In this document: piece after piece, positions 1 through 64,000 of the stretch
Layout: each line of letters begins with the position of its first letter
Numbering within the stretch: position 1 is the stretch's first letter
IMG/VR virus record: IMGVR_UViG_3300023176_004727
Coordinates: 1-64,000 of that record
Reading direction: 5' to 3' (one strand)
Source: a virus
DNA length: 64,000 bases
The notes under the pieces: generated by a model
The model's input: only the letters and a program-made list of their open reading frames with translations
Database searches by the model: none
What the model was told of the DNA's origin: nothing
Made by a program: the position numbers and the translations under genes

Positions 1-38
1 CTTGTGTTATTTGTCCAAATGATGGGGTTTACTTTTAA
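1..38 (+). CDS. 3' end of an upstream gene (partial)
   Basis: The reading frame starting at base 3 gives the C-terminal residues CVICPNDGVYF followed by TAA at 36-38. The stop overlaps the next start as TAATG, the same coupling used by many genes in this window, which is why I treat it as a real gene end. Only eleven residues are visible, so no function can be given; it probably belongs to the same plus-strand sugar-modification operon. Confidence 0.5.
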   Translation, partial: CVICPNDGVYF

Positions 39-565
39 TGATCTACCTTCCGGGAAGGGCGGTTTTTATACATGTACCAAGAGCCGCTGGAAACTCAATA
101 ACTAATGCTATAGCTTCCGCTTGTGCCGGAAATAATTTTGATATTTTCATAGGAACGGGGGCACATTCTATACCGCATTGGTGGCATTTTGCAAGACATA
201 CAAGAGCCTGTGTTTTAAAAAAATACATAACAGAGTGGGATGATATATTTAAGTTTGCTATTTATAGACCAGAAGAAGAAAGACTTAATAGCATTAAAGC
301 ATTAGTAGATAAAGATATTGCTTTAGGCGTTCATGAGTCTCCACTTTGTGCTGATGGATGGAAAAAAGTATTATCATCTGAAGATAAAGAATGGTATTGG
401 GATATTCAAAGAAAACAAGATTTAGCTTGGTTTACTAAAGGTTATGATGGAGAAGATCTTGGTGTTGAGATATTTGACTACTACAAACTAAACGAACAAT
501 GGTGGGAAATTTGTGTAAAATGTGATATTCCACAATGTAGTTTGCCACATCTTAATAAGGCTTAA
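38..565 (+). CDS. sulfotransferase-like protein
   Basis: The 175-residue protein opens with FIHVPRAAGNSIT (about residues 10-22), which matches the 5'-phosphosulfate loop of the Sulfotransfer_2 family (consensus FxHIPKTAGTS). Around residue 72 it has FKFAIYRPEEERLNS, like the family's second PAPS-binding segment (F..vRnPyeRl.S). Such enzymes move sulfate from PAPS onto sugars, here presumably a virion or host glycan. The usual lysine of the first loop (PKTAG) is Arg here and the protein is short, so activity is uncertain. It starts at the TAATG junction with the preceding gene and is followed after 2 bases by a glycosyltransferase-like gene. Confidence 0.55.
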   Translation: MIYLPGRAVFIHVPRAAGNSITNAIASACAGNNFDIFIGTGAHSIPHWWHFARHTRACVLKKYITEWDDIFKFAIYRPEEERLNSIKALVDKDIALGVHESPLCADGWKKVLSSEDKEWYWDIQRKQDLAWFTKGYDGEDLGVEIFDYYKLNEQWWEICVKCDIPQCSLPHLNKA

Positions 566-567
566 TA

Positions 568-1425
568 ATGATAGAAGCGTATGTCCTAAATACCTATGAT
601 GAATTTAAAGATTGGCATAGAACTTCAATTACTAGCCTCAATAGGTATTTTACTAAACATGGAGTAACGCTACGTGTTATTGACAAAAATAATTACTTTG
701 TTAGAAAGATGCTTGATACTAACATTGATCATCATCCGTTCATTAGAAAGCTAACGCGAATTTATAGTTTTTTAGAATCTCAGGCTGATATTGGTATTTT
801 TATTGATTTAGACACTGTAGTACTAAAACTAGAAGAAGACATTAACGGATTAATACCGCAAGACAAAAATTTTATGCACTGGAGATTTGTAGATTTTGGC
901 GATAATCCCGACAGGCCGTGGTTGAAAACAAAAACAGATATCACAAGATTATTTTTTTCCGATAATTATAATAAAGTGCTTAATACTGATACTGGCTTTG
1001 CAATATACACAAGAGAGTTTTGTCAAAATTTAGTTGATTACTTAATAAGTAGAGAATTAGATATTGTGTCAGAAATAGGGTTGCTTCATTGTATGAGCAT
1101 TAACAACCAGTTACGAATTAAGGATGAAAAACAAATAATTAATGATGAACATTTAATATCCTTTTTTCTACAAGAGAATGATAATTATAAAAGCTACACA
1201 ATAGAGCCTCCGTGTAATTTTGCTGGGCAATATCCAAATAACAAAATATGTTCATCAACTTATAATATAGGCGATCCGCTATATCCACAAGAAATAGAAT
1301 TTAAGGATATGATAACTTGGTCTATGCAGAAGCTATGCCTACATGATTGTATATTCCATCATTTATTGGGATGGAGAATGTCTCACAAGTTAGTGCCATT
1401 TTATGTGGAAGCATTTAAAAAATGA
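568..1425 (+). CDS. GT-A type glycosyltransferase-like protein
   Basis: 285 residues. Around residue 76 there is IGIFIDLDTVVLK, a hydrophobic strand ending in a DxD motif, the metal and nucleotide-sugar site of GT-A glycosyltransferases. It follows a segment (FIRKLTRIYSFLESQA) like those of capsule and mannosyl/galactosyl transferases. A second conserved-looking block is DTGFAIYTREFC (about 137-148). Start ATG 568 has AAGG upstream. The stop overlaps the next start (ATGA). It sits between a sulfotransferase-like and a cytidylyltransferase-like gene, so the three probably build or decorate one glycan. The acceptor cannot be told from sequence. Confidence 0.6.
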   Translation: MIEAYVLNTYDEFKDWHRTSITSLNRYFTKHGVTLRVIDKNNYFVRKMLDTNIDHHPFIRKLTRIYSFLESQADIGIFIDLDTVVLKLEEDINGLIPQDKNFMHWRFVDFGDNPDRPWLKTKTDITRLFFSDNYNKVLNTDTGFAIYTREFCQNLVDYLISRELDIVSEIGLLHCMSINNQLRIKDEKQIINDEHLISFFLQENDNYKSYTIEPPCNFAGQYPNNKICSSTYNIGDPLYPQEIEFKDMITWSMQKLCLHDCIFHHLLGWRMSHKLVPFYVEAFKK

Positions 1426-1841
1426 AGCTATACACTGGAGGAACATTTGATCTTTTCCATTACGGGCATATGAAATTTTTAAGAGCCTGTCAAAAGATTT
1501 CCAGTCAAGTTTTTGTTTCTCTAAATACTGACGAGTTCGTATTTTCTTATAAAAATCAAGCCCCAATTTTATCTTATCATGAAAGAAAACAAAGTATTGA
1601 GTGTTTTGACTCAAATATAAAAGTTGTTGAAAATATTGGTGGTCACGATAGCAAACCAGCAATATTAACAGTTCAGCCAGACATTATAGCAATTGGCGAT
1701 GACTGGTGCAAGAAAGACTATTACGAGCAAATGCAGTTTACTCAAGAGTGGTTGGACATTAATAATATACTATTAATTTATATTCCGTATACCAGAGATA
1801 TCTCAACTTCAAGTTTAAAGGCAAGAATATCTATAATTTGA
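1422..1841 (+). CDS. cytidylyltransferase (TagD/glycerol-3-phosphate type)
   Basis: 139 residues, the normal size of stand-alone TagD-like enzymes. The N-terminus has GGTFDLFHYGHMKFL, including the HxGH signature of the nucleotidyltransferase fold, and the C-terminus has DISTSSLKARI, matching the RTxGISTTxLxxRI motif. The family joins CTP to a phosphoalcohol such as glycerol-3-phosphate to give a CDP-activated building block for teichoic-acid-like or capsular polymers. The exact substrate is inference. It overlaps the GT gene by 4 bases (ATGA). Confidence 0.8.
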   Translation: MKLYTGGTFDLFHYGHMKFLRACQKISSQVFVSLNTDEFVFSYKNQAPILSYHERKQSIECFDSNIKVVENIGGHDSKPAILTVQPDIIAIGDDWCKKDYYEQMQFTQEWLDINNILLIYIPYTRDISTSSLKARISII

Positions 1842-1868
1842 CTTTATTTAAAATTCATGGAGTATACT
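1838..1868 (+). promoter_or_regulatory. candidate sigma70-like promoter
   Basis: TTGACT at 1838-1843 and TATACT at 1863-1868 are each one base from the sigma70 consensus. The spacer is 19 bases, longer than the ideal 17. It lies in the 49-base gap between the sugar genes and the first virion-type gene, where a promoter would be expected. Predicted start of transcription is about 1875. Confidence 0.4.
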
Positions 1869-1890
1869 AAGGATAGATTAGGAGATAATA

Positions 1891-2145
1891 ATGTTTTGCG
1901 ATAGTCCTATTTGTGGCAGCACTTTTTCTGATATCGACACATATGTTGTGTCAAACGGGGAAATATTTTACTTTAATATCGACATTCAGGAAGATGAGAG
2001 CTTTTCCATTGAAATTCAGGAAGATGAGAGTTTTTCCATAGACATTCAACAAGATGAAAGTTTCTCCATTGATGTTCAGCAACAGGATGTATTTAATCTG
2101 GATATTCAACAATCTATATCCGAAGATTTTATAATTATTAGATGA
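1891..2145 (+). CDS. small repeat protein of unknown function
   Basis: 84 residues. The middle is made of decapeptide repeats with the pattern (D/E)IQ(E/Q)DESFSI, four recognisable copies plus a degenerate fifth. The alternation of Ile, Gln and Phe suggests short beta strands, as in a solenoid or sheet. Start 1891 has TAGGAGAT upstream. It heads the virion gene series and is followed by a beta-sandwich-like protein 12 bases later. I do not recognise the family; a small virion surface or connector component is a guess from position. Confidence 0.65.
   Translation: MFCDSPICGSTFSDIDTYVVSNGEIFYFNIDIQEDESFSIEIQEDESFSIDIQQDESFSIDVQQQDVFNLDIQQSISEDFIIIR
1981..2100 (+). repeat. 30-bp tandem repeat, about four copies
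   Basis: Four consecutive 30-base units (1981-2010, 2011-2040, 2041-2070, 2071-2100) encode the decapeptide repeats of the surrounding gene. The first three are close copies with mostly silent or conservative changes, the fourth is degenerate. Recent copy-number change by slippage is likely. Confidence 0.85.
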
Positions 2146-2157
2146 CGGGAGAGCTAA

Positions 2158-2463
2158 ATGGCTAGTCAAATACATGTTGGAGATATTGGCACTAAACTCA
2201 TTATGACCGTTAAGGACGATGGGGTAGTTGTAGACATATCTACTGCTAGCGATTTAGATGTATTTATAAAAAAACCAGATGGCATTTCATATGAAAAATC
2301 CGGCCTTTTGTATACTGATGGCACAGACGGTAAAATGTATTATACATCCGTCAGTGGCGATTTCAATGCTGCTGGAAATTATAAACTTCAGGGTAGAGTA
2401 TTTATGCCTAGCGGGACTTATTATACCAGTATAGAAGATTTCAAAGTTTACTGTAACCTTTAA
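2158..2463 (+). CDS. virion protein with BppU/Ig-like N-terminal fold (putative)
   Basis: 101 residues. The opening GDIGTKLIMTVKDDGVVVDI and later DLDVFIKKPDG and NAAGNYKLQGRV follow the pattern of baseplate-upper-protein-like domains (IG..F...I...G..vDlS.A......kpdG...). These are small beta sandwiches found in tail and connector proteins. Start 2158 is preceded by GGGAG. The placement before connector genes supports a structural role; the exact position in the virion is not shown. Confidence 0.55.
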   Translation: MASQIHVGDIGTKLIMTVKDDGVVVDISTASDLDVFIKKPDGISYEKSGLLYTDGTDGKMYYTSVSGDFNAAGNYKLQGRVFMPSGTYYTSIEDFKVYCNL

Positions 2464-2474
2464 GGGGTAAAATT

Positions 2475-3002
2475 ATGTCTTGGCAAGGTGAAATGACTAC
2501 AATAGTTAGATATTTAATAAGTGATGTCGATCCTACAAACTATAGCTATTCTAATGAGCGTTTAGAGACCAGTATTTTAGTCGCTGCACAAATTGTGCTT
2601 GTCGAAGTAGATTTTGAAAACACCTACACGATTGATGTAGAACAATGCTATCTTAGTCCAGATCCTACAGATCCTACAACTGGCTTATCGACTGTAAATA
2701 AGGACGATGCTTTTATTAATTTAGTTTCTCTTAAAACTGCCTGCTTGATTATGGGCAGTGAAATGAAAACACAGGCACTTAATGCTGTTAGAGTCAGCGA
2801 TGGTCCAAGCAGCATTGATTATACCGCAGTAGCAGCAAATATTAAATACCTATACGAATATTCCTGTAAAACATACGAAGAATACAAGTTTAATTACGCC
2901 GCTGGCAATAATGCAGTTGGCAAAGCAATTCTTAGTCCTTACGCTCCCGGCAGTGACGTTGTATATAGATACAATGGTAATTTTAGACAATACATTAGAT
3001 AG
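2475..3002 (+). CDS. putative head-tail connector/adaptor protein
   Basis: 175 residues. The layout resembles head-tail adaptor proteins of marine and freshwater phages: an N-terminal helix with YSNERLETSILVAAQIV, then ENTYTIDVEQCYLSPDPTD, then DAFINLVSLKTACLIM. This likeness is from memory of the pattern, not a search. A good Shine-Dalgarno (AGGGG) precedes ATG 2475. It is followed by four small genes in the usual neck/tail-completion position. Confidence 0.5.
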   Translation: MSWQGEMTTIVRYLISDVDPTNYSYSNERLETSILVAAQIVLVEVDFENTYTIDVEQCYLSPDPTDPTTGLSTVNKDDAFINLVSLKTACLIMGSEMKTQALNAVRVSDGPSSIDYTAVAANIKYLYEYSCKTYEEYKFNYAAGNNAVGKAILSPYAPGSDVVYRYNGNFRQYIR

Positions 3003-3013
3003 AGGTAAAAATC

Positions 3014-3217
3014 ATGGCAGATGTTCTTCAAAAGATTATTGGAGGTAATGATTATAAGAATGGAACGGCTGTTGTATCCGTTAACGTTCTTGGAGTTGTT
3101 ACGAATCATACATTAGATACAGTAAACAATCAGACATCACAAATACCAACTCAAAGCGGCGTTTTAGATTCTAGATTTGAGCATGTTAGATACTACACTG
3201 GAGATGATATTCTATAA
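3014..3217 (+). CDS. small hypothetical virion-region protein
   Basis: 67 residues, start 3014 with AGAGG upstream, stop overlapping the next start as TAATG. The sequence is rich in Val, Thr and Asn with no motif I recognise. Tight coupling on both sides and the connector neighbourhood make it a probable minor structural or completion protein. Confidence 0.55.
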   Translation: MADVLQKIIGGNDYKNGTAVVSVNVLGVVTNHTLDTVNNQTSQIPTQSGVLDSRFEHVRYYTGDDIL

Positions 3218-3696
3218 TGGTTACAATTCCATCTGGCGTGTTTACAAAATATGCGGAATTTGCTGATGCTATGTTAGCATCAAGTGGATTTGGCATGTCC
3301 TGTAAGTTGGTATATACAGAAAAGATAGAAACAATTGTAGATGTCGTTCCGGATATCAAACAGCGTAAGTTAATGAACTTGCAGAATACTTCTCCAGATT
3401 CCGGCTTTAAGAGGGGGTCAACAAGTTTCAAGACTGTAGAAACAACAGAAGATATTACACTCCGCGTTTACTGGGATAAAAAAGACTTCAAGAAGTTTGG
3501 AAATATTGAAGTTCCAGATGGCGGAATAATGACTATCGGAGCTTATGCTGATCTACAAAAAATAAATAGAGCAAAGGCTTTGCTTATAAATACAGATAGA
3601 ACTGGTCATGCAGAATGGCGATTCACAAAGAATGGCGAGCCAGTACTTCATGGATTAGATCAAAAATATTTTATGTGTTTTTGGGGTCGTGCATAA
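3217..3696 (+). CDS. hypothetical virion-region protein (tail completion candidate)
   Basis: 159 residues with no motif I can name. It is beta-rich in the middle (VETTEDITLRVYWDKKDF) and ends in YFMCFWGRA. Its size and place, fourth gene before the tail tube, suit a head-closure or tail-completion protein, but this is position-based inference. Both ends overlap neighbours as TAATG (3215-3219 and 3694-3698). Confidence 0.55.
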   Translation: MVTIPSGVFTKYAEFADAMLASSGFGMSCKLVYTEKIETIVDVVPDIKQRKLMNLQNTSPDSGFKRGSTSFKTVETTEDITLRVYWDKKDFKKFGNIEVPDGGIMTIGAYADLQKINRAKALLINTDRTGHAEWRFTKNGEPVLHGLDQKYFMCFWGRA

Positions 3697-4367
3697 TGGC
3701 TGGATTCCGAACCAAAGCCAACTTAAAAATAGTTAGTGGAGATAATGTATTTCAAGACGCTATAAGAAAAGAACTTATTAAGGCTCTTTTTGGAAAGATT
3801 AATACAATCACTAACAATTTACGTCCAAGCATATCTTCAGTTGTTAGTGTTCAGTTGATGTCTTCTCAAACAGTTACAGAATTACTTGGCGGGCAATTAA
3901 GAGATGACTTTGGTTTAAAGCCAGCAGAAGTAACAAGTGCTATTGGGGGAATTATTGATGCTTTGGCAGAAAACTTTCAAATAAAAGTATTAGCTGGGTC
4001 TAATCAGTATGTAGCAAGATTATCTGCTGAGATTTTACCTGCTGATTTTTCTTTATCATCACTTTCTGCTGGCGGGTCATATCAATCAACTGGAGGAAAT
4101 GTAGATTGGCTCGAATGGTTATTAACTCGTGGCACAGAAATTATTATTGGTGATTATTCGCTATTTGAACATGCTCGTGGCCGCACACGTTCCGGAGGTA
4201 GAACAGTAATGGTTCCATTAAAAAACTTATCTTCCAGCGAGCCTTTTCGCGTCGATCCATCACATGCCGGAACAGAAGCTAGCAACTTTGTAACAAGAGC
4301 GTTAGAACCAGCATTTCCTCAAATTGTTGAAATGGTTGCAAAAGAAATTAAAAAGGTGCTTGAATGA
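3696..4367 (+). CDS. hypothetical virion-region protein
   Basis: I place the start at ATG 3696 because it overlaps the preceding stop as TAATG; the in-frame extension upstream is a shadow of that gene. The 223-residue product has an N-terminal basic helix (FQDAIRKELIKALFGKI), a central serine-rich part and a helical C-terminus (IVEMVAKEIKKVLE). It also contains RGRTRSGGRTVMVPL. I do not recognise the family; a neck or tail-terminator role fits the order of genes. Confidence 0.6.
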   Translation: MAGFRTKANLKIVSGDNVFQDAIRKELIKALFGKINTITNNLRPSISSVVSVQLMSSQTVTELLGGQLRDDFGLKPAEVTSAIGGIIDALAENFQIKVLAGSNQYVARLSAEILPADFSLSSLSAGGSYQSTGGNVDWLEWLLTRGTEIIIGDYSLFEHARGRTRSGGRTVMVPLKNLSSSEPFRVDPSHAGTEASNFVTRALEPAFPQIVEMVAKEIKKVLE

Positions 4368-5317
4368 CATACTTAAAAGGCTTTACTTTATTTGGCGATG
4401 CAACGATTACGGCAGATATTAGAGAGAATTTAATATCATGGCTAGACTATGGCTTAATAGAAAAGTCTGGATATATTAATGTTGAAATACCAACCGTTGG
4501 ATATTACGGTGGATCAGAACATCAACTTAGGGTCGTTGACGATCCTAGATATACATATGGTCAAGTTTGGGAGGGGTTTCGATCAAATTGGGTATGGGAA
4601 AGTGGGCTTGGTGCATTGACCAGTACTGATAGTGCTTACCCCGGAGTTTCTGGAGTTTATGTTGGTGGCGACTTTTATCCAACATCTACTGCGGGAGCAT
4701 ACGCTCATTATATTAATCATCCTTTAGGAAGGGTTATCTTTGATACGGCGATTGATACAGATGCTACTGTAACATGTGAGTATAGTTACAAATATGTTAA
4801 TGTGGCACAAGCGGATGGACTGGAATGGTTTAAGCAAGTGCAGAAAAATTCTGAACGTGCTGACAATTCAAATTTTATCAACAATAGTGGTGAATGGGCG
4901 ATACTAGGCGACAATCGTTTACAATTACCTGCTATTGGTGTGGAATTAGTTAATTCAAGAAAAATGACACCTTATGCACTTGGCGGTGGACAGACAATAT
5001 TCACTGATTTTCTGTTTCATTGCGTTGCGGAAGATGTCTATACGCGAGATCACCTAATTGACATTGTGACTATGCAGAATCAAAAGGTTTTAAAAGCATA
5101 TGATTTGGACCAAATTGCGACAAACAATGCTTTTCCTTTAGATTACAGAGGTGTTCCCGTATCGGGTGCTTTGCAGTATCCAGATCTTTTGTCTACTTAT
5201 GAAGGCAGGCATATAAGATTAATTGAGGCGAGTATTGATTCTGTTTATTCGCTTACGCCAAATGTACATGTTGGTACAGTTAAATTAAAGACTGAACTAA
5301 TAGTTCATGGCGTATAG
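4364..5317 (+). CDS. hypothetical structural protein upstream of tail tube
   Basis: 317 residues, start overlapping the previous stop (ATGA). Rich in aromatic and beta-forming residues, with no nuclease, protease or ATPase motif. Phrases such as HPLGRVIFDTAI followed by TVTCEYSYKYV look like beta-sandwich strands of tail or connector proteins. Its place directly before the tail tube gene suggests a neck or tail-completion component. Confidence 0.55.
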   Translation: MTYLKGFTLFGDATITADIRENLISWLDYGLIEKSGYINVEIPTVGYYGGSEHQLRVVDDPRYTYGQVWEGFRSNWVWESGLGALTSTDSAYPGVSGVYVGGDFYPTSTAGAYAHYINHPLGRVIFDTAIDTDATVTCEYSYKYVNVAQADGLEWFKQVQKNSERADNSNFINNSGEWAILGDNRLQLPAIGVELVNSRKMTPYALGGGQTIFTDFLFHCVAEDVYTRDHLIDIVTMQNQKVLKAYDLDQIATNNAFPLDYRGVPVSGALQYPDLLSTYEGRHIRLIEASIDSVYSLTPNVHVGTVKLKTELIVHGV

Positions 5318-5360
5318 TATCTAGAAAAGTAACATTTTTTCCATAATGGGAGTTTAAATT

Positions 5361-6626
5361 ATGGCATACGTAACAAATACAAACAATAGAGTCTTCTATG
5401 CTACACAAGGTGTAGCATTAGGAGACAGAGCGGCAACAAGCATTGTCGATAGTTGGCAACCCGGAGACGGTGATTTAGATGGTACTGGAAAGGTCATGAT
5501 TATGCATGGCTTGCAGTCCATCGGAGTATCAACCAACTTTAATTTAGAGCAAATCTTTGAACTTGGACAGCTTTCTTTGTATGAAAACTACGAAGAAATT
5601 CCAGAAATCGAAGTTAGCTTTGAGAAGATTCTTGATGGTTATACTTTAGCATATCATGCTGGAACCCCTACTGCGGCAAACGCAACACTAACTGGTCGTG
5701 CAGCACCTCGATCAGATATCAGAATGGTTATTGGCTACGACACATCTGATGAAATTCAAGAGGGCGGAACCAATAGCGGTGTAGCAGAACTTTATTGCTC
5801 TGGTACTTATATCAGTTCTGTATCTTATAGCTTGAGCACAGATGGCAACTTTACTGAATCAACCACTTTTGTTGGTAATGATAAGCAATGGTTGACAGAT
5901 ACTGATTCAGGTGGATTACTGGTAACTGGAACTGGAACTATTGCCTCGGCATTTAGCTCTAGCGTCTTTGGTAATGATGCACCAGTTGGTGAAGCTAATA
6001 GCGTTTTGCGTCGTCAAAATGTTGTTACAGGAAGTACTGGCAAATCATTTGGCAGTGGTTCAGTCAATTTTAGAACAGTTGTGCCAGCCTTTATCGAAGG
6101 AGGTACTCCCGGTGCTACTGGCGTTGAAGGAGGAGCATATACTGGTCTGTATACTAATGTAACTTATATTGATAGTGCTACTGGACCTTATCTACAATCT
6201 GCTAGTGTAAGTGTTGATCTTGGTCGTGAAAACATTTCGCAGCTTGGTAAGAAAGCACCTTACTATCGCTATGTTTCCTTCCCTGTAGATGTGACTTGTG
6301 ATATTGAAGTCATTGCCGTGGGTGGAGATAATATTGATGCTTATGAAGAAGGCTATCCAAGTGCTGGTACAGGCAAAAACATTGGTGTTCCAGTTGGTAA
6401 AAACCTTGCTAATCACTCAATTCAATTTGTTCTTGATGATAGTACAGTTATTCAATTAGGTAATAAGAATAAGCTAACAAGCGTTTCATATGGTGGAGGA
6501 GATGCCGGTGGAGGAAATGCCACGGTAAGCTATAGCTTCACTAATTCTAACGACTTTGTTGTTCTTCATTCTGGAGATCCGGCTCCTATCAACTCCGCTG
6601 ATTATTGGAAAGACTACTTTGGTTAA
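5361..6626 (+). CDS. major tail tube protein (probable)
   Basis: 421 residues, beta-rich and Gly/Thr/Ser-rich. The block MIMHGLQSIGVSTNFNLEQI followed by FELGQLSLYENYEEIPEIEV resembles tail tube proteins, where a beta hairpin and an inter-ring contact loop are followed by a 'vsfek..dG' segment (VSFEKILDGY here). It has its own leader (5318-5360) with GGGAG before ATG 5361, and a strong terminator hairpin directly after the stop, as expected for a very highly expressed gene. The three genes in the chaperone position and the tape measure follow. No sheath gene is nearby, favouring a non-contractile tail. Confidence 0.7.
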   Translation: MAYVTNTNNRVFYATQGVALGDRAATSIVDSWQPGDGDLDGTGKVMIMHGLQSIGVSTNFNLEQIFELGQLSLYENYEEIPEIEVSFEKILDGYTLAYHAGTPTAANATLTGRAAPRSDIRMVIGYDTSDEIQEGGTNSGVAELYCSGTYISSVSYSLSTDGNFTESTTFVGNDKQWLTDTDSGGLLVTGTGTIASAFSSSVFGNDAPVGEANSVLRRQNVVTGSTGKSFGSGSVNFRTVVPAFIEGGTPGATGVEGGAYTGLYTNVTYIDSATGPYLQSASVSVDLGRENISQLGKKAPYYRYVSFPVDVTCDIEVIAVGGDNIDAYEEGYPSAGTGKNIGVPVGKNLANHSIQFVLDDSTVIQLGNKNKLTSVSYGGGDAGGGNATVSYSFTNSNDFVVLHSGDPAPINSADYWKDYFG

Positions 6627-6646
6627 TATAAATTAGTTAAACAGTT

Positions 6647-6675
6647 CCGGAGGGGGAAACCCCTCCGGGATTTTT
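6647..6675 (+). terminator. rho-independent terminator after the tail tube gene
   Basis: A perfect 9-bp stem (CCGGAGGGG at 6647-6655 with CCCCTCCGG at 6660-6668) closes a GAAA tetraloop and is followed by TTTTT at 6671-6675. The next gene starts only 11 bases later with no room for a promoter. It therefore probably acts as a partial terminator that keeps tube expression far above the downstream chaperone and tape-measure genes. Confidence 0.9.
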
Positions 6676-6686
6676 AGGATTTTAGG

Positions 6687-7712
6687 ATGGAAAAACTGGA
6701 CTTAGTTAATGCAGTGATTTCAGGCATTGTTATTCTTCGCATCGGGAAGGAATATATTTATTGCAAGCCTCCTTCCGCAGAAGATAAAACTTTTGCGGAT
6801 TTTTTTTCACAAGAGCAATATGACGATGCTTTAATTGATGGAATATGGACTCAAGAAGATGCTGAAAATCATTTGATTGAACTAGGTTATTGGAATAAAG
6901 AGGACGATGATAAATTAAAAGAGTTAAGAGATAATATTGACAATATGAAACTTGACTACTTTAATCAGTTTTATAACAGTCAAACCAAAGAGTATATCAA
7001 GCGGGCTATTAGCGGAATAGAAGATAAAGTAAATAACTTATATACTACCAAGCATACATTTTATGATAAGACATGTGAATATATAAAATCCTATGCATTT
7101 GAATCCCATGTTTTATCAAAGAATGCATTTTTATCAAACGGACAATTAGCTTCTGATAAGTTTTCCATACATAAATTAGTTTCTAAATTTAAAGATCAAA
7201 CATACTTAATTGGTTCAAGGGCTAGAGAGGTAGCAAAATCTGATGCTTGGAAAAACTACTGGTTTTCTCTAAAGCATGAGGTTTTCGATAATAAACATTC
7301 TACTTTAACTGGATTTCAATTGTCGGTAGTTGGATGGTCAAGTTATTACGAAGGCGTTTATCAATCAATGGATAAGCCATTCGATGAAATAATAGAAGAT
7401 GATATAGCAATAGATGGATGGTCTATTTCTCAACGAAGAAAACGAAAAGAAGAAGAAAAACAACGCAATGCCGAAAAGATGTTGCCTAAAAATATGTCAG
7501 ATGCTGGAGAAATATTCATACCAGTTAAAAATCAACGCGAAGCTCAAGATGTTATGTCACTAAACGATGGGGCTGGAAAAGCCAAATTGAAATCACTAAA
7601 AAAAGACTTAGAAACACGGGGTTCATTATCCGAAGCAGACTTAACAAGTACAAGACAAAGTATACAAATGCAAGCTGCGGAAATGTCCAAACATAGTAAT
7701 AGAAGGAGATAA
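6687..7712 (+). CDS. putative tail assembly chaperone 1
   Basis: 341 residues, acidic and helical. After a short beta N-terminus it has ALIDGIWTQEDAENHLIELG then YWNKEDDDKLKELRDNI. The same plan (helix, G[YL]W, charged helix) recurs in the gene at 8049, suggesting related folds. The C-terminus is charged and low-complexity (RRKRKEEEKQRNAEK). Position between tail tube and tape measure is the classical place of tail assembly chaperones. There is no overlap or slippery run suggesting the usual -1 frameshift pair. Confidence 0.6.
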   Translation: MEKLDLVNAVISGIVILRIGKEYIYCKPPSAEDKTFADFFSQEQYDDALIDGIWTQEDAENHLIELGYWNKEDDDKLKELRDNIDNMKLDYFNQFYNSQTKEYIKRAISGIEDKVNNLYTTKHTFYDKTCEYIKSYAFESHVLSKNAFLSNGQLASDKFSIHKLVSKFKDQTYLIGSRAREVAKSDAWKNYWFSLKHEVFDNKHSTLTGFQLSVVGWSSYYEGVYQSMDKPFDEIIEDDIAIDGWSISQRRKRKEEEKQRNAEKMLPKNMSDAGEIFIPVKNQREAQDVMSLNDGAGKAKLKSLKKDLETRGSLSEADLTSTRQSIQMQAAEMSKHSNRRR

Positions 7713-7714
7713 TT

Positions 7715-8038
7715 GTGGAAAATAGGAAAGATCAAATCTTGAATGAAAGATCCAAGACAAGATTAAAAAAAGAAATAAGAAAACGAATACAAACAACAAT
7801 GATTGGATCTTTATCAAGTGTTGAAAAGTTTTTTGGCTTTCTTTGGGGAGAGGGTTCTGAATCAGAACTAACAAAGGAGCAATTACAAATTCGAGAAGTG
7901 TTTGAAGAGTTAAGAACTGAGATATTAGATAAAGGCAATGCTCAAATTCGTAACTCAGAAGCCGAAATAGAAAATTATGATATTGTGTGGAATAAGTATC
8001 ATATAAACTTACCTTTAAAAAGAATGAATGAAAATTAG
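7715..8038 (+). CDS. small helical protein in tail-chaperone position
   Basis: 107 residues, starting at GTG 7715 with AGAAGGAGAT just upstream. Strongly charged helices (ERSKTRLKKEIRKRIQ; QLQIREVFEELRTEILD). It lies between two chaperone-like genes and before the tape measure, so a role in tail assembly is likely, but no family is recognised. Confidence 0.55.
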   Translation: MENRKDQILNERSKTRLKKEIRKRIQTTMIGSLSSVEKFFGFLWGEGSESELTKEQLQIREVFEELRTEILDKGNAQIRNSEAEIENYDIVWNKYHINLPLKRMNEN

Positions 8039-8048
8039 GAGGGAAACA

Positions 8049-8924
8049 ATGGCTAAGAAAGATGAAAAACGTTTTACATTTAAAGACAAGGACTACATTG
8101 TTAGGCCAGCAAGTGCCGCCGATGTTGTTGAGGCACAGAAAGTGTACAATAAAGCCTTCAAGAAAGCAATAGAAGAAGGTGCTATTCTCAAGAAAAGTCT
8201 TGAGGATCATATGCGTCGTCAGGGCTTATGGGATGATGACAAGCAAGAAGAATACGACCGCCTTATTAAGAAAAGTGCGGAGATCGAATATAAAATTAAA
8301 AGCGGGCAATATAAGCTAGCTTCTCAGCTTAAAGATAAGAGCTTTGAACTTAAAAGAATTCGCTCTGAGCTTGCGTCTTTGCTTATGGTAAGAAATTCAA
8401 TGGACTCTGCAACCGCTGATGGTATTGCAGATAATCAAAGATTCTTCTATCTAATCACCGCATCTGTTATTGACTATGAAACACAAAAGCGAGTCTTCTC
8501 TTCTTTAGAGGAATATATAGAGCAGGCGGATTCTGAATTAGCCATCAAATGTGCTGAAGAATATGCCAACTTTGCTTATGGTCTAGACGATAACTACGAA
8601 GATAAGCTATTAGAAAATAGAGTACTTGATAAGCTAGGTTTACTTAATGATAAAGGCCAGCTAATAAATAAGCAAGGCCATAGAGTAGATATAGAGGGTA
8701 ACTTGCTTGACAAAGACGGTGCCAGAATTGACAAAGAAGGCAACCGCATTGACATTAATAATAATCCAGTTTTAGAAGATGATGTTATTGATAGTCTAGA
8801 ATTTGAAGATGATTTGGACAATGCCGTAGAGGATGTCAAACCAGCTAGCAAATCCCGAGCATCTTCAGCTAAGCGTGCTAAAAAAAAAGAAGAAGTAGCA
8901 GCGGCTGAAGAAGCAACAGCATGA
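8049..8924 (+). CDS. putative tail assembly chaperone 2 with acidic repeat tail
   Basis: I use ATG 8049, which has AGGAGGG six bases upstream; an in-frame ATG at 8028 lies inside the preceding gene and has no ribosome site. The N-terminal part carries AILKKSLEDHMRRQGLWDDD, parallel to the GYW motif of the gene at 6687. Residues about 200-240 form short repeats of the type (I/L)DK(D/E)G..ID.(E/N)GN. The end is an acidic stretch followed by an Ala/Lys-rich tail (SSAKRAKKKEEVAAAEE). The place before the tape measure supports a chaperone or tape-measure partner role. Confidence 0.6.
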   Translation: MAKKDEKRFTFKDKDYIVRPASAADVVEAQKVYNKAFKKAIEEGAILKKSLEDHMRRQGLWDDDKQEEYDRLIKKSAEIEYKIKSGQYKLASQLKDKSFELKRIRSELASLLMVRNSMDSATADGIADNQRFFYLITASVIDYETQKRVFSSLEEYIEQADSELAIKCAEEYANFAYGLDDNYEDKLLENRVLDKLGLLNDKGQLINKQGHRVDIEGNLLDKDGARIDKEGNRIDINNNPVLEDDVIDSLEFEDDLDNAVEDVKPASKSRASSAKRAKKKEEVAAAEEATA

Positions 8925-8935
8925 TAGGCAGATAA

Positions 8936-11900
8936 ATGGCTTACGATTTCAATATGCAGATGAATATGCAAGCACCATCTGGTGCTAACATAAGTCGCGT
9001 TAAGAAGCAGATAGAGGCTGGTCTTGGCGGCATAAATATTGGTGGTTTAGACACTAAAGGGTTTGCCAAAGCCAATAGTGAAATCGAAAAAACTAGGAAC
9101 AATTTAAAAAAAGGCGAGAAAGCCAGTGAATCTTTTTTTCAAGCTCTCACTGGCAGAGCCGCTAATTATGCCACTTTTACGGCAATCAGCACAGCAGTTC
9201 TCAAATTAACTGGTGCTGTGGCACAAGCTACTAGAGAAGCCGTTAAATATGAGACCGAGTTAATTAAAATATCTCAAGTTACCGGAGATACTATCTCTCA
9301 AACTAAAGAATATGGTAAAGAACTACTCAATATCTCAAAGACCTATAATGTTAATATTACTAAGATTGCACAGTTAACTAGAACTTTAACTCAGACCGGC
9401 CTTTCTTTTAGAGAAGCCGCTAAGGGTGCTGAATTACTTGCTAGAACTAGCTTGTTAGCATCTTTTGATAACTTAACATCTACTACTGAAGGTTTGATTG
9501 CTGTTATGCAGACGTTTAACCTTACGGTATCTTCTAGTTCAAAAGTACTTGAAGAAATTAACATTGTTTCAAAAAGGTTTGCTGTTGAATCTGGAGACAT
9601 TGTTGAAGCAATTAGAAGAACTGGTGGTGCATTTAGTGCGGCGGGTGGTAATGTTGAAGAACTGATTGCATTGTTCACATCTGTTAGATCTACTTCTCGT
9701 GAAAGTGCTGAAACTATTGCTACTGGTTTCCGTACTATTTTTGGTCGTTTACAGAGACCTAAAACTATTGAATACTTTAAGGAATTAGGTATTCAGTTAC
9801 AAACTGCCGAAGGTCAATTCATTGGGCCATATGAGGCCATCAAACGAATTAGCGAGGGGTTAGACGAACTTGGCATTCGTGCAGGCTCTGTTCAGTTTGC
9901 ACAGGTCGTAGAACAAATTGGTGGTATTCGACAGCTATCTAAAGTGGTGCCATTGCTCGAACAATTTAATAAATCACAAAGAGCATTAGATCTACAAAAC
10001 CAAGCTAGTGCTGAAAGCACCAAAGACATAGAAAAGGCACAACAGGGTCTTGGCTTCCAATTAGGAGTGTTGCGTCAAGAATTTGGTGCATTAATTGCCG
10101 AATTTGTTGACTCTAGCTCGTTCAAGTTTCTTGCTGAAACCTTTATATCAATTGCTAGAACTGTGATTCGCTTAACGGCTGCGTTTAAGCCATTACTTCC
10201 TATTTTAGCCACTCTGACGGCATTTAAGATTGGCAAAGGTTTAGGAACTCTTATTTCAGGAGGGTTTAGTTTAAAGGGATTGAAAGAGGCTGCTGTAGCT
10301 CCTAAAGGATTTGCTAGAGGGGGTATTGTTCCGGGAAGTGGCAATGGTGATACGGTCCCAGCTATGCTGACGCCGGGAGAGTTTGTAGTTAGAAAAAGTG
10401 CTGTGCAGGCATTTGGTGCTGCTAATTTGGGCAAGATAAATCGTTATGCGGATGGTGGAGAGATTATCTATGATAGACCACAGAGGGACGGTATTGCAGA
10501 AGACACATTAAACGCTGGTATGGCTAAAGCAGTAAATGATTTAGCAAAGTCTATGAATAAGGATTCAAAAAAAGTTAGAGGAACTATTAAAAATATACCT
10601 CAATATGAATCAGTTGTTGGGGTATTATTTGAAGCGGCTTTATCAAGAGCTTCTGGTGGTAATTTTACCGACAATGATGATCCATTAAAACCATTTGATT
10701 TTCCTACCGGCCTTAAAAATAGCTATTTTAATTTAGTTGGTAGAGGTGCTATGCCAACTGATGCCAAAAAAACTAGACCCGAGCGAGCAAACATATTAAG
10801 TAAAATTGCAAGATTTTTATCAGGGGATGGACGAAAGCGGACGCCCGGAAAGAAAAATTTTGGTGTTGCTATTATGGAAAAAGGATCGGATGAAAGATTT
10901 ACATGGGACTTGGAAGACCTTGGTCAATATATACAAGAAAAAAATGTTGGAGGTTCAATTTCTGGTGCAGGAACCGATACTGTTCCCGCACTCTTAACTC
11001 CCGGTGAATTTGTTGTCAATAAAAAGTCTGCTCAGGCTTATGGTTATAACAATCTCAAAAACATTAATAAGTATGCTAAAGGAGGCATTGTACAAAGATT
11101 TGCGGGAGGTGGCGAAGTTGATAGAGGAAGAATAAGTGAACTTCTTAAACTGACAAATCAGGGAGACAAGAGGACTCAAATAGATACATCCGACGCTGAT
11201 GCTATTAAGCAGCAAATTAAATTATTGCAAGAACTTGTTAAATTAAATAAAGTTGCCTATATTAGATCACATCCAGATAGAGCGGGTGGAGATGATAAAA
11301 CCTTCAAAGATGATATAAGAGTAAGAGACATAGCAAATAAGCGTCTTGAAAAAATGAACGCGGCTTTAGAAAGAATTTCTGCTGGTATTGGCGGTGGTGC
11401 TGGAGGCGGCGGTGGTGCTGGAGGCGGCGGTGGTGCTGGAGGCGGCGGGGTCGGTGGAGGACTTATTGTTGCTAAGAAAGCAGAGGCTGAGGCTACTGAA
11501 TTAGCCACCACGAAAGTAGAGGGTTTAGTTGATGCGGCAAGCAAATCTGGTTATGCCTTGATTAAAGTTGAGCAATCTGGAAAGAAAGCGGCAGACGCTC
11601 AGGACAAAGCCGCCGAGGCGGCTAAAAAGCTAAGCCTAAATAGTGCTCAAGTTATCTTTGGATTTGCCGCACTTACTTCAGGTTTGAAAAACTTTGCTGG
11701 CCTTAATCTCAATCAAGCAGCATTGGATACTGCTCAAGTTAAAGCGGGTAAATTTGGAGGAACGGCTGATATATTAGGCAGGGTTGACAAAAATAACGTG
11801 AAAGCATTTAGTAGAACCTTGTTTGATGTTGGGAAAAAACTGCCAAACAAAGTTGGTAAGCCTTTGCAGGGCTTAGCAGTTGGAATAAGTAAAAATTCTA

Positions 11901-14900
11901 CTGCGATTGTCAAAGGTGCGGCAGGACTGGCTAAAGGTCTTAATGTAGCTATGTGGGCTGAATTAGTAGGAGGCTTTGCAGATTCATTATTTAGTCAAGA
12001 CTATGGAAAGCAAAAAGAACAAGCAATTGAACTAGGAGATGCTCAAGCTGCTGGCGTTGCAGCACTTAACGAATATAATCAGTCCATGTTGAGAGGCATT
12101 CCAGTTATTGGAGGATTTCTTTCCGCAGTGCAGTCGCTTTTACCAGTTTGGGAAACTAGCATTGGCGGAGTTGTTAAAGCAACTGCTGAAATGCAAGCGT
12201 CTGTGGTTGCCCTAGATAAAAAGATGGTGTCATCTAGTAAAAGCATCAATGATGCTTTCATTCGTGGAGATAGGGGAGAATTTAAAGCGGCTTATAGTGA
12301 AGCTAAAGGAGCTATTTCTAACACTCGATCTAAAATAGATACAACAAAAACAAAATTAGCTGAAGCTAGTGCTGGAAAACAAGCAGGGGCAGATGCTCTT
12401 GCTGGAGCTGCTGGTGGTGCTATAGCTGGAGCAGCAATAGGAAGCTTTGTTCCCATTATTGGAACAGGTATTGGAGCCGTGGCTGGTGGTCTAATTGGCG
12501 GTGCAATGGCCTTAAAATCATCTCTGGGCAAAAGCCATAAGGCGATTATAGAAGGTTATGAAGAAGCCGGAAAAGCCATTCAAGCGGCGGGGCAAGCACA
12601 AAGAGATATACAGCTACAGGTGGCTAATGAAATGACTTCAGCGGCTGTTAAGGTGATTGCTGCTGGTGGAACATACGAAGACGCTTTTGCACAATTAAAA
12701 GATCAGTTTGGAGATGAAGCATTTGCTGATATGTTTGGCGATGTAGATGTTTCAAGTGCAGCAGATGTAGAAGCAATATATCAAAAACAAAAAGTCGCAG
12801 CAGAGGAGGCGGCGGCAGCAATAGAAATGCAAAATCAAGCCATATCTGATCAGGCCGCTGATATAGAAACTAGATGGTTTCCTTGGACTAAGAATGCTTC
12901 TAAACAGGCTAAGGCTAGATTGGAAATGGAGAAGAAAGAACTGGAAGAAAAGAAGAAATCCGCAGAACAAAATAAACAGTTAATAGCACAACTTCAGCAA
13001 CAAATCGCTCAGCAGGCAGCTCTAAATAAAGAGAGGCAGATCGAGGCCGAAAGAATACGTACTATTATTGAACTTAATAGATCATGGCAGGAAAGTCAAG
13101 ATAGTATTAATAACACTATTTCAGAATTTTCAAATCTTTCTGATAAGTTTAGTAAAATAGGTACTGGACAATTAACTAATGAAGACGCATTGGCCGGAAC
13201 TGGTATTTCTACTCGTACAATGGGTATGAGTGGTGAACAGATACTTCGCGACAGTACCGCTTTTGAAGAAATGCTTCAGTCTATTAACAGAACTGCCGCA
13301 GCAAATAATTTAGGCACTGGTAGGCAAGATTTTCTAAGAAGAACACAAAATGAATTTGCAGCTATTGATAAGTTAGAAAACATATTGACAACAAATCAAT
13401 CTGTTACCGAAAAAGTCCTTGCTGCACAAAAAGCAGCAAGAGTTAGCACTACAGCAGATGATAAGGGCAAAGTTGCCGAGGGGCTGGCAGACACTGAAAT
13501 CACAGCCCTAAAAGACGAATTGATCAAACAGTTGGGCGGCAATGTAAGTACAGAATTGGAAGCTGGACTGCTTGAATACGCTAGAAAACTTGCCAGTAGT
13601 TTAGATGCCACCGTTGCTGCTGATGAGGTAAAGAAACAGCTTGGAGAAACCGCTGCTAGATTTTTTGAGGAACAAAAGGAAAACATTGAAAAGCTACAGG
13701 AAAAACGACAGGAGCTTCAGGACAAAGAGCTTGAAGTAGCTGCCAAGCGTGTTGCAGATGCAAAGCAGCTATATGATATTCAAAAAGAATCTAGCATGAA
13801 GATAGCGTCTCTTATTAAAGAAAGTCAAGACTTTTTTGATGTAGATCAAACAACAAGAGGTAGAAAAGCATCTGCTGCTAGAAATATTAAATTTGCTGAA
13901 GAACAAGCAGGTAGAGTTGCACAGGCTAGGCGATCATTTGGCTTTCGTGCGGATGTCCGTCCGGGGCAGCAAGCTGCTGGGACTATCGCAGCAATGTTTG
14001 GTTTTGGAGCCTCGGCTGAGAACGAGATAGCAGCAGATGTTGCAGTAATTGTTGCTGACGCAAAGAAACTTAAACAAGTTGGTCCAGAATATTTAAAGAT
14101 AATTAACGATCAGATTGATGCAGAAAAGACTAAGCTCGATGCTTTACGTGAACAGGCTATTGCTCAACGTGATGCAACACAGGCTCTACGCGATGCACAG
14201 GGCGATCTAGTTAATCAGTTTGCATTTGGCACGGATGAACAGCGTGGGGATCTATTAAGAAGTGCAAACGCTGCACAAATGGCGGCTTCACAAGGAAGTC
14301 TTGCTGGTCTTAGTGGAGAAATGCGTGGTCAAGTATCTTCGTTCTTAGATCAATTTTCAGATGTTCGTCTAGCACAATTTGGCGGTAGAACAGGTGCTCA
14401 GGTTAAGGGAGATATTGCCGCCGAGGAAGCTGTACGTGCCGGTCTGATCAGCAGATCTCAAAAAGCAGACTTTGCCGCCAAAGCCGCTAAGAAAGCTGTG
14501 CCGATTGATCAAAAATTAGCGGAAGGTATTAAAAATCAAGAAGAGGTTATTAAAAGACTATTTGAGTCAGAAAGAGCATTAAAAGAGGCACAGTTGAATC
14601 AGGAATTGCAAAATACTAAAGACATGGCTGGGATTGTAAGTCAATTTGCTACCGCTGTAGCTGATCTAGAGAAGAAGTTAGGTCAGGATCTGACTGACGC
14701 GATTGCTAATGGAATGAATGCTGCTAGACAGAATCAGATTAACGCTACTAAGAAGGCACAAGGTCTAGCCGAAAAAGGAGAAGATCCTGAATTAACGAAA
14801 AAAATAGCAGATAAACGAAGAGAGGTACAATTAGCGAAGGCAGCGGCTGGAAAAGCAGCACAAGATGAACATAACATAACTAAGAAATTAAATTCAATGC

Positions 14901-15454
14901 CTGTCCGGCGTTCCCGTTCCGGTAAGGGAAGTAACACGAGAGCGACTCTAGTTAGACAACAGAAAGAAGCAGCTAGAGTCCGACAGGCAGCATCTGATGC
15001 AATGCACACAAAACAGGCAGAGTTGGAGGCTTTGGAAGCAAAAGCAGCACAAGCCTCCGCTTTGCCAGTGTCACCGCAAACGACGACGGCGATTGATCAG
15101 GGAGTGAATAATACCACCCCGTCAGTGTCACCGGGGCCAAGTGTCATGCCTGCTATTGCTTCTCCTCCTCAGTCCGTGGCGGGATTAACTCCTTCAGTTA
15201 CCACACCGGCGGGAGGATCTTCCGTTGAACAAATTCCTAAATTTGAAATAACAGGATCACAACAAATTACTATTGCTATGCCAGACGTTCAAGCTGCTTT
15301 CAGCAAAGAAATTACGGGAATGGTTTATTCCGCAGTTGCATCAGTGTTTAAGACGGCTGCTGACAAGATAGACGGTTCTACATCTCCAGAAGGTGTTGCG
15401 TTGGCATTGCAAGATGCGGCAAATAATACTCAAACAGTAGGAGTAAGTTCATAA
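8936..15454 (+). CDS. tail tape-measure protein
   Basis: 2,172 residues. The N-terminal 350 residues follow the TP901-type tape-measure pattern (KYETELIKISQVTGDT, TLTQTGLSFREAAKGAELLA, GGNVEELIALFTSVRST, ETIATGFRTIFGRLQRP). Two copies of a Gly-rich module with T(D)TVPA.LTPGEFV lie near residues 462 and 673, a signature seen in many tape measures. Other features: an HPD-containing J-domain-like segment near 779, a Gly linker (818-842), a glycine-zipper hydrophobic stretch near 1149-1190, and long Ala/Lys/Glu coiled coil beyond. At about 1.5 Å per residue the tail would be roughly 300 nm long. It sits between chaperone-like and tail-tip genes and overlaps the next start (TAATG). Confidence 0.9.
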   Translation: MAYDFNMQMNMQAPSGANISRVKKQIEAGLGGINIGGLDTKGFAKANSEIEKTRNNLKKGEKASESFFQALTGRAANYATFTAISTAVLKLTGAVAQATREAVKYETELIKISQVTGDTISQTKEYGKELLNISKTYNVNITKIAQLTRTLTQTGLSFREAAKGAELLARTSLLASFDNLTSTTEGLIAVMQTFNLTVSSSSKVLEEINIVSKRFAVESGDIVEAIRRTGGAFSAAGGNVEELIALFTSVRSTSRESAETIATGFRTIFGRLQRPKTIEYFKELGIQLQTAEGQFIGPYEAIKRISEGLDELGIRAGSVQFAQVVEQIGGIRQLSKVVPLLEQFNKSQRALDLQNQASAESTKDIEKAQQGLGFQLGVLRQEFGALIAEFVDSSSFKFLAETFISIARTVIRLTAAFKPLLPILATLTAFKIGKGLGTLISGGFSLKGLKEAAVAPKGFARGGIVPGSGNGDTVPAMLTPGEFVVRKSAVQAFGAANLGKINRYADGGEIIYDRPQRDGIAEDTLNAGMAKAVNDLAKSMNKDSKKVRGTIKNIPQYESVVGVLFEAALSRASGGNFTDNDDPLKPFDFPTGLKNSYFNLVGRGAMPTDAKKTRPERANILSKIARFLSGDGRKRTPGKKNFGVAIMEKGSDERFTWDLEDLGQYIQEKNVGGSISGAGTDTVPALLTPGEFVVNKKSAQAYGYNNLKNINKYAKGGIVQRFAGGGEVDRGRISELLKLTNQGDKRTQIDTSDADAIKQQIKLLQELVKLNKVAYIRSHPDRAGGDDKTFKDDIRVRDIANKRLEKMNAALERISAGIGGGAGGGGGAGGGGGAGGGGVGGGLIVAKKAEAEATELATTKVEGLVDAASKSGYALIKVEQSGKKAADAQDKAAEAAKKLSLNSAQVIFGFAALTSGLKNFAGLNLNQAALDTAQVKAGKFGGTADILGRVDKNNVKAFSRTLFDVGKKLPNKVGKPLQGLAVGISKNSTAIVKGAAGLAKGLNVAMWAELVGGFADSLFSQDYGKQKEQAIELGDAQAAGVAALNEYNQSMLRGIPVIGGFLSAVQSLLPVWETSIGGVVKATAEMQASVVALDKKMVSSSKSINDAFIRGDRGEFKAAYSEAKGAISNTRSKIDTTKTKLAEASAGKQAGADALAGAAGGAIAGAAIGSFVPIIGTGIGAVAGGLIGGAMALKSSLGKSHKAIIEGYEEAGKAIQAAGQAQRDIQLQVANEMTSAAVKVIAAGGTYEDAFAQLKDQFGDEAFADMFGDVDVSSAADVEAIYQKQKVAAEEAAAAIEMQNQAISDQAADIETRWFPWTKNASKQAKARLEMEKKELEEKKKSAEQNKQLIAQLQQQIAQQAALNKERQIEAERIRTIIELNRSWQESQDSINNTISEFSNLSDKFSKIGTGQLTNEDALAGTGISTRTMGMSGEQILRDSTAFEEMLQSINRTAAANNLGTGRQDFLRRTQNEFAAIDKLENILTTNQSVTEKVLAAQKAARVSTTADDKGKVAEGLADTEITALKDELIKQLGGNVSTELEAGLLEYARKLASSLDATVAADEVKKQLGETAARFFEEQKENIEKLQEKRQELQDKELEVAAKRVADAKQLYDIQKESSMKIASLIKESQDFFDVDQTTRGRKASAARNIKFAEEQAGRVAQARRSFGFRADVRPGQQAAGTIAAMFGFGASAENEIAADVAVIVADAKKLKQVGPEYLKIINDQIDAEKTKLDALREQAIAQRDATQALRDAQGDLVNQFAFGTDEQRGDLLRSANAAQMAASQGSLAGLSGEMRGQVSSFLDQFSDVRLAQFGGRTGAQVKGDIAAEEAVRAGLISRSQKADFAAKAAKKAVPIDQKLAEGIKNQEEVIKRLFESERALKEAQLNQELQNTKDMAGIVSQFATAVADLEKKLGQDLTDAIANGMNAARQNQINATKKAQGLAEKGEDPELTKKIADKRREVQLAKAAAGKAAQDEHNITKKLNSMPVRRSRSGKGSNTRATLVRQQKEAARVRQAASDAMHTKQAELEALEAKAAQASALPVSPQTTTAIDQGVNNTTPSVSPGPSVMPAIASPPQSVAGLTPSVTTPAGGSSVEQIPKFEITGSQQITIAMPDVQAAFSKEITGMVYSAVASVFKTAADKIDGSTSPEGVALALQDAANNTQTVGVSS
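11393..11446 (+). repeat. three perfect 18-bp repeats coding a glycine linker
   Basis: The unit GGTGGTGCTGGAGGCGGC occurs three times in tandem inside the tape-measure gene and encodes a flexible GGAGGG linker. It separates the J-domain-like segment from the next helical part. Copy number is likely to vary between relatives. Confidence 0.9.
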
Positions 15455-17199
15455 TGCCAGTTATAATAACAAAAGCAGATTCTAATGGAACAGAATATGA
15501 TTATTATCTGGTTCCGGCTCCATTAGTATCTTTCAATAAACAAACATATAATAATATAGGCCGTCCGGGGTTTGGGGCTGACTACTCTGTTTCTTTACAG
15601 GGGACGTTAGTTCCAATGCTTGGAAATCCATATTATAGCGGAGATGCATCTCCAGTAGAATGGTTAAAAAATGATGATGATGCTGACGGGATATTCCGTA
15701 ATCGCGGAGTTGATAGCGATAGTATTGAAAATCACCCATTAACTGAAGCTAATCTTTTAGATACAACAATTAGAAAACAAGAAAAGGTTCGATGGTTATT
15801 TAGTAATCCATTAGTTAGTGGAGTTGCCCGCCCAATCAAAATTGCCATTCGTGGATGGGACGACGCTGATTATGGAGGAAGTGGCCTATCTTTTAATGCT
15901 TTTGTGGATGATGTTTCTTTTGATCCTGATGGGAGAGGCGTTAATCCCGGCGGCTATACAGTAAACATGAGGATGAGCAACTTTCTAACAAGTGCAAATC
16001 TCAATGAGTTTTCTGATTATACAAATGAAAATGCCCCGAAGTATCAAATTTCTAGTTTAACTGAAAACTTCGATATCCAAGAAGATGGTCAGAAGACATT
16101 GCAGTTTGGCACCGACGCTAGTTATGGACATAAAATTTTCCAAAGTGCAAATAAAGTTTATACAATTAACCGTTCTATCTCTGCGGTAGGATCTCCGGTA
16201 TATGATGAAGACGGAGCTTATGTCAGTGGATTAGCTCCGTGGCAACAGGCCAGCGGTTTTATTTATGAACACCTTGGCCTTGGCAGTGGATATATTCCAG
16301 AGATAAGATCTGAATTAAGACAATATTTAGGCAATAGCTATTCTGTTGGAAACACCGTATATCAAGAAACAGTTGATAAAGAGGGTGGAACATATAGTCT
16401 CACTGAAACCTATACTGCATATAGCGGCAACTATCCAGTAATTGAAACCATTAGTATTAATCAAGATGTTGGCGAAAATGAATCTAATACATTTAGTATA
16501 CAAGGAAATATTCAGGGGTTAAATACTGCTGATGGCTTCTCTATCTCAACTAATGCTTACACAAACGCATCTGGATATTGGGAAACAATTTCAACAGGTG
16601 TTCCCGCTGTCGCTTATTATCATGCACTTGGTGCTTTACCAGCAGGTAGCTGGTTGCATCCAAAAGCATTAAGTAGATCAGTTGGTAGAGATTTTGCCGC
16701 TGGAACAATTTCTTATTCATATAATTTTGATGATAGACCGCCAAATCTTGTTCCGGGAAGTGTATCAGAAAGTATTCAAATTAGCGATACGTATCCGGGA
16801 GAAATTTTCTCTGTTACTCCAGTCATAGGTCGTAGCCAGCCAGTTTTACAATATCTTAACTCAAGAAGTGAATATAAAAGAAATTTATCTATTAATATTG
16901 TAATGGGTACTCAGGCTCCATCGTGGAGTCTGGATCAAGTCAATGGAAGCGGAACGTTATCTGATGGTACGGGTGGAGCTTTAACAAGAAGAGATATCCT
17001 TAAAGACTTGTTAATTAATAAAAAACCAAGTATTACTAATACTGGCGAACTTAATGAAATTTATCAAGCTGCGAATCCAGCAAATGACCTTAATGTGACT
17101 GCTGGCAAATGCTTCCATTCAGCACCAAATGAAAGCTGGGACGCAAGAACAAGAAGTTATACTTATAGTATTGAATGGACTTATGAGAGGAGTTCTTAA
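15454..17199 (+). CDS. tail-tip protein downstream of tape measure (distal-tail candidate)
   Basis: 581 residues, beta-rich, no enzymatic motif. It is the first gene after the tape measure and starts at a TAATG overlap, the usual place of distal tail or tube-tip proteins. Phrases such as FNKQTYNNIGRPGFGADYSV and TVNMRMSNFLTSANLNEFSD, and the long runs of alternating hydrophobic residues, suit a multi-domain beta protein. The final segment (RTRSYTYSIEWTYERSS) looks like a closing beta hairpin. I call it structural by position and composition only. Confidence 0.6.
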   Translation: MPVIITKADSNGTEYDYYLVPAPLVSFNKQTYNNIGRPGFGADYSVSLQGTLVPMLGNPYYSGDASPVEWLKNDDDADGIFRNRGVDSDSIENHPLTEANLLDTTIRKQEKVRWLFSNPLVSGVARPIKIAIRGWDDADYGGSGLSFNAFVDDVSFDPDGRGVNPGGYTVNMRMSNFLTSANLNEFSDYTNENAPKYQISSLTENFDIQEDGQKTLQFGTDASYGHKIFQSANKVYTINRSISAVGSPVYDEDGAYVSGLAPWQQASGFIYEHLGLGSGYIPEIRSELRQYLGNSYSVGNTVYQETVDKEGGTYSLTETYTAYSGNYPVIETISINQDVGENESNTFSIQGNIQGLNTADGFSISTNAYTNASGYWETISTGVPAVAYYHALGALPAGSWLHPKALSRSVGRDFAAGTISYSYNFDDRPPNLVPGSVSESIQISDTYPGEIFSVTPVIGRSQPVLQYLNSRSEYKRNLSINIVMGTQAPSWSLDQVNGSGTLSDGTGGALTRRDILKDLLINKKPSITNTGELNEIYQAANPANDLNVTAGKCFHSAPNESWDARTRSYTYSIEWTYERSS

Positions 17200-20100
17200 T
17201 GCCGACAGACATTCAGCCTTTTGGAACAACATCTTCACAAGCTGCTCCAGACTTAGCCGTTATCAAAGCATTTGGATGTACCGTCGTTGACTTTAATGTT
17301 TCAGCAGATTGGTCATCTCAAGCTGGTAGTTTAAGTTTTAGATTAATTGAAGATGAAGGCGATGGCGATAGACTGGTTATTCCAGTTCTTGGAAGCCCTC
17401 ATATATTTGAACTTAAAGATACCAGCGGGAATGTTCTATTTGAGTATATTGGCTTAGTTGATTCTTTTAGTAGATCATCAAATAATAGCAAAACATACTC
17501 TGTCAGCTTAACAAGTCCACTAACTATTTTAAATGCCACCCAAGTTATTATGGATGGATTTGCCGGACTTGGCGGATCTTTAGAAGCAAATTCTGATTTT
17601 AGCGGAACCAGTTATTATGACTTCGGACACAATAATAGTCTAATTACTGTAGATAACAGTCCCGGACAATATCATTGGCATAATGTCTCTAATCTTATCA
17701 ATGTTTTGGGTATTCTGGAAAATGATCATCCAAATTATCGTGTCCCATTCGCTACAGACTCATACGGCGATTTTGGTTACAGCGGAAAAAGTGCAGACGG
17801 TATCCCCTTAATAAAGCTGATATGGGCTTTACATATGGGCGTTAATCATCTACCAACATTGTCAGAAGAACAGAGACAAAGAACGCATGGCGGAAATCTA
17901 CTGTTTGGTAGACATAATTATAATGTCATTAGAGATGATGAAGGTATACCTTATTACTATCACTTTGACGCTATTGGTTTTTACAATCAAGTTATTGATG
18001 CCTCACCAAATATTGGCCCTCAATTTAGAGTGGGCGGATCTAGTAAAAGCATAGCAGAGATAGTGTCTGAAATTTGTCAAGAAGCAAATCTAGAATACTT
18101 CTGCTATATTGACTTGAATAAAAATACTGATATTGATGGTAATCCTATTGGCGATCCTACATTACAGGAGGATGATCCCAACTGGACTCAGAACGCTATA
18201 TGTAACTGGCCTTTAAATAATAGCAAGTTTACAGAAGAAGGCGGCAAATACGGCGGGACGATAAGAATCAAAGTTCTAAATAAGAATTCATTTTTTAATG
18301 GATCTAGACCTTTTAGTAATATTGCTTATAACATTATTGGTTTAGAAGTTCCAGATATTAAAGATTCATATTGGACTACTCAAGATGGGATACACCCCGG
18401 AAAGAGACCAGTCAATAATACAGATTATGGATTGGCGGATCTAAATGATACAACATATTCTGATCCATTAGATTCTAGAGGTATAGATTCTGCCGATGAA
18501 GGCTTTACTGGAGTAGGTACACAATCAATTGCTAACGGTGGAACTTTTCCTGTTGCTACAGGATATTGGGATTCTAGCAAACTATCTGATCTAAAGATAA
18601 AGAATTCTGACGTTTCTATCAAACTAAACGATTTAACAACAATGAAAGTTGTTACGGGAGGTTATCAAACAAGATTAGTTAGCGTTCCTAGAAAATATCT
18701 TCGTCAATACTGGGGCGATATTATTATACCAAATGCTTCAGATCCTAGAGAAACTGCTGATACTGCTACTGATTCGTTAGGACTAAATGAAACGTCTACT
18801 AGAAAAATTCCAGTAATTACAAACATGTTAGATCCTAGAGATGTTGATGATTTTATTTTAATTGATATGCGTAGTGACTTTGCAGGATTAACAGTTCCGG
18901 GAGTGTTTAAAAATGGTATCTATGCGGCATCTATGTTAGAAATTAGATGTGCTATGACCGGCAAGGGTAGCTGGGATGCATTCTTTAATGATTATAAAAG
19001 CAAGAAGTTTATTAATTTACGAGAGCATTTTTATCCTAATTGTGTTGTGCCTCCAACGGGTGAAGATGAAAGTTCGCAAGAAGATAAAGAAGAGTCTACT
19101 AAAAAACAAAATGCCGCTGGAGGCATCGGTTATGCTGGGGCTTGTGATATATTAGGTATTGGAAATTTATTTACTCAGAGTCTCACAACTCAAAGTATAG
19201 TTACAGAAACCTATGATCCTGATGGTCAGCCACAACCATGCTTAACTGAAGATGGAACAGAAGTTCCGGCAGCTACGTATATTGAAAAACAATTGACTGG
19301 ATGCGATGACGATGGAAATCCGGTATATAGCGATGTAGAAGTTACTGGTCAATGTCCACCAGTATTAACATGTGCTTTTGCTAATGCACAGATAAGAGAC
19401 TATATTTTGCCATTAATTTATGAGCGTGTAAAAACTATTGGGGATACCCATTACGGCAAATCATGGTATGCACCAGTACCTTATTTAAAAACTATAGAAG
19501 ATTTAAATGGCGATAATCTAGTTGGAAACTTTAAACGTTCTTGGGAATTAACTGACTCAGCATATGTAGAACCTTCTCAGTATTATGCTAGGCAAATTCC
19601 ACAGAGCAATATGTTTATCAATGACGGCAAGGTATCTCCATTTATTAACTATGATCATAGTTTTATTGGAGATGGTGCTGGATGGGACGAGAATTATGCC
19701 GCTGACTTGAAAAATTTGTTCAACGGTGCAAATGTAAAGGTATTTAACTTTTCAGAATATAATCTAGACTCTCTATGTATTACAAAATATGGCAGTTACT
19801 CTATTTTACACGCATCTCCGTCTAATATTGAAAATCAATACAGCTTTTTACCATATGGCTATGATGCTATTTATACTAGAGCATCACTTCCCTTCAGTTC
19901 TATTGTAACTGGACATAGACGGTATTTTCAGGAATATAGCTCATCTGGACTTGGCCCAGAGAGTGTCACGAAGGCTGGAAGTACTAACACCTCAAACAAT
20001 TTATCAAACTATACTCTCAATAATGGACAATGCACTCCTTCAGTTTGTAGGTCTATAGCTGACGGCGATCCTACACCATCTGGATATTTTGCTTATAGTG

Positions 20101-20948
20101 GAGTAATTGGAATACCAAGAGAAACACAGCCGGAATGGTTGAATGCCATTGTTCCAGCATTAACTAGCTTAGAATATAGTGACAATGGAAGATTCTGTTT
20201 CCCGTTCGTAAAGTTTACTACTGACAGAGTTTTCTTGCCACAGCCTAAGCCGGGGCTTGCACAAGGAAAGGGTTTAACCAATGTGCCAAGTGCAGATGCA
20301 TTCAAGAGATTTATTGGTGCTACGGATGTTAACGCTGGAGACTTAGATGGCTGTTCAACATGGGAGACATCTTATCTTGCAGCAAGCGGTAAAGCAAGAC
20401 AATATAAAATAACATCCGACGATGTTGTAGAAAACCTTCAGCCATTTAAAGTATGCGTTTCTCCTAAATCTATAAATTATGCTCAAATTTCTACGAGATA
20501 TGTTTATGGTCCTTGGATGACAAGTCTACCATATGTTCCATTCAGAGGTAAAATAGAATATGAGCAAGACGAATCATTGGTTCCAGAGAACTTTCTAATT
20601 CCAGTGGGATTTGGAACATTTGGATCTTATGACTTGTCTCAAACTAGCGGATTGACCGGAATGAATCTTGCCGCACAGGGTAGAGCAAATGCTATTGATG
20701 ACTTTGCTTTGTTTGCAGTTGAAGAAGGCAGCTTTTCCATTCCGGGTGCTCCAGCAATTACTAGAATTGGAGACGGTCTTTACGGACTGCAACAAGTTAC
20801 AGACATTAAAATCAATGTAAGTTCAGACCAGATTGACACTACTTATACTTTTAAGACAATTTCTCCAAGATTTGGCAAAAATAATAGAGATATTGAGAAG
20901 AATATAACTAAAATATCTAATAAGTTAAAGAAACTTAAATTAAGGTAA
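17199..20948 (+). CDS. large tail-tip protein (baseplate hub/tail-associated candidate)
   Basis: 1,249 residues. The first 110 residues (CTVVDFNVSADWSSQAGSL; FEYIGLVDSFSRSSNN; KTYSVSLTSPLTIL) resemble the N-terminal hub domain of tail-tip proteins, where a lysozyme-fold-free OB/beta unit builds a trimer. Residues about 290-310 (IAEIVSEICQEANLEYFCYI) look like a helix-strand element common in gp27-like hubs. The C-terminus (NVSSDQIDTTYTFKTISPRF, then NRDIEKNITKISNKLKKLK) is typical of hub proteins ending in a helix. Starts at a TAATG overlap with the previous gene. Confidence 0.55.
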   Translation: MPTDIQPFGTTSSQAAPDLAVIKAFGCTVVDFNVSADWSSQAGSLSFRLIEDEGDGDRLVIPVLGSPHIFELKDTSGNVLFEYIGLVDSFSRSSNNSKTYSVSLTSPLTILNATQVIMDGFAGLGGSLEANSDFSGTSYYDFGHNNSLITVDNSPGQYHWHNVSNLINVLGILENDHPNYRVPFATDSYGDFGYSGKSADGIPLIKLIWALHMGVNHLPTLSEEQRQRTHGGNLLFGRHNYNVIRDDEGIPYYYHFDAIGFYNQVIDASPNIGPQFRVGGSSKSIAEIVSEICQEANLEYFCYIDLNKNTDIDGNPIGDPTLQEDDPNWTQNAICNWPLNNSKFTEEGGKYGGTIRIKVLNKNSFFNGSRPFSNIAYNIIGLEVPDIKDSYWTTQDGIHPGKRPVNNTDYGLADLNDTTYSDPLDSRGIDSADEGFTGVGTQSIANGGTFPVATGYWDSSKLSDLKIKNSDVSIKLNDLTTMKVVTGGYQTRLVSVPRKYLRQYWGDIIIPNASDPRETADTATDSLGLNETSTRKIPVITNMLDPRDVDDFILIDMRSDFAGLTVPGVFKNGIYAASMLEIRCAMTGKGSWDAFFNDYKSKKFINLREHFYPNCVVPPTGEDESSQEDKEESTKKQNAAGGIGYAGACDILGIGNLFTQSLTTQSIVTETYDPDGQPQPCLTEDGTEVPAATYIEKQLTGCDDDGNPVYSDVEVTGQCPPVLTCAFANAQIRDYILPLIYERVKTIGDTHYGKSWYAPVPYLKTIEDLNGDNLVGNFKRSWELTDSAYVEPSQYYARQIPQSNMFINDGKVSPFINYDHSFIGDGAGWDENYAADLKNLFNGANVKVFNFSEYNLDSLCITKYGSYSILHASPSNIENQYSFLPYGYDAIYTRASLPFSSIVTGHRRYFQEYSSSGLGPESVTKAGSTNTSNNLSNYTLNNGQCTPSVCRSIADGDPTPSGYFAYSGVIGIPRETQPEWLNAIVPALTSLEYSDNGRFCFPFVKFTTDRVFLPQPKPGLAQGKGLTNVPSADAFKRFIGATDVNAGDLDGCSTWETSYLAASGKARQYKITSDDVVENLQPFKVCVSPKSINYAQISTRYVYGPWMTSLPYVPFRGKIEYEQDESLVPENFLIPVGFGTFGSYDLSQTSGLTGMNLAAQGRANAIDDFALFAVEEGSFSIPGAPAITRIGDGLYGLQQVTDIKINVSSDQIDTTYTFKTISPRFGKNNRDIEKNITKISNKLKKLKLR

Positions 20949-20952
20949 TACA

Positions 20953-22713
20953 ATGACTAAGGAACAGTTAGGTTGGTCATATAATCCAGCGTCTTTAATT
21001 CTTGTAGGCGAGATTACTGAAGCATTGCGGGCACAGGGCAATGTTTCTGCCACTGGAACTAGAATAAATGCGACCGCTGATTCGCCAGTTAAAAGTGCAA
21101 CTTATCATGAAATTCCACAGGCACAAGTTGGATTCATGCAGTATAGTGAATTTGCGAACAGTGCTAGAAAATTTAATGAAATACCATCTACGGAAACTGC
21201 ATATTCTGGAAGACATCCTTGGAATCTTATTGGTGCTACAAGTCTAGATGCGGTATTTTATCCGTATACAACTCAAACGGATGAATACAGAGCGGGAAAA
21301 TGGCTACCATATTGGACAAAGCCTACAGAAGCGGAAGGCGGCGATCCAACTGCAAGAGAGCTAAATCCATTCAATCCATTCAATGTTTTAGATGGAATAA
21401 ATCCAAAGGGCGGATATTCTGTTGCTAATGATCCGTGGATGTCTAGCGGTCATAATATTGCAATGGCTTTAAATTATAATCCAAAAGATTCTGGTATAAA
21501 TGGAAGTGGCGGATTTGTTGGAGACACTGGGATTTACCCTAGCGGATCTGGGTCTCCTATTGACTTTTATTTTGAAAAGGATCATTGGGGCAGACATATA
21601 GTAGAAACTGAAGGCATTAGAGGCGTTGGCTTTAAAGCACCAATGGTTTTAACTGGATGGGGATACGATACTGGAGGTAATCCCGTTCCATCAAGTGGCA
21701 GTACTTTTCATCCACAAGCAATGTACAATCCGCATTTGTGGAAGTCTGGACCTGTTGATTTAAGATGGGATGATGCGAGAGGCGTTTGGACCGGAGGAAA
21801 TACTACTAAGATATATTTAGTAAAATTAACCAACGTTTACACTCCCCCAAGTTTTTCGTTTGAGGTTGATAGAAGTAATAGCAGAGATCAATATAGTAGA
21901 AATGCCCCACAAAATATGAGGGCTTTTGATTCTACCGAGGCTATATATGATCCTGAATATCTAGCATATACTGCAAATGAAGATAACAAAAATTATTATG
22001 AACAACTGGATTATACAAGTTTAGAGTTTCCATTTTATGAAGCATTTATTATTCGCGAAACTAAAGATTCGGTAGGTCAAAATTATTATAATATATGGAC
22101 CAATGACTGTCAAGACTGTGGACATATTACAAATAGTGGATGCGGCACACAACATGGTAGCGATTCTACTGGTAAAAGAGTGTTGATAGAAAATCCTTTA
22201 CGTCAATCATTTGATGTTGGAGATTTAGCATTCACTGTAGATACTGGACGTAGAAAAAATGTAAATACAGGGTCTTTTATTGGCGGATCTGGAGAAAATG
22301 CTCGTGGTCAAATCGTGATTGATACAAGCGGTAATGGCTCTTTTCAAGTCACCTCGTCTGGATCTGGTTATACTTATGGAGGATTTGCACTATATTCTGG
22401 TTGCGATATTTGTGCTAGTCTAAGTTTAGTATTTTCTGATGGTAAACTAACAAGCGGAACGTTAGATCCAAACACTGGTTTAACAAATTATGGATTAACA
22501 TGTCCCGTTCAAATCTATGCAAATAATGCAACTGCTGAAACAGAGAGTCTACCAATACATTGGGTGACTCAGGCAGAGTTTAAATCTCAGCAAGTTGTTA
22601 CGCATGTAGAATGTGATAATGGCACTTTACAATCCTGTACATTAAAATTACAAACACAAGGATATAAGACCTGTGAGTGGTGTGGAGAAGACACGGCACT
22701 TATAAATAATTAG
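20953..22713 (+). CDS. tail-tip structural protein of unknown fold
   Basis: 586 residues, beta-rich with many Gly, Ser, Tyr and Asn. The last 220 residues carry paired cysteines (DCQDCGH, GCDIC, CEWCGED), a trait shared with the much more Cys-rich next gene. No enzymatic motif found. Location between the putative hub and the cysteine-rich giant protein suggests a tail-tip or receptor-binding component. Confidence 0.55.
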   Translation: MTKEQLGWSYNPASLILVGEITEALRAQGNVSATGTRINATADSPVKSATYHEIPQAQVGFMQYSEFANSARKFNEIPSTETAYSGRHPWNLIGATSLDAVFYPYTTQTDEYRAGKWLPYWTKPTEAEGGDPTARELNPFNPFNVLDGINPKGGYSVANDPWMSSGHNIAMALNYNPKDSGINGSGGFVGDTGIYPSGSGSPIDFYFEKDHWGRHIVETEGIRGVGFKAPMVLTGWGYDTGGNPVPSSGSTFHPQAMYNPHLWKSGPVDLRWDDARGVWTGGNTTKIYLVKLTNVYTPPSFSFEVDRSNSRDQYSRNAPQNMRAFDSTEAIYDPEYLAYTANEDNKNYYEQLDYTSLEFPFYEAFIIRETKDSVGQNYYNIWTNDCQDCGHITNSGCGTQHGSDSTGKRVLIENPLRQSFDVGDLAFTVDTGRRKNVNTGSFIGGSGENARGQIVIDTSGNGSFQVTSSGSGYTYGGFALYSGCDICASLSLVFSDGKLTSGTLDPNTGLTNYGLTCPVQIYANNATAETESLPIHWVTQAEFKSQQVVTHVECDNGTLQSCTLKLQTQGYKTCEWCGEDTALINN

Positions 22714-22723
22714 GAATTTAAAA

Positions 22724-25700
22724 ATGGCTTTTATAACTCAGAGCGGGGACACTCCCTGTTATTCATGTGGCAAACAATGTATAAATGTAGAATTTTGTAG
22801 TGAAGGTGCCACATACGACCTAAGTGAATCAAACGGTATATCTCTTTCTAAGAATATAAAAGTTAAGATCATAGCCAACCCCGACTTTTGGGGCTTTGGA
22901 ACTATAGAGGATAATGTTTTAATATCTGGCTGGGCCACATGGGGTACAAGCTACTACGATTTCTTTGACGGTCATGACGAAGATCATTCAGCCACAAAAA
23001 CATGTGGCAGTGTGACTTATGGGCCATTTATGAATGAACAACGTCCTGATGTATTTTATAGGACCGTTTATGATCCTTACGACTCGTCATTAGCCCCTAC
23101 ATATAAAAAACATTATGATCAGGCTGGAGATTTAGATACCAGCACTCCACCAAAAGACAGGGGAGGTGCCGAGACTTACCTAGTAGATAGACCAAAAGGG
23201 CTTATAGAATATGTAACATCTGATGAAAATTCTTGCGACACTACAAGCCCAAACAAGGTTTTTAAGAAAACTCCAGAGAATTTTGGCTGGGGAAATAAGA
23301 TAAACTTCAGCACAAAGATATTTAAAAACCTTAGTGGTGCATGGAGACTATCTAGTATAGAAAACTGTTATGAGACTGAAGATCTATACGCTCCTCCCGG
23401 ATACCTATTAGATTGTAGTGGGGAGCCTAAGCAAAATATTGCTAGAGAAAGTCACCGCTTTGAGAAGTACGAGCATAATCAAAACCGAGCCAAGCTAACT
23501 GGTATTTCAAATTACTATAATTATGAATCCGGTTGTAGACCTGACGGTGCAGTAGCAGGAGAATACGCCGGTGGTTTTACAAATGCTAGTGGAATTTATC
23601 GTTCCGCCCAAGATGATTTTATACAAGCACGTTTCACTTATGGCGATGGTGCAGCCAGCGGTTTAAAAAATGGAATGACTTTAGGATTATATAACACCGT
23701 TAGTGGACAATTTAATGGGTCTTATACATTATTTGATGTTACCCATGAATCTAATTATACTTCAGCAAAATTTGTAGGTACTCAAGGTGAAGAGATCTTC
23801 TCTTTATCTGGATTAGCCACGGAAAGTGGTGATCATTGGATAGCATTTAATACGTATGATACTGACACATGCTGCGGACTGGCTGCATATGGAGTTGATG
23901 ATAGATGGAAATCTACCTGTAATACTGACTTTCATGTAGACTTCAGGAGAGTCTTAAATAATCCGAAAAATATTCGCCAGTCTAATAGAGATAGAGAATG
24001 GAGATACAATTACGGACTGTTTAATACAATTACTTCAAATGTTGATGCCGACAGTCCAAGATTTGATCAAAATTATGTATCAGTGAGTGGTGGGTACGCA
24101 ATTATTCAGAGTGGTGAAGAATTAATCACCTTTTCTGGATCGTATATGAGCGGAATTCCATATTTACAGAGAGAGATGTCGTATTACGGCCCCTTCTTCA
24201 ATGTAGATGCTTGTGATGATGCAAAAAGACTAGAACAAAAACAAACGCGGCTGAAAAATAAAAACGCTACATGTTACAGCAAAAGAGCGACCCTTGAAAT
24301 ATTTCCAGACTGTGTAACCCAATTTGATAAGTATAATGAATGTGAAACCGAGACGGAAAAATATAAACAAAATCGACTACCTAGATTAGCTTTTGTTTAT
24401 CGTGGATGCGACTTTAATGACAAGTGTTCATTTGACAGCTCTGGTCTTCCGCTGGGAGGATGGGAAAATTCTGAACCGGCAGATATGAATGATCTAAAAA
24501 GGCAGTTGGCCGGTCAAGAAATTCATATGTTTATTAATCTTGCCCGTGCTTGGGCCGGTAGGAAACCGGGATCTCCCTGTGTATGCGATTGTGGTGAAGA
24601 CCCGCCTGATGGACAACGACCTCCAGTACATGTATCTATTCCTTCAGTAATGACCTTCCCGACACTGCCAAACTTCGATATTGATCCGACTGGATATGGA
24701 TGCTTGGACGCAAGGTATCAGCTTCAGCAGTATAATCTATATGAAGGTCCGAATTATACTGATCCTAACACAGAATTTTGTGATCCACTACATACATCTT
24801 GCTGTGCCTGTAATATACGACAGCCATATACTACATATGGTTACATTATGAATTTATGCGGTAAAGAAGACCGTAATAGAAAGGATGTTATTACTAAGGC
24901 GTTTGCTAAGTTAAATCATGAAAAAACCTACACTAATCAAACTCCGTTAATAGACATTGATGAGCCTATGTACTGGAGTGTCACAGCCCCAATTCCAGCA
25001 CCATTCAACCCCTCTAGTGGATTATGGAGTAGTGGAACATCCAGCAGGGACGATGAGGGTGGTGACTTTTTCCAATATGGAGGAAGTGGATATGGATGGT
25101 GGGGATTAGCTGACACAAACAAAGCCGTAATTGCTCCTTACTTTACAACAAAATGTGGCGAATTTAGCTGCTGCGGGACACCAGAATGCAATCATATAGA
25201 TTATGATGCTAGTGGAACTTACACAAATGTTCTTGGCACTCATAATGGATGGCCTACTGATGGAGTTCCGTTCTTTATTGAATGGGAAGTTGATGATAGA
25301 TGTCTTGGATGTGTTAGTGCAAACATGAAGGCCGAGCCGCTCCATATAAAATTTAGTGGATTAGGGACTGAATATATTTGGGACGAGGCTGATAGATACG
25401 GACATAACTACTGTAAATATGGTGATCCCGGATTTCTAAATCCGAAACTAGAGCCGGGATTATTTACCTGTGCGGATGGATATGGAAATGATTATTGTGC
25501 CAGCGGAGATGGATTACGTAAAGAATATGGACATGCATATACTGGTGAAACCTGTGGATGCCTTAGCTCCGAAGACGGATTTTCTGCAACATTAGAGCCT
25601 GTTGTAATTCCCAGCAGCGAGATTGTAATTGGATGGAGAAGCAGTCGGGACGGTGGTGGAGACTTGGGAGAAGTTGTTAGTTGTGCTTCATATAAAAGTA

Positions 25701-28700
25701 GGTACTTAGATCAGGATTATTTAGAAACAGCCGGATGCGGCTATAGAATTTTTGCAAAGGTAGAGCTTGCATGTCCCGGATTTCACGATTATTTAATAGA
25801 TCCTAGATATCCAGAGGCGAAATATGAAAGTAATCCAGTGGCTGCATTATGGGATGGTGGAGCTTCTTGTCAACACCATTATCCTGCTAGGGTTGGTTCT
25901 GCTGGAGATCTAGAATTAAAAACTACATTATATGCTGTAGTACCTCAATATGTAGACTTGTTTAGAAATATGACTGCCTATGGTTTAAGACATATTGATA
26001 CCCTAGCACGATGCCTTACTTCTGGAGATTTTTATGAAGTAAACAATTTATTTGGATTTTGTCCGGGAGATACTATTTATGCTTATGGATGTGAGTTAAC
26101 GGCATCTAATGGAAGCAGATATTTTTATGGATGTCCAAATCCAGTAAGCCCATCTGAAAATCCTTGTAGTGGAAATACATTATGTAATACATGCCCCACG
26201 GGAATAGAAACATTTCGTCCCGGTGGTGGCGGTATCTCTTGTTTGTGTGATGAACAAATTGGATTTGAAGGTGTAGAACCCGCTAGGGCACCGTCAAACT
26301 ATCAATTTAATTCGTGTTTTTGTGATTGTCAAGATCCAACATTAGCTGCTATATATGAAATTGATTCTAATCATCAGCCTGTTTTAACATCTGGAAGTAG
26401 CTGTGCGACAATTTATTGGATTGGAGCTAGTGGAGCCAATGGAACTGTAATAGGACCAACAGATTTATCTTGTGGCCCTCCATGTCCATACATGGGTATT
26501 AATCTAGGCACCTTTTCTTCAACAGATTGGTGGGACTGGAATCATGGGGTGAATGGATTAGTCAGCGGGATTAAATATGAGTTGAATGAACCATACATTG
26601 GTGGTGAGTGTGGACAAATGTCCAAAGGAGACTATCCCGGATCAGTAGTTGAATGTTCAGCAGTAGATTGCAGTCAGGATTCTAACGTTGGAAGCAAAAG
26701 TTGTGGCAATCCAATATATCACGGATTAGTTGGTGATGAACTGCCATTTTCTGGCGTTGAAGTTCGCAAGAAAAGATGTGCTCCCGAAGTTGCAATTGTA
26801 AATAAGATCGACTGCTTTATTGGTCCTACTGGAGACACACAATATAGATTAGACCTTTCTAGAGAATACCATGAGCACGACAGAACTTGGTATGAGCAAA
26901 TTGTCGATGGGGAGGGAGAACAAGTTTGTGTAGCAGTTGCTGCTGGTGCCTACAGTGGAGAGGGTCTTTGCCATATCATTCCTTATGCCTTAGAAGCAGA
27001 CACTGTTACTCCAGCATATGAGGCTCCATGCAGTATTCATCCGTCATCGGGTGTTTATGTAAATCAAGATTATCAATTTTCATCTCCGGGTTCTTCATAT
27101 AGTCATGTATGGAATTATTTTAATTTATTTTATTCAAGTGGTCATCTGCCGACAGTAACTACCGGAAATTTAATTCCTTCAATAAATAGAGATGGCGATG
27201 GTCAATTCAATTGTAGCGGCCTTGGACCAGATCCGCCAGTTTCTACAACAATTTTTGAAACTGGAAAATATTATGATCCACTTAACTTTTATGGAATATT
27301 TGAAACAAATAAAAAACACAGTTGCGTTCAAGATTCATCTGAGTGTGGTGGTGAACTATGGTGCAATAAGATGTTGTTTCCAAGACATCACTATGCTAGT
27401 GGAACTAAGGTAGCTGCTTTTGCCGCACCTAGTGTTTGCACTACGACAAGTCAGTTTAAAACCGGCTATGGTTTTGATGGGTATACAAGTGCGGGAGAAG
27501 GTGATGATTTAAACCGAGAGCAGGTATTGAGATTTAGAGACTGGTGTGATGATGAAGTATTAGCAACGATTCAGAGTGGAGTTCATATTGACGATGTAAC
27601 AATCATAGTAGATGACTATCTACCTTTAATTGGAGTCGTCCATCCCGGATGGAGATTTGCTTCAGATGTTAAAAGCTGTACTGTTGTTGGAACTGGATGT
27701 GTGTCACAATTACCATTACATAGTGAACATACTATCTTAGCGGGCATACATCAGCCAAAAACATTTACTTCTAATGGTTTTGAGTCTATGGGCTACTATC
27801 TTGATAGGTTTGGAGTTTCTTTAGACGAGTCACAAACGGGACTAATTAGAGCTAGCGGAACTCCTGTTTCTGGAAATCATCAGTGTTTATTTAACCCATT
27901 TAAAATAATGATAGATGTGGAATGCTCACTTAATCGTATTGCTAGAAAAGGGGTCGAGAGAGATCCTCCTACATTGCTAAGAGGGGTGCAAGAATGGCCC
28001 GCAACAGCATGTCTTGGCAATATAGCAAATCCTCCATGTTCTTGTGGTGATAGTCAATGCAACTATAATGTTGACCCCCGAAAAGGACAGTGTCAGCAAT
28101 TCAGACTAGCTACATATGTTGGAGAATCTGCAAATGCTGACTACTTATGTGCGTCAGGCATTCCCTCTCCGGGAAGTTGTCCATATCCAACCTGTGAAAG
28201 TGGTCCATTCCCTGTTCTAAAGATAATTGGAACTACTGGAGCATGGATTAGTGCAGACAATCTAGTTGATATGCCAGAATTTTCAGGAACCTACGGTGGA
28301 ACTAATATAGGCACCTGTTATGTTCCTCCCTCTGGTACAATCTCCGTCTCTTATTCCTATGCAACAACTGGTGTAGAAGCCGGATGGATGAAAAATACCT
28401 GCGATGGAAAATATTATAGAATTGATGACACCGGATATGCTCCAGTTTGGCAGTGTGATCAGTATCAATATATGTCATTTGCTGCTGGATCTATAATGTA
28501 TCCAGATAAATGTAGCTGTGAAGTTGATTGGATAAATGGATTATGTAGTGCTGACAAACGGTGTGTAGACTTCCACTCTTGTGATTGTGGAAATGGGTTT
28601 ATTAATGACATGCCATCCCCTCCAGCATTAACCTTCAATAGCGGCTGGTGGACTGAAGACTGTCACTGTGAAGGAACGGCAAAAACCGAATCTCCATGCA

Positions 28701-28747
28701 CTAATTCAAGAGTTCAATTTGAAATTACAGAAGCTGGTTATGACTGA
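22724..28747 (+). CDS. giant cysteine-rich tail protein (tail tip/host-contact candidate)
   Basis: 2,007 residues with about 96 cysteines by my count (near 5 percent), spread over the whole length, often as CxC, CC or CxxC (PCYSCGKQC, SPCVCDCGED, TSCCACN, PPCSCGDSQC, HSCDCG). There is no signal peptide and no catalytic motif I recognise. It is the last plus-strand gene, directly before the convergent junction, where tail fibre or tip genes usually sit. The cysteines could bind metals or form disulfides once the particle is outside the cell. The fold is unknown to me. Start 22724 has GGAATTT upstream. Confidence 0.65.
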   Translation: MAFITQSGDTPCYSCGKQCINVEFCSEGATYDLSESNGISLSKNIKVKIIANPDFWGFGTIEDNVLISGWATWGTSYYDFFDGHDEDHSATKTCGSVTYGPFMNEQRPDVFYRTVYDPYDSSLAPTYKKHYDQAGDLDTSTPPKDRGGAETYLVDRPKGLIEYVTSDENSCDTTSPNKVFKKTPENFGWGNKINFSTKIFKNLSGAWRLSSIENCYETEDLYAPPGYLLDCSGEPKQNIARESHRFEKYEHNQNRAKLTGISNYYNYESGCRPDGAVAGEYAGGFTNASGIYRSAQDDFIQARFTYGDGAASGLKNGMTLGLYNTVSGQFNGSYTLFDVTHESNYTSAKFVGTQGEEIFSLSGLATESGDHWIAFNTYDTDTCCGLAAYGVDDRWKSTCNTDFHVDFRRVLNNPKNIRQSNRDREWRYNYGLFNTITSNVDADSPRFDQNYVSVSGGYAIIQSGEELITFSGSYMSGIPYLQREMSYYGPFFNVDACDDAKRLEQKQTRLKNKNATCYSKRATLEIFPDCVTQFDKYNECETETEKYKQNRLPRLAFVYRGCDFNDKCSFDSSGLPLGGWENSEPADMNDLKRQLAGQEIHMFINLARAWAGRKPGSPCVCDCGEDPPDGQRPPVHVSIPSVMTFPTLPNFDIDPTGYGCLDARYQLQQYNLYEGPNYTDPNTEFCDPLHTSCCACNIRQPYTTYGYIMNLCGKEDRNRKDVITKAFAKLNHEKTYTNQTPLIDIDEPMYWSVTAPIPAPFNPSSGLWSSGTSSRDDEGGDFFQYGGSGYGWWGLADTNKAVIAPYFTTKCGEFSCCGTPECNHIDYDASGTYTNVLGTHNGWPTDGVPFFIEWEVDDRCLGCVSANMKAEPLHIKFSGLGTEYIWDEADRYGHNYCKYGDPGFLNPKLEPGLFTCADGYGNDYCASGDGLRKEYGHAYTGETCGCLSSEDGFSATLEPVVIPSSEIVIGWRSSRDGGGDLGEVVSCASYKSRYLDQDYLETAGCGYRIFAKVELACPGFHDYLIDPRYPEAKYESNPVAALWDGGASCQHHYPARVGSAGDLELKTTLYAVVPQYVDLFRNMTAYGLRHIDTLARCLTSGDFYEVNNLFGFCPGDTIYAYGCELTASNGSRYFYGCPNPVSPSENPCSGNTLCNTCPTGIETFRPGGGGISCLCDEQIGFEGVEPARAPSNYQFNSCFCDCQDPTLAAIYEIDSNHQPVLTSGSSCATIYWIGASGANGTVIGPTDLSCGPPCPYMGINLGTFSSTDWWDWNHGVNGLVSGIKYELNEPYIGGECGQMSKGDYPGSVVECSAVDCSQDSNVGSKSCGNPIYHGLVGDELPFSGVEVRKKRCAPEVAIVNKIDCFIGPTGDTQYRLDLSREYHEHDRTWYEQIVDGEGEQVCVAVAAGAYSGEGLCHIIPYALEADTVTPAYEAPCSIHPSSGVYVNQDYQFSSPGSSYSHVWNYFNLFYSSGHLPTVTTGNLIPSINRDGDGQFNCSGLGPDPPVSTTIFETGKYYDPLNFYGIFETNKKHSCVQDSSECGGELWCNKMLFPRHHYASGTKVAAFAAPSVCTTTSQFKTGYGFDGYTSAGEGDDLNREQVLRFRDWCDDEVLATIQSGVHIDDVTIIVDDYLPLIGVVHPGWRFASDVKSCTVVGTGCVSQLPLHSEHTILAGIHQPKTFTSNGFESMGYYLDRFGVSLDESQTGLIRASGTPVSGNHQCLFNPFKIMIDVECSLNRIARKGVERDPPTLLRGVQEWPATACLGNIANPPCSCGDSQCNYNVDPRKGQCQQFRLATYVGESANADYLCASGIPSPGSCPYPTCESGPFPVLKIIGTTGAWISADNLVDMPEFSGTYGGTNIGTCYVPPSGTISVSYSYATTGVEAGWMKNTCDGKYYRIDDTGYAPVWQCDQYQYMSFAAGSIMYPDKCSCEVDWINGLCSADKRCVDFHSCDCGNGFINDMPSPPALTFNSGWWTEDCHCEGTAKTESPCTNSRVQFEITEAGYD

Positions 28748-28766
28748 GAATGAAAGTTAAGTCAAT

Positions 28767-29222
28767 CTACCATTTGTTTATTGGGCATGAAGAAGATTCC
28801 CATTTTGTTTTAGCTTGAAGAAAGCATCCGCATTTAGTGCATCTAGATTTGTCCTTACTAATAAATGGACATGCTGCACAAATTTCTAACCGCTGCGTTT
28901 GTACATTAACGTCTACATTTTTCATCCCGTTGGATATATGATTTACTGCGGATTTTGCAAAGTTTTTAGCCATTTGTATGGCACTAGGCATTTCTTGTAC
29001 TGATTCTTCTTGTACTGGTTCTTCTTGCTGTATAAACTTGTTATCATTATTTTCTTTACAATTATTAGGGTTTTGTCCGGGACCGCGACATGCCTCCCAT
29101 TGAGCAAAATAACCAGAATGATTCTGACATAGTTTATGATAATGAGAGCTTTTTTGAATTCCATGTCTCTCACAAAATCCAGCAAGTGGACATTCGCATT
29201 GAGTTTTGGCTTTGTCACTCAT
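28767..29222 (-). CDS. cysteine-rich putative zinc-binding protein
   Basis: 151 residues with two cysteine regions. The N-terminal one (CECPLAGFCERHGIQKSSHYH ending in GPGQNPNNC) has Cys and His spaced as in a small zinc site. The C-terminal one (EICAACPFISKDKSRC, then TKCGCFL and SSCPINKW) is a zinc-ribbon-like module that I have seen in many phage small proteins. The middle is acidic and low-complexity. It overlaps the gene upstream by 8 bases. Function unknown; binding of nucleic acid or a partner protein is a guess. Confidence 0.65.
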   Translation of the reverse strand: MSDKAKTQCECPLAGFCERHGIQKSSHYHKLCQNHSGYFAQWEACRGPGQNPNNCKENNDNKFIQQEEPVQEESVQEMPSAIQMAKNFAKSAVNHISNGMKNVDVNVQTQRLEICAACPFISKDKSRCTKCGCFLQAKTKWESSSCPINKW

Positions 29223-29448
29223 TAGTTATTCCTAGCAAGTTTTGATATGTTCCAACACCTAATAACATAGCATCAAGATAATCTCTATCTAATGCAATAA
29301 AGTGAACGTGACCAGCCATCTCTTGCCTAATGATTGGTGCTTCCCAATTCATTCCTTCAAATTCAGAAGAAGATATTGACTGTTCAACTATCTCACTAAA
29401 CATTACCTTTTCATTTTCTGTTTTAAATATTAACCTATAGTACCTCAT
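29215..29448 (-). CDS. small hypothetical protein
   Basis: 77 residues, start ATG 29448 with TAGGAG upstream. It contains GHVHFIALDRDYLDAMLLGV but no family I recognise. It is the first gene after a strong terminator hairpin, so it and the Cys-rich gene behind it depend on readthrough or on a promoter close to the hairpin. Confidence 0.6.
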   Translation of the reverse strand: MRYYRLIFKTENEKVMFSEIVEQSISSSEFEGMNWEAPIIRQEMAGHVHFIALDRDYLDAMLLGVGTYQNLLGITNE

Positions 29449-29464
29449 TATAGTCTCCTATAAA

Positions 29465-29500
29465 TCTTAAAAAAGCCCCGCCAAGAATTCTCAGCGGGGC
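29465..29500 (-). terminator. rho-independent terminator ending the replication operon
   Basis: A perfect 7-bp GC stem (GCCCCGC at 29475-29481 with GCGGGGC at 29494-29500) is followed on the minus strand by TTTTTTAAG. It lies behind the gene at 29530 and 17 bases before the next start, so some readthrough is probably intended. Confidence 0.88.
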
Positions 29501-29529
29501 GGGCATGGTTTTAAACCAGCGGCAAGTGA

Positions 29530-29889
29530 TTACTCTTCCTTACCCGTTTCTTTATTATATTTAGTCCAAGGCTTCCAGTTTCCTTCCTCGTCCTTATTCT
29601 TTGGAAACAATCCGCCACCTTTCTTATTTACCCCGAACTTACGCTTAGCATAATGACATTCAGGTTGTGATGGATCAAAGCATACCATTTCATAGTATTC
29701 ATTGTCATCATTATCAGAGCGAACATTAATCTTCACTCTATCGGAAGTTTGTCCATTTCTCTCACAAGTGCAGTTGTCAAACAACTCTCCCATGTGATAT
29801 AGAAATTTAAACATATCGCAATCTGTATCGCATTCTTGTGACACGACAACTTCTTTACCACCAATCTTTACAAGATATTCTACTTTCAT
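29530..29889 (-). CDS. hypothetical protein next to the annealing-protein candidate
   Basis: I start at ATG 29889 because it overlaps the stop of the previous gene (ATGA); a TTG three codons upstream is less likely. The 119-residue product has several Cys (CDTDCDMF, CTCERNG, CFDPSQPECHYAKRKFG) and ends in a basic, glycine-rich tail (FGVNKKGGGLFPKN). The last gene of the long replication operon, directly before the terminator. Coupling with the Rad52/RecT-like candidate suggests a recombination accessory role, unproven. Confidence 0.6.
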   Translation of the reverse strand: MKVEYLVKIGGKEVVVSQECDTDCDMFKFLYHMGELFDNCTCERNGQTSDRVKINVRSDNDDNEYYEMVCFDPSQPECHYAKRKFGVNKKGGGLFPKNKDEEGNWKPWTKYNKETGKEE

Positions 29890-30587
29890 GTGTTCCAATC
29901 CTCATCATAACCTTTAATACTGTCTGAGATTAGTTTTTTGTCATTTGATAATTTATTAAGTTCTTTAATCATCTTTGCAGCAGTTTCTTTCTTTACCTCA
30001 TAAATGCTTCTGTACTCCTTTTCTCCAGAATTAACAAAGGCAAGCACATTGATGTCTAGCTTTCTACAACGATTGTCAATGAAATTAACCTGATCATTGT
30101 TGATTCTGTCTTCGTTTTGTCCCGACTGTTCGCCTAAGAACTTAGATACATCTTTCTTGCATAGTTCTTCAGCCGCAACTACTCGAAGTTTCAATGCCTT
30201 GCGTAGTGCTCTACCTTCCGCTCTAGTACTAGCTGTAGCAGCAGCATGAACAGCAAACAGGTCATCTGTATTGCCTTCCCATACTTCTGCTGCATCAGCA
30301 TACGTTTTAATATACTCTTCACCACTGCATCGTCTACATAGAAACTGAACTTCGTAAACAACAGTGGCTCTACCAATAGGACTATTGTTCTCTGCATGAA
30401 CAACCATAGTTGGCTTGCTTGAGATAATTTCTCCAATCAACATTTCTGCTACACGCCTTAGTCCAGCAACTAATGGATTGCCATCAATTAATTCCTTAGC
30501 AGTAAAGAACGACATCGCGTAGTCGCTCCATTCTGGATCATTAATGCTTGGTACTACTGCTTCTTCAGATTCTTCTTGCTTCGCCAT
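29886..30587 (-). CDS. putative single-strand annealing protein (Rad52/RecT-like)
   Basis: 233 residues. The central block has VHAAATASTRAEGRALRKAL followed by KLRVVAAEEL, a pattern (A.aTRA.gRALr.aL) seen in phage annealing proteins of the Rad52/Sak type and related recombination mediators. CRRCSGEEYIKTYADAAEVW precedes it. The C-terminal third (VNFIDNRCRKLDINVLAFVN and YEVKKETAAKMIKELNKL) resembles the small helical tail present in many of these proteins. Such proteins anneal complementary strands during phage recombination. Position in the replication operon fits. The assignment rests on motif memory. Confidence 0.5.
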   Translation of the reverse strand: MAKQEESEEAVVPSINDPEWSDYAMSFFTAKELIDGNPLVAGLRRVAEMLIGEIISSKPTMVVHAENNSPIGRATVVYEVQFLCRRCSGEEYIKTYADAAEVWEGNTDDLFAVHAAATASTRAEGRALRKALKLRVVAAEELCKKDVSKFLGEQSGQNEDRINNDQVNFIDNRCRKLDINVLAFVNSGEKEYRSIYEVKKETAAKMIKELNKLSNDKKLISDSIKGYDEDWNT

Positions 30588-31392
30588 CTTTTACCTCAAT
30601 TTCTATCAACCGTTTATTGTTTTCGGGAAACTTTTCCCGAATCCTCTCAAGTTCATTTAGGATTAATTCTAGCAAATAATTCATTCTTGTCAATGAAATA
30701 TTCTTGTCAATTTGACGAATTCTCAAAATGACATATCCGTTACTGAGAATAATGCCCTGCTTTATTGTATCCGCTGACTGCTGTTTTTGTAGCTTCTCTT
30801 CTCCCCAAATTGGCAAAAAATGTCCGGGTCCATCAATCTCGATAGCGGTTTTCAATTCTGAAACAAACAAGTCAACTTCAAGATTACTTCCCGGAACAAG
30901 TCCCGTCTTGTGGAATTCAATAGAATAACCAGCCTGAGACAAGCCATTACGAAGATGTCTTTCAGTTTTCGAGCCGGTCTTACTAGCTTGTCTTACACCC
31001 TCTAAAGCAAGTGCTCTAATTTCTTCCTGCTTAGCCTTTCCTAGAGCCTTCCAGTTATCCTTACTCATTTGAGATAGTCGTTCTTTTTCCTGCTCACTAA
31101 GGGAGTGATACGCTTGCGATCTAGACTTGCCAATATTTTCCTTATGAGAAATATCTAGCTTTTTTCCTTTAGTTGGATGTTGCGATCTTCCATTTTTTAA
31201 AGCAAGTTTTTGTGCCTCAGAATAGCTTCGTTTATAATACTTGCTATCTCCGTGAAATTTTTCACCCAGAAAGGCTAAAGCACGTAGGACTCTGGTGGAA
31301 TATGTATTCAGTTCGTTAGCCATTTCATAGCTACTATAGCCCTTTTCATACATATGTAGTAATTTATCTTTGTTTTTTAAAGCGAATTCCAT
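30565..31392 (-). CDS. PD-(D/E)XK homing-type endonuclease
   Basis: 275 residues. The C-terminal half has the Vsr/DUF559-like core: SNLEVDLFVSELKTAIEIDG then PGHF, then a helix with K..QSADTIKQ and the strand NGYVILRIRQ. The N-terminal half has an HTH-like helix (YSSYEMANELNTYSTRVLRA) and a NUMOD3-like region (GKKLDISHKENIGKSRSQAY) used by homing enzymes to touch DNA. This combination is typical of free-standing phage homing endonucleases, though a resolvase or repair role cannot be excluded. It overlaps its neighbours by 16 and 23 bases, so it is well embedded in the operon. SD GGAG precedes ATG 31392. Confidence 0.65.
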   Translation of the reverse strand: MEFALKNKDKLLHMYEKGYSSYEMANELNTYSTRVLRALAFLGEKFHGDSKYYKRSYSEAQKLALKNGRSQHPTKGKKLDISHKENIGKSRSQAYHSLSEQEKERLSQMSKDNWKALGKAKQEEIRALALEGVRQASKTGSKTERHLRNGLSQAGYSIEFHKTGLVPGSNLEVDLFVSELKTAIEIDGPGHFLPIWGEEKLQKQQSADTIKQGIILSNGYVILRIRQIDKNISLTRMNYLLELILNELERIREKFPENNKRLIEIEVKDGEARRI

Positions 31393-31832
31393 ATCTTCTC
31401 CAATTTGAAATAGGGTACAATTGCATCTGGCGTTCTATCAGCAATACATTGTATTGGCTCGATGAACTCTTTGGATCTTACAATAAGTTTTAGGTTTTTA
31501 TTAGTGAAAATACTATATAGTTCTTCAAAGAAGGTTGGCTCAAACATCCATTCTAAATCATATAGATACAACGCCTTGATTGTATTTGATGGACACGATA
31601 GCAACTTATCTACATGCTTGATGCTATTGGAGATAAGCAACCCATTATTAAACGAACCCATTTCTCCAACATTATAGATGGATGTATTGATATTCATAAA
31701 TGGTCTACTAGCATTGAATGGAACAATACATACTTCCTCTAGTGAATTTTCTACGACCTCATTAATAGAATGGAACAGTTCGTAGTTTTGATAAGAATAA
31801 GCTAAGTGATCCAAGCATATCATTGTTTTCAT
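31377..31832 (-). CDS. conserved-looking protein of the glycan cluster, function unknown
   Basis: 151 residues. The central phrase IKALYLYDLEWMFEP and the later NLKLIVRSKEFIEPI resemble a small protein I associate with glycosyltransferase clusters of T4-like cyanophages; its role is not known. Start overlaps the stop of the CgeB-like gene (ATGA). Coupling suggests it works with the sugar enzymes. Confidence 0.55.
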   Translation of the reverse strand: MKTMICLDHLAYSYQNYELFHSINEVVENSLEEVCIVPFNASRPFMNINTSIYNVGEMGSFNNGLLISNSIKHVDKLLSCPSNTIKALYLYDLEWMFEPTFFEELYSIFTNKNLKLIVRSKEFIEPIQCIADRTPDAIVPYFKLEKIWNSL

Positions 31833-32608
31833 CTATATTTTCCAATCATCTTTTGTTTTACTTGTGCAATATCTTTGGAAATTTTATTCAATCCAATTTT
31901 CTTAAATATTTTGGCAGATGCATCAAATACCGTATTCTTATCAAGAACATCCTGTTTAGACATTCCATCAATCGTGTATTTTTTGCCTTCGTACACGGCC
32001 TTTTCTAATCTGTTTGTAAAATCATCTTTGTCACCAAGAAATACAATTGGATTCCCACCAGCTACAATAATATCTTGCAATCTTGCCGTATCATTTAATC
32101 CATTTGCGATTGAAGCCTTGGCATGTCTATAATGTTTAAAATATTCATCAACATTGCACATTCCACAATAACCATAAATATTATGCGGGTGCTGATGAAA
32201 GAATCTAAACTTTAATTTTTTATCATATACAATATTGAGGCACTCATTAAAAGACTGTGGAGACCCGAAGTATACAACATCAGATTTATATTTATTGAGA
32301 TCTTTTTCATCTACATCAATTTCTCTTAGAGATACAAATGGGGAAATATATCTATCTGATAATTCATTTGTAAAAGTAAAAGAATTTTCCGACTGTGACT
32401 CATTAAAGTTAATTGATACAAATTTTCCGTCTATTGGGAATCGTGCAGCATTTGGGATATTATGAATGATGATATCTGGACTAAATTCATAGATTGATTT
32501 CTGATCTAATTCTGTTATATATCCAACTGTATATCCAGCCGCCTTTACTGTATCTACAATTGCTTTTACTCTAGAGTCGTGACTATCAATATAGTACAAG
32601 ATTTTCAT
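31829..32608 (-). CDS. CgeB-like GT-B glycosyltransferase
   Basis: 259 residues with two Rossmann-like halves. N-terminal: KILYYIDSHDSRVKAIVDTV and SPDIIIHNIPNAARFP. C-terminal: SDVVYFGSPQSFN, then FRFFHQHPHNIYGYCGM, then HAKASIANGLNDTARLQDI with the VAGGNPIVF segment that follows. This C-terminal order (short strand, nucleotide-sugar loop, 'R..di.a.G.p') is that of CgeB-type glycosyltransferases. It likely transfers a sugar to a virion or DNA-linked acceptor, or to a host glycan. Overlaps both neighbours by 4 bases. Confidence 0.6.
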   Translation of the reverse strand: MKILYYIDSHDSRVKAIVDTVKAAGYTVGYITELDQKSIYEFSPDIIIHNIPNAARFPIDGKFVSINFNESQSENSFTFTNELSDRYISPFVSLREIDVDEKDLNKYKSDVVYFGSPQSFNECLNIVYDKKLKFRFFHQHPHNIYGYCGMCNVDEYFKHYRHAKASIANGLNDTARLQDIIVAGGNPIVFLGDKDDFTNRLEKAVYEGKKYTIDGMSKQDVLDKNTVFDASAKIFKKIGLNKISKDIAQVKQKMIGKYR

Positions 32609-33300
32609 ATCATTTCCTTTAATGACTTAATGCTGATTTTATTTTTGCGATCAACATAAATGTCTATTTCTTGATTTACAGTATTTAAGAATTTTTCAAC
32701 CGTATAAATTTTTTTGGTTTTTGCCTCGTTTAATTTTGACTTGATAGTTCTATAGTATAATTTTGGCACAAAAAGAATTTCTGACCAGATGGTTGGTAGG
32801 CCATATGACATATTTATTAGCTTATTGTTTTCATATGTTATGCCAAGATTATAGTTTTTCTTAATATTGTTATAAACACTAATAGAGATTCTATTTTCAT
32901 CATATGGCGTTATCGCATCGCTATTAAAGATTCTGTCACCATGTATTAAAAAAAAACTTCCTTCTGAACAGCAATTTACAGCAAGTTTCCAAGTATCTAT
33001 TATGCTTTCCTCTATATAATTTTTATTTTCAAATATGCGTACATTGCTATATTGTTTTTCATCTATATGCTGGATTATTTTTTTTGACTCAAAGCTGGTC
33101 ATTAACATGATATCTGCATGTTCATAATTCTTATTTATTGTTTGTATTTGATGGTCTACTACCGTATTATTATAGTCAATACATGTTAATGGTATATTTT
33201 GAGTACCCTTAACTCCAGACTTGCCTCCGCATAATATAATAAATGTTACTTTATCAAGATGAGTTTGCTTGATAGTATGGATGCATTCTTGTCTATTCAT
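32605..33300 (-). CDS. nucleotidyltransferase-like GT-A protein
   Basis: 231 residues. FIILCGGKSGVKGTQNIPLT matches the glycine-rich nucleotide loop of sugar-phosphate nucleotidyltransferases (LaGG.gsRl....PK), although the usual R..PK is altered to K..IPL. GSFFLIHGDRIFNSD stands where these enzymes have the D of the metal site (v..GD). It may activate a sugar for the neighbouring transferases. The changed loop leaves open that it has another substrate. It overlaps upstream by 8 bases and downstream by 4. Confidence 0.55.
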   Translation of the reverse strand: MNRQECIHTIKQTHLDKVTFIILCGGKSGVKGTQNIPLTCIDYNNTVVDHQIQTINKNYEHADIMLMTSFESKKIIQHIDEKQYSNVRIFENKNYIEESIIDTWKLAVNCCSEGSFFLIHGDRIFNSDAITPYDENRISISVYNNIKKNYNLGITYENNKLINMSYGLPTIWSEILFVPKLYYRTIKSKLNEAKTKKIYTVEKFLNTVNQEIDIYVDRKNKISIKSLKEMI

Positions 33301-33868
33301 TCTTTAATGCGTTAGCAGTGAATAGTACTTCTGGAAAATGACAAGACGGATAATTATTGTAGATTTCTCCTACAGGATGCTCATTACCTAAGACTGAGAA
33401 CAACTTTGACATGTCTACAAATAAACACCTAACTCCTGCATTCATTAACGGATGCGACCTGCCATAAACCCTTGTGCTAAATGGTGTCCAAGTATTATTA
33501 TCTGGATAAATTGACGCGACATTGCTGTTCTCTAAAACCGAAAAATCAATTTGGTCTATTGCATTATCTAGTAATATATCATGCACTAATATTGAGACCA
33601 CATCAAAGTGGCTATAACTTATTAGTTTTTGAACAATAATTTGATCTGATTTTTCAATATCTTCATAGTTTTCATCAGAGATGTTAATCGCTTCTAAGTC
33701 AGAGAACTCAACATGTTCAATTTGAGATCTAATTTTTTTGGACAGCGTAAAATCATGGAAGTTAATTGTTACATTATGCTTCTTTGACTTACACCCATTT
33801 ATTATTTTTTGTAAGTAATCTTGATTAAGATCTGAGAATATCTTATAGATTATTAGCACATGCTTCAT
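33293..33868 (-). CDS. hypothetical protein of the glycan cluster
   Basis: Start placed at ATG 33868, which has GGAAAG upstream; the longer frame lies inside the previous gene. 191 residues. N-terminus looks like a Rossmann strand (KHVLIIYKIF). Toward the end: STRVYGRSHPLMNAGVRCLF and YNNYPSCHFPEVLF, phrases I recall from uncharacterised proteins next to phage glycosyltransferases. Role unknown. Confidence 0.55.
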   Translation of the reverse strand: MKHVLIIYKIFSDLNQDYLQKIINGCKSKKHNVTINFHDFTLSKKIRSQIEHVEFSDLEAINISDENYEDIEKSDQIIVQKLISYSHFDVVSILVHDILLDNAIDQIDFSVLENSNVASIYPDNNTWTPFSTRVYGRSHPLMNAGVRCLFVDMSKLFSVLGNEHPVGEIYNNYPSCHFPEVLFTANALKNE

Positions 33869-34586
33869 TGATTTCTTTCCAATTGAATACTTGGGGGTCG
33901 CTAGATTCTTCACTGGCTATGTTTTTTAGCTTATTAGAAAACGATTCCATCATATCTCCATTAAGCCATTTATAAATATGTACCATACTGACGGACTGAT
34001 GTAGCTTTTCATCAATCGGTTCGATATGTAATACACGGTGCATCAACTTGGTAGTAAATTTATGGACCTTTTCAAAAATAGTATAGTCAATTTCTTTATC
34101 ACAATTAAAAAGAAAGACATACCCGTTTTTCAGATGCTTTAAGCAATCAAAAACTCGTTTTTCGTCAGACACATCTTCATCAACGCTTCTAACAAATGAA
34201 GCATGAATATCTAATTCTTTAGAGATTTCTAATAATGGACTCAACTTGCATTCATGTGATATAATAAATTTAAAACGATTATTTGTTACATCTTTTAATT
34301 TGGAGAGGATATCTTTGACGTTATCAATCTCTTGAACTAATAGAATTATTGAGCCGGAAAGAAATACCTCTTCTTCACAAAGTTTTATTTTTTCTTCTAA
34401 TGATAAGTCTTCATTCCAGTCATGAGTTCTTCTATATCTACAAACTCTATCTATTGATGGGCCGTCATCATTCCATTCTATAGTCGCTCCCCGCTGCGTA
34501 AACATATCTATAAGGCCATGACTGCATTCTTTTTTATCTGGATTATAGAAACAGCATTCATTACAAAATGTTCCTAGTTTAGCCAT
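33843..34586 (-). CDS. putative GT2-like protein with N-terminal zinc motif
   Basis: 247 residues. The N-terminus holds CNECCFYNPDKKECSHGL and then VCRYRR, a four-to-five-cysteine motif likely to bind zinc. The following 170 residues have a GT-A-like alternation (SIILLVQEIDNVKDILSKL, FKFIISHECK, YVFLFNCDKEID). I recall this combination from glycosyltransferase clusters of phages. No clear DxD is visible, so it may be inactive or a partner subunit. Overlaps the large GT gene by 13 bases. Confidence 0.5.
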   Translation of the reverse strand: MAKLGTFCNECCFYNPDKKECSHGLIDMFTQRGATIEWNDDGPSIDRVCRYRRTHDWNEDLSLEEKIKLCEEEVFLSGSIILLVQEIDNVKDILSKLKDVTNNRFKFIISHECKLSPLLEISKELDIHASFVRSVDEDVSDEKRVFDCLKHLKNGYVFLFNCDKEIDYTIFEKVHKFTTKLMHRVLHIEPIDEKLHQSVSMVHIYKWLNGDMMESFSNKLKNIASEESSDPQVFNWKEINEACANNL

Positions 34587-36214
34587 AATTCGTTCCCGTC
34601 TTTTAATTTAGATCTATTTATTCTCACATCTTCCCAGATATTATAATTCTGTAGTCTCCGACCAAATACATTAATAATTGACTGCCTATCAACTGGTCTT
34701 TGTTTATTTGGATTTGATGGAGTAAATTCATTAGAGAAATGATCATCCCACGCAATCTTGCTAGATCCTTTTGTTAGATCAGACATTAAGTTCCTCGTAA
34801 AGTACGAGTTTTTGTGCCCCTCGTAGTAGCAAAATAGTTCGGTTAACTCCCGCACAAATCTTTCATTAGACTTTTCTTCCATATTTATTTTTGAAGGTCT
34901 AATGATATTTGCAGGCTGTTTCCAGTCAGCATATTCACAGTCGTCAATGACTTCCATCCACTTTGCGGCAGTCTTGTCCCAGCTATAATGATCTTCAAAT
35001 AGCTGACGAATATTACTCTTTTGAGTTTTGTCTGATAGAAAAGTTTTTATGATCTCTACTATGCTATTCTCATCAACAACAGCACGATCACATCCAGTTT
35101 CTAATTCTTTATACTTTGTATAAGATATTGGATATGCATCTAGTTTATTAACAATGTCTTCCATAGCGGAATAGTTAGTGCAGGCAATTGGTATTCCACA
35201 TGCAGCAGCCTCAACTTGAGGAAGACCGAACCCTTCTGAATTTGCTGGCTGAAGGTAAAGATCAAAAATGTTATATATCTTTGCCAGTATTTCATCTGAA
35301 ACGCCATTAGATACACTAGACGGCATTGAACTAAATTTATTACATTTAAGGCAGACTTTTCTGGCATCTGAAAAAAAACAGACTTCAACATTTTTGCAAT
35401 CTGTGTTTCCGCATACGTATGTCATTAAAACTCTAGAAGAGATATCATTAGAGTGGATTAAGTTTGCTAAATTCCATCCAGCGTCTGGATAGCTGGTATG
35501 CATATACAAATATGTTTTGGTGTCGCCAGTTTCTTTTAGATACTTACTAAATGCAGAAATCAACGCGGGAAATAACTTCCGACGTTGATTCCTCATTACA
35601 CTACCAATAATATTTATATCATCGCGGACGCCAAATTCATCTCTAACAGATTTTTGATTCATAGGAATGAAAGCATCGGATGCTGATGGAGGGGCAGAGC
35701 CAACTGTATTTATGTTCTTTCCAGCCTGTTCTTCTAGGACATTCTTAGCCCAATCAGAATAGGTTAGTACATAATTTGCATCACAGAATAAATCAATCCA
35801 TTCTGGATTCTGTGGCGATGCATCTACAGTTGGCATCCATGCCCATTTGAAAATTCTTCTATATGGAGAATGATATACAAAGGCATCCATCCAATAATCA
35901 CGAATTGTTAAAACAATATCTGGCTCGAAATCTAAACAAACTCTTTCAAATCTCCAGCTTCCAAATTGATTGCCCGGACTAGAATTATACGATTTCATTT
36001 GTTCTTCGTTATGCTCATCTGGAAGAACTGGATAATTTTTCCAAGGAATACTGGAGCGTCTTGGATCATTAGCGGCTCCATATACAGACATTTCCGCTAC
36101 ATCGTATTTACCGCTTCTATATAGACGCGATATTACTTCCTTACTGTATTTTGCATATCCCGTATTTAGATATGCGGCCTCGCTAATGAAGAGTACTCTT
36201 TTTTTTCTAGCCAT
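34574..36214 (-). CDS. GT-B (GT4-like) glycosyltransferase with inserted cysteine knuckle
   Basis: 546 residues. N-terminal glycine-rich loop KRVLFISEAAYLNTGYAKYS; a donor-site motif SEGFGLPQVEAAACGIPIA near residues 328-347 (the E-x7-E element of GT4 enzymes); SDWAKNV near residue 153, also present in the GT at 60898. Between the two halves, about residues 265-292, an insertion CGNTDCKNVEVCFF then KVCLKCNKF has five cysteines and probably binds zinc. The last 110 residues form an extra helical region. Likely moves a nucleotide-activated sugar to an unknown acceptor. It starts within 8 bases of the sigma-factor stop. Confidence 0.8.
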   Translation of the reverse strand: MARKKRVLFISEAAYLNTGYAKYSKEVISRLYRSGKYDVAEMSVYGAANDPRRSSIPWKNYPVLPDEHNEEQMKSYNSSPGNQFGSWRFERVCLDFEPDIVLTIRDYWMDAFVYHSPYRRIFKWAWMPTVDASPQNPEWIDLFCDANYVLTYSDWAKNVLEEQAGKNINTVGSAPPSASDAFIPMNQKSVRDEFGVRDDINIIGSVMRNQRRKLFPALISAFSKYLKETGDTKTYLYMHTSYPDAGWNLANLIHSNDISSRVLMTYVCGNTDCKNVEVCFFSDARKVCLKCNKFSSMPSSVSNGVSDEILAKIYNIFDLYLQPANSEGFGLPQVEAAACGIPIACTNYSAMEDIVNKLDAYPISYTKYKELETGCDRAVVDENSIVEIIKTFLSDKTQKSNIRQLFEDHYSWDKTAAKWMEVIDDCEYADWKQPANIIRPSKINMEEKSNERFVRELTELFCYYEGHKNSYFTRNLMSDLTKGSSKIAWDDHFSNEFTPSNPNKQRPVDRQSIINVFGRRLQNYNIWEDVRINRSKLKDGNELWLN

Positions 36215-36680
36215 TATTTGTTGCTAGCCTTTCTTTGATTTCTGAAAGTATTGAAGACACTTTATTCGAGTTTAGATTTAGTTTTTTGCCAATAGCTCTA
36301 TTGGATTCGCCATTTCTCTTTAGTGTCACAATCTTTTCTTCAATTGTATTTTTTAAATTATAATAATCCAATACATCAGATTTGAGAATTTCTTCTGTTT
36401 CATCATAACTAAGGCTCTTTAATTCATTATAAATTAGTTCACGGCCAATCTTATTTTTTCTAATAAACTTTATCATATCATTCTTAGCACAGTGCGTAAT
36501 AAATGTTGAGACCCTTCCTCGTTCTGGATTGTATTTATTTGCACTTTTGCAAATTGCTAAAAATCCAACTTGGATTAGATCTTCTATGCTAAATGCCTTG
36601 TTTGGGATATAAAGAGAATTTGCAATACTGTAGATAAGGTTTTTGTTCTCTTCAATCATTTTTTCAACTTGAGAATCCAT
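36207..36680 (-). CDS. RNA polymerase sigma factor (sigma-70 family, phage type)
   Basis: 157 residues from ATG 36680, six bases after GGAGG and overlapping the SSB stop as TGATG. Region 2 is clear: IEDLIQVGFLAICKSANKYN then PERGRVSTFITHCAKNDMIK. Region 4 is a short HTH (IVTLKRNGESNRAIGKKLNL followed by NSNKVSSILSEI). Region 3 is replaced by a short acidic linker. Such small factors redirect host RNA polymerase to phage promoters, here most likely those of the late plus-strand virion genes. It is made from inside the replication operon, which would give the usual early-to-late order. Confidence 0.88.
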   Translation of the reverse strand: MDSQVEKMIEENKNLIYSIANSLYIPNKAFSIEDLIQVGFLAICKSANKYNPERGRVSTFITHCAKNDMIKFIRKNKIGRELIYNELKSLSYDETEEILKSDVLDYYNLKNTIEEKIVTLKRNGESNRAIGKKLNLNSNKVSSILSEIKERLATNNG

Positions 36681-37012
36681 CATCGTCCTCCGTACTTAAT
36701 AATCTTAAACTCGTTAATTCTAAAACAAATTAGCTCACTTGTTGGTGAACCACTATTATCATGAGATATTGATCTGGCCGTTGAATCTACTATCAAAATG
36801 TAATCGCCGGGATCGGCATTAGATTCGATGGTCAGTGCTGCACCACCCCATGCTTCAAAGTTCAAAAGTTCATAATCAATTTTTTTGTTTTTAGACTTTG
36901 TACTTCTTCTATTTTCTATTTTAAGCTGTAATGTTATTTTACAAATACTGGAATCGACATCTGTCTCAAAATTCTTGCTACGTATTTGCCCATAGAATAT
37001 GCACTTATTCAT
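36680..37012 (-). CDS. single-stranded DNA-binding protein, OB-fold (SSB 1)
   Basis: 110 residues. The pattern MNKCIFYGQIRSKNFETD then CKITLQLKIENRR, KKIDYELLNFEAWG, and GDYILIVDSTARSI follows the bacterial SSB/PriB OB fold (strand 1, strand 2-3 hairpin, 'w......a......kGd.v.v.G'). There is no acidic C-terminal tip. It sits between the polymerase C-terminal half and the sigma factor with an SD of GAGG. A second SSB-like gene is at 62396. Confidence 0.7.
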   Translation of the reverse strand: MNKCIFYGQIRSKNFETDVDSSICKITLQLKIENRRSTKSKNKKIDYELLNFEAWGGAALTIESNADPGDYILIVDSTARSISHDNSGSPTSELICFRINEFKIIKYGGR

Positions 37013-37021
37013 TTAACTGCC

Positions 37022-38581
37022 TCAAATGCTAAAAACTTTATCAATAATAAATGAATTTCTGGTTTTATCTTTTATTTGACCAGATAATAATACTGTGGCT
37101 CTATCGTATATTATATCTTTGTTTTGCTCGTATACATCAGGAAAAATAACAATATTTTCTAATTCTCCAGAATCATCTTCGGCAGATACAAAAGCCATGA
37201 TGTCGCCGTTCTTAGTTTTATGCTCTCTAACAGTTTTAATAATTACAGCAATAACACAATTGTCTGCTCTGCCATCTGTCAATTGTTTACATGTGGCATT
37301 TGCGTGACATGCATCTGAACAGGCGTTGAGTTCCGAGTGATTAATCGCATATCCAAGCAGCTTTTCTTCTATTCTAGCATATGTCATGGAGTTGTCAGCA
37401 AGATTCCTGCCGGGATTTTGAATTCTCATCAAGATATCCTCAATCTTCATGTATCGGCTCTGTGTAGATATAAATCCTCCATCCTTTTTAACTCCATAGG
37501 ATAGTAGATTTTTTACAATTTCTGCCGCTGTTAAATTATTAATATTGAGATGTTCTTGTATTGACTGCATTTCTTTCTTGGTAAAGTCAGAAAAGCAGTG
37601 AAACTCATGAATCATTTCCGTTCTTGATTTGCCAAGACCAGCAAACGCACCAACGCTAATTAAGTTTTCTATAGCTCTCTTATTTACATTAGGTAGTACA
37701 TGAACCAATAGGTTGGACCAGTTTATGCTTGAAATATTTGAGATACTATCCTTTAATTGTTGGAGATGAATTGCACCAACATTCTTGACGTTGCAAATGC
37801 CGAAATGAATAGCTGGAAACATACCATCGCGTTTTCCGAAAGTGAAGTTTTCCTCAAGTACTGAAATGCTTGGACCTTTGATTTCAAGACCTTCCGCTCT
37901 TGCTGCCATAATAAGTTGACGCTTTTCCATATCGGGATCAATCTTATCATCGGCATCTCGTAGCCAGTTTTTCATAAACCTGTCAACATAGTAATTTTTT
38001 ATATAAGCTGACCAATAGGCCATTTTAGCATATGCTACTGCATGAGATTTATTGAATGAATACCTAGCCGACTTTTCGATCATGTCAAAGATCTCAGTAG
38101 CCTTGCTTTCTTCAATATTATTTTGTTTAGATCCATCAATAAACTTGACGCGAACCTGCTTCATCAGATCCGCCTTCTTTTTACCAATAGCCTTGCGTAA
38201 GTCGTCTGCCTCTTTCAAGTTGAATCCAGCCATCTTAACAGCGATTTCCATCGCCTGTTCTTGATATACAATAACTCCGTAAGTTTCTTCAAGTAGCTTA
38301 TCAATAGCTGGATGCAGGCTTGGAACTTTATCTTTACCATGCTTTCTATCTACATAATGCTGGGTCATAGACTTTCCATCGACGAAAGCCTTTAAGGTTC
38401 CGGGTCTAATAATACTAATCAGTGCTGCTAATTCAAGAATATTATCAGGCTTCAGTGCCCTGCACCATGTCTTGCCAAGATGACTCTCAATTTGAAAGCA
38501 TCCCTTGACACGGCCTTCGCCAATCATATCCCAAACGGCACGATCATTTTCATTCAATTTTGTGATATCAATCTTCTGCAT
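37022..38581 (-). CDS. dnaE-C: DNA polymerase III alpha subunit, C-terminal half (split DnaE)
   Basis: 519 residues that begin where the bacterial DnaE finger domain begins (GRVKGCFQIES then LKPDNILELAALISIIRPG). It continues with YGVIVYQEQAMEIAVKMAGF, ADDLRKAIGKKK, and FNKSHAVAYAKMAYWSAYIK, all hallmark finger and little-finger motifs. A tandem HhH region follows (KRAIENLISVGAFAGLG), then an OB fold near the C-terminus (KNGDIMAFVSAEDDSGELEN). The palm with the catalytic aspartates is on the separate gene at 39286. The two chains must pair to make an enzyme. No intein residue is seen at either end. SD AAGG before ATG 38581. Confidence 0.9.
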   Translation of the reverse strand: MQKIDITKLNENDRAVWDMIGEGRVKGCFQIESHLGKTWCRALKPDNILELAALISIIRPGTLKAFVDGKSMTQHYVDRKHGKDKVPSLHPAIDKLLEETYGVIVYQEQAMEIAVKMAGFNLKEADDLRKAIGKKKADLMKQVRVKFIDGSKQNNIEESKATEIFDMIEKSARYSFNKSHAVAYAKMAYWSAYIKNYYVDRFMKNWLRDADDKIDPDMEKRQLIMAARAEGLEIKGPSISVLEENFTFGKRDGMFPAIHFGICNVKNVGAIHLQQLKDSISNISSINWSNLLVHVLPNVNKRAIENLISVGAFAGLGKSRTEMIHEFHCFSDFTKKEMQSIQEHLNINNLTAAEIVKNLLSYGVKKDGGFISTQSRYMKIEDILMRIQNPGRNLADNSMTYARIEEKLLGYAINHSELNACSDACHANATCKQLTDGRADNCVIAVIIKTVREHKTKNGDIMAFVSAEDDSGELENIVIFPDVYEQNKDIIYDRATVLLSGQIKDKTRNSFIIDKVFSI

Positions 38582-38618
38582 CTTTATTGACCTTGTTATT
38601 TTTTTTCTTTATGTTCAA

Positions 38619-39299
38619 TCATGCAAATGCACCCTTAAACGTTTTACGAGACGCTGTGCTTCTTAACATTCTCATAGTTCTACAGAATAATTCCGCTGTC
38701 ATAATAACGTCGGACATTGCATCATGTGCCGTCCCTTTATCGTAACCCATATATCCACGGACAAGATTATCGGCAGAAAGTGAATTCACATCTTTATTGT
38801 TTTCAAACAATGCAAACATAAAGTCAAGCATGTCAATGCTATGAATTCGATTGAACAAATCCTGCTCGCCACGCTTGTTATCTACAGGTCCAAAATTCCA
38901 CGGATCTGTCGTACATAGGCGATTCACGATGATAGAGTCAAAACCCTTGATATTATATCCTACAGATACTGGTGCCGACCAATTACTTCCTTTGAAGTTG
39001 TACTGATTGACGTAATCTGTAAAGTTTTTCCAGACGGCTTTAATAGTTGGTGCCTTCTTTAGCATTTCTGCGGTCTTTCCGTGAACTGCAACGGCACCAT
39101 CTTCAAGCGGGTCAACACCAAGTGTTTCACACTTTTTTATGTTTAGCTCTGGCTTCATTAAAGACTGAAACTCGGAACCTTCTTTGATTTCAAGTTTACG
39201 ACCATGAACAACAACAGCGGCAATCTGTACGGGTTGTGTTGTGTACGGATTAGCTGATGTAGTTTCAAAGTCATAAACAATGTAGTCACGATAATTCAT
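38619..39299 (-). CDS. DnaQ-like 3'-5' proofreading exonuclease
   Basis: Start ATG 39299 has GAGGAAATT upstream and lies 14 bases inside the end of the DnaE N-terminal gene; an upstream TTG is less likely. 226 residues of the DEDDh type: YDFETTSA (D and E of motif I), SVGYNIKGFDSIIVNRL (motif II), and THDAMSDVIMTAELF (motif III with the His and final Asp). It should remove mismatched 3' ends for the polymerase whose two halves flank it, acting as the epsilon subunit does in bacteria. Confidence 0.88.
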   Translation of the reverse strand: MNYRDYIVYDFETTSANPYTTQPVQIAAVVVHGRKLEIKEGSEFQSLMKPELNIKKCETLGVDPLEDGAVAVHGKTAEMLKKAPTIKAVWKNFTDYVNQYNFKGSNWSAPVSVGYNIKGFDSIIVNRLCTTDPWNFGPVDNKRGEQDLFNRIHSIDMLDFMFALFENNKDVNSLSADNLVRGYMGYDKGTAHDAMSDVIMTAELFCRTMRMLRSTASRKTFKGAFA

Positions 39300-41124
39300 A
39301 ATTAATTTCCTCAACAGTATTTGAAATTTTCTCCAGAAGAGAAACGCCTAAAATGTCAAATTTAACACATCCAATAGCTTCTAAGTCGCCCATTTCCATG
39401 CCCGCAATTTGCTCGGAACTACGAGATGATTTTACCATAGGGCAGATTTTTGTCAAGTCATCAGATGCAATTACAACGCCAGCAGCATGTTTGCCTTGAG
39501 TTTTGAAGACGCCTTCCATACGCATTGCCTGCTCAAACACCTTAGCATACTCGCCTTGTAGAGTATCGTCATCGTCAAGCCAGCAGTAATCAATTAGAGA
39601 ATTCCTGTCATTTTCCAAAGCCCAGCGAATTACTGATGGATTATCCATTTCTTCCAGCAGGTCGGAAATGGCAGCTTCGTTTGGAATCCTCTCCGTAATC
39701 TTATTCATTTCGTCAAAACTGCACGACTCATTGACTCTTAACACTTCCTTCAAAATAGACCTTCCTGCAAGTCTACCAAATGTAAGCATCTGGCAAACTT
39801 GACTATCGCCATATTTATTCTTTAGATATTCGACAACCTTATCACGGTACGATGGCGGAAAGTCAATGTCGATATCGGGAAGTGATACATGATCTTCAGT
39901 ATTTCTACCTTCATTATAGAATCGTTCAAAAATCAAGCCATATTCAATTGGGTCGATTAGAGTAATTCCTGTGAGATAGCATACTAATGATCCACCACCA
40001 GAACCTCGACCGGGACCAACCAAGCATCCTTGATCTCTAAAATAGTTAACATAATCTTGAACGATTAAGAAGTATCCGGCAAGATTTGCCTTTTCGATAA
40101 CCTCTAACTCTTTAAGTACACGATCTTTATATATATCATATTTATATGGATCTACTCCAGTCATAATGAGACGTTTCCATCCCTTACGACATAGCTCCTT
40201 TAGATATTCATCTTCAGTGCTTCCATCCGGAGTTTCAAAGTTTGGCAGCTTAGGTTTGGATAGGATATTAATGTCGGCACACAATTCAGTAATCTTGTCA
40301 AGATTATCTACCTGTTCTGAACTGTATGCTGCTTCAATAGCTTCTCTAGTCTTGATATGGTATGAGCTACTCCTAATAAATTTAAGCAAGTCGATATCTT
40401 TAGCATTGCTAATCTTATCGGCAAGTTGACGCATAGTTGTCTTCAGCTTAGTACAGATTAATACGCGATGATCAACAGCATCTTTTCTTTCGGGATAATA
40501 ACTTGATGTATTCGGAATTACATTGTCATAGACGGATAGAATGTCAGACATTACCTTGGAGATCGGGAAAGTATCTGAGTCAAGATTGTTGACTTCTAGA
40601 TAATAATGAGCAAATGTTTGATGCATCAACGCTATTTCATCATTGAGTATTTCTTTCCAGTTATTGTCAATGCATGACTTAACCATTTCAATATCGGCAG
40701 CATCAAAGATGCAGTCTATATTTGGAAATAGTTTATTAAATAGCTTACTACCGACATAGCCATCAATGCAGATAAAGTTGTCTGGATTAATGCTTTGTGT
40801 CAAATCGGCAAATGAAATTTTTGGAGTGCCATCATGGTTATCTTTAGAATTGGCCTGAGATATAACTCCAAGTAAATCATCCCATGCTTCAATATTTCTA
40901 CATACAAGAGTTAGTCTTGAATTATCATCTAAGATAATCTCAGATCCAATGAGCGGGGTGATATCTTCCTTTTTACATGCTTGTATGAAATTAACGCAGC
41001 CGCTAATCGTGGCTACATCAGTAATTCCAGCATATCTATATCCAGCATCTTTGCAGGCTTTGGCAATCTGCTTAGATCGAGATGTAGACATAAGTAATGA
41101 ATAATGGCTGTGATTTCTAATCAT
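39286..41124 (-). CDS. dnaE-N: DNA polymerase III alpha subunit, N-terminal half (split DnaE)
   Basis: 612 residues: PHP domain (MIRNHSHYSLLMSTSR at the start), then the palm. VGPGRGSGGGSLVCYLTGIT and SLPDIDIDFPPSYRD (catalytic Asp pair near residues 417-419) are clear, with the third Asp in CVKFDILGVSLLEKI near residue 588. The chain stops 24 residues later, just before the fingers, which are encoded at 37022. In the PHP domain ITDVATISG replaces the usual ITDHGN..G, so one metal ligand is missing and PHP nuclease activity is unlikely. ATG 41124 follows AAGGA. Confidence 0.9.
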   Translation of the reverse strand: MIRNHSHYSLLMSTSRSKQIAKACKDAGYRYAGITDVATISGCVNFIQACKKEDITPLIGSEIILDDNSRLTLVCRNIEAWDDLLGVISQANSKDNHDGTPKISFADLTQSINPDNFICIDGYVGSKLFNKLFPNIDCIFDAADIEMVKSCIDNNWKEILNDEIALMHQTFAHYYLEVNNLDSDTFPISKVMSDILSVYDNVIPNTSSYYPERKDAVDHRVLICTKLKTTMRQLADKISNAKDIDLLKFIRSSSYHIKTREAIEAAYSSEQVDNLDKITELCADINILSKPKLPNFETPDGSTEDEYLKELCRKGWKRLIMTGVDPYKYDIYKDRVLKELEVIEKANLAGYFLIVQDYVNYFRDQGCLVGPGRGSGGGSLVCYLTGITLIDPIEYGLIFERFYNEGRNTEDHVSLPDIDIDFPPSYRDKVVEYLKNKYGDSQVCQMLTFGRLAGRSILKEVLRVNESCSFDEMNKITERIPNEAAISDLLEEMDNPSVIRWALENDRNSLIDYCWLDDDDTLQGEYAKVFEQAMRMEGVFKTQGKHAAGVVIASDDLTKICPMVKSSRSSEQIAGMEMGDLEAIGCVKFDILGVSLLEKISNTVEEINYELS

Positions 41125-41156
41125 ATATCAATTCCTTACACTTACAGCAAGTTTTA

Positions 41157-42173
41157 CTAATTACTTTCATTATCTTCTCCAAGTCTACCTCCACCAGCAC
41201 CATATTTTCCAAGTTTATTCAAATTAGCATGTTCGCATACAACAGTGTTCATACCCTTAGATCTTATCAAATCATGGAAGTATTGGCAAGTAGTTTTTCC
41301 AGAATCTTGAAACTCTTCTGAAAATTTACACAATTTTGTACACTTCCAGTTTTGCTGATCTATAGAGAGTTGTCTCGGCAGGTCAACTGATCGGATGTAT
41401 TCAAACTTTTCCCGAAGCATGTCTTCTGCTTTCTTGTAATCCTCTTCGCTAAAGACAATATCAAAAACCCCGCCATTATTAACATAATAAATGGATACAT
41501 AGAAATTTCTTTCTGGGAAGAGATTCTTTAATGCGTAATAATAGAGTAGCAATTGTTTATCAGAGCAAAGATCTTCGTAGGTCTTTTCTTTACCTGTTGC
41601 CCAATTCAATCGCTTGCCGGTTTTATAATCCAAGACTTGGAAGTACAGATCATCCTCTTTGATAATTACGTCGATTGTGCCCTTGATAGAAAGATATCCA
41701 TCAAATACTTTGTCATTAATCTCATATCGGTACTTAGCCCAATCTTGCTTAATCTCAATATCAAAGAATTGCTCTGTGGCATTGATATTTTGATTTCTCG
41801 GGTCCATATAGCCATCATTGTAAGCTAATGCTTTGTATACCCATCCAATACATGTCTGTAGATCTTTTGGTCCTAAGCCAACATCTTCTTCATGATATTT
41901 GTAGTATTCAAAGCATAGCTCTGTAACGAATTCTATATCATCGCATTGAGCAAACGTTAAGTCCTGAATGTCATCATTCTTCAGTTTTCTTTTCTTCTCT
42001 TCTTGAGCCTTTTTCTTGTCAGCCAGTACCTGCATTACACGATGAAAGACCGTACCTAGTACGGCCTTTTTATTCGTTTTATCTTTCATGCCTAATACGT
42101 ACTGAAAGAAATATTTCATTTCGCACATCTCAAACGTGCCTAATGAACTGCTTCTATGGTAACATATAATCAT
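41157..42173 (-). CDS. RecB-family PD-(D/E)XK nuclease with iron-sulfur cysteines
   Basis: 338 residues. Core: GTVFHRVMQVLAD (helix with the family His), KGTIDVIIKEDDLYFQVLDY followed by KTGK (D...DYK active-site motif), then KQLLLYYYALKNLF (the QL.lYa motif). A cysteine at residue 17 and three more near 277-297 (KCTKLCKF...TTC) are spaced as in AddB, Cas4 and other nucleases that bind a 4Fe-4S cluster. Its role is probably end resection in phage recombination or degradation of host DNA. The start lacks a strong SD. Confidence 0.8.
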   Translation of the reverse strand: MIICYHRSSSLGTFEMCEMKYFFQYVLGMKDKTNKKAVLGTVFHRVMQVLADKKKAQEEKKRKLKNDDIQDLTFAQCDDIEFVTELCFEYYKYHEEDVGLGPKDLQTCIGWVYKALAYNDGYMDPRNQNINATEQFFDIEIKQDWAKYRYEINDKVFDGYLSIKGTIDVIIKEDDLYFQVLDYKTGKRLNWATGKEKTYEDLCSDKQLLLYYYALKNLFPERNFYVSIYYVNNGGVFDIVFSEEDYKKAEDMLREKFEYIRSVDLPRQLSIDQQNWKCTKLCKFSEEFQDSGKTTCQYFHDLIRSKGMNTVVCEHANLNKLGKYGAGGGRLGEDNESN

Positions 42174-42179
42174 ATTAAA

Positions 42180-43001
42180 TCACTTTATTGATGCGGTGTA
42201 CTTGCCCATTTCTCTGATCTTTTTGGTGACACCAAGGTTAATTAGTTCATCCAAGAATGCCTTGCATGATTGATTAATATCTAAATTTGAATTATCAATG
42301 ATTGCGTCAAACTTATTATAATTGTCTGCGTCAATTTCACTCTGATGAGTGCTTTCATAGAGTGAGCGAGTTAGTCTAATAACTTTTCCACCACGCTTTT
42401 GCACAGCCTCAATCTCATTTAAGAATCGACAGTCGCCAATAACAGCAATCTCTGGTTTATCAGCTTCAATTCTTCGAAAGCAATTTTCCAACCAGATTGG
42501 CTGGTACATTTTACGCATAACGTCTGTGCCAAAGAATTGCATGAACTCACGAGCGGTCATTGGTCCCTTATGATGACATATCTTACCGTTGGGACCAATA
42601 TCGCTAGTATCTCCCGGCATATTTTCCCATAATAGATGCTCCTGAATCTGATTCTTTTGTTCGTCTGTTCCATAGACACATTCTGGTGGAATATTAAATA
42701 GCATAACACAGATTTCTTTTAATGAATCTGCGAAATTATAGCCGCGAATAAGAGGCCAAATTCTACGAGAGGCATATTGGAAAAATTCATCCGTATGCTG
42801 CTGTAGATCAAGAACTCCAAGTTCTTCAAACTCTTTTCCATTTTCATCATGAAAAGTACAGTTTACCACAAGCTCCCCTTCCGGGGAAATTAGAAACTTT
42901 TCAACAATATCATGGCGTTTCATCTCATGACCATGTAGATAGTTGGAAAGAGTAGTCTTTCCTGATTGCTTTTTACCGCATAATGCAATGATCTGTGTCA
43001 T
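42180..43001 (-). CDS. deoxynucleoside monophosphate kinase
   Basis: 273 residues from ATG 43001 (TGATG overlap with the primase stop). P-loop ALCGKKQSGKTTLSNYL at the N-terminus. Later motifs FADSLKEICVMLFNI, TAREFMQFFGTDVMR and AVIGDCRFLNEIEAVQKRGG with VIRLTRS match T4 gene 1-type dNMP kinases, a little longer than the T4 enzyme. It converts dNMPs, for instance from host DNA breakdown, to dNDPs, feeding the ribonucleotide reductase and polymerase of the same operon. Confidence 0.82.
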   Translation of the reverse strand: MTQIIALCGKKQSGKTTLSNYLHGHEMKRHDIVEKFLISPEGELVVNCTFHDENGKEFEELGVLDLQQHTDEFFQYASRRIWPLIRGYNFADSLKEICVMLFNIPPECVYGTDEQKNQIQEHLLWENMPGDTSDIGPNGKICHHKGPMTAREFMQFFGTDVMRKMYQPIWLENCFRRIEADKPEIAVIGDCRFLNEIEAVQKRGGKVIRLTRSLYESTHQSEIDADNYNKFDAIIDNSNLDINQSCKAFLDELINLGVTKKIREMGKYTASIK

Positions 43002-44005
43002 CAAAATTTTCCTTGAATTTGAGGCTTGATTAGTTCATTGACTTCATTGACTGTCATATCGCCAATGTCGTTTTTGGGAATTTCCACAGTATAAATATTA
43101 AATAAAAGTTTCAATCGCTCATATATGTCTCTTTTACAAGCGTCACCCGCTTTATCATTGTCAGACATAATAATCACATTTGAAACGCCGGTCTTTTGAA
43201 TCAGAAATTCTTGAGCATCGCTAATCTTTGAACCGAATATTCCAACGGCATTTCTAATACCAGATTCCCAAAGACGGATAACATCGCCTTGTCCCTCTGC
43301 TAGTATTATAGTCGCACTTCTACTAATATGCTCAATTGCTTTTCCGTAATTATACAAAAAGTTGGATTTATTGAATCCCTTTTGGTTAATCCATTTTCTA
43401 GGGTCATTACCTATAGTTCTACCGACGCATCCAACCATGTACTCATCATTCTCATCGTACACTGGAAATACAATACGCTTGTACATTTGACTATCGGGCC
43501 TAGTGCATAATCCTACATCAAAAAGATCTAGTGCTTCTTGAGAGAATCCTCTATTGATATAGTATTGTGCAGGAAAGGTAAGGTGTTTCCTTACCGTAGA
43601 TCTTGTTATCTTATTTTGTAGTTTCTCAACTTTTCTTGTATTTTTCAGTAATTTATCTAGTGCTTCTGATGACTTATAAGTAATTGAAATGTCTATTTTT
43701 ACGCCAGAGCAAAAATCTTGACAGAACTTAATAACTTCTGGAAACTTATAAGGTTTTTTGAATTTATTCTCAAGGAGCATCCAGACTAAAGAAATAATAT
43801 CATTAGTTGACTTCTCATTGTGACATCCCTGAGTATTACAAAACCATTTACCGCAGTGATCTTCATGATCTTCGTCAATATTGATATTGAATGCAGTAAC
43901 ATTGTCTCCTTCATGGACTGGACAAGAACTTATCAGTAGGTTATGTGACTCGTAATATTCATTAATTTCAAAAAAGGCAAAGAAATCAAAAATCTTCTTC
44001 ACCAT
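43001..44005 (-). CDS. DnaG-type primase
   Basis: I take ATG 44005 (MVKKIFDFFAFF), after AAGAGGAAG; upstream in-frame ATGs lie inside the helicase gene. 334 residues. An N-terminal zinc finger is formed by CPVHEGDN, CGKWFCNTQGCH. A TOPRIM core follows: TIILAEGQGDVIRLWESGIR (motif with E and G) and NVIIMSDNDKAGDACKRDI (DxD). FPVYDENDEYMVGCVGR precedes it as in DnaG. There is no C-terminal helicase-binding domain of normal length. It makes RNA primers and is coupled to DnaB by a 20-base overlap. Confidence 0.85.
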   Translation of the reverse strand: MVKKIFDFFAFFEINEYYESHNLLISSCPVHEGDNVTAFNINIDEDHEDHCGKWFCNTQGCHNEKSTNDIISLVWMLLENKFKKPYKFPEVIKFCQDFCSGVKIDISITYKSSEALDKLLKNTRKVEKLQNKITRSTVRKHLTFPAQYYINRGFSQEALDLFDVGLCTRPDSQMYKRIVFPVYDENDEYMVGCVGRTIGNDPRKWINQKGFNKSNFLYNYGKAIEHISRSATIILAEGQGDVIRLWESGIRNAVGIFGSKISDAQEFLIQKTGVSNVIIMSDNDKAGDACKRDIYERLKLLFNIYTVEIPKNDIGDMTVNEVNELIKPQIQGKF

Positions 44006-45464
44006 CTTCCTCTTCAAAATTCGCATTTTGCGAATTTGCAAATCCTTGTTGATTGTTGTTTGCATTACTCTTAATCTCTCTAATAGTGCCAACTTCTCTT
44101 ACTTTTGCAAACTTGCCGTCCATTTGCAAGCATATATAACCTTCGTCTTCCATTCCGGGTCCATGTCTGGAAACAATTGGTATAAGTTTTTTATTTCCAT
44201 TGTTTATTCCATCCGTAACTTTTTCTTCATCTGACTTATCCTTGAAGATTGAGAATGAAGTACAGAGCCAAACTAAACGGTCAGATCCGGAAACTACATC
44301 TGTAGATTCCTTGGTAATACCATCTCTATTAAGCTGCACAAATGACAAACACGGGCAATCATTCTCTACACAAAAATTATGCAGTGAAGTGATCTGAAAA
44401 CCGAGAACTTGGAATTCTGCAAGATTGTTATTAATACTAGAAGATGTCATCAGTTTTAGATAGTCATAAATAATCACGCAGTCATTTAGTCTTCCTGTTT
44501 CATCATAGCCAACTCTCTTTAATAGCCATCTTTTGATAATAGATAGTGTTTCATCAAATGGTCTACCAGCAATGCTAATATAGTCATAAGGTATAGATTC
44601 AATAGTCTCTACAGATTTTGTCACAGAGTCTACTTTTTCAGGATCTGTAGCAAATTTACCGGATGCAACATCATTAATTTCAACACCGCTTTTATTTGCA
44701 ATGATTCTATTCCAGTGATCTTCTGTGCTCATTTCTGTATCAAGCATAAGTACTGGTATATCATACTCTCCAGCAATATGCAAGGCAATATTATCGGCAA
44801 GTACAGATTTTCCAGTTTTGGGACGAGCAGCAATCAGGTCTACGCATTTTCGACGCAAGCCGCCTCCAATAGCCTTATCGAATGCACTCATACCAGTTGG
44901 AATACCAATAGACTTGCCATCATTATTCTTGATATGTTCTAGATATGCATGGATGCCTTCGCCAATAGATTTTGGAGAAAGATCATCTTCCTTCATGAAG
45001 GATAGACATACATCTTGAATAGGGTTTTCTGCAATCGACAAAATGCTGGCGATGTCCTCATCTCCAGTAACTTTGTTCAGGTTTAAATAAATGTCTCTGA
45101 GCTTACCCTGCATGATTCTGGCAAATTCAAGCCTCTTTAGTTTTTTGGCGTGCTCTGCGACATTATTAATATTAACCGGAGTATTCATAACTCCAGTGAT
45201 ATGTTTTAGCATATCATTTTTTTCAACAAATTCGTCTAGGTTTAGACTCTTTGCTGATGACAGGATCTCTGTATAACCAACAACATCTCCACTTTCGAAT
45301 GAATGCTTAATGCACTTATATAGGACTTTGTTATTTTCGATTGTGAAACTCTCTTCATTTACGAAGAGTTCAACTTCTAGTAAGCATTCCTTACCATGCT
45401 GTAAAAGTCCGGCAAGAACAGCACGTTCAGAAGCTACATTTTTCAAATCGGTTTCTTTAGACAC
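43986..45464 (-). CDS. replicative DNA helicase, DnaB family
   Basis: I choose GTG 45464: it has GGAG nine bases upstream and follows the previous stop by two bases. ATG codons further up lie inside the preceding gene. 492 residues: N-terminal helical domain (ASERAVLAGLLQHG), linker, then RecA-like core with IPTGMSAFDKAIGGGLRRK, Walker A AARPKTGKSVLADN, LMLDTEMSTEDHWNR, Walker B CVIIYDYLKLM and a SFVQLNRDG sensor. SRHGPGMEDEGYICLQMDG is the end of the core. It unwinds DNA at the fork and should carry the primase next to it. The C-terminus is acidic (FEEEDGEEDF), perhaps a binding tail. Confidence 0.88.
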   Translation of the reverse strand: MSKETDLKNVASERAVLAGLLQHGKECLLEVELFVNEESFTIENNKVLYKCIKHSFESGDVVGYTEILSSAKSLNLDEFVEKNDMLKHITGVMNTPVNINNVAEHAKKLKRLEFARIMQGKLRDIYLNLNKVTGDEDIASILSIAENPIQDVCLSFMKEDDLSPKSIGEGIHAYLEHIKNNDGKSIGIPTGMSAFDKAIGGGLRRKCVDLIAARPKTGKSVLADNIALHIAGEYDIPVLMLDTEMSTEDHWNRIIANKSGVEINDVASGKFATDPEKVDSVTKSVETIESIPYDYISIAGRPFDETLSIIKRWLLKRVGYDETGRLNDCVIIYDYLKLMTSSSINNNLAEFQVLGFQITSLHNFCVENDCPCLSFVQLNRDGITKESTDVVSGSDRLVWLCTSFSIFKDKSDEEKVTDGINNGNKKLIPIVSRHGPGMEDEGYICLQMDGKFAKVREVGTIREIKSNANNNQQGFANSQNANFEEEDGEEDF

Positions 45465-45466
45465 TA

Positions 45467-46006
45467 TCAAATTCTCCGCGAAATACATTTGTCGCAAATG
45501 TAATTTTCTCTAGCAAACATTGGATTGACATCAAAGGATTTATTGCATTGTGAGCATGTAACACTTTTAGTTTGATATTCTCTACGCTTTCTTTCTACTC
45601 TAGGAGAGTTAGAGTCATCAATACTGTTGAAGCCTCTTTCCTGCTCAGCCTCTTCTAAAACTCCAGCCATTGACTCAAACTTATTTTGACCAGAAGACTT
45701 TACCGACCGTTTTGGCTTGGATGATTTTATTGAGAAATTTTCATCTACTTTAGGTTCTGACTTTTTGGTTTTAGATCTACCGTTCCTTCTGTTCTTTTTG
45801 GGAGGATCTTGCTTCTCTAACTTTTCAAGTCTTTCCATCATATTTTTAAGACTGGCGGATAATTCATCCACAGGTTCTGGCTCTGGAATATCTACTTTTT
45901 CTCCGGAAATCATTTGATATGCTTCTGATATACATTCCCAATTACTGTCAATGATGCCATCATAGAGCAATTCCCGCACTTTATCAACTAAATCTGTTAA
46001 CGTCAT
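45467..46006 (-). CDS. hypothetical protein with C-terminal zinc ribbon
   Basis: 179 residues. The N-terminal 45 residues are a helical pair, followed by a coiled-coil-like acidic stretch (LSASLKNMMERLEKLEKQD), a long Lys/Ser-rich linker, and a C-terminal CSQCNKSFDVNPMFARENYI then CDKC zinc ribbon. It lies between the UvsY-like candidate and DnaB and overlaps the former as ATGA. A helicase-loading or recombination-to-replication link is tempting by position but not shown. SD GGAG before ATG 46006. Confidence 0.6.
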   Translation of the reverse strand: MTLTDLVDKVRELLYDGIIDSNWECISEAYQMISGEKVDIPEPEPVDELSASLKNMMERLEKLEKQDPPKKNRRNGRSKTKKSEPKVDENFSIKSSKPKRSVKSSGQNKFESMAGVLEEAEQERGFNSIDDSNSPRVERKRREYQTKSVTCSQCNKSFDVNPMFARENYICDKCISRRI

Positions 46007-46491
46007 TTAAAACTCCTAGCTTTTCCTAAATCTTGAAAAAGTGAAACCCTCTTCTTTATATCACGACAGGTTTCTGACAACATCTGAATACCAGCATACA
46101 GTCTTAAACGCGACTTTTCAATAGATTGTGCGTAAGTATTCTCAGAAATTATAGATTGCTTTTTTATTTCTGCTGGTAGAAATTTGTCATAGTTTGACCA
46201 TTGTTTAGCAAACAAATAGTTCAATGCTTCAACACACCAAGTATACTGACTACTTATTAAATCTAGCTTCTTTTGAAGAAGACCGCCATAATTCATCAGG
46301 GTAATTGCATTTGTAAAACATTCATCAGATGTTAAACTGATTATTTCTTCTGGCGGAAGATGTAATATGTGCGAATATTCATCACTATCTTTGTACTCTA
46401 CAATATTATTAGCCGCACAAAAGTTATCAATCCATTCTGTAAATTTGTCCAGTCCATCTATTCCAGAGACTGTTGAATCAAGTTCTTCCAT
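46003..46491 (-). CDS. putative recombination mediator (UvsY-like candidate)
   Basis: 162 residues, helical. The second half (LQKKLDLISSQYTWCVEALN; SRLRLYAGIQMLSETCRDIK; KRVSLFQDLGKA) recalls the layout of T4 UvsY, which ends in a helix 'LL..C..a....k.R......DM..fe.GK'. It is two genes downstream of recA in the same operon, as expected of a partner that loads RecA/UvsX on SSB-coated DNA. The likeness is weak and from memory; it could be an unrelated helical protein. Confidence 0.4.
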   Translation of the reverse strand: MEELDSTVSGIDGLDKFTEWIDNFCAANNIVEYKDSDEYSHILHLPPEEIISLTSDECFTNAITLMNYGGLLQKKLDLISSQYTWCVEALNYLFAKQWSNYDKFLPAEIKKQSIISENTYAQSIEKSRLRLYAGIQMLSETCRDIKKRVSLFQDLGKARSFK

Positions 46492-46883
46492 TCTGACCTC
46501 TCATTGTATGGCAATGTGACAATTTTGATTTCGTTCAACCGACACCACTCTATTTTATCGGAATCTCTCTGTTTTGCAAGCACAAAATCCATTTTATTTT
46601 TGTGAAAAAACGGAGAATATTCATAGTGCTGCTGACCATGAACTTCGATCACAAGCATTAATTCAGGCAAGAAAAAGTCGGCATATAATAAAGAGCCTCT
46701 GCCAAGACGTTTAGATCCGGGCAGAGTGACTTCTTCATATAAAGAGTAGGTAGGCCAATTCTCTTTAATTAACTCTCTAGCTTGTTTATGGTATGATGAT
46801 TTTTTGGATCTGAAGTTCCTAGACTTATTTTTAGCATAATTAAACTTATGTTCTTTTCCATCTAATCCAGTAACTCTAAACAT
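46458..46883 (-). CDS. Vsr/DUF559-like PD-(D/E)XK nuclease
   Basis: 141 residues. Active-site region: SLLYADFFLPELMLVIEVHG followed by QQHYEYSPFFH, then FVLAKQRDSDKIEWCRLNEI and KIVTLPYNE. The D...E.HG.QH order and the Q/K-rich helix match Vsr-like phage nucleases found beside replication genes. Unlike the gene at 30565 there is no NUMOD region, so a resident repair or recombination nuclease is as likely as a mobile one. It overlaps recA by 8 bases and the next gene by 34. Confidence 0.65.
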   Translation of the reverse strand: MFRVTGLDGKEHKFNYAKNKSRNFRSKKSSYHKQARELIKENWPTYSLYEEVTLPGSKRLGRGSLLYADFFLPELMLVIEVHGQQHYEYSPFFHKNKMDFVLAKQRDSDKIEWCRLNEIKIVTLPYNERSEWKNLIQQSLE

Positions 46884-47919
46884 CCTTTAGCATACCATTA
46901 ACCTGTGCCTTTACTTGATCAAAAATATCCTGTCGCTCTACAAGGAATTCATAAATCTTTGCCTGTCCTTGAAACTTAGGAGGCTCTTTAAATTCTTCGC
47001 TGCCCTCCAAGAATGGAATTGAATACCAAGCCCCGGCCTTGTCTATGATGCCAAATGATTCTGCTAGATCTATCATTTCTTTTTCTTTGTCAATACCTTT
47101 GCCATATCTAATATGGCTAACACATTCTGTTCCAGATGCACCCATAGAAGAACATGCTACTTTCCAATGAACAAGCTGTCCAATCTTTTTACCATTTTCT
47201 TCCCATGGTTCTATCTTTGCAATATCAATTCTAGTATCAGCCTGATACTGAATCATTACACCGCAGTCTGGAATTTTGACTTTACCGTATCCAGATGTGT
47301 TTGTAATATAATGCGTAATAATCAATACGATAATTTTGTTTTTTACTACTGTTTGCGAAGTCTTTTTTACCCAATGCGACAATAGTTTTGGAAGGGTTGC
47401 ACGAAGTGAACCAGATGCACTCTCTTCAAGTTCTGACCTTGGCACTAAAGAAGAACATGAGTCAATCACGCATACAGCACCTTTATTTTCAGGACGCTTT
47501 ATTAGTTCTTCAGCAATATTTAAGAAGTCTTCAGCGGATAGAGACTCTCCATCTTCTGGACTATGAACAATTTGTATTTTGTTTAAATCTAAACCTTCTG
47601 TACCAGAGAGATTATAAGCCTTTAATCGACTTTCGCCATCAACATAGATTACTGGACGATTATCATCTTGAGCATTTTTACAAATCTGCAAACATGTTGT
47701 GCTCTTTCCAGTTTTGGGATCTCCAGAAATAATATTCCAAGACGCCTCTCTAATTCCTCCATTAAGAGCTAGATCAAGTTTTGGACTTACGGTGATGCAC
47801 TTTAGATCTGCCATGCTTTGAATTAGCTCTGATCCTTTAGATACGACTTTACCGAAGGCTCTTTGAATAGCCTTGTCGTTGCTCAAATCCACTTTCTTTT
47901 TTTTCTTATCGTCTGCCAT
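46876..47919 (-). CDS. recA: RecA/UvsX-family recombinase
   Basis: 347 residues. Walker A GDPKTGKSTTCLQ near residues 66-78, IYVDGESRL after it, Walker B AVCVIDSCSSLVPRSE, the strand VLIITHYITNTSGYG in the place of the Q-loop L2 region, and RIDIAKIEPW. The shorter length and altered L2 loop are as in phage RecA-like proteins. It catalyses strand exchange for recombination-dependent replication and repair. Basic N-terminus (DDKKKKK) may help DNA binding. It heads a group with two nucleases and a mediator candidate. Confidence 0.9.
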   Translation of the reverse strand: MADDKKKKKVDLSNDKAIQRAFGKVVSKGSELIQSMADLKCITVSPKLDLALNGGIREASWNIISGDPKTGKSTTCLQICKNAQDDNRPVIYVDGESRLKAYNLSGTEGLDLNKIQIVHSPEDGESLSAEDFLNIAEELIKRPENKGAVCVIDSCSSLVPRSELEESASGSLRATLPKLLSHWVKKTSQTVVKNKIIVLIITHYITNTSGYGKVKIPDCGVMIQYQADTRIDIAKIEPWEENGKKIGQLVHWKVACSSMGASGTECVSHIRYGKGIDKEKEMIDLAESFGIIDKAGAWYSIPFLEGSEEFKEPPKFQGQAKIYEFLVERQDIFDQVKAQVNGMLKDV

Positions 47920-47922
47920 TTA

Positions 47923-48420
47923 TTACAAGCCTTTCAATATATTTCTGCCATACCCAAACGGTTTCGATACTTCAGTCTTATTATTTTCAGAAATTACTAT
48001 CTCTGTTTCTTTACGCTCTTTCTCAAACTTTTCGATTATAGGAATTAGCTTATCCCTATTTTCTTTTTTGGATAACTTCAATATAAACTTAGCCTGTGGT
48101 GATTTTATTGCTTTTATTACTGAGTCGGCGTGATAGTCTTTCAGTAGTTTGTTTGCCGCAATAACTTCGCCCTTATAAGCACCATGCAACTTATTTCCTT
48201 GCAGCCAGAAACTCTCTGCGTTTTTGCCAGAATTGAAATACTCATTTCTTTTCTGGAATATCAACTCCGCAATGTAATTTCCGGGCGTTACATAGCCAGC
48301 CTTATGCATAGATTTATAAGGAGTCTTTTCCGTGCATTGAGCAACTCGCTGCTTACTTATCTGCTCGGATTTTGTGGATGTGATTTGTGTCTTTTTTTGC
48401 TGCTCGTTTTTTTGATGCAT
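47923..48420 (-). CDS. hypothetical basic protein
   Basis: 165 residues from ATG 48420, with GGAGAAAGG directly upstream; a GTG one codon earlier is possible. Lys-rich and helical, with GYVTPGNYIAELIFQKRNEY and AESFWLQGNKLHGAYKGEVI. The first 23 codons overlap the previous gene in another frame. No family recognised. Placement directly before recA suggests a DNA-related role. Confidence 0.6.
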   Translation of the reverse strand: MHQKNEQQKKTQITSTKSEQISKQRVAQCTEKTPYKSMHKAGYVTPGNYIAELIFQKRNEYFNSGKNAESFWLQGNKLHGAYKGEVIAANKLLKDYHADSVIKAIKSPQAKFILKLSKKENRDKLIPIIEKFEKERKETEIVISENNKTEVSKPFGYGRNILKGL

Positions 48421-48721
48421 CACCTTTCTCCGAAGCCTCTTTACTCATTACTGCGTATCCACGCTTAGAATTGATATTCATAAGTTTATCAACTGTGAAA
48501 TCATTAGTAGCTTTGTTTTTGCATTCATCATAGTACGATGAAACTACAGATTTGTCAAGTCCTAAATCAGAAGAAACATCAGATAAAGTCATACTGGAGC
48601 ATTTGCTTTCAATGTAAAATTTTTGAACTTTAGAAAGTTCGTCAGTAGTTGCTTTGGCTTCGACATTTTCTTGTGCTTTAGGTTGTCTATTCGTTCTTCT
48701 TTTGGTTTTTTTGGTCGGCAT
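48353..48721 (-). CDS. small basic protein with possible HTH
   Basis: 122 residues. Residues about 28-67 (KVQKFYIESKCSSMTLSDVS then SDLGLDKSVVSSYYDECK) look like a helix-turn-helix. Both ends are very basic (KKTKRRTNRQPK; KGDASKKRAAKKD), suiting DNA binding. GGAGG precedes ATG 48721. Its last 71 bases overlap the following gene out of frame. Confidence 0.55.
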   Translation of the reverse strand: MPTKKTKRRTNRQPKAQENVEAKATTDELSKVQKFYIESKCSSMTLSDVSSDLGLDKSVVSSYYDECKNKATNDFTVDKLMNINSKRGYAVMSKEASEKGDASKKRAAKKDTNHIHKIRADK

Positions 48722-48950
48722 TTATATCCTCCATTAATAAATCGGTTTTTAAAATAAGTTCTAATCGTTCTTTAAGAGATTTTATGCAATCAATGTATGA
48801 CTCATGTTTTTCTTCAATTTGAAATTTACGACATAAATCATAGCCGATAAAATCTACTTCTTCTTTACCCAAAGGCTGTAGCAAGGTATTTCCATTAGTG
48901 ACGGTTCCAATGTATGGAACTATCATAATTACACTTTTGTATTCTTCCAT
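48687..48950 (-). CDS. small hypothetical protein
   Basis: 87 residues. The N-terminal part is hydrophobic (SVIMIVPYIGTVTNGN), then a helical acidic half. Starts at a TAATG overlap with the FmdB-like gene and overlaps the next gene by 35 bases. No recognised family. Confidence 0.5.
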   Translation of the reverse strand: MEEYKSVIMIVPYIGTVTNGNTLLQPLGKEEVDFIGYDLCRKFQIEEKHESYIDCIKSLKERLELILKTDLLMEDINADQKNQKKNE

Positions 48951-49291
48951 TATCCGCCCTCTATGAAACGACGTTTTTGCTCCGAATTCATTTTATTGAT
49001 TTGAGAGTTTATTTCTTTCTTTGCTTCTTTTAGTGCAGATTTTTTAGAATCTTTATCTTGCAGTGTTCGCTCTTGAACTTCTGACTGTCCAAGCCTTTTA
49101 GCGTTACGCTCAGATAGCTGACCAATCGTAGTTGCCTCTTGACGAACAAATACCATTGGGGGATGAATCACTCTTTCAAGCGTATCATTTCCGCAACTGA
49201 TACAATATATTATAGCCTTTTCGGTTATGCTTTGGTATACATCTTTTAGCTCGGTTTCACAATTTGAGCATAAATAGTCATATGTTGGCAT
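48950..49291 (-). CDS. FmdB-like zinc-ribbon protein
   Basis: 113 residues. MPTYDYLCSNCETELKDVYQ then YCISCGNDTLERVIHPP is the FmdB zinc ribbon (MP.Y.Y.C..C...f......C..Cg). The rest is a basic, helical tail. Small FmdB proteins are common in phages; they are thought to act in transcription or as regulators but the role is not settled. Coupled by TAATG to the phoH gene. Confidence 0.75.
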   Translation of the reverse strand: MPTYDYLCSNCETELKDVYQSITEKAIIYCISCGNDTLERVIHPPMVFVRQEATTIGQLSERNAKRLGQSEVQERTLQDKDSKKSALKEAKKEINSQINKMNSEQKRRFIEGG

Positions 49292-49998
49292 TATTCCTCC
49301 AATGCTCTCAGGATTTCCCCAATAATTCCATTTCTTTGAATGTCATCATAGGTTAGATAACAAACTCCAACCCCTTCAATATTTCCAACTTTTCTTATTA
49401 AAGTTTCAAGCCCGCTACGAGATCTTAAATCGGTTTGATTGATATCCCCATTGATAATAACCTTGGAATTCTTGCCCATGCGAGTGATAAACATTTTTAA
49501 TTGATCCAAGGTGCAGTTTTGTGCTTCGTCCAAAATCATGCAACAATAATCAAAGGTTGCACCTCTCATGACTTCAAGCGGTTCATAACGAATCTTGCCG
49601 TCATTATAGTGGAGGCCATAGTTAGCCTGACCAAGAAAATTCTTAATATTTTCCTCAATAGGCTTTAGGTAAGGTGCAATCTTTTCATTCATCTCTCCGG
49701 GAAGTGATCCTAATTCTTTTCCGGAGCATACTAATGGACGAGTTGCAATAATTTTGTCGTAACTTCCTTCATGCAAAAAATTGGCAAACATCCCAGCACT
49801 AATATAAGATTTCCCAGAACCAGCAGGTCCAACACAAATTGTGATTGGATTATTAATAATCGACATAATATAATTATGATGATTGTCTGTTTTAGCAGTA
49901 ACGGATTTAACCGCCGTTCTTGACTGTTTATCTTTCCTTTTATTTACTGGTCTAAAATCTGGTTTATTGACTGGTCTTCTTGTTCTTTTTTTTCTCAT
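49291..49998 (-). CDS. phoH: PhoH-family ATPase
   Basis: 235 residues: basic N-terminal 40, then the PhoH core with Walker A CVGPAGSGKSYISAGM, TRPLVCSGKELGSLPGEMNE, FDYCCMILDEAQNCTLDQLK (Walker B and the Q-N motif) and SKVIINGDINQTDLR. PhoH proteins are P-loop enzymes with RNA helicase or nuclease links, widespread in aquatic phages, function in infection unclear. It lies between FmdB and a virion-type protein in the replication operon. Confidence 0.88.
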   Translation of the reverse strand: MRKKRTRRPVNKPDFRPVNKRKDKQSRTAVKSVTAKTDNHHNYIMSIINNPITICVGPAGSGKSYISAGMFANFLHEGSYDKIIATRPLVCSGKELGSLPGEMNEKIAPYLKPIEENIKNFLGQANYGLHYNDGKIRYEPLEVMRGATFDYCCMILDEAQNCTLDQLKMFITRMGKNSKVIINGDINQTDLRSRSGLETLIRKVGNIEGVGVCYLTYDDIQRNGIIGEILRALEE

Positions 49999-50009
49999 GT
50001 ATTAGCTTC

Positions 50010-51209
50010 TTATGTTAAATCTGTAACACTTTTCTTAGCTTCCCAGAATCTACAACTCCAATATCTTGCCTTCCATTTAGGACCGGGATTAGTATCGCAT
50101 TGATGACGGGCACGGAAATTCTTACGCCTCTGAGGATCATCGCGTTTAATATCCATGTTTGGATCGCCAAAATTCACCTTTACGATATTACCCTTATCAT
50201 TTTTAACATAAACGCTAAACTTCTTTGGACCCTTTGGAGTTCTAAAGGGCTTATTGAGTTTAACATTCTTCTTCTTTTTTTCCGCCATTAATGATTCAAC
50301 ATCGTCTTCTTCTTCATCATTATCGTTATCTTCATCCAAAGAAGCATACATAACTGAATCAAAAATAGCCTCAATAAAATGCTCAGCTTTAGAGATCTTA
50401 TCCTTAGTCCATTCTTCAAATGCCACAGGCTTAGTTTCTAGCATTTCTACTAATTCCATAAGCTGCATGTGCATTTTCATAATTTGTGCAACTTGCATTG
50501 ACCCTTCTTCATATTCAGCCTTGGTGCTTTTTGGATGCGACTTTGGCAAAAGATCATTGTCTTGTTTGTAATTAGGATTACTTGGTCTACCATTTCTCAT
50601 TAAATAAAGAAAGGCATTAACTCTTGCCATAGCCCATCCATCCCTTGACATATTTGGGTGATGACTTGTGGAGAAAGCACCGGCACCACGACGATACACA
50701 GCTTTAAGCTGACCAAGGGTTGCTTTGCTGCCCTTTCCTTTTTCAGAAACTTTGGCATTATGTTCAGAAACTTTGCTCTGTAGTTTAGATATTGTTTCTT
50801 TGCTTAGTGTAATTTTACCCTTATCATCTTTAGCACTATCTGGCTTATTCTTTTTGGAACCCTTCTTTCGATCTTTTTTAGGTGCTGGAGTTTTTCTTGG
50901 ATCATTCTTTGGAGGTTTGCCATACTGTACAGCAATCGAATAATCTTCAGACTCTTCTCCAAAGTCTAAATATTCGTCTTCCGCTGGAATATACATCTTT
51001 GATTCATCAGTGATGATTTCTGTTGAACCAAATGTTTGATCGTAATAGTTATCTTTTACTTGATCAGCAGTAGACGCCTTAGATGACTGTTGACAAACGG
51101 CATACCTTTGTGAAGCGTCTGGATATTCTTCGTTCATTTTTGGATTAGACATACATCTGGACAAAAAATCAGTTCTGTCTTCATCAGGTTTTCTTTGTGG
51201 AATTGGCAT
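50010..51209 (-). CDS. multidomain protein with DUF5824-like centre
   Basis: 399 residues in three parts. N-terminus MPIPQRKPDEDRTDFLSRCM with EYPDASQRYAVCQ is a short module often seen at the start of phage prohead or portal-associated proteins. The centre (TLGQLKAVYRRGAGAFSTSH, WAMARVNAFLYLMRNG, DNDLLPKSHP) matches what I know as DUF5824-like. The C-terminus (SVYVKNDKGNIVKVNFGDPN, KRDDPQRRKNFRARHQCD, KARYWSCRFW) is another recurrent phage module. Acidic low-complexity linkers join them. A packaging, protease-substrate or scaffold role is possible; none is shown. Confidence 0.55.
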   Translation of the reverse strand: MPIPQRKPDEDRTDFLSRCMSNPKMNEEYPDASQRYAVCQQSSKASTADQVKDNYYDQTFGSTEIITDESKMYIPAEDEYLDFGEESEDYSIAVQYGKPPKNDPRKTPAPKKDRKKGSKKNKPDSAKDDKGKITLSKETISKLQSKVSEHNAKVSEKGKGSKATLGQLKAVYRRGAGAFSTSHHPNMSRDGWAMARVNAFLYLMRNGRPSNPNYKQDNDLLPKSHPKSTKAEYEEGSMQVAQIMKMHMQLMELVEMLETKPVAFEEWTKDKISKAEHFIEAIFDSVMYASLDEDNDNDEEEDDVESLMAEKKKKNVKLNKPFRTPKGPKKFSVYVKNDKGNIVKVNFGDPNMDIKRDDPQRRKNFRARHQCDTNPGPKWKARYWSCRFWEAKKSVTDLT

Positions 51210-51218
51210 AGTTTAACC

Positions 51219-51632
51219 TCATAAATCTTGTTCTTTAACAAAAACACCATCTACCATCCTACCCTTACGGTCCTTTATATCATTATATGCTGTTTCTAAA
51301 CATTGTGCGAGAGTAATTTTGTTACGCTCCATAATATTTAGCATAACAACCATCATATCACCTAAATCATCACGGACATCTTTACCCTTACATACACTAT
51401 CAGAAAGTTCGCCAAGTTCTTGTAGCAGCTTTAGTGTTTGATCTTTATCAGAACTTCCATCAATTAAGTTTCTATCATAATGCCATTGAACAATATCGTC
51501 TACCAAATCGCATACTGTATTATACAACAATTCTTTCTCGCTGGCTTGTCTCATTTTAAGTCCTTCTGTTTTTGAAAACTCAATAGGTGAATCATCAACA
51601 TATCCTGTTACATGAATATACTCGTCTGTCAT
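51219..51632 (-). CDS. MazG-like nucleotide pyrophosphohydrolase
   Basis: 137 residues. The all-alpha NTP-PPase core is visible: LKLLQELGELSDSVCKGKDV (E..E helix), then RDDLGDMMVVMLNIMERNKI (D...D), then AYNDIKDRKGRMVDG. These enzymes hydrolyse NTPs or dNTPs to monophosphates, or lower ppGpp, and phages carry them with nucleotide metabolism genes as here, next to ribonucleotide reductase. Start overlaps the nrdB stop (ATGA). Confidence 0.82.
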   Translation of the reverse strand: MTDEYIHVTGYVDDSPIEFSKTEGLKMRQASEKELLYNTVCDLVDDIVQWHYDRNLIDGSSDKDQTLKLLQELGELSDSVCKGKDVRDDLGDMMVVMLNIMERNKITLAQCLETAYNDIKDRKGRMVDGVFVKEQDL

Positions 51633-52708
51633 AGTCCCAAATCTCCAAAATCCATATCGTCTAAATCATTCTTACTTGCACCAATCTTGTAGGATGTAAT
51701 CTCATGCTCTTGTGGTGCGACCTGAACAGCCTCACTGTTAAGCCAAGGCTCTGTCCATCCAGAAATAGGATTCTTTAATCCAGTCTCATATGGTAGCCCA
51801 ATTACCTTGCGTCGAGATTGACATAGCCAGTCGATATACTGATGCATAACGGTTTCGTTAAGCCCAATAATAGATCCATCTTTAAATAGATAAGAGGCCC
51901 ATTCTTTTTCTTCTCGTGCGGCAGAGTCAAACATCCCGCAGGCCAATTCTTCACATTCCTTAGCAGTTTTAATAAACCCTTCATCTTCCACGCTATGTAG
52001 AATTTTTAGGATCTCTTGAGTATTGTAAAGATGCAATGCCTCGTCTCTTTTAATCAATTTAACAATATCAGCATTGCCAATCATCTTCTTATTTTCAGCA
52101 AATGCAAATGCACAGATAAAGCTAACATAAAATCTTACAGCTTCAAGAATATTGATACTAACAAGTGTAAGATAAATCTGTTTCTTTAGATCTTTAGTAG
52201 ATCCTTTCTTTGTGAGATTGCTCAATGCGTCATATTCTTTAATAGCAACGTCTGCTCTTTTAAGGATTTCCTTATCAGTTAGACAGCTATCAAGAACTTC
52301 AGACGGATCGTTATAAACATTCTTAATAATGTAAGTATAGCTATAACTATGGATTTGCTCAAAGAATTCCCAAGTCTTCATACATGCTTCAAGTTCTGGA
52401 CTTGATACATATTCAAGAAGTGTAGGAACCCCTCGACAAATAACACTATCCATCATAGTCTGATATTTAAGATTGCTTGTAAAGATAAACCGCTCATTCT
52501 CGGACATGATATTATCATCCTTGAAATCGTTGCGATCTTTCTTTAATTCAATTTCTTCTGGTCTCCAAAAGAACTCCATCTGCTTTTTAAAGAGATCAAA
52601 GAATACAGGATATTTAAATTTATCGTATCTCTGTAGAGCTAGATCTTCGCCAAGAAACAAAGGCTGGTTACTGTAATCGACATTCTTCTTGTTTAAAATC
52701 GTTTTCAT
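51629..52708 (-). CDS. nrdB: ribonucleotide reductase small subunit (class Ia)
   Basis: 359 residues from ATG 52708 (ATGA overlap with nrdA, AGGAG upstream). TSNLKYQTMMDSV carries the first metal Asp; FFEQIHSYSYTYII carries Glu, His and the radical Tyr in the same spacing as E. coli NrdB (E115, H118, Y122); KRDEALHLYNTQEI carries the second Glu/His set. The C-terminus DMDFGDLGL is the tail that docks on NrdA. It builds the diferric tyrosyl radical for dNTP synthesis. Confidence 0.92.
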   Translation of the reverse strand: MKTILNKKNVDYSNQPLFLGEDLALQRYDKFKYPVFFDLFKKQMEFFWRPEEIELKKDRNDFKDDNIMSENERFIFTSNLKYQTMMDSVICRGVPTLLEYVSSPELEACMKTWEFFEQIHSYSYTYIIKNVYNDPSEVLDSCLTDKEILKRADVAIKEYDALSNLTKKGSTKDLKKQIYLTLVSINILEAVRFYVSFICAFAFAENKKMIGNADIVKLIKRDEALHLYNTQEILKILHSVEDEGFIKTAKECEELACGMFDSAAREEKEWASYLFKDGSIIGLNETVMHQYIDWLCQSRRKVIGLPYETGLKNPISGWTEPWLNSEAVQVAPQEHEITSYKIGASKNDLDDMDFGDLGL

Positions 52709-54930
52709 ATCGCACACGCTCCTGATTCACAATTTGTTTCTTTTTCTGTTTCACCATCTCCATCAGGTGTATTGCAATAATACAGGTTTTTAATTCCCAT
52801 CTTATAAGAATAAACTTGATCTTTGATCAACACGCTTAAAGGAATATTACCTTCTGGGTAATTCGCATAATTATAGTATAGGTTAAGACTAATACTCATG
52901 TCAACAAATTTCTGAATAACTGCGGCAATATTAATCATGCCTTGATTATCTGGCATAGACCAAGCACGACTGTAATAGTTCTTACGATGTGCGTAGTTTG
53001 GAACAACCTGTTTTAAAACACCATTCTTTGCTTTTTTATATGATAATAGACTTCTTACTGGCTCAATTCCGTTTGTACTGTTCTGGATAACACTGCTAGA
53101 TTCACAAGGCATAACAGCAGAGACAGTAGAATGCCTAAGACCATGTTTCTTGATCTGGTCACGTAAATACTCCCAATCCATATTGTAAGTAGGGTTTACA
53201 AGTTTGTCAACAGTTTTTTTATACCAATCAATTGGAAGAAATCCTTGAGCATATTTTGTTTCACCAAACTTTGGACATGTACCCTTTTCTTCGGCAAGTT
53301 TACAAGATTCGTTTAGTAAATGCCACTGGATTTTCTCCATTATCTCATGAACAAGATGAAGTGCCGCATTATCATGGTAGAATACTTTGTGCTTAGCCAA
53401 AAATCCGGCAAGATTTGTAATTCCAATTCCTAAAGATCTTCTATTTTTAGTGAAGTTTTCACCAGCAGCAACTGGATAGTCTTGATAGTCAATGACCGAA
53501 TCAAGAGATCTAATCGCTACTGCACAGGCTGTTTGAATATCTTCATCAGTATTTACCTCTAAAAGATTAATGGCAGATAGCATACAAATACCAATCTCAG
53601 CCTCTGAGTCTTCAATATCGCTAACCGGCTTAGTAGGATGGATGATTTCCTGACATAGATTAGACATATACACAGGAACATCCCATGAGCCATGTGTATT
53701 CGCATTATCAATATTCATGCTATAGATACGTCCTGTTTCCAGACGTTCGCGAGCATAAATCTCTGCTAACTTTTTTGCAGGAATTTTCTTTTTGAAGGTA
53801 ATACTGCGTGACCGCTCATATTTTGCATAAAGTTCTTCAAACTTTTCATTATCCGCAAAAGCGTCGTATAGACCCCTAGCTTCGTTTGGACTAAACAGCG
53901 TAATATCTTCACCATTAATTAGTCGTTCATAGAAAAGTTTATTAAACTGAACAGAATAGTCCAGCTTTCTAACCCGATTATCGTCAGTGCCAGCATTATT
54001 CTTGAGAACAAGAATGTCTTCAATTTCATAATGCCAGAACGGAATATGAACTGTAGCACTTCCTCCGCGAATACCATTTTGCGAAGTAGACTTAACGGTA
54101 GACTCAAAAGTTTTCAGATAAGGGATTAGGCCCGTGTGAATCACTTCTCCACCACGAATTGGTGAGTTGATTGGACGTAGACGACCAAAGTTAAGGCCAA
54201 TACCAGCCCTACGTGCGGTATAGCGTCCAACTGCGTGGACGGAGGCAAAGATGCTATCAAGATCATCACCAACATCTACAAGCACGCAGGAAGCGAACTG
54301 GCGAATCGTAGTGCGTACTCCTGCCATAATAGGAGTTGGCAAGTTTACCTTAAAAGTAGAGTAAGCATCATATGCTTCTTTAACATCTTTTAAGTTGTCA
54401 AATAGGCACATGGCAATCAGCATATATGCAAATTGTGGCGTCTCATGAATCTCACCAGTTGCACGATTCTTAACAAGGTACTTATCCACCATCTGCTGTA
54501 GGCCAGAATAAGTATACAGATCATCGCGTTTATGATTGATGTAGGAAGAGATCTTATTTACATCATCTTCTGACCATTTATCTAAGATATCTGGATCATA
54601 AATAGCGTTATCGACTCTTACCTGAATAAAATGCAGAAAGTTGGGAGGATTGTTAGAACCCCAAACTTCTTTTCTCAGGTTCATATTAAGTAGTCTTGAT
54701 GCGACATACTGATAGTTTGGAGATTGTTCTGATATTAAATCATTTGCTGATTTGATCAGAGTTTGATGAATTTCCTGTGTAGTAATTCCATCATAAATTG
54801 AGAGACCCGCATTCATTTCAATGTCAGAAAACGATACACCGTTAATTCCCTCAGTTGCCCATTCTAACACTTGGTGAATTTTTTCAACGTTATAATCCTC
54901 AGATTCACCATTTCTTTTAACTACTTGCAT
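52705..54930 (-). CDS. nrdA: ribonucleotide reductase large subunit (class Ia)
   Basis: 741 residues from ATG 54930 (AAGGA eight bases upstream). ATP-cone at the N-terminus (VVKRNGESEDYNVEKIHQVL). Catalytic barrel: RQFASCVLVDVGDDLDS with the first redox Cys, NLCQEI with the N.C.E radical motif, RNAP-like VMPCESSSVIQNSTNGIEP, and the C-terminal swinging cysteines NCESGACAI. It reduces NDPs to dNDPs with NrdB. It heads the long minus-strand operon; a terminator-like hairpin lies 21 bases upstream. Confidence 0.93.
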   Translation of the reverse strand: MQVVKRNGESEDYNVEKIHQVLEWATEGINGVSFSDIEMNAGLSIYDGITTQEIHQTLIKSANDLISEQSPNYQYVASRLLNMNLRKEVWGSNNPPNFLHFIQVRVDNAIYDPDILDKWSEDDVNKISSYINHKRDDLYTYSGLQQMVDKYLVKNRATGEIHETPQFAYMLIAMCLFDNLKDVKEAYDAYSTFKVNLPTPIMAGVRTTIRQFASCVLVDVGDDLDSIFASVHAVGRYTARRAGIGLNFGRLRPINSPIRGGEVIHTGLIPYLKTFESTVKSTSQNGIRGGSATVHIPFWHYEIEDILVLKNNAGTDDNRVRKLDYSVQFNKLFYERLINGEDITLFSPNEARGLYDAFADNEKFEELYAKYERSRSITFKKKIPAKKLAEIYARERLETGRIYSMNIDNANTHGSWDVPVYMSNLCQEIIHPTKPVSDIEDSEAEIGICMLSAINLLEVNTDEDIQTACAVAIRSLDSVIDYQDYPVAAGENFTKNRRSLGIGITNLAGFLAKHKVFYHDNAALHLVHEIMEKIQWHLLNESCKLAEEKGTCPKFGETKYAQGFLPIDWYKKTVDKLVNPTYNMDWEYLRDQIKKHGLRHSTVSAVMPCESSSVIQNSTNGIEPVRSLLSYKKAKNGVLKQVVPNYAHRKNYYSRAWSMPDNQGMINIAAVIQKFVDMSISLNLYYNYANYPEGNIPLSVLIKDQVYSYKMGIKNLYYCNTPDGDGETEKETNCESGACAI

Positions 54931-54950
54931 ATTCAACGTCCTTCAAAGTG

Positions 54951-54984
54951 GAAAAAAATACCAGCAGTTTTTTATTGCTGCTGG
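54951..54984 (-). terminator. rho-independent terminator before nrdA
   Basis: CCAGCAG (54961-54967) pairs perfectly with CTGCTGG (54978-54984) and is followed on the minus strand by TATTTTTTTC. It ends the peptidase/thioredoxin operon behind the gene at 55003. A minus-strand TTGACA and a TACAAT lie just upstream of the hairpin (54985-55010), so nrdA transcription may begin there and pass through it. Confidence 0.82.
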
Positions 54985-55002
54985 CATATATGTCAATTGT
55001 AT

Positions 55003-55290
55003 TTATTTTAATATTTGATTATACGAGAAAGGTAGGTCCGGAAAATGATCTAGTTCTAAAACGCCGCCATTTTGAGAAAAATGGATGCCATTTACAGACA
55101 CTGAAAATGTTATAATTTTTTGCAGTGTTACTTTTGGCTTGTGACCAGAAAAAATAATTTTGATTCCGGACTGCACGCTTTCAATTTGTACCGATAAGGC
55201 TCCAGAACATTGTATCCTTAAAGGCCCGATTGTCAACCCATCTTGTGAAAAGATTTGTTGAACAATTTCAAAATATTCAGTTGGCTGCAT
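55003..55290 (-). CDS. small hypothetical beta-rich protein
   Basis: 95 residues, overlapping the thioredoxin gene by 14 bases. Short alternating strands (LRIQCSGALSVQIESVQSGI; KIIFSGHKPKVTLQKIITFS) suggest a small beta barrel or sandwich. No signal peptide and no family recognised. Last gene of its operon. Confidence 0.55.
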   Translation of the reverse strand: MQPTEYFEIVQQIFSQDGLTIGPLRIQCSGALSVQIESVQSGIKIIFSGHKPKVTLQKIITFSVSVNGIHFSQNGGVLELDHFPDLPFSYNQILK

Positions 55291-55957
55291 TGAAGGCTCT
55301 TAGCAGGGTTTGATGCATTCCAGAAACGTATCCGCTAGTACGGAATGTTTCTTTTCTTTGCGAGTCTAGAACAATAAAACATGGAATACCAGCAGAATTC
55401 TTTTTGTGGGCCTTCCAGAGATCGGGATGCTTGTCTACATCGACAATTTCCATATCGTCCTGTACTCCATTTCTAGCTTCGCCAACTGATAGACCGGCCT
55501 TTTGTAGCTTTGGTAATTCCGTCGCTTTAAATCTTTGACAGGGGCCGCACCAAGAGGCGGTAAAGTATAGGATTGTTTTTTTTAATTCTATCGCTAAGGC
55601 TTGGTCTGTAGCATCTGGTTGTTGTTCCACTTTTTTTTTAACCTCCTCTGGATAAGTAGATTTATCTGGCTCCCATGATTTGCCGGTAGCTTCGCAACGA
55701 CATACCCCGTCACCAGAATTGATACATTGACATGGTGTTTTGTGACCATCTCCATGAACGATCACTTTTTCACCATTGCATTCACATGTTGTAGCAGTAT
55801 CTGTTTCATTGTCAATAGGCTCTTGGTCTCCATTTACAATAAATGCTACATATCCCTCACTTCTTGAAGTATCAATAGCAAATGTTTTTTCATTACTTGG
55901 AATTGGAATAAAAAATACAGCAAGTAGTAATAGTAATAGAATCGTGCTCTTTTTCAT
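55277..55957 (-). CDS. exported thioredoxin-fold protein with N-terminal Cys/His module
   Basis: 226 residues. Signal peptide or anchor: MKKSTILLLLLLAVFFIPIP. Residues 58-88 hold six Cys as CxC, CxC, CxC with HGDGH between (C58, C60, H69, H72, C76, C78, C86, C88), a likely zinc site. The C-terminal domain (about 120-226) is a thioredoxin fold: ILYFTASWCGPCQRFK with active site CGPC at 137-140, VDVDKHPDLWKAHKK and the cis-Pro loop AGIPCFIVLD. It should act outside the cytoplasm, exchanging thiols and disulfides. Coupled (TGATG) to the papain-like peptidase gene. Confidence 0.8.
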   Translation of the reverse strand: MKKSTILLLLLLAVFFIPIPSNEKTFAIDTSRSEGYVAFIVNGDQEPIDNETDTATTCECNGEKVIVHGDGHKTPCQCINSGDGVCRCEATGKSWEPDKSTYPEEVKKKVEQQPDATDQALAIELKKTILYFTASWCGPCQRFKATELPKLQKAGLSVGEARNGVQDDMEIVDVDKHPDLWKAHKKNSAGIPCFIVLDSQRKETFRTSGYVSGMHQTLLRAFNAAN

Positions 55958-56862
55958 CAGATGATCCTCGTATTAAGTTTCTGTGGCTTAAAGCCAGTAT
56001 ACCCGCTAAATGCCCAGCAATCGCCAGTTTTTAGCACGCGACGTTCAATCTCGTCAGCATCGACCCAAAAAGATCCATCCGGTTGGTCGTGACGTTTTGG
56101 ACCTCCATTCCATTTACCCCAGCTATTTTGAACGCAAACTCCGGGACGTTTATATTCATCATCAACAGCACAGATCCACATTTGATGTGCCCATCTACCT
56201 GATGGTCTTGCAAACCCTTCACTATCTCGCGTTGAAGAAAATCCTTGATTACTAGCAATGGTTACAGAATATCCATTAACAATTAGATCTCTCACTTCTT
56301 CATATGAATTGACTTGAGAAATAGTAACGACTGGATGTTCTTTTACAATATCTACAAACGCTTGAGATAATTTATATCCAGCGTTGCCCCAAGTCTTTGC
56401 TTTACTGCCACTATACGTGGTTAGGTCAATATCGGCATACTTGCCTCTTGGAATTGAGCCATATTCATTAATATATTTTGCCGCCCATACGCCGAGAGAT
56501 CCATCATCGTTACCTAATCGACCTTTACCGATAACGTTTCTGCTACCCCAATAAATATCTTCTGTGGCAGTTTCTGCTACCCATAGTTCTGGTTCTTTTT
56601 TAAGGTAGATGTCTACACATTTAATAGCATCGACAGCACCAGCAGCACCAAAAGCTACACAGTCTCCAATTTTCTGTGTACGCACAGGAAACGTTCCGGC
56701 AACCCTTCTAATGATGTCATATAGTAACATCTTCTTTCCAGCACCAGTATCTTTTATTGCTTGATGCTGCATAGAAAATACTGGAAAAGGTAAGCCTTGC
56801 ATTGCTAGATCTACACCTTTTGGATCATTTATCCATCCTCCTAAATGGGATAGGTCACTCAT
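55957..56862 (-). CDS. papain-like cysteine peptidase (C1-type)
   Basis: 301 residues. The papain triad and oxyanion residue can be read in order: Q63 and C68 in RTQKIGDCVAFGAAGAVDA, H226 in SGRWAHQMWICAVDD, N246 in VQNSWGKWNGG. DGSFWVDADEI near the end matches the conserved GYF.i...E strand. There is no signal peptide. In bacteria and phages such enzymes cut peptides or peptidoglycan cross-links. It sits among holin-like and membrane proteins, so a lytic or host-entry role is possible. Overlaps neighbours by 8 and 1 bases. Confidence 0.75.
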   Translation of the reverse strand: MSDLSHLGGWINDPKGVDLAMQGLPFPVFSMQHQAIKDTGAGKKMLLYDIIRRVAGTFPVRTQKIGDCVAFGAAGAVDAIKCVDIYLKKEPELWVAETATEDIYWGSRNVIGKGRLGNDDGSLGVWAAKYINEYGSIPRGKYADIDLTTYSGSKAKTWGNAGYKLSQAFVDIVKEHPVVTISQVNSYEEVRDLIVNGYSVTIASNQGFSSTRDSEGFARPSGRWAHQMWICAVDDEYKRPGVCVQNSWGKWNGGPKRHDQPDGSFWVDADEIERRVLKTGDCWAFSGYTGFKPQKLNTRII

Positions 56863-57310
56863 ATTTAGTTGCCTCTGCTAAACCTTGAAAGATTTTTGCG
56901 AAATCCTTACGTTGATCTATAGTTTCCAATTTCTTAGGAGTGTCATAATCTACGCTAACAAGATAGTTAGAAACCGCATCTGTAAACGCTGAGTATCTTT
57001 CGCGATCCCATCCATAGGAAGTTTGCACTTTTCCTAGAAGTGGATCAAACTGTGCTGTTTCAGTCATTGTCTGGCAGTTACTGAGATACTCTGCCGCACC
57101 AGCAAACAGTTTATAGATAAGCACTCTATCGTCTCTTGATTCGATTTTATTAAACTCTTCTGTAACTTTTTTCAACTCTTGAGTTTCAGTAACTACAATT
57201 TGTTGAGGTGCTGATTCGGGAGTTAGCTTACCTGAAAGAGCAAAGGATGACATGAAATATAATAGTAATAATCCTAGAAGGACATTTGCAAATGACTGAT
57301 ATTTTCCCAT
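56855..57310 (-). CDS. membrane-anchored protein, lysis-block candidate
   Basis: 151 residues. One N-terminal hydrophobic segment (ANVLLGLLLLYFMSSFALS) with a short positive start, likely an uncleaved anchor or signal peptide. The rest is a soluble helical domain with YKLFAGAAEYLSNCQTM and WDRERYSAFTDAVSNYLVSV. It resembles spanin-like topology only in outline. SD AAGGA before ATG 57310; stop overlaps the peptidase start. Confidence 0.6.
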   Translation of the reverse strand: MGKYQSFANVLLGLLLLYFMSSFALSGKLTPESAPQQIVVTETQELKKVTEEFNKIESRDDRVLIYKLFAGAAEYLSNCQTMTETAQFDPLLGKVQTSYGWDRERYSAFTDAVSNYLVSVDYDTPKKLETIDQRKDFAKIFQGLAEATKYE

Positions 57311-57321
57311 CGTTTTTCCTT

Positions 57322-57657
57322 TTATGGTAAAGTCTTTTTAAATAAAATCGTGTTTAGTTGAATGACTAAATCTAATCCCTCTTTACTTCCATTTTCGACA
57401 CATCTATCTCTTAGATAAGAAAGACATTCAAAATCCTTCTGGTATTTGTCGGAATAGTCTGGCAGTGATGGACTATCACTGCCAAGACTAGACAGAATAC
57501 TCTTAATATTTGGAATCATAATATAAAGTCCTCCAAGACCGCTAATGATTGTTTGAGCATACCATCGTATAGTAAAATCAAATCCATCTACAGTTGATGC
57601 CTGAAAACCATTCCAAGCACAAAATAATAACATTCCTAATCCTATTAGTGATTCCAT
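57322..57657 (-). CDS. small membrane protein (holin-like candidate)
   Basis: 111 residues. Two hydrophobic segments in the first half (MESLIGLGMLLFCAWNGF and YAQTIISGLGGLYIMIPNI) and a soluble helical tail. SD GAGG before ATG 57657. Next to another short membrane protein and the peptidase, so a holin or antiholin is a reasonable guess. Confidence 0.6.
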   Translation of the reverse strand: MESLIGLGMLLFCAWNGFQASTVDGFDFTIRWYAQTIISGLGGLYIMIPNIKSILSSLGSDSPSLPDYSDKYQKDFECLSYLRDRCVENGSKEGLDLVIQLNTILFKKTLP

Positions 57658-57667
57658 ATTTTGTACC

Positions 57668-57874
57668 TCATTTTGTGTTGTCTTTTAACCACTTAATTAC
57701 AGTATCAAGACCTACTACTATGATTGGAACCACAAGTGGACCGGCGGCTCCAAGGTCTACAGTACCAATATTCTGTACAACATAAGTTAGTCCTGCTGCA
57801 ACGCCAACAAGTCCTGCATTCTTACTGAGTGCAACTAGGTCGGCTACGTTTAATGTAAACGCTTTTGAATTCAT
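57668..57874 (-). CDS. small membrane protein, probable holin
   Basis: 68 residues with two hydrophobic stretches (AGLVGVAAGLTYVVQN and GPLVVPIIVVGLDTVI) and a charged C-terminus (KWLKDNTK), the size and layout of many phage holins. AGGAG precedes ATG 57874. It sits between a membrane protein and a beta-rich protein in the same operon. Holins time lysis by opening the inner membrane; identity rests on size and topology. Confidence 0.6.
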   Translation of the reverse strand: MNSKAFTLNVADLVALSKNAGLVGVAAGLTYVVQNIGTVDLGAAGPLVVPIIVVGLDTVIKWLKDNTK

Positions 57875-57884
57875 GTTAAAACTC

Positions 57885-58391
57885 CTAATCTAAACCAATA
57901 ACAATTAATCTGTAAGTAACACCAGATCCCTGATCAGCTAATTGAACATATCTCTGACTGGAGCCTACACTAACTCCAGTGAATGGATCATTGTATGTAA
58001 ATGCCGAGTAGGGTTTTACTAAAAGGTTGCCACTTCCTCCATTGAATAAATTTGTACATGCATTTGTTCCAGTGGCCTGAACTGCAAAGTCGTATCCCTC
58101 TGTGGTAGACTCATTATATACTGTGAAATTTTTTACGCCAGTGAAAACTACGCTGGTTGTTGCATCAAAAGAAGTTTGATTAATTGAGTATAGATCAATT
58201 TGCGTAGACTCTCCAGACGTTAAAACGCCTGTTATAGTTACAGCGTTGGTGACTTGCTTATCACCAGACCCATACGTATAAACAACACTCATGTTTTTAC
58301 TGTCTGATAATGAGACGGTCTGATTACCATTAGTTGACGCAAGAGTATATGAAATTTTGTTTACTGGAGTTGCTGTTATTGATAGACTCAT
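57885..58391 (-). CDS. beta-sandwich protein, virion or surface candidate
   Basis: 168 residues rich in Thr, Ser, Val and Asn with regular alternation (TQIDLYSINQTSFDATTSVV; KNFTVYNESTTEGYDFAVQA). It ends in YVQLADQGSGVTYRLIVIGL, a typical closing strand. Composition suits a decoration, fibre or tip protein, though it lies in the membrane-protein operon. No signal peptide. Confidence 0.5.
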   Translation of the reverse strand: MSLSITATPVNKISYTLASTNGNQTVSLSDSKNMSVVYTYGSGDKQVTNAVTITGVLTSGESTQIDLYSINQTSFDATTSVVFTGVKNFTVYNESTTEGYDFAVQATGTNACTNLFNGGSGNLLVKPYSAFTYNDPFTGVSVGSSQRYVQLADQGSGVTYRLIVIGLD

Positions 58392-58396
58392 AATTT

Positions 58397-58666
58397 TTAC
58401 CTAGTCACTAAAACTTCATTGATTGCTTTTGTTAATTCGGACAATGCCTGATTAGTTTTATCCTGTCTAGCAGATGCGTCTTCTCTCCATTCTGAACGTT
58501 CATCTCGATGGAGTTCATTAATATCATTTATAGTTTTTTGAAACTGTGCATTTCTACGATCTTCTCTTTTGTTACTAGATATGATCACATAAAAGAGTAA
58601 GCTAACCAGCGAAGAAACAGTCAGTCCTACAATTCCTAGATCTGTAGTCCAAGGTAATGCGTTCAT
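58397..58666 (-). CDS. membrane-anchored coiled-coil protein (holin/antiholin candidate)
   Basis: 89 residues from ATG 58666 (GGAG seven bases upstream; a TTG two codons earlier is rejected). One membrane helix (LGIVGLTVSSLVSLLFYVII) then a charged coiled coil (FQKTINDINELHRDERSEWR). This plan is common among phage holin-associated proteins. It starts 12 bases after a strong terminator hairpin. Confidence 0.6.
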   Translation of the reverse strand: MNALPWTTDLGIVGLTVSSLVSLLFYVIISSNKREDRRNAQFQKTINDINELHRDERSEWREDASARQDKTNQALSELTKAINEVLVTR

Positions 58667-58677
58667 ATTCAATCTCC

Positions 58678-58707
58678 AAATACCCCCCTCCCTTACGGGA
58701 GAGGGGT
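58678..58707 (-). terminator. terminator hairpin after the gene at 58732
   Basis: CCCCCCTCCC (58683-58692) pairs with GGGAGAGGGG (58697-58706) around a four-base loop, with one G-T pair; the outer A-T at 58682/58707 extends it to 11 bp. The minus strand continues TATTTGG, a weak U-run. It separates the gene at 58732 from the lysis-type operon and probably allows readthrough. Confidence 0.8.
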
Positions 58708-58731
58708 TTAAAAGAAAGTGTCAAGAATCAA

Positions 58732-59343
58732 TCACTTAGCTGGATAATCTTTCAATACAGCATCAATAGCACCATACATATAAGCAAGTTCACCCGGAAT
58801 ACTTCTATATGTAACAAATTGACCTTGATCAACAGCATTAGAAGCATTGTTAGTTGGCAAGACATAGCTAATATTATTAGTTGCAGGAGCACTGCTCCAA
58901 TTTGTTCTTTGACCAGTAATACCAGTCGCACGCCAGTAACCACTTCTATGAGCAGTTGATGTCTTTGCACCCTTCGACTTATTGCTAACAAGAGTATGAG
59001 GGCGATTTTCTGGAGTGCCATTGACCTGAAGAACTGTGTTTGATTGATTATTAATCTTTGTTGCAACAGTTCTAATCATAAATTGAGACTGGTCATAAGC
59101 AAATGTTCCACCAGTATCTGCTTTTGTTGCACTTGACGCATGAGCGGCACCGGATAGTTCTTTTGGAACTGATCTTCCGGGTTTAATTGTGATTGATGTT
59201 AATGGAAATGTCTGAGTAACAGGACCATTAGTAGTGTCACTAGCAGATGTGATACCAACTACAGTACCTCCATCTCTTTTCTCAGTAGGAGATGAATCGC
59301 TTCCCGTCGTACCATAAATAATTGTATTTGGTAGTAAAGCCAT
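58732..59343 (-). CDS. hypothetical Ser/Thr/Asn-rich protein (virion candidate)
   Basis: 203 residues, MALLPNTIIYGTTGSDSSPT at the start, rich in small polar residues and free of Cys, with no enzymatic motif. A strong hairpin directly behind it and an 82-base leader in front (59344-59425; AAAGG before the ATG, TATAAA and TATAGA as weak -10 candidates) suggest it is expressed strongly and separately. That pattern suits a structural protein such as a decoration or fibre component. Family not recognised. Confidence 0.55.
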   Translation of the reverse strand: MALLPNTIIYGTTGSDSSPTEKRDGGTVVGITSASDTTNGPVTQTFPLTSITIKPGRSVPKELSGAAHASSATKADTGGTFAYDQSQFMIRTVATKINNQSNTVLQVNGTPENRPHTLVSNKSKGAKTSTAHRSGYWRATGITGQRTNWSSAPATNNISYVLPTNNASNAVDQGQFVTYRSIPGELAYMYGAIDAVLKDYPAK

Positions 59344-59425
59344 TGTTATACCTTTCTATAGCTTTATAACCAGCTTCCTAATTATCCTGAAAATAAAAGT
59401 TCCTGATCCTTAGTTGTATACGCCA

Positions 59426-60076
59426 TTACAAACTGTCGTAAGTAATAATGTTACCGTTTTTATTCTTTTTCAATTTCGTTAAAGTTTCGATATATTCTAA
59501 CTCTGATGGAAACTCACTACTCTTGATTGTTTCTATCGTCCCATCATTTCCAATAAATACCGCCCATTTCTCAGAATCTTGTATTGAAAATAACGACTCG
59601 TTAATTTTACTAAATGCTGTGTTGATTAATGAGTCTACAGAGTTATCATCTAGATGTTCTGGTGTTTTCAAATTATTGCATAGTTCTTTTTGAATCTGCA
59701 TTCTAGCCACAGGAAATGTAAATAATTTTTCTATACCTATAAAAAATCTGTATGGAGAAATCAGTGAAAGACATCCAATGCCATCTATTTTTAGATCCAG
59801 CTTTTCAAAGTCTTCATCTGTAATTTTGAAATTAGTATGACCTATCCAGCATTCAAACATATTATATGGTGAAAAAGGGTCATCAATTTCGTAAATACCA
59901 AATGGAGTTCTCACTTTTCTAGAGAGTAAAAAATGCCCTAGATTTAACTCTCTGCCATCTTCCTCTTCTTCATTTTCCATATCAAGATAAGACATTTCAT
60001 CTGATTCATCTTCTTGATTAATTATATCTTCATGATTTGGGGTAAATTTTTCCCAAGCTATTTTTTTCTCTGTCAT
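59426..60076 (-). CDS. hypothetical acidic protein
   Basis: 216 residues. The first 45 are very acidic (DMENEEEEDGREL). The rest has FGIYEIDDPFSPYNMFECWI and FTFPVARMQIQKEL with no recognised motif. Start has GGAG upstream. First of three coupled unknown genes. Confidence 0.55.
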   Translation of the reverse strand: MTEKKIAWEKFTPNHEDIINQEDESDEMSYLDMENEEEEDGRELNLGHFLLSRKVRTPFGIYEIDDPFSPYNMFECWIGHTNFKITDEDFEKLDLKIDGIGCLSLISPYRFFIGIEKLFTFPVARMQIQKELCNNLKTPEHLDDNSVDSLINTAFSKINESLFSIQDSEKWAVFIGNDGTIETIKSSEFPSELEYIETLTKLKKNKNGNIITYDSL

Positions 60077-60087
60077 AATAGGCTCCG

Positions 60088-60369
60088 TCAGCGAAAGGAA
60101 CTTGGCCTCATTAGCGTTCTTGCTTTTTTTATTAATAATTTATCTTCGTTAAATCTTCCAGTAATTTTATAAAAGTTTTCCAGCCATGCAATATCTTCAG
60201 GATCTGCATCTTTTGTTATTAACATGTTGATTATTATATCATAGAATGCAGAATGTGAGGTTGGAGAAAATAATGTTATCATTAATTCTCTGAACGCAGC
60301 GGAGTCATCATATACTAACCCCAAAGTTGGGGAACCGTCTTTGTATTCTAGCTTTACATAATTTGACAT
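60088..60369 (-). CDS. small hypothetical protein
   Basis: 93 residues, GAGGT before ATG 60369. Mixed alpha/beta with DIIINMLITKDADPEDIAWL and a basic end (KKARTLMRP). Located between two other unknown genes on the same strand with gaps of 4 and 11 bases. Not recognised. Confidence 0.55.
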   Translation of the reverse strand: MSNYVKLEYKDGSPTLGLVYDDSAAFRELMITLFSPTSHSAFYDIIINMLITKDADPEDIAWLENFYKITGRFNEDKLLIKKARTLMRPSSFR

Positions 60370-60373
60370 AAAA

Positions 60374-60724
60374 TTACCTCACACTATTTGCGAGTCTATA
60401 CAGTTCAATACTATTTTTATCAAATTTAACAAATTTTCCAGATTTTGCAATTTTGTTATTTGATATTAAATTGTAAGAGATATTCAGATTATCACCGTCG
60501 TTAATTATAGAAGATACAGTTTTTGTAGATAGTATAAAATGCAGGTAATTTTCATAAATAAATTTTGACACAAACATCATGATTTGATTATCTAAATCTC
60601 CATCTTTTACTAGATTAAAATTTGGTATTTCACCGCTGTCATCTAATAAGATGCTAAAACCGTTTTTACTTTCTTCATCTAGACATATGATTCTAGTCAA
60701 AATATTTACAGAAAAGTTATCCAT
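60374..60724 (-). CDS. small hypothetical protein
   Basis: 116 residues. LTRIICLDEESKNGFSILLD then DSGEIPNF at the start resembles the outline of a NUDIX N-terminal half, but no NUDIX box (Gx5Ex7REUxEExGU) is present, so I do not call it one. Overlaps the small membrane protein gene by 8 bases. Confidence 0.5.
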   Translation of the reverse strand: MDNFSVNILTRIICLDEESKNGFSILLDDSGEIPNFNLVKDGDLDNQIMMFVSKFIYENYLHFILSTKTVSSIINDGDNLNISYNLISNNKIAKSGKFVKFDKNSIELYRLANSVR

Positions 60725-60896
60725 TTGATAGCATTTTGCCTATAGTGGCAAGTCCAGCACCGCATAGAACTACAGCTAGTCCAGATTGCCAAGTCTCTAA
60801 TGATGGTATTTCTACTATCTTGGTGAAAAATACTGGACTAAGAAATGCAACCATAACTACTCCAGTAATATGTAATATTTTTGCGAATGCCTTCAT
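60717..60896 (-). CDS. small two-helix membrane protein
   Basis: 59 residues from ATG 60896, which has GGAG six bases upstream. Two hydrophobic segments (KILHITGVVMVAFLSPVFF and GLAVVLCGAGLATIGKML) joined by a short loop. Holin-like size, but it lies beside a glycosyltransferase rather than the peptidase block. Confidence 0.55.
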   Translation of the reverse strand: MKAFAKILHITGVVMVAFLSPVFFTKIVEIPSLETWQSGLAVVLCGAGLATIGKMLSNG

Positions 60897-60897
60897 T

Positions 60898-61992
60898 TTA
60901 AACTCCACTCAATTTTAAAAGGTTATTGTGTATTGTATTTGCAGTTTCCCTCCATGTAAATTTTTGTGCAGATTTAATTCCTGCTATATTTTCTCGTAAA
61001 GATCCATCTTTCCTTTTTTGATGAATATTACGCATATGTTCAACCATTTGGTCTACTTCACTACCGCCTATCTTTCTCCATTGAAATTCACCATGAAACC
61101 ATTTACCATCATTGGCAGGTTCATATCCAGAATCCATATGTATAAGTCGGCAGTTTTCTGTATTACAAAATTCCGTATGTCCAGTAGCATGTGAAATAAT
61201 AACGTGTCTGCCACATGCCAGCAATTCTAAAGCCTCTAAATTCCACCCCTCTGCTCTTGATGGAAATATACCGCAATGTATCTGTGACATGATACTATAC
61301 ACCATGGCCTGAGTTTGCTGACGAGGCACGAATATGATCTTATCACCTAGTTTTGTGTTCTTAAAGCTATTTATCCATGCCTGAGTCTCTTCTGGTTTCA
61401 AGAATGGATTACTTGCCATCATTACAAGAAGAACATCATCATCTTTTTCAAATGCCTTATTGAATACTTCGGGAAGTATATCGTGTCCCTTACGTGCTTC
61501 AAACTTGCCAAAGTTTCCAAATATTGTTTTTCCATTATCTGGCAATGGACAAGGCTTAAAAATATTATCATCATATCCTAAACGAACAACATGAGTATGT
61601 CCAACTTTTTTTGGAACATTGTCATGAATTACGTTCTTAGCCCAATCAGAGCAGACAAACAACTCATCTGGGTTGTTTAGGGAATGCAGTTCTCTATGAT
61701 TAAATTCCTCCAATTCAAATATCGGCATTGCCACTCTAAGACCTTTACCATAAAATGATCTAAGATCAAATTGATGCCATATTTTTAAACATGGAGCGTC
61801 GTAAAAAAAATCCCAACGACCTAATACATCCTGTATATGAGGACGTAATAGATCGTCAGGATTTGGTTGGTGATGATCTAATATTGGAATGTATCTTAAA
61901 TCATAATTAAGATTAAGAAGTTCCTTTAGAATGTATGATGATACGTATCCATAAGAAGTAGTATTAATAGGAGCATTAAGATTCAGTTTCAT
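60898..61992 (-). CDS. GT-B (GT4-like) glycosyltransferase
   Basis: 364 residues. N-terminal loop APINTTSYGYVSSYILKELL; SDWAKNVIHDNV near residue 125; KTIFGNFGKFEARKGHDILP as the C-terminal domain opens; donor motif SRAEGWNLEALELLACGRHV with the two glutamates of GT4 enzymes. It shares SDWAKNV and the E-x7-E element with the GT at 34574. No cysteine insertion. Starts inside the end of the previous gene (17-base overlap). Confidence 0.82.
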   Translation of the reverse strand: MKLNLNAPINTTSYGYVSSYILKELLNLNYDLRYIPILDHHQPNPDDLLRPHIQDVLGRWDFFYDAPCLKIWHQFDLRSFYGKGLRVAMPIFELEEFNHRELHSLNNPDELFVCSDWAKNVIHDNVPKKVGHTHVVRLGYDDNIFKPCPLPDNGKTIFGNFGKFEARKGHDILPEVFNKAFEKDDDVLLVMMASNPFLKPEETQAWINSFKNTKLGDKIIFVPRQQTQAMVYSIMSQIHCGIFPSRAEGWNLEALELLACGRHVIISHATGHTEFCNTENCRLIHMDSGYEPANDGKWFHGEFQWRKIGGSEVDQMVEHMRNIHQKRKDGSLRENIAGIKSAQKFTWRETANTIHNNLLKLSGV

Positions 61993-62167
61993 TCAATTGG
62001 TCTTTTCTGAATGGTGCTAGTTTTGGTTCACTAGCTTTTTTAAGCTGTTCCAACTCTTTTTCAAGTTTTCTTTCTTCTCGCAGGAGTGTTCTCTTTTTGA
62101 GAAGTTTTCGCTTAACTCTTGTCTTACGAGCCTGCTCCTTCTGTACTCTTCTTTTTTCCTTACTCAT
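61976..62167 (-). CDS. small highly basic coiled-coil protein
   Basis: 63 residues. Almost all Lys, Arg, Glu and Leu in the first two thirds (EKRRVQKEQARKTRVKRKLL), predicted to be one long helix, then a short polar tail. GAGGA upstream favours ATG 62167. Could bind nucleic acid or a partner; function unknown. Confidence 0.55.
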   Translation of the reverse strand: MSKEKRRVQKEQARKTRVKRKLLKKRTLLREERKLEKELEQLKKASEPKLAPFRKDQLNETES

Positions 62168-62396
62168 CATCTTCCTCTTGGGTCTTAACGTATATTACTT
62201 CATCTGCTCTTAGAAGTATTACTTCCCGTCCAATATCAGTATCACTAATAACCTCTATACAATTATCACTAAGTTCACCAGAAAAAACATCGTAGATTTG
62301 ATCTACTAGCAATGTTGAAGCGTCTTTTTTAAGGAAGACGGTTATATCCTGATTATTTCTTAGATGTATTGTAATCCTTCGTTTTTCACCTGACAT
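62160..62396 (-). CDS. small hypothetical protein coupled to SSB
   Basis: 78 residues from ATG 62396, overlapping the SSB stop as TGATG. Short alternating strands (RRITIHLRNNQDITVFLKK; EVILLRADEVIYVKT) suggest a small beta barrel, and the end is acidic. Tight coupling suggests it works with the SSB. Confidence 0.55.
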   Translation of the reverse strand: MSGEKRRITIHLRNNQDITVFLKKDASTLLVDQIYDVFSGELSDNCIEVISDTDIGREVILLRADEVIYVKTQEEDDE

Positions 62397-62734
62397 CAAA
62401 AGCTACTTTCTTGAGAAGCCCTCTTTGCTATCTTGAATAAGTTGTTAGCATACACAACGGCCTCTCGACGTTCATTTCCATTCTTATCAGTAAATTCATC
62501 TACTGATAATCGACCAACAACTGCGATCTTGTCGCCCTTCTCTGGGGAGAAGTATTCAAAATCTCTGTATGCAAAGCCAAATAGTTTTACGTCAATAAAC
62601 AACGTATCTTCTTTGTCTCCGCGTTTTGTATTAGCTGCCATTCTGATCTTAGCGTGTTTTCCATTTTCAGATTCATAGATATCTGGATCACGCACTAAGT
62701 TACCTACAAGTTTGATTTCATTGTTTAGTGACAT
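62396..62734 (-). CDS. ssb: single-stranded DNA-binding protein, OB-fold (SSB 2)
   Basis: 112 residues from ATG 62734, five bases after GAGGTG; an upstream in-frame ATG at 62746 has no ribosome site. LNNEIKLVGNLVRDPDIYES, HAKIRMAANTKRG, TLFIDVKLFGFAYRDFEYFS and KGDKIAVVGRLSVDEFTDKN with ERREAVVYANNL are the consecutive strands of a bacterial-type SSB. The family's usual acidic tail (DDDIPF) is absent; it ends RASQESSF. It coats ssDNA during replication. Confidence 0.88.
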   Translation of the reverse strand: MSLNNEIKLVGNLVRDPDIYESENGKHAKIRMAANTKRGDKEDTLFIDVKLFGFAYRDFEYFSPEKGDKIAVVGRLSVDEFTDKNGNERREAVVYANNLFKIAKRASQESSF

Positions 62735-62757
62735 AACACACCTCATTATAGTCTAAG

Positions 62758-62795
62758 TAATAGAAAAGATCCAGTTTTTTACTGTGAGAAACTGG
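62758..62795 (-). terminator. terminator-like hairpin upstream of ssb
   Basis: CCAGTTT (62771-62777) pairs with AAACTGG (62789-62795); the minus strand continues ATCTTTTCTATT, an imperfect U-run. It lies behind the gene at 62812 and 24 bases before a TATAAT (62745-62750, minus) that is too close to the ssb start to be its only promoter. Confidence 0.6.
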
Positions 62796-62811
62796 AAAAA
62801 CTCACCATTCA

Positions 62812-63132
62812 TCAAAAGATTGTTTCTAGCATCTTGCCACGAACAATCTGAGCGTGACCTCGATTAGATCCAGAATACACAGCCATTGCTAGTTGAGGCG
62901 TAATGCCAATAGCTCTAGCTGCACGTTCTGTGCCACGCTTTGTATTCTCAAAATAGCCGCTGCCAAGACTGCCTGCTACGGCAGTAACTGGATTAAAGGT
63001 CTTGCCTTTGTGTTGGCCTCGTCTAGCAACTCCGACAATTTTGTTTTCAACATATTCCCAAGAATACGCAGATGAAACACGAGTCAGAGTTTCTAAGAAT
63101 ACTGTCTGGGTCATAACTGTCTTGCTTGCCAT
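62812..63132 (-). CDS. hypothetical basic protein, first gene after the divergent promoter
   Basis: 106 residues from ATG 63132 with AAGGAG upstream. Basic and Gly-rich middle (VARRGQHKGKTFNPVTAVAG), then RGTERAARAIGITPQLAMAV. It is the first minus-strand gene from the TATAAT at 63175, so it is probably made early. No family recognised; a host-takeover or DNA-binding role would be a guess. Confidence 0.6.
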   Translation of the reverse strand: MASKTVMTQTVFLETLTRVSSAYSWEYVENKIVGVARRGQHKGKTFNPVTAVAGSLGSGYFENTKRGTERAARAIGITPQLAMAVYSGSNRGHAQIVRGKMLETIF

Positions 63133-63174
63133 AGTAAGTCTCCTTGAAAAAAATCCTAACAAACAGTTTACAGT

Positions 63175-63180
63175 ATTATA
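63175..63180 (-). promoter_or_regulatory. -10 element, minus-strand promoter
   Basis: A perfect TATAAT on the minus strand, 43 bases before the start at 63132. The expected -35 position does not resemble TTGACA, so activation or a phage-specific factor may be needed. It is the only good promoter-like box in front of the minus-strand genes at this end. Confidence 0.5.
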
Positions 63181-63216
63181 CCGAGTTCCGACCGAAAGCT
63201 CACCGATTTTTCTTGA

Positions 63217-63237
63217 TTTTCCCTGAAGTTCAGAAAA
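63217..63237. promoter_or_regulatory. candidate operator dyad between divergent promoters
   Basis: TTTTCCCTGAAGTTCAGAAAA reads as an inverted repeat (TTTTC..TGAA and TTCA.GAAAA) with a two-base insertion in the left arm. It lies midway between the two opposite TATAAT boxes (63175-63180 and 63265-63270), a classical place for a repressor or switch site. No regulator gene is identified. Confidence 0.35.
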
Positions 63238-63264
63238 GTATCGTCTTTTTCAATGTTGCTTGGC

Positions 63265-63270
63265 TATAAT
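63265..63270 (+). promoter_or_regulatory. -10 element, plus-strand promoter
   Basis: A perfect TATAAT on the plus strand with no clear TTGACA at the right distance upstream. There is no protein-coding frame with a ribosome site in the next 280 bases, so it may drive the structured RNA described at 63277-63480. Confidence 0.45.
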
Positions 63271-63276
63271 CTACTG

Positions 63277-63480
63277 GCTGGTTGTTGATTTCCAGCTTAC
63301 AGTCCTGTTGACAAACAAAAATCATCAGCTTGTGAGGCGTAGGCGAAATAATATCAGCTAAAGAACCTCCAACTGCACAGATATCCAATGGTTGCGAGCA
63401 GTCGCGTAATGATCTGTGTAACCCCCACAAGTTTATTTTTCAGAAGAAATTTTTATTTCTTTCTGAGCTTTATTATTTTT
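63277..63480 (+). ncRNA. candidate structured non-coding RNA
   Basis: This 204-base stretch has no supported gene. It folds into a series of hairpins: GCTGG/CCAGC (about 63279-63296); a ten-pair stem with two single bulges (63326-63337 with 63366-63375); directly next to it a perfect 7-bp stem CACAGAT/ATCTGTG (63376-63382 with 63412-63418) that encloses GCGA-GCAG-TCGC (63394-63405); and CAGAAGAAA/TTTCTTTCTG (63441-63465, one bulge) followed by a T-rich run to 63480. A perfect TATAAT lies at 63265-63270. Promoter, stacked hairpins and a terminator-like end suggest a small RNA; strand and function are inferred. Confidence 0.4.
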
Positions 63481-63563
63481 ACATATTTAGTTTTAAGTTT
63501 CAATTGTAGAGTTTACTACTTTACATGCTTATAGATAAGAAGTTCAGGTAAAAAGGAAAAAGT

Positions 63564-63917
63564 ATGAAGATTTCACAAAGAGCATACGAAGTAGAAAAGC
63601 GTTGGGGTAAAGAAGTTTGGTTTGCCAACAACGAAGAAAAGGATTACTGTGGTAAAGTTCTCTATATTAATCCCGGAGAAAAATTAAGTCTTCACTTTCA
63701 TGTTATCAAGGAAGAACATCTCTTTCTTTTACATGGAGATTGTAGTGTGACTTACCTAACACAAAAAGGTAATGAAGTAAGATTTGACATGAACGAAGGA
63801 GAAGCGTTACACATTAAGCCCGGATTTGTTCATAGATTTTCAACTGTTAATGGGTGTACATTGCTTGAAGCTAGTACTTTCCATCGGGATAGTGATAGCT
63901 ACAGGGTGCAACGGTGA
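63564..63917 (+). CDS. cupin-domain protein (mannose-6-phosphate isomerase type II-like)
   Basis: 117 residues. The double-stranded beta-helix motifs are clear: VEKRWGKEVWFANNEEKDYC, PGEKLSLHFHVIKEEHLFLL (the metal-binding HxH...E), and GEALHIKPGFVHRFSTVNG (second motif with His). This is the cupin of PMI/mannose-1-phosphate guanylyltransferase C-terminal domains, made here as a stand-alone protein. It may isomerise a sugar phosphate for glycan synthesis. AAGGA precedes ATG 63564, and the stop overlaps a glycosyltransferase start. Confidence 0.78.
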   Translation: MKISQRAYEVEKRWGKEVWFANNEEKDYCGKVLYINPGEKLSLHFHVIKEEHLFLLHGDCSVTYLTQKGNEVRFDMNEGEALHIKPGFVHRFSTVNGCTLLEASTFHRDSDSYRVQR

Positions 63918-64000
63918 AAGTCTTATTAATATCAGATTTTGGAGTCCATCACACATCCGGTGGGGCACAAAGAAGTAATCAGATAATTATTGACAAAGGT
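63914..64000 (+). CDS. glycosyltransferase, N-terminal fragment (cut by window end)
   Basis: A GTG at 63914 overlaps the cupin stop (GTGA). The 29 visible residues begin KVLLISDFGVHHTSGGAQRS, the strand and glycine-rich loop that open GT4-type GT-B glycosyltransferases (SGGAxR). Coupling to a sugar-phosphate cupin supports a glycan role. The rest lies outside the window. Confidence 0.6.
   Translation, partial: MKVLLISDFGVHHTSGGAQRSNQIIIDKG

Follow-up and report, generated by a model that had tools for sequence, protein, structure and literature searches.

Complete absence of the word CCWGG from an uncultured phage group and its probable cause, restriction by host Type II endonucleases

The stretch of DNA analyzed here (the window) consists of bases 1-64,000 of the 86,139-base virus record IMGVR_UViG_3300023176_004727 (G000). 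It encodes a split DnaE-like DNA polymerase, the two parts of which (37022-41124, minus strand) align to neighboring segments of a single PHROG profile, as well as an exonuclease, a PD-(D/E)XK nuclease, and two glycosyltransferase-like proteins (Table 1). Genes for an epimerase, an aminotransferase, and a GHMP kinase are located downstream of the window in the same record. A second record with a length of 118,642 bases (G009) encodes a polymerase and a ribonucleotide reductase that are identical to those of the window.

Table 1. Genes and sequence features of the window with the basis of each entry
Feature	Position	Strand	Basis or remark
Complete absence of CCAGG/CCTGG	1..64000	.	Word counts
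Absence of GCGC, ATCGAT, AGGCCT, GGATCC, CTGCAG, CAGCTG, CTTAAG, ACTAGT, GCATGC, GTGCAC	1..64000	.	Word counts
53 CCSGG sites	50..63823	.	Excess over codon shuffles shown for the whole record
Glycosyltransferase-like gene (PHROG 2170)	34574-36214	-	Profile match
Split DnaE-like DNA polymerase, C-terminal part	37022..38581	-	Profile match
RNase_T/DnaQ-like exonuclease	38619..39314	-	Gene between both polymerase parts
Split DnaE-like DNA polymerase, N-terminal part	39286..41124	-	Source of family search and tree
PD-(D/E)XK nuclease (PF12705, Cas4-like matches)	41157..42173	-	Family in 11/11 CCWGG-lacking and 7/9 CCWGG-bearing records
Glycosyltransferase-like gene (PHROG 2170)	60898-61992	-	Profile match

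Neither CCAGG nor CCTGG occurs in the window, for which a maximal-order Markov model predicts 30.4 and 28.7 sites, respectively, or about 59 in sum. This absence, which the initial annotation had pointed out, extends over the whole 86,139-base record (0 found, 84 expected) and over G009 (0 found, 112 expected). If a word with over 15 expected sites is called avoided once its count falls below 0.1 of expectation, CCWGG is avoided in the window as well as in G009; the expectations used here derive from maximal-order Markov models and codon shuffles and not from the compositional bias formula of PMC6286503. The absence also withstood the shuffling of synonymous codons within genes, a control that the initial annotation had named and for which the ORF calls were made in this analysis. 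In 200 shuffles, the genes of the 86 kb record contained 73.5 CCWGG sites on average and never fewer than 60, compared with none in the actual genes. The genes of G009 are equally devoid of the word, with 93.3 sites on average and a minimum of 68 in 200 shuffles.

The related word CCSGG is common. The initial annotation had estimated about 48 such sites in the window, and the six places given as examples lie within 8 bases of actual sites at 50, 10373, 15565, 28169, 49697, and 63672. Genes of the 86 kb record contain 68 CCSGG sites versus 31.8 in codon shuffles, and G009 contains 86 versus 44.5 expected, which is the largest rise among the words that are one step away from CCWGG. Since CCSGG is raised, a general avoidance of CCNGG is ruled out, and the avoidance is confined to CCWGG.

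CCWGG is apparently avoided through silent codon choices. In the 69 called genes of the window, all 49 prolines that precede a glycine are encoded by CCG (20) or CCC (29) and none by CCA or CCT, whereas 558 of the 671 remaining prolines use CCA or CCT, which agrees with the codon pattern described initially. In G009, prolines before glycine are likewise encoded by CCC (46) or CCG (25) in 71 of 71 cases and never by CCA or CCT, which account for 1026 of 1288 prolines elsewhere. Accordingly, 71 of the 86 CCSGG sites of this record are in-frame Pro-Gly codon pairs of the type CCC/CCG-GGN. Furthermore, none of its 350 TGG codons is preceded by a codon ending with CC, compared with 3.5% elsewhere. 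In orthologous comparisons of G009 with five relatives, 83 places carry CCWGG in the relative, with some positions recurring, and G009 retains none of them. Multiple changes were found at 42 of these places; the encoded residues are the same at 39 and different at 44, as expected for such diverged proteins. For GGWCC, the same comparisons offered 72 places, 32 of which retain the word. Between CCWGG-bearing relatives, CCWGG was retained in 10 of 44 comparisons.

The initial annotation had treated CCWGG as a single odd word, which does not hold. GCGC is also absent from the window (0 versus 74 expected), AAGCTT occurs once (21 expected), and a large number of six-base palindromes that contain G/C are missing or almost missing. 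When G009 was scanned with strands merged for words with at least 8 expected sites, those at or below one-quarter of expectation comprised one tetramer (GCGC, 0/152), one pentamer (CCWGG), and 17 hexamers, 15 of which are palindromic. At or below one-tenth of expectation were 13 of 46 palindromic but only 2 of 1975 other hexamers. Depletion in this record is specific for palindromic, Type II-like words, with CCSGG not being avoided. Palindromic hexamers also prevail among the eliminated ones in G006 (10/49 versus 4/1986 for other hexamers), G022 (12/52 versus 6/1980), G031 (16/47 versus 5/1953), and G036 (32/58 testable ones versus 2/1994). An avoidance of hairpins or of palindromic structure as such was rejected because palindromic hexamers built from A and T alone occur about as often as expected in G009 (698/732), while those with four G/C are reduced to 45/253 and those with six G/C to 0/32.

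Some records show further peculiarities. In 160,000 of the 172,878 bases of G036 (loci L188-L195), GATC is absent with 472 sites expected, and GGCC is absent from 60,000 bases of G042 (L242-L244, L106, L107, L247, L248) with 170 expected. Bipartite words of the Type I-like kind were also scanned; the 43 depleted rows lack an adequate control and are not taken as support for any claim. In G006 (L017-L023), the non-palindromic words CTGAAG (1/42), GAGCAC (0/21), and GAGACC (0/17) are eliminated. We take CTGAAG to be a Type IIG site. For Type IIG sites, no avoidance was found according to the consulted parts of PMC6286503.

The distribution of the missing word was followed with the N-terminal polymerase part. 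A search of viral contigs with this sequence yielded 11 loci and, together with an alignment, 79 loci (from the best 80 of 91 matches), 73 of which are informative with at least 8 CCWGG sites expected. CCWGG is eliminated in 47 of these loci (0 found, 807 expected), four of them being near-identical relatives of the window itself, and is kept in 26 (393 versus 492 expected), three of which are borderline (L039, L041, and L043, 2/18 each). On a tree of 60 distinct polymerases, loss and retention of CCWGG require at least 6 changes, a rough minimum as long branches join in this tree (L097 with L102), while 300 shuffles of the labels required at least 14. The trait is inherited, yet it has repeatedly been lost or gained. 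Other lineages are purged of GATC, GGWCC, TCGA, or GGCC, besides or instead of CCWGG, and the changes on the tree amount to 3 for GCGC, 5 for GGWCC, 3 for GATC, 2 for TCGA, and 1 for GGCC. The larger part of the group, represented by 32 distinct polymerases with identities down to 51%, is CCWGG-free in all stretches read. Longer stretches gave the same picture: 11 records from separate contigs contain no CCWGG with 883 expected (a sum of rounded figures), and nine others contain 714 of 839 expected, with several of these records being read in part.

One record, G014 (L222-L226), contains 8 CCWGG sites in its first 50 kb (about 40 expected) and 37 in the next 50 kb (about 52 expected), and this difference between the halves has a binomial p of 4e-4. 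This half-purged record is possibly a mosaic or in the course of being purged. In L016 (2582-3227) and L024 (7894-8539), tRNA genes lie clustered next to a tmRNA-like call, the tag of which is short; this call may be a false positive.

That dsDNA phages eliminate Type II sites is established (Rusinov et al. 2018, PMC6286503); according to that study, the elimination is total or nearly total in roughly one-tenth of viral genomes. Very probably, CCWGG has been purged from the phages described here because Type II restriction endonucleases of their hosts selected against it, with a host endonuclease being the inferred agent. CCWGG-bearing DNA would be cut on entry into such a host, and CCWGG-free variants would survive. 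As the word can be removed synonymously, for example by changing Pro-Gly pairs from CCW-GGN to CCS-GGN, such a purge could reach zero. Other enzymes would likewise have selected against GCGC and many six-base palindromes, and lineages with other hosts would purge other words. Different palindromic words have vanished entirely from related phages that have many genes in common, by routes that can leave the protein intact, and this is what selection by Type II restriction predicts. Three points speak against this reading. The searches yielded neither a host nor a cognate enzyme, the elimination persists down to 51% polymerase identity and is more constant than expected of mobile restriction systems, and the many missing palindromes call for one host with many enzymes or for a wide range of strains.

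It is rather unlikely that CCWGG is a lineage-fixed taboo of the whole uncultured phage family. If it were, a CCWGG nuclease would be a core and not a mobile element of the host lineage, or it would be carried by the phages and tolerated since their genomes are CCWGG-free.

A phage-encoded endonuclease that cuts CCWGG in the DNA of the host or of competitors, with the phage protecting itself by lacking the word and not by methylation, is very improbable as the cause. It would agree with the long spans over which the elimination is inherited (6 changes on the tree, at least 14 in shuffles) and with the methylase searches. No match to the C5-cytosine methylase family PF00145 was found in G000, G009, or any other CCWGG-lacking record among the 39 records searched, some of which are perhaps incomplete. 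The two records with such matches, G011 and G042, are both CCWGG-bearing. The N4/N6 methylase family PF01555 was matched in G042 only (1 of 27 records, neither G000 nor G009), where two such matches stand beside a single cytosine-C5 match. A phage methylase of these two families that makes CCWGG irrelevant is not favored, as neither family was matched in G000 or G009. Against a phage-encoded nuclease stands the gene content, as no protein family is present in all 11 CCWGG-lacking and absent from all 9 CCWGG-bearing records, several of which are fragments or part-fetched; a conserved nuclease with altered specificity would evade this presence/absence test. The family that comes nearest to tracking the loss is a UvsX-like recombinase (11/11 lacking versus 4/9 bearing), which is no sequence-specific nuclease. 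The PD-(D/E)XK protein of the window is not favored as a CCWGG nuclease; its family also occurs in CCWGG-bearing records (Table 1). EcoRII-C (PF09019) was matched in none of 39 records and likewise in none of the 14 control genomes. In addition, a phage nuclease leaves the many other missing palindromes unexplained.

Selection could also be exerted by a Dcm-like methylase of the host in combination with a methyl-dependent (Type IV) nuclease. This would leave the same word-level footprint, and nothing in the present data separates Type IV from Type II. We nevertheless regard it as very unlikely, because it must be invoked anew for GCGC, GATC, GGWCC, GGCC, and the hexamers, and because elimination occurs mainly at orthodox Type II sites according to the consulted parts of PMC6286503.

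The initial annotation had offered restriction and the decay of a methylated cytosine word side by side. In the latter case, the inner C of CCWGG would be methylated in the host and the word lost by C-to-T deamination. Some data conform to this: 6 of the 41 single-step losses in the orthologous comparisons are inner C-to-T changes, and the deamination product CCAAG/CTTGG is raised in G009 (221 versus 178.6). However, CCAAG/CTTGG is also raised in the CCWGG-bearing G006 (223 versus 191.4), and the other product, CCTAG/CTAGG, is below expectation in G009 (62 versus 79.2). The middle W has been replaced by S in 27 of the 41 losses, with the other 8 being of different kinds, and the largest rise is that of CCSGG. 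Other one-step neighbors are raised as well, namely ACTGG/CCAGT (258 versus 190.1) and CCAGC/GCTGG (238 versus 179.0). Moreover, with new sites continually arising, decay does not bring the count to exactly zero. Decay is therefore an extremely unlikely cause, whereas the restriction part of the initial proposal is borne out by the preferential elimination of Type II-like palindromes and by the differences in the eliminated word between lineages.

An artifact of library preparation or assembly, conceivable as all sequences are metagenomic contigs, is refuted for practical purposes because two contigs of sample number 3300023116 differ (CCWGG 0/15 expected in L003 and 8/11 in L052) and because it can produce neither the CCSGG excess nor the switch of proline codons.

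Compared with known systems, selection by host Type II endonucleases would place this group beside the phages described in PMC6286503, in which, according to the consulted parts, palindromic Type II words are found at less than one-tenth of expectation. The present case differs in that not one CCWGG site is left in 47 loci of uncultured phages, in that the eliminated word switches on the tree, and in that no cognate enzyme was matched. Escherichia phage T7 is similarly depleted of CCWGG (2/56), GATC (6/141), and palindromic hexamers with four G/C (0.22 of expectation), but it retains two CCWGG sites, has an unrelated genome, and carries the annotated anti-restriction protein Ocr. Microcystis phage MaeS (MT362618), which is the best-covering terminase match of a G009 relative (25.1% over 85%) and shares 7 protein clusters with the compared records, contains CCWGG 1/51 (0/33 in its first 50 kb) and GGWCC 2/18. 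Unlike the phages described here, MaeS also lacks CTSAG (3/91), keeps other words, and is annotated as encoding a DNA-cytosine methyltransferase as well as an antirestriction protein. As benchmarks, the first 50 kb of three further phages were counted: Staphylococcus phage K has GATC 0/112 and GGWCC 0/16, cyanophage S-RIM50 has CCGG 0/35 and GATC 14/173, and Ma-LMM01 has no eliminated 4- or 5-base palindrome.

In the search for a host, a scan of named genomes with the polymerase gave matches of at most 31% identity among the best 80 listed, which were taken for cellular DnaE. A near-identity search of annotated phages with the first 25 kb of the window found nothing, searches of annotated phages with the polymerase and the ribonucleotide reductase gave only matches below 60%, and no paper on this phage group was found in the open-access literature. 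A psbA-type gene was found in none of 35 records, with the control being positive in Synechococcus elongatus.

While the evasion of restriction sites is a known strategy, the complete and phylogenetically persistent elimination of CCWGG across an uncultured group is unusual. From the words that a phage lineage lacks, one can read which restriction enzymes it has encountered. Words that are lost in one lineage and kept in a close relative (CCWGG, GCGC, GATC, GGWCC, TCGA, and GGCC) provide a testable fingerprint for finding hosts, and with the polymerase tree it can be measured how fast natural restriction pressure acts and how long it persists. The half-purged G014 may reveal such a purge under way.
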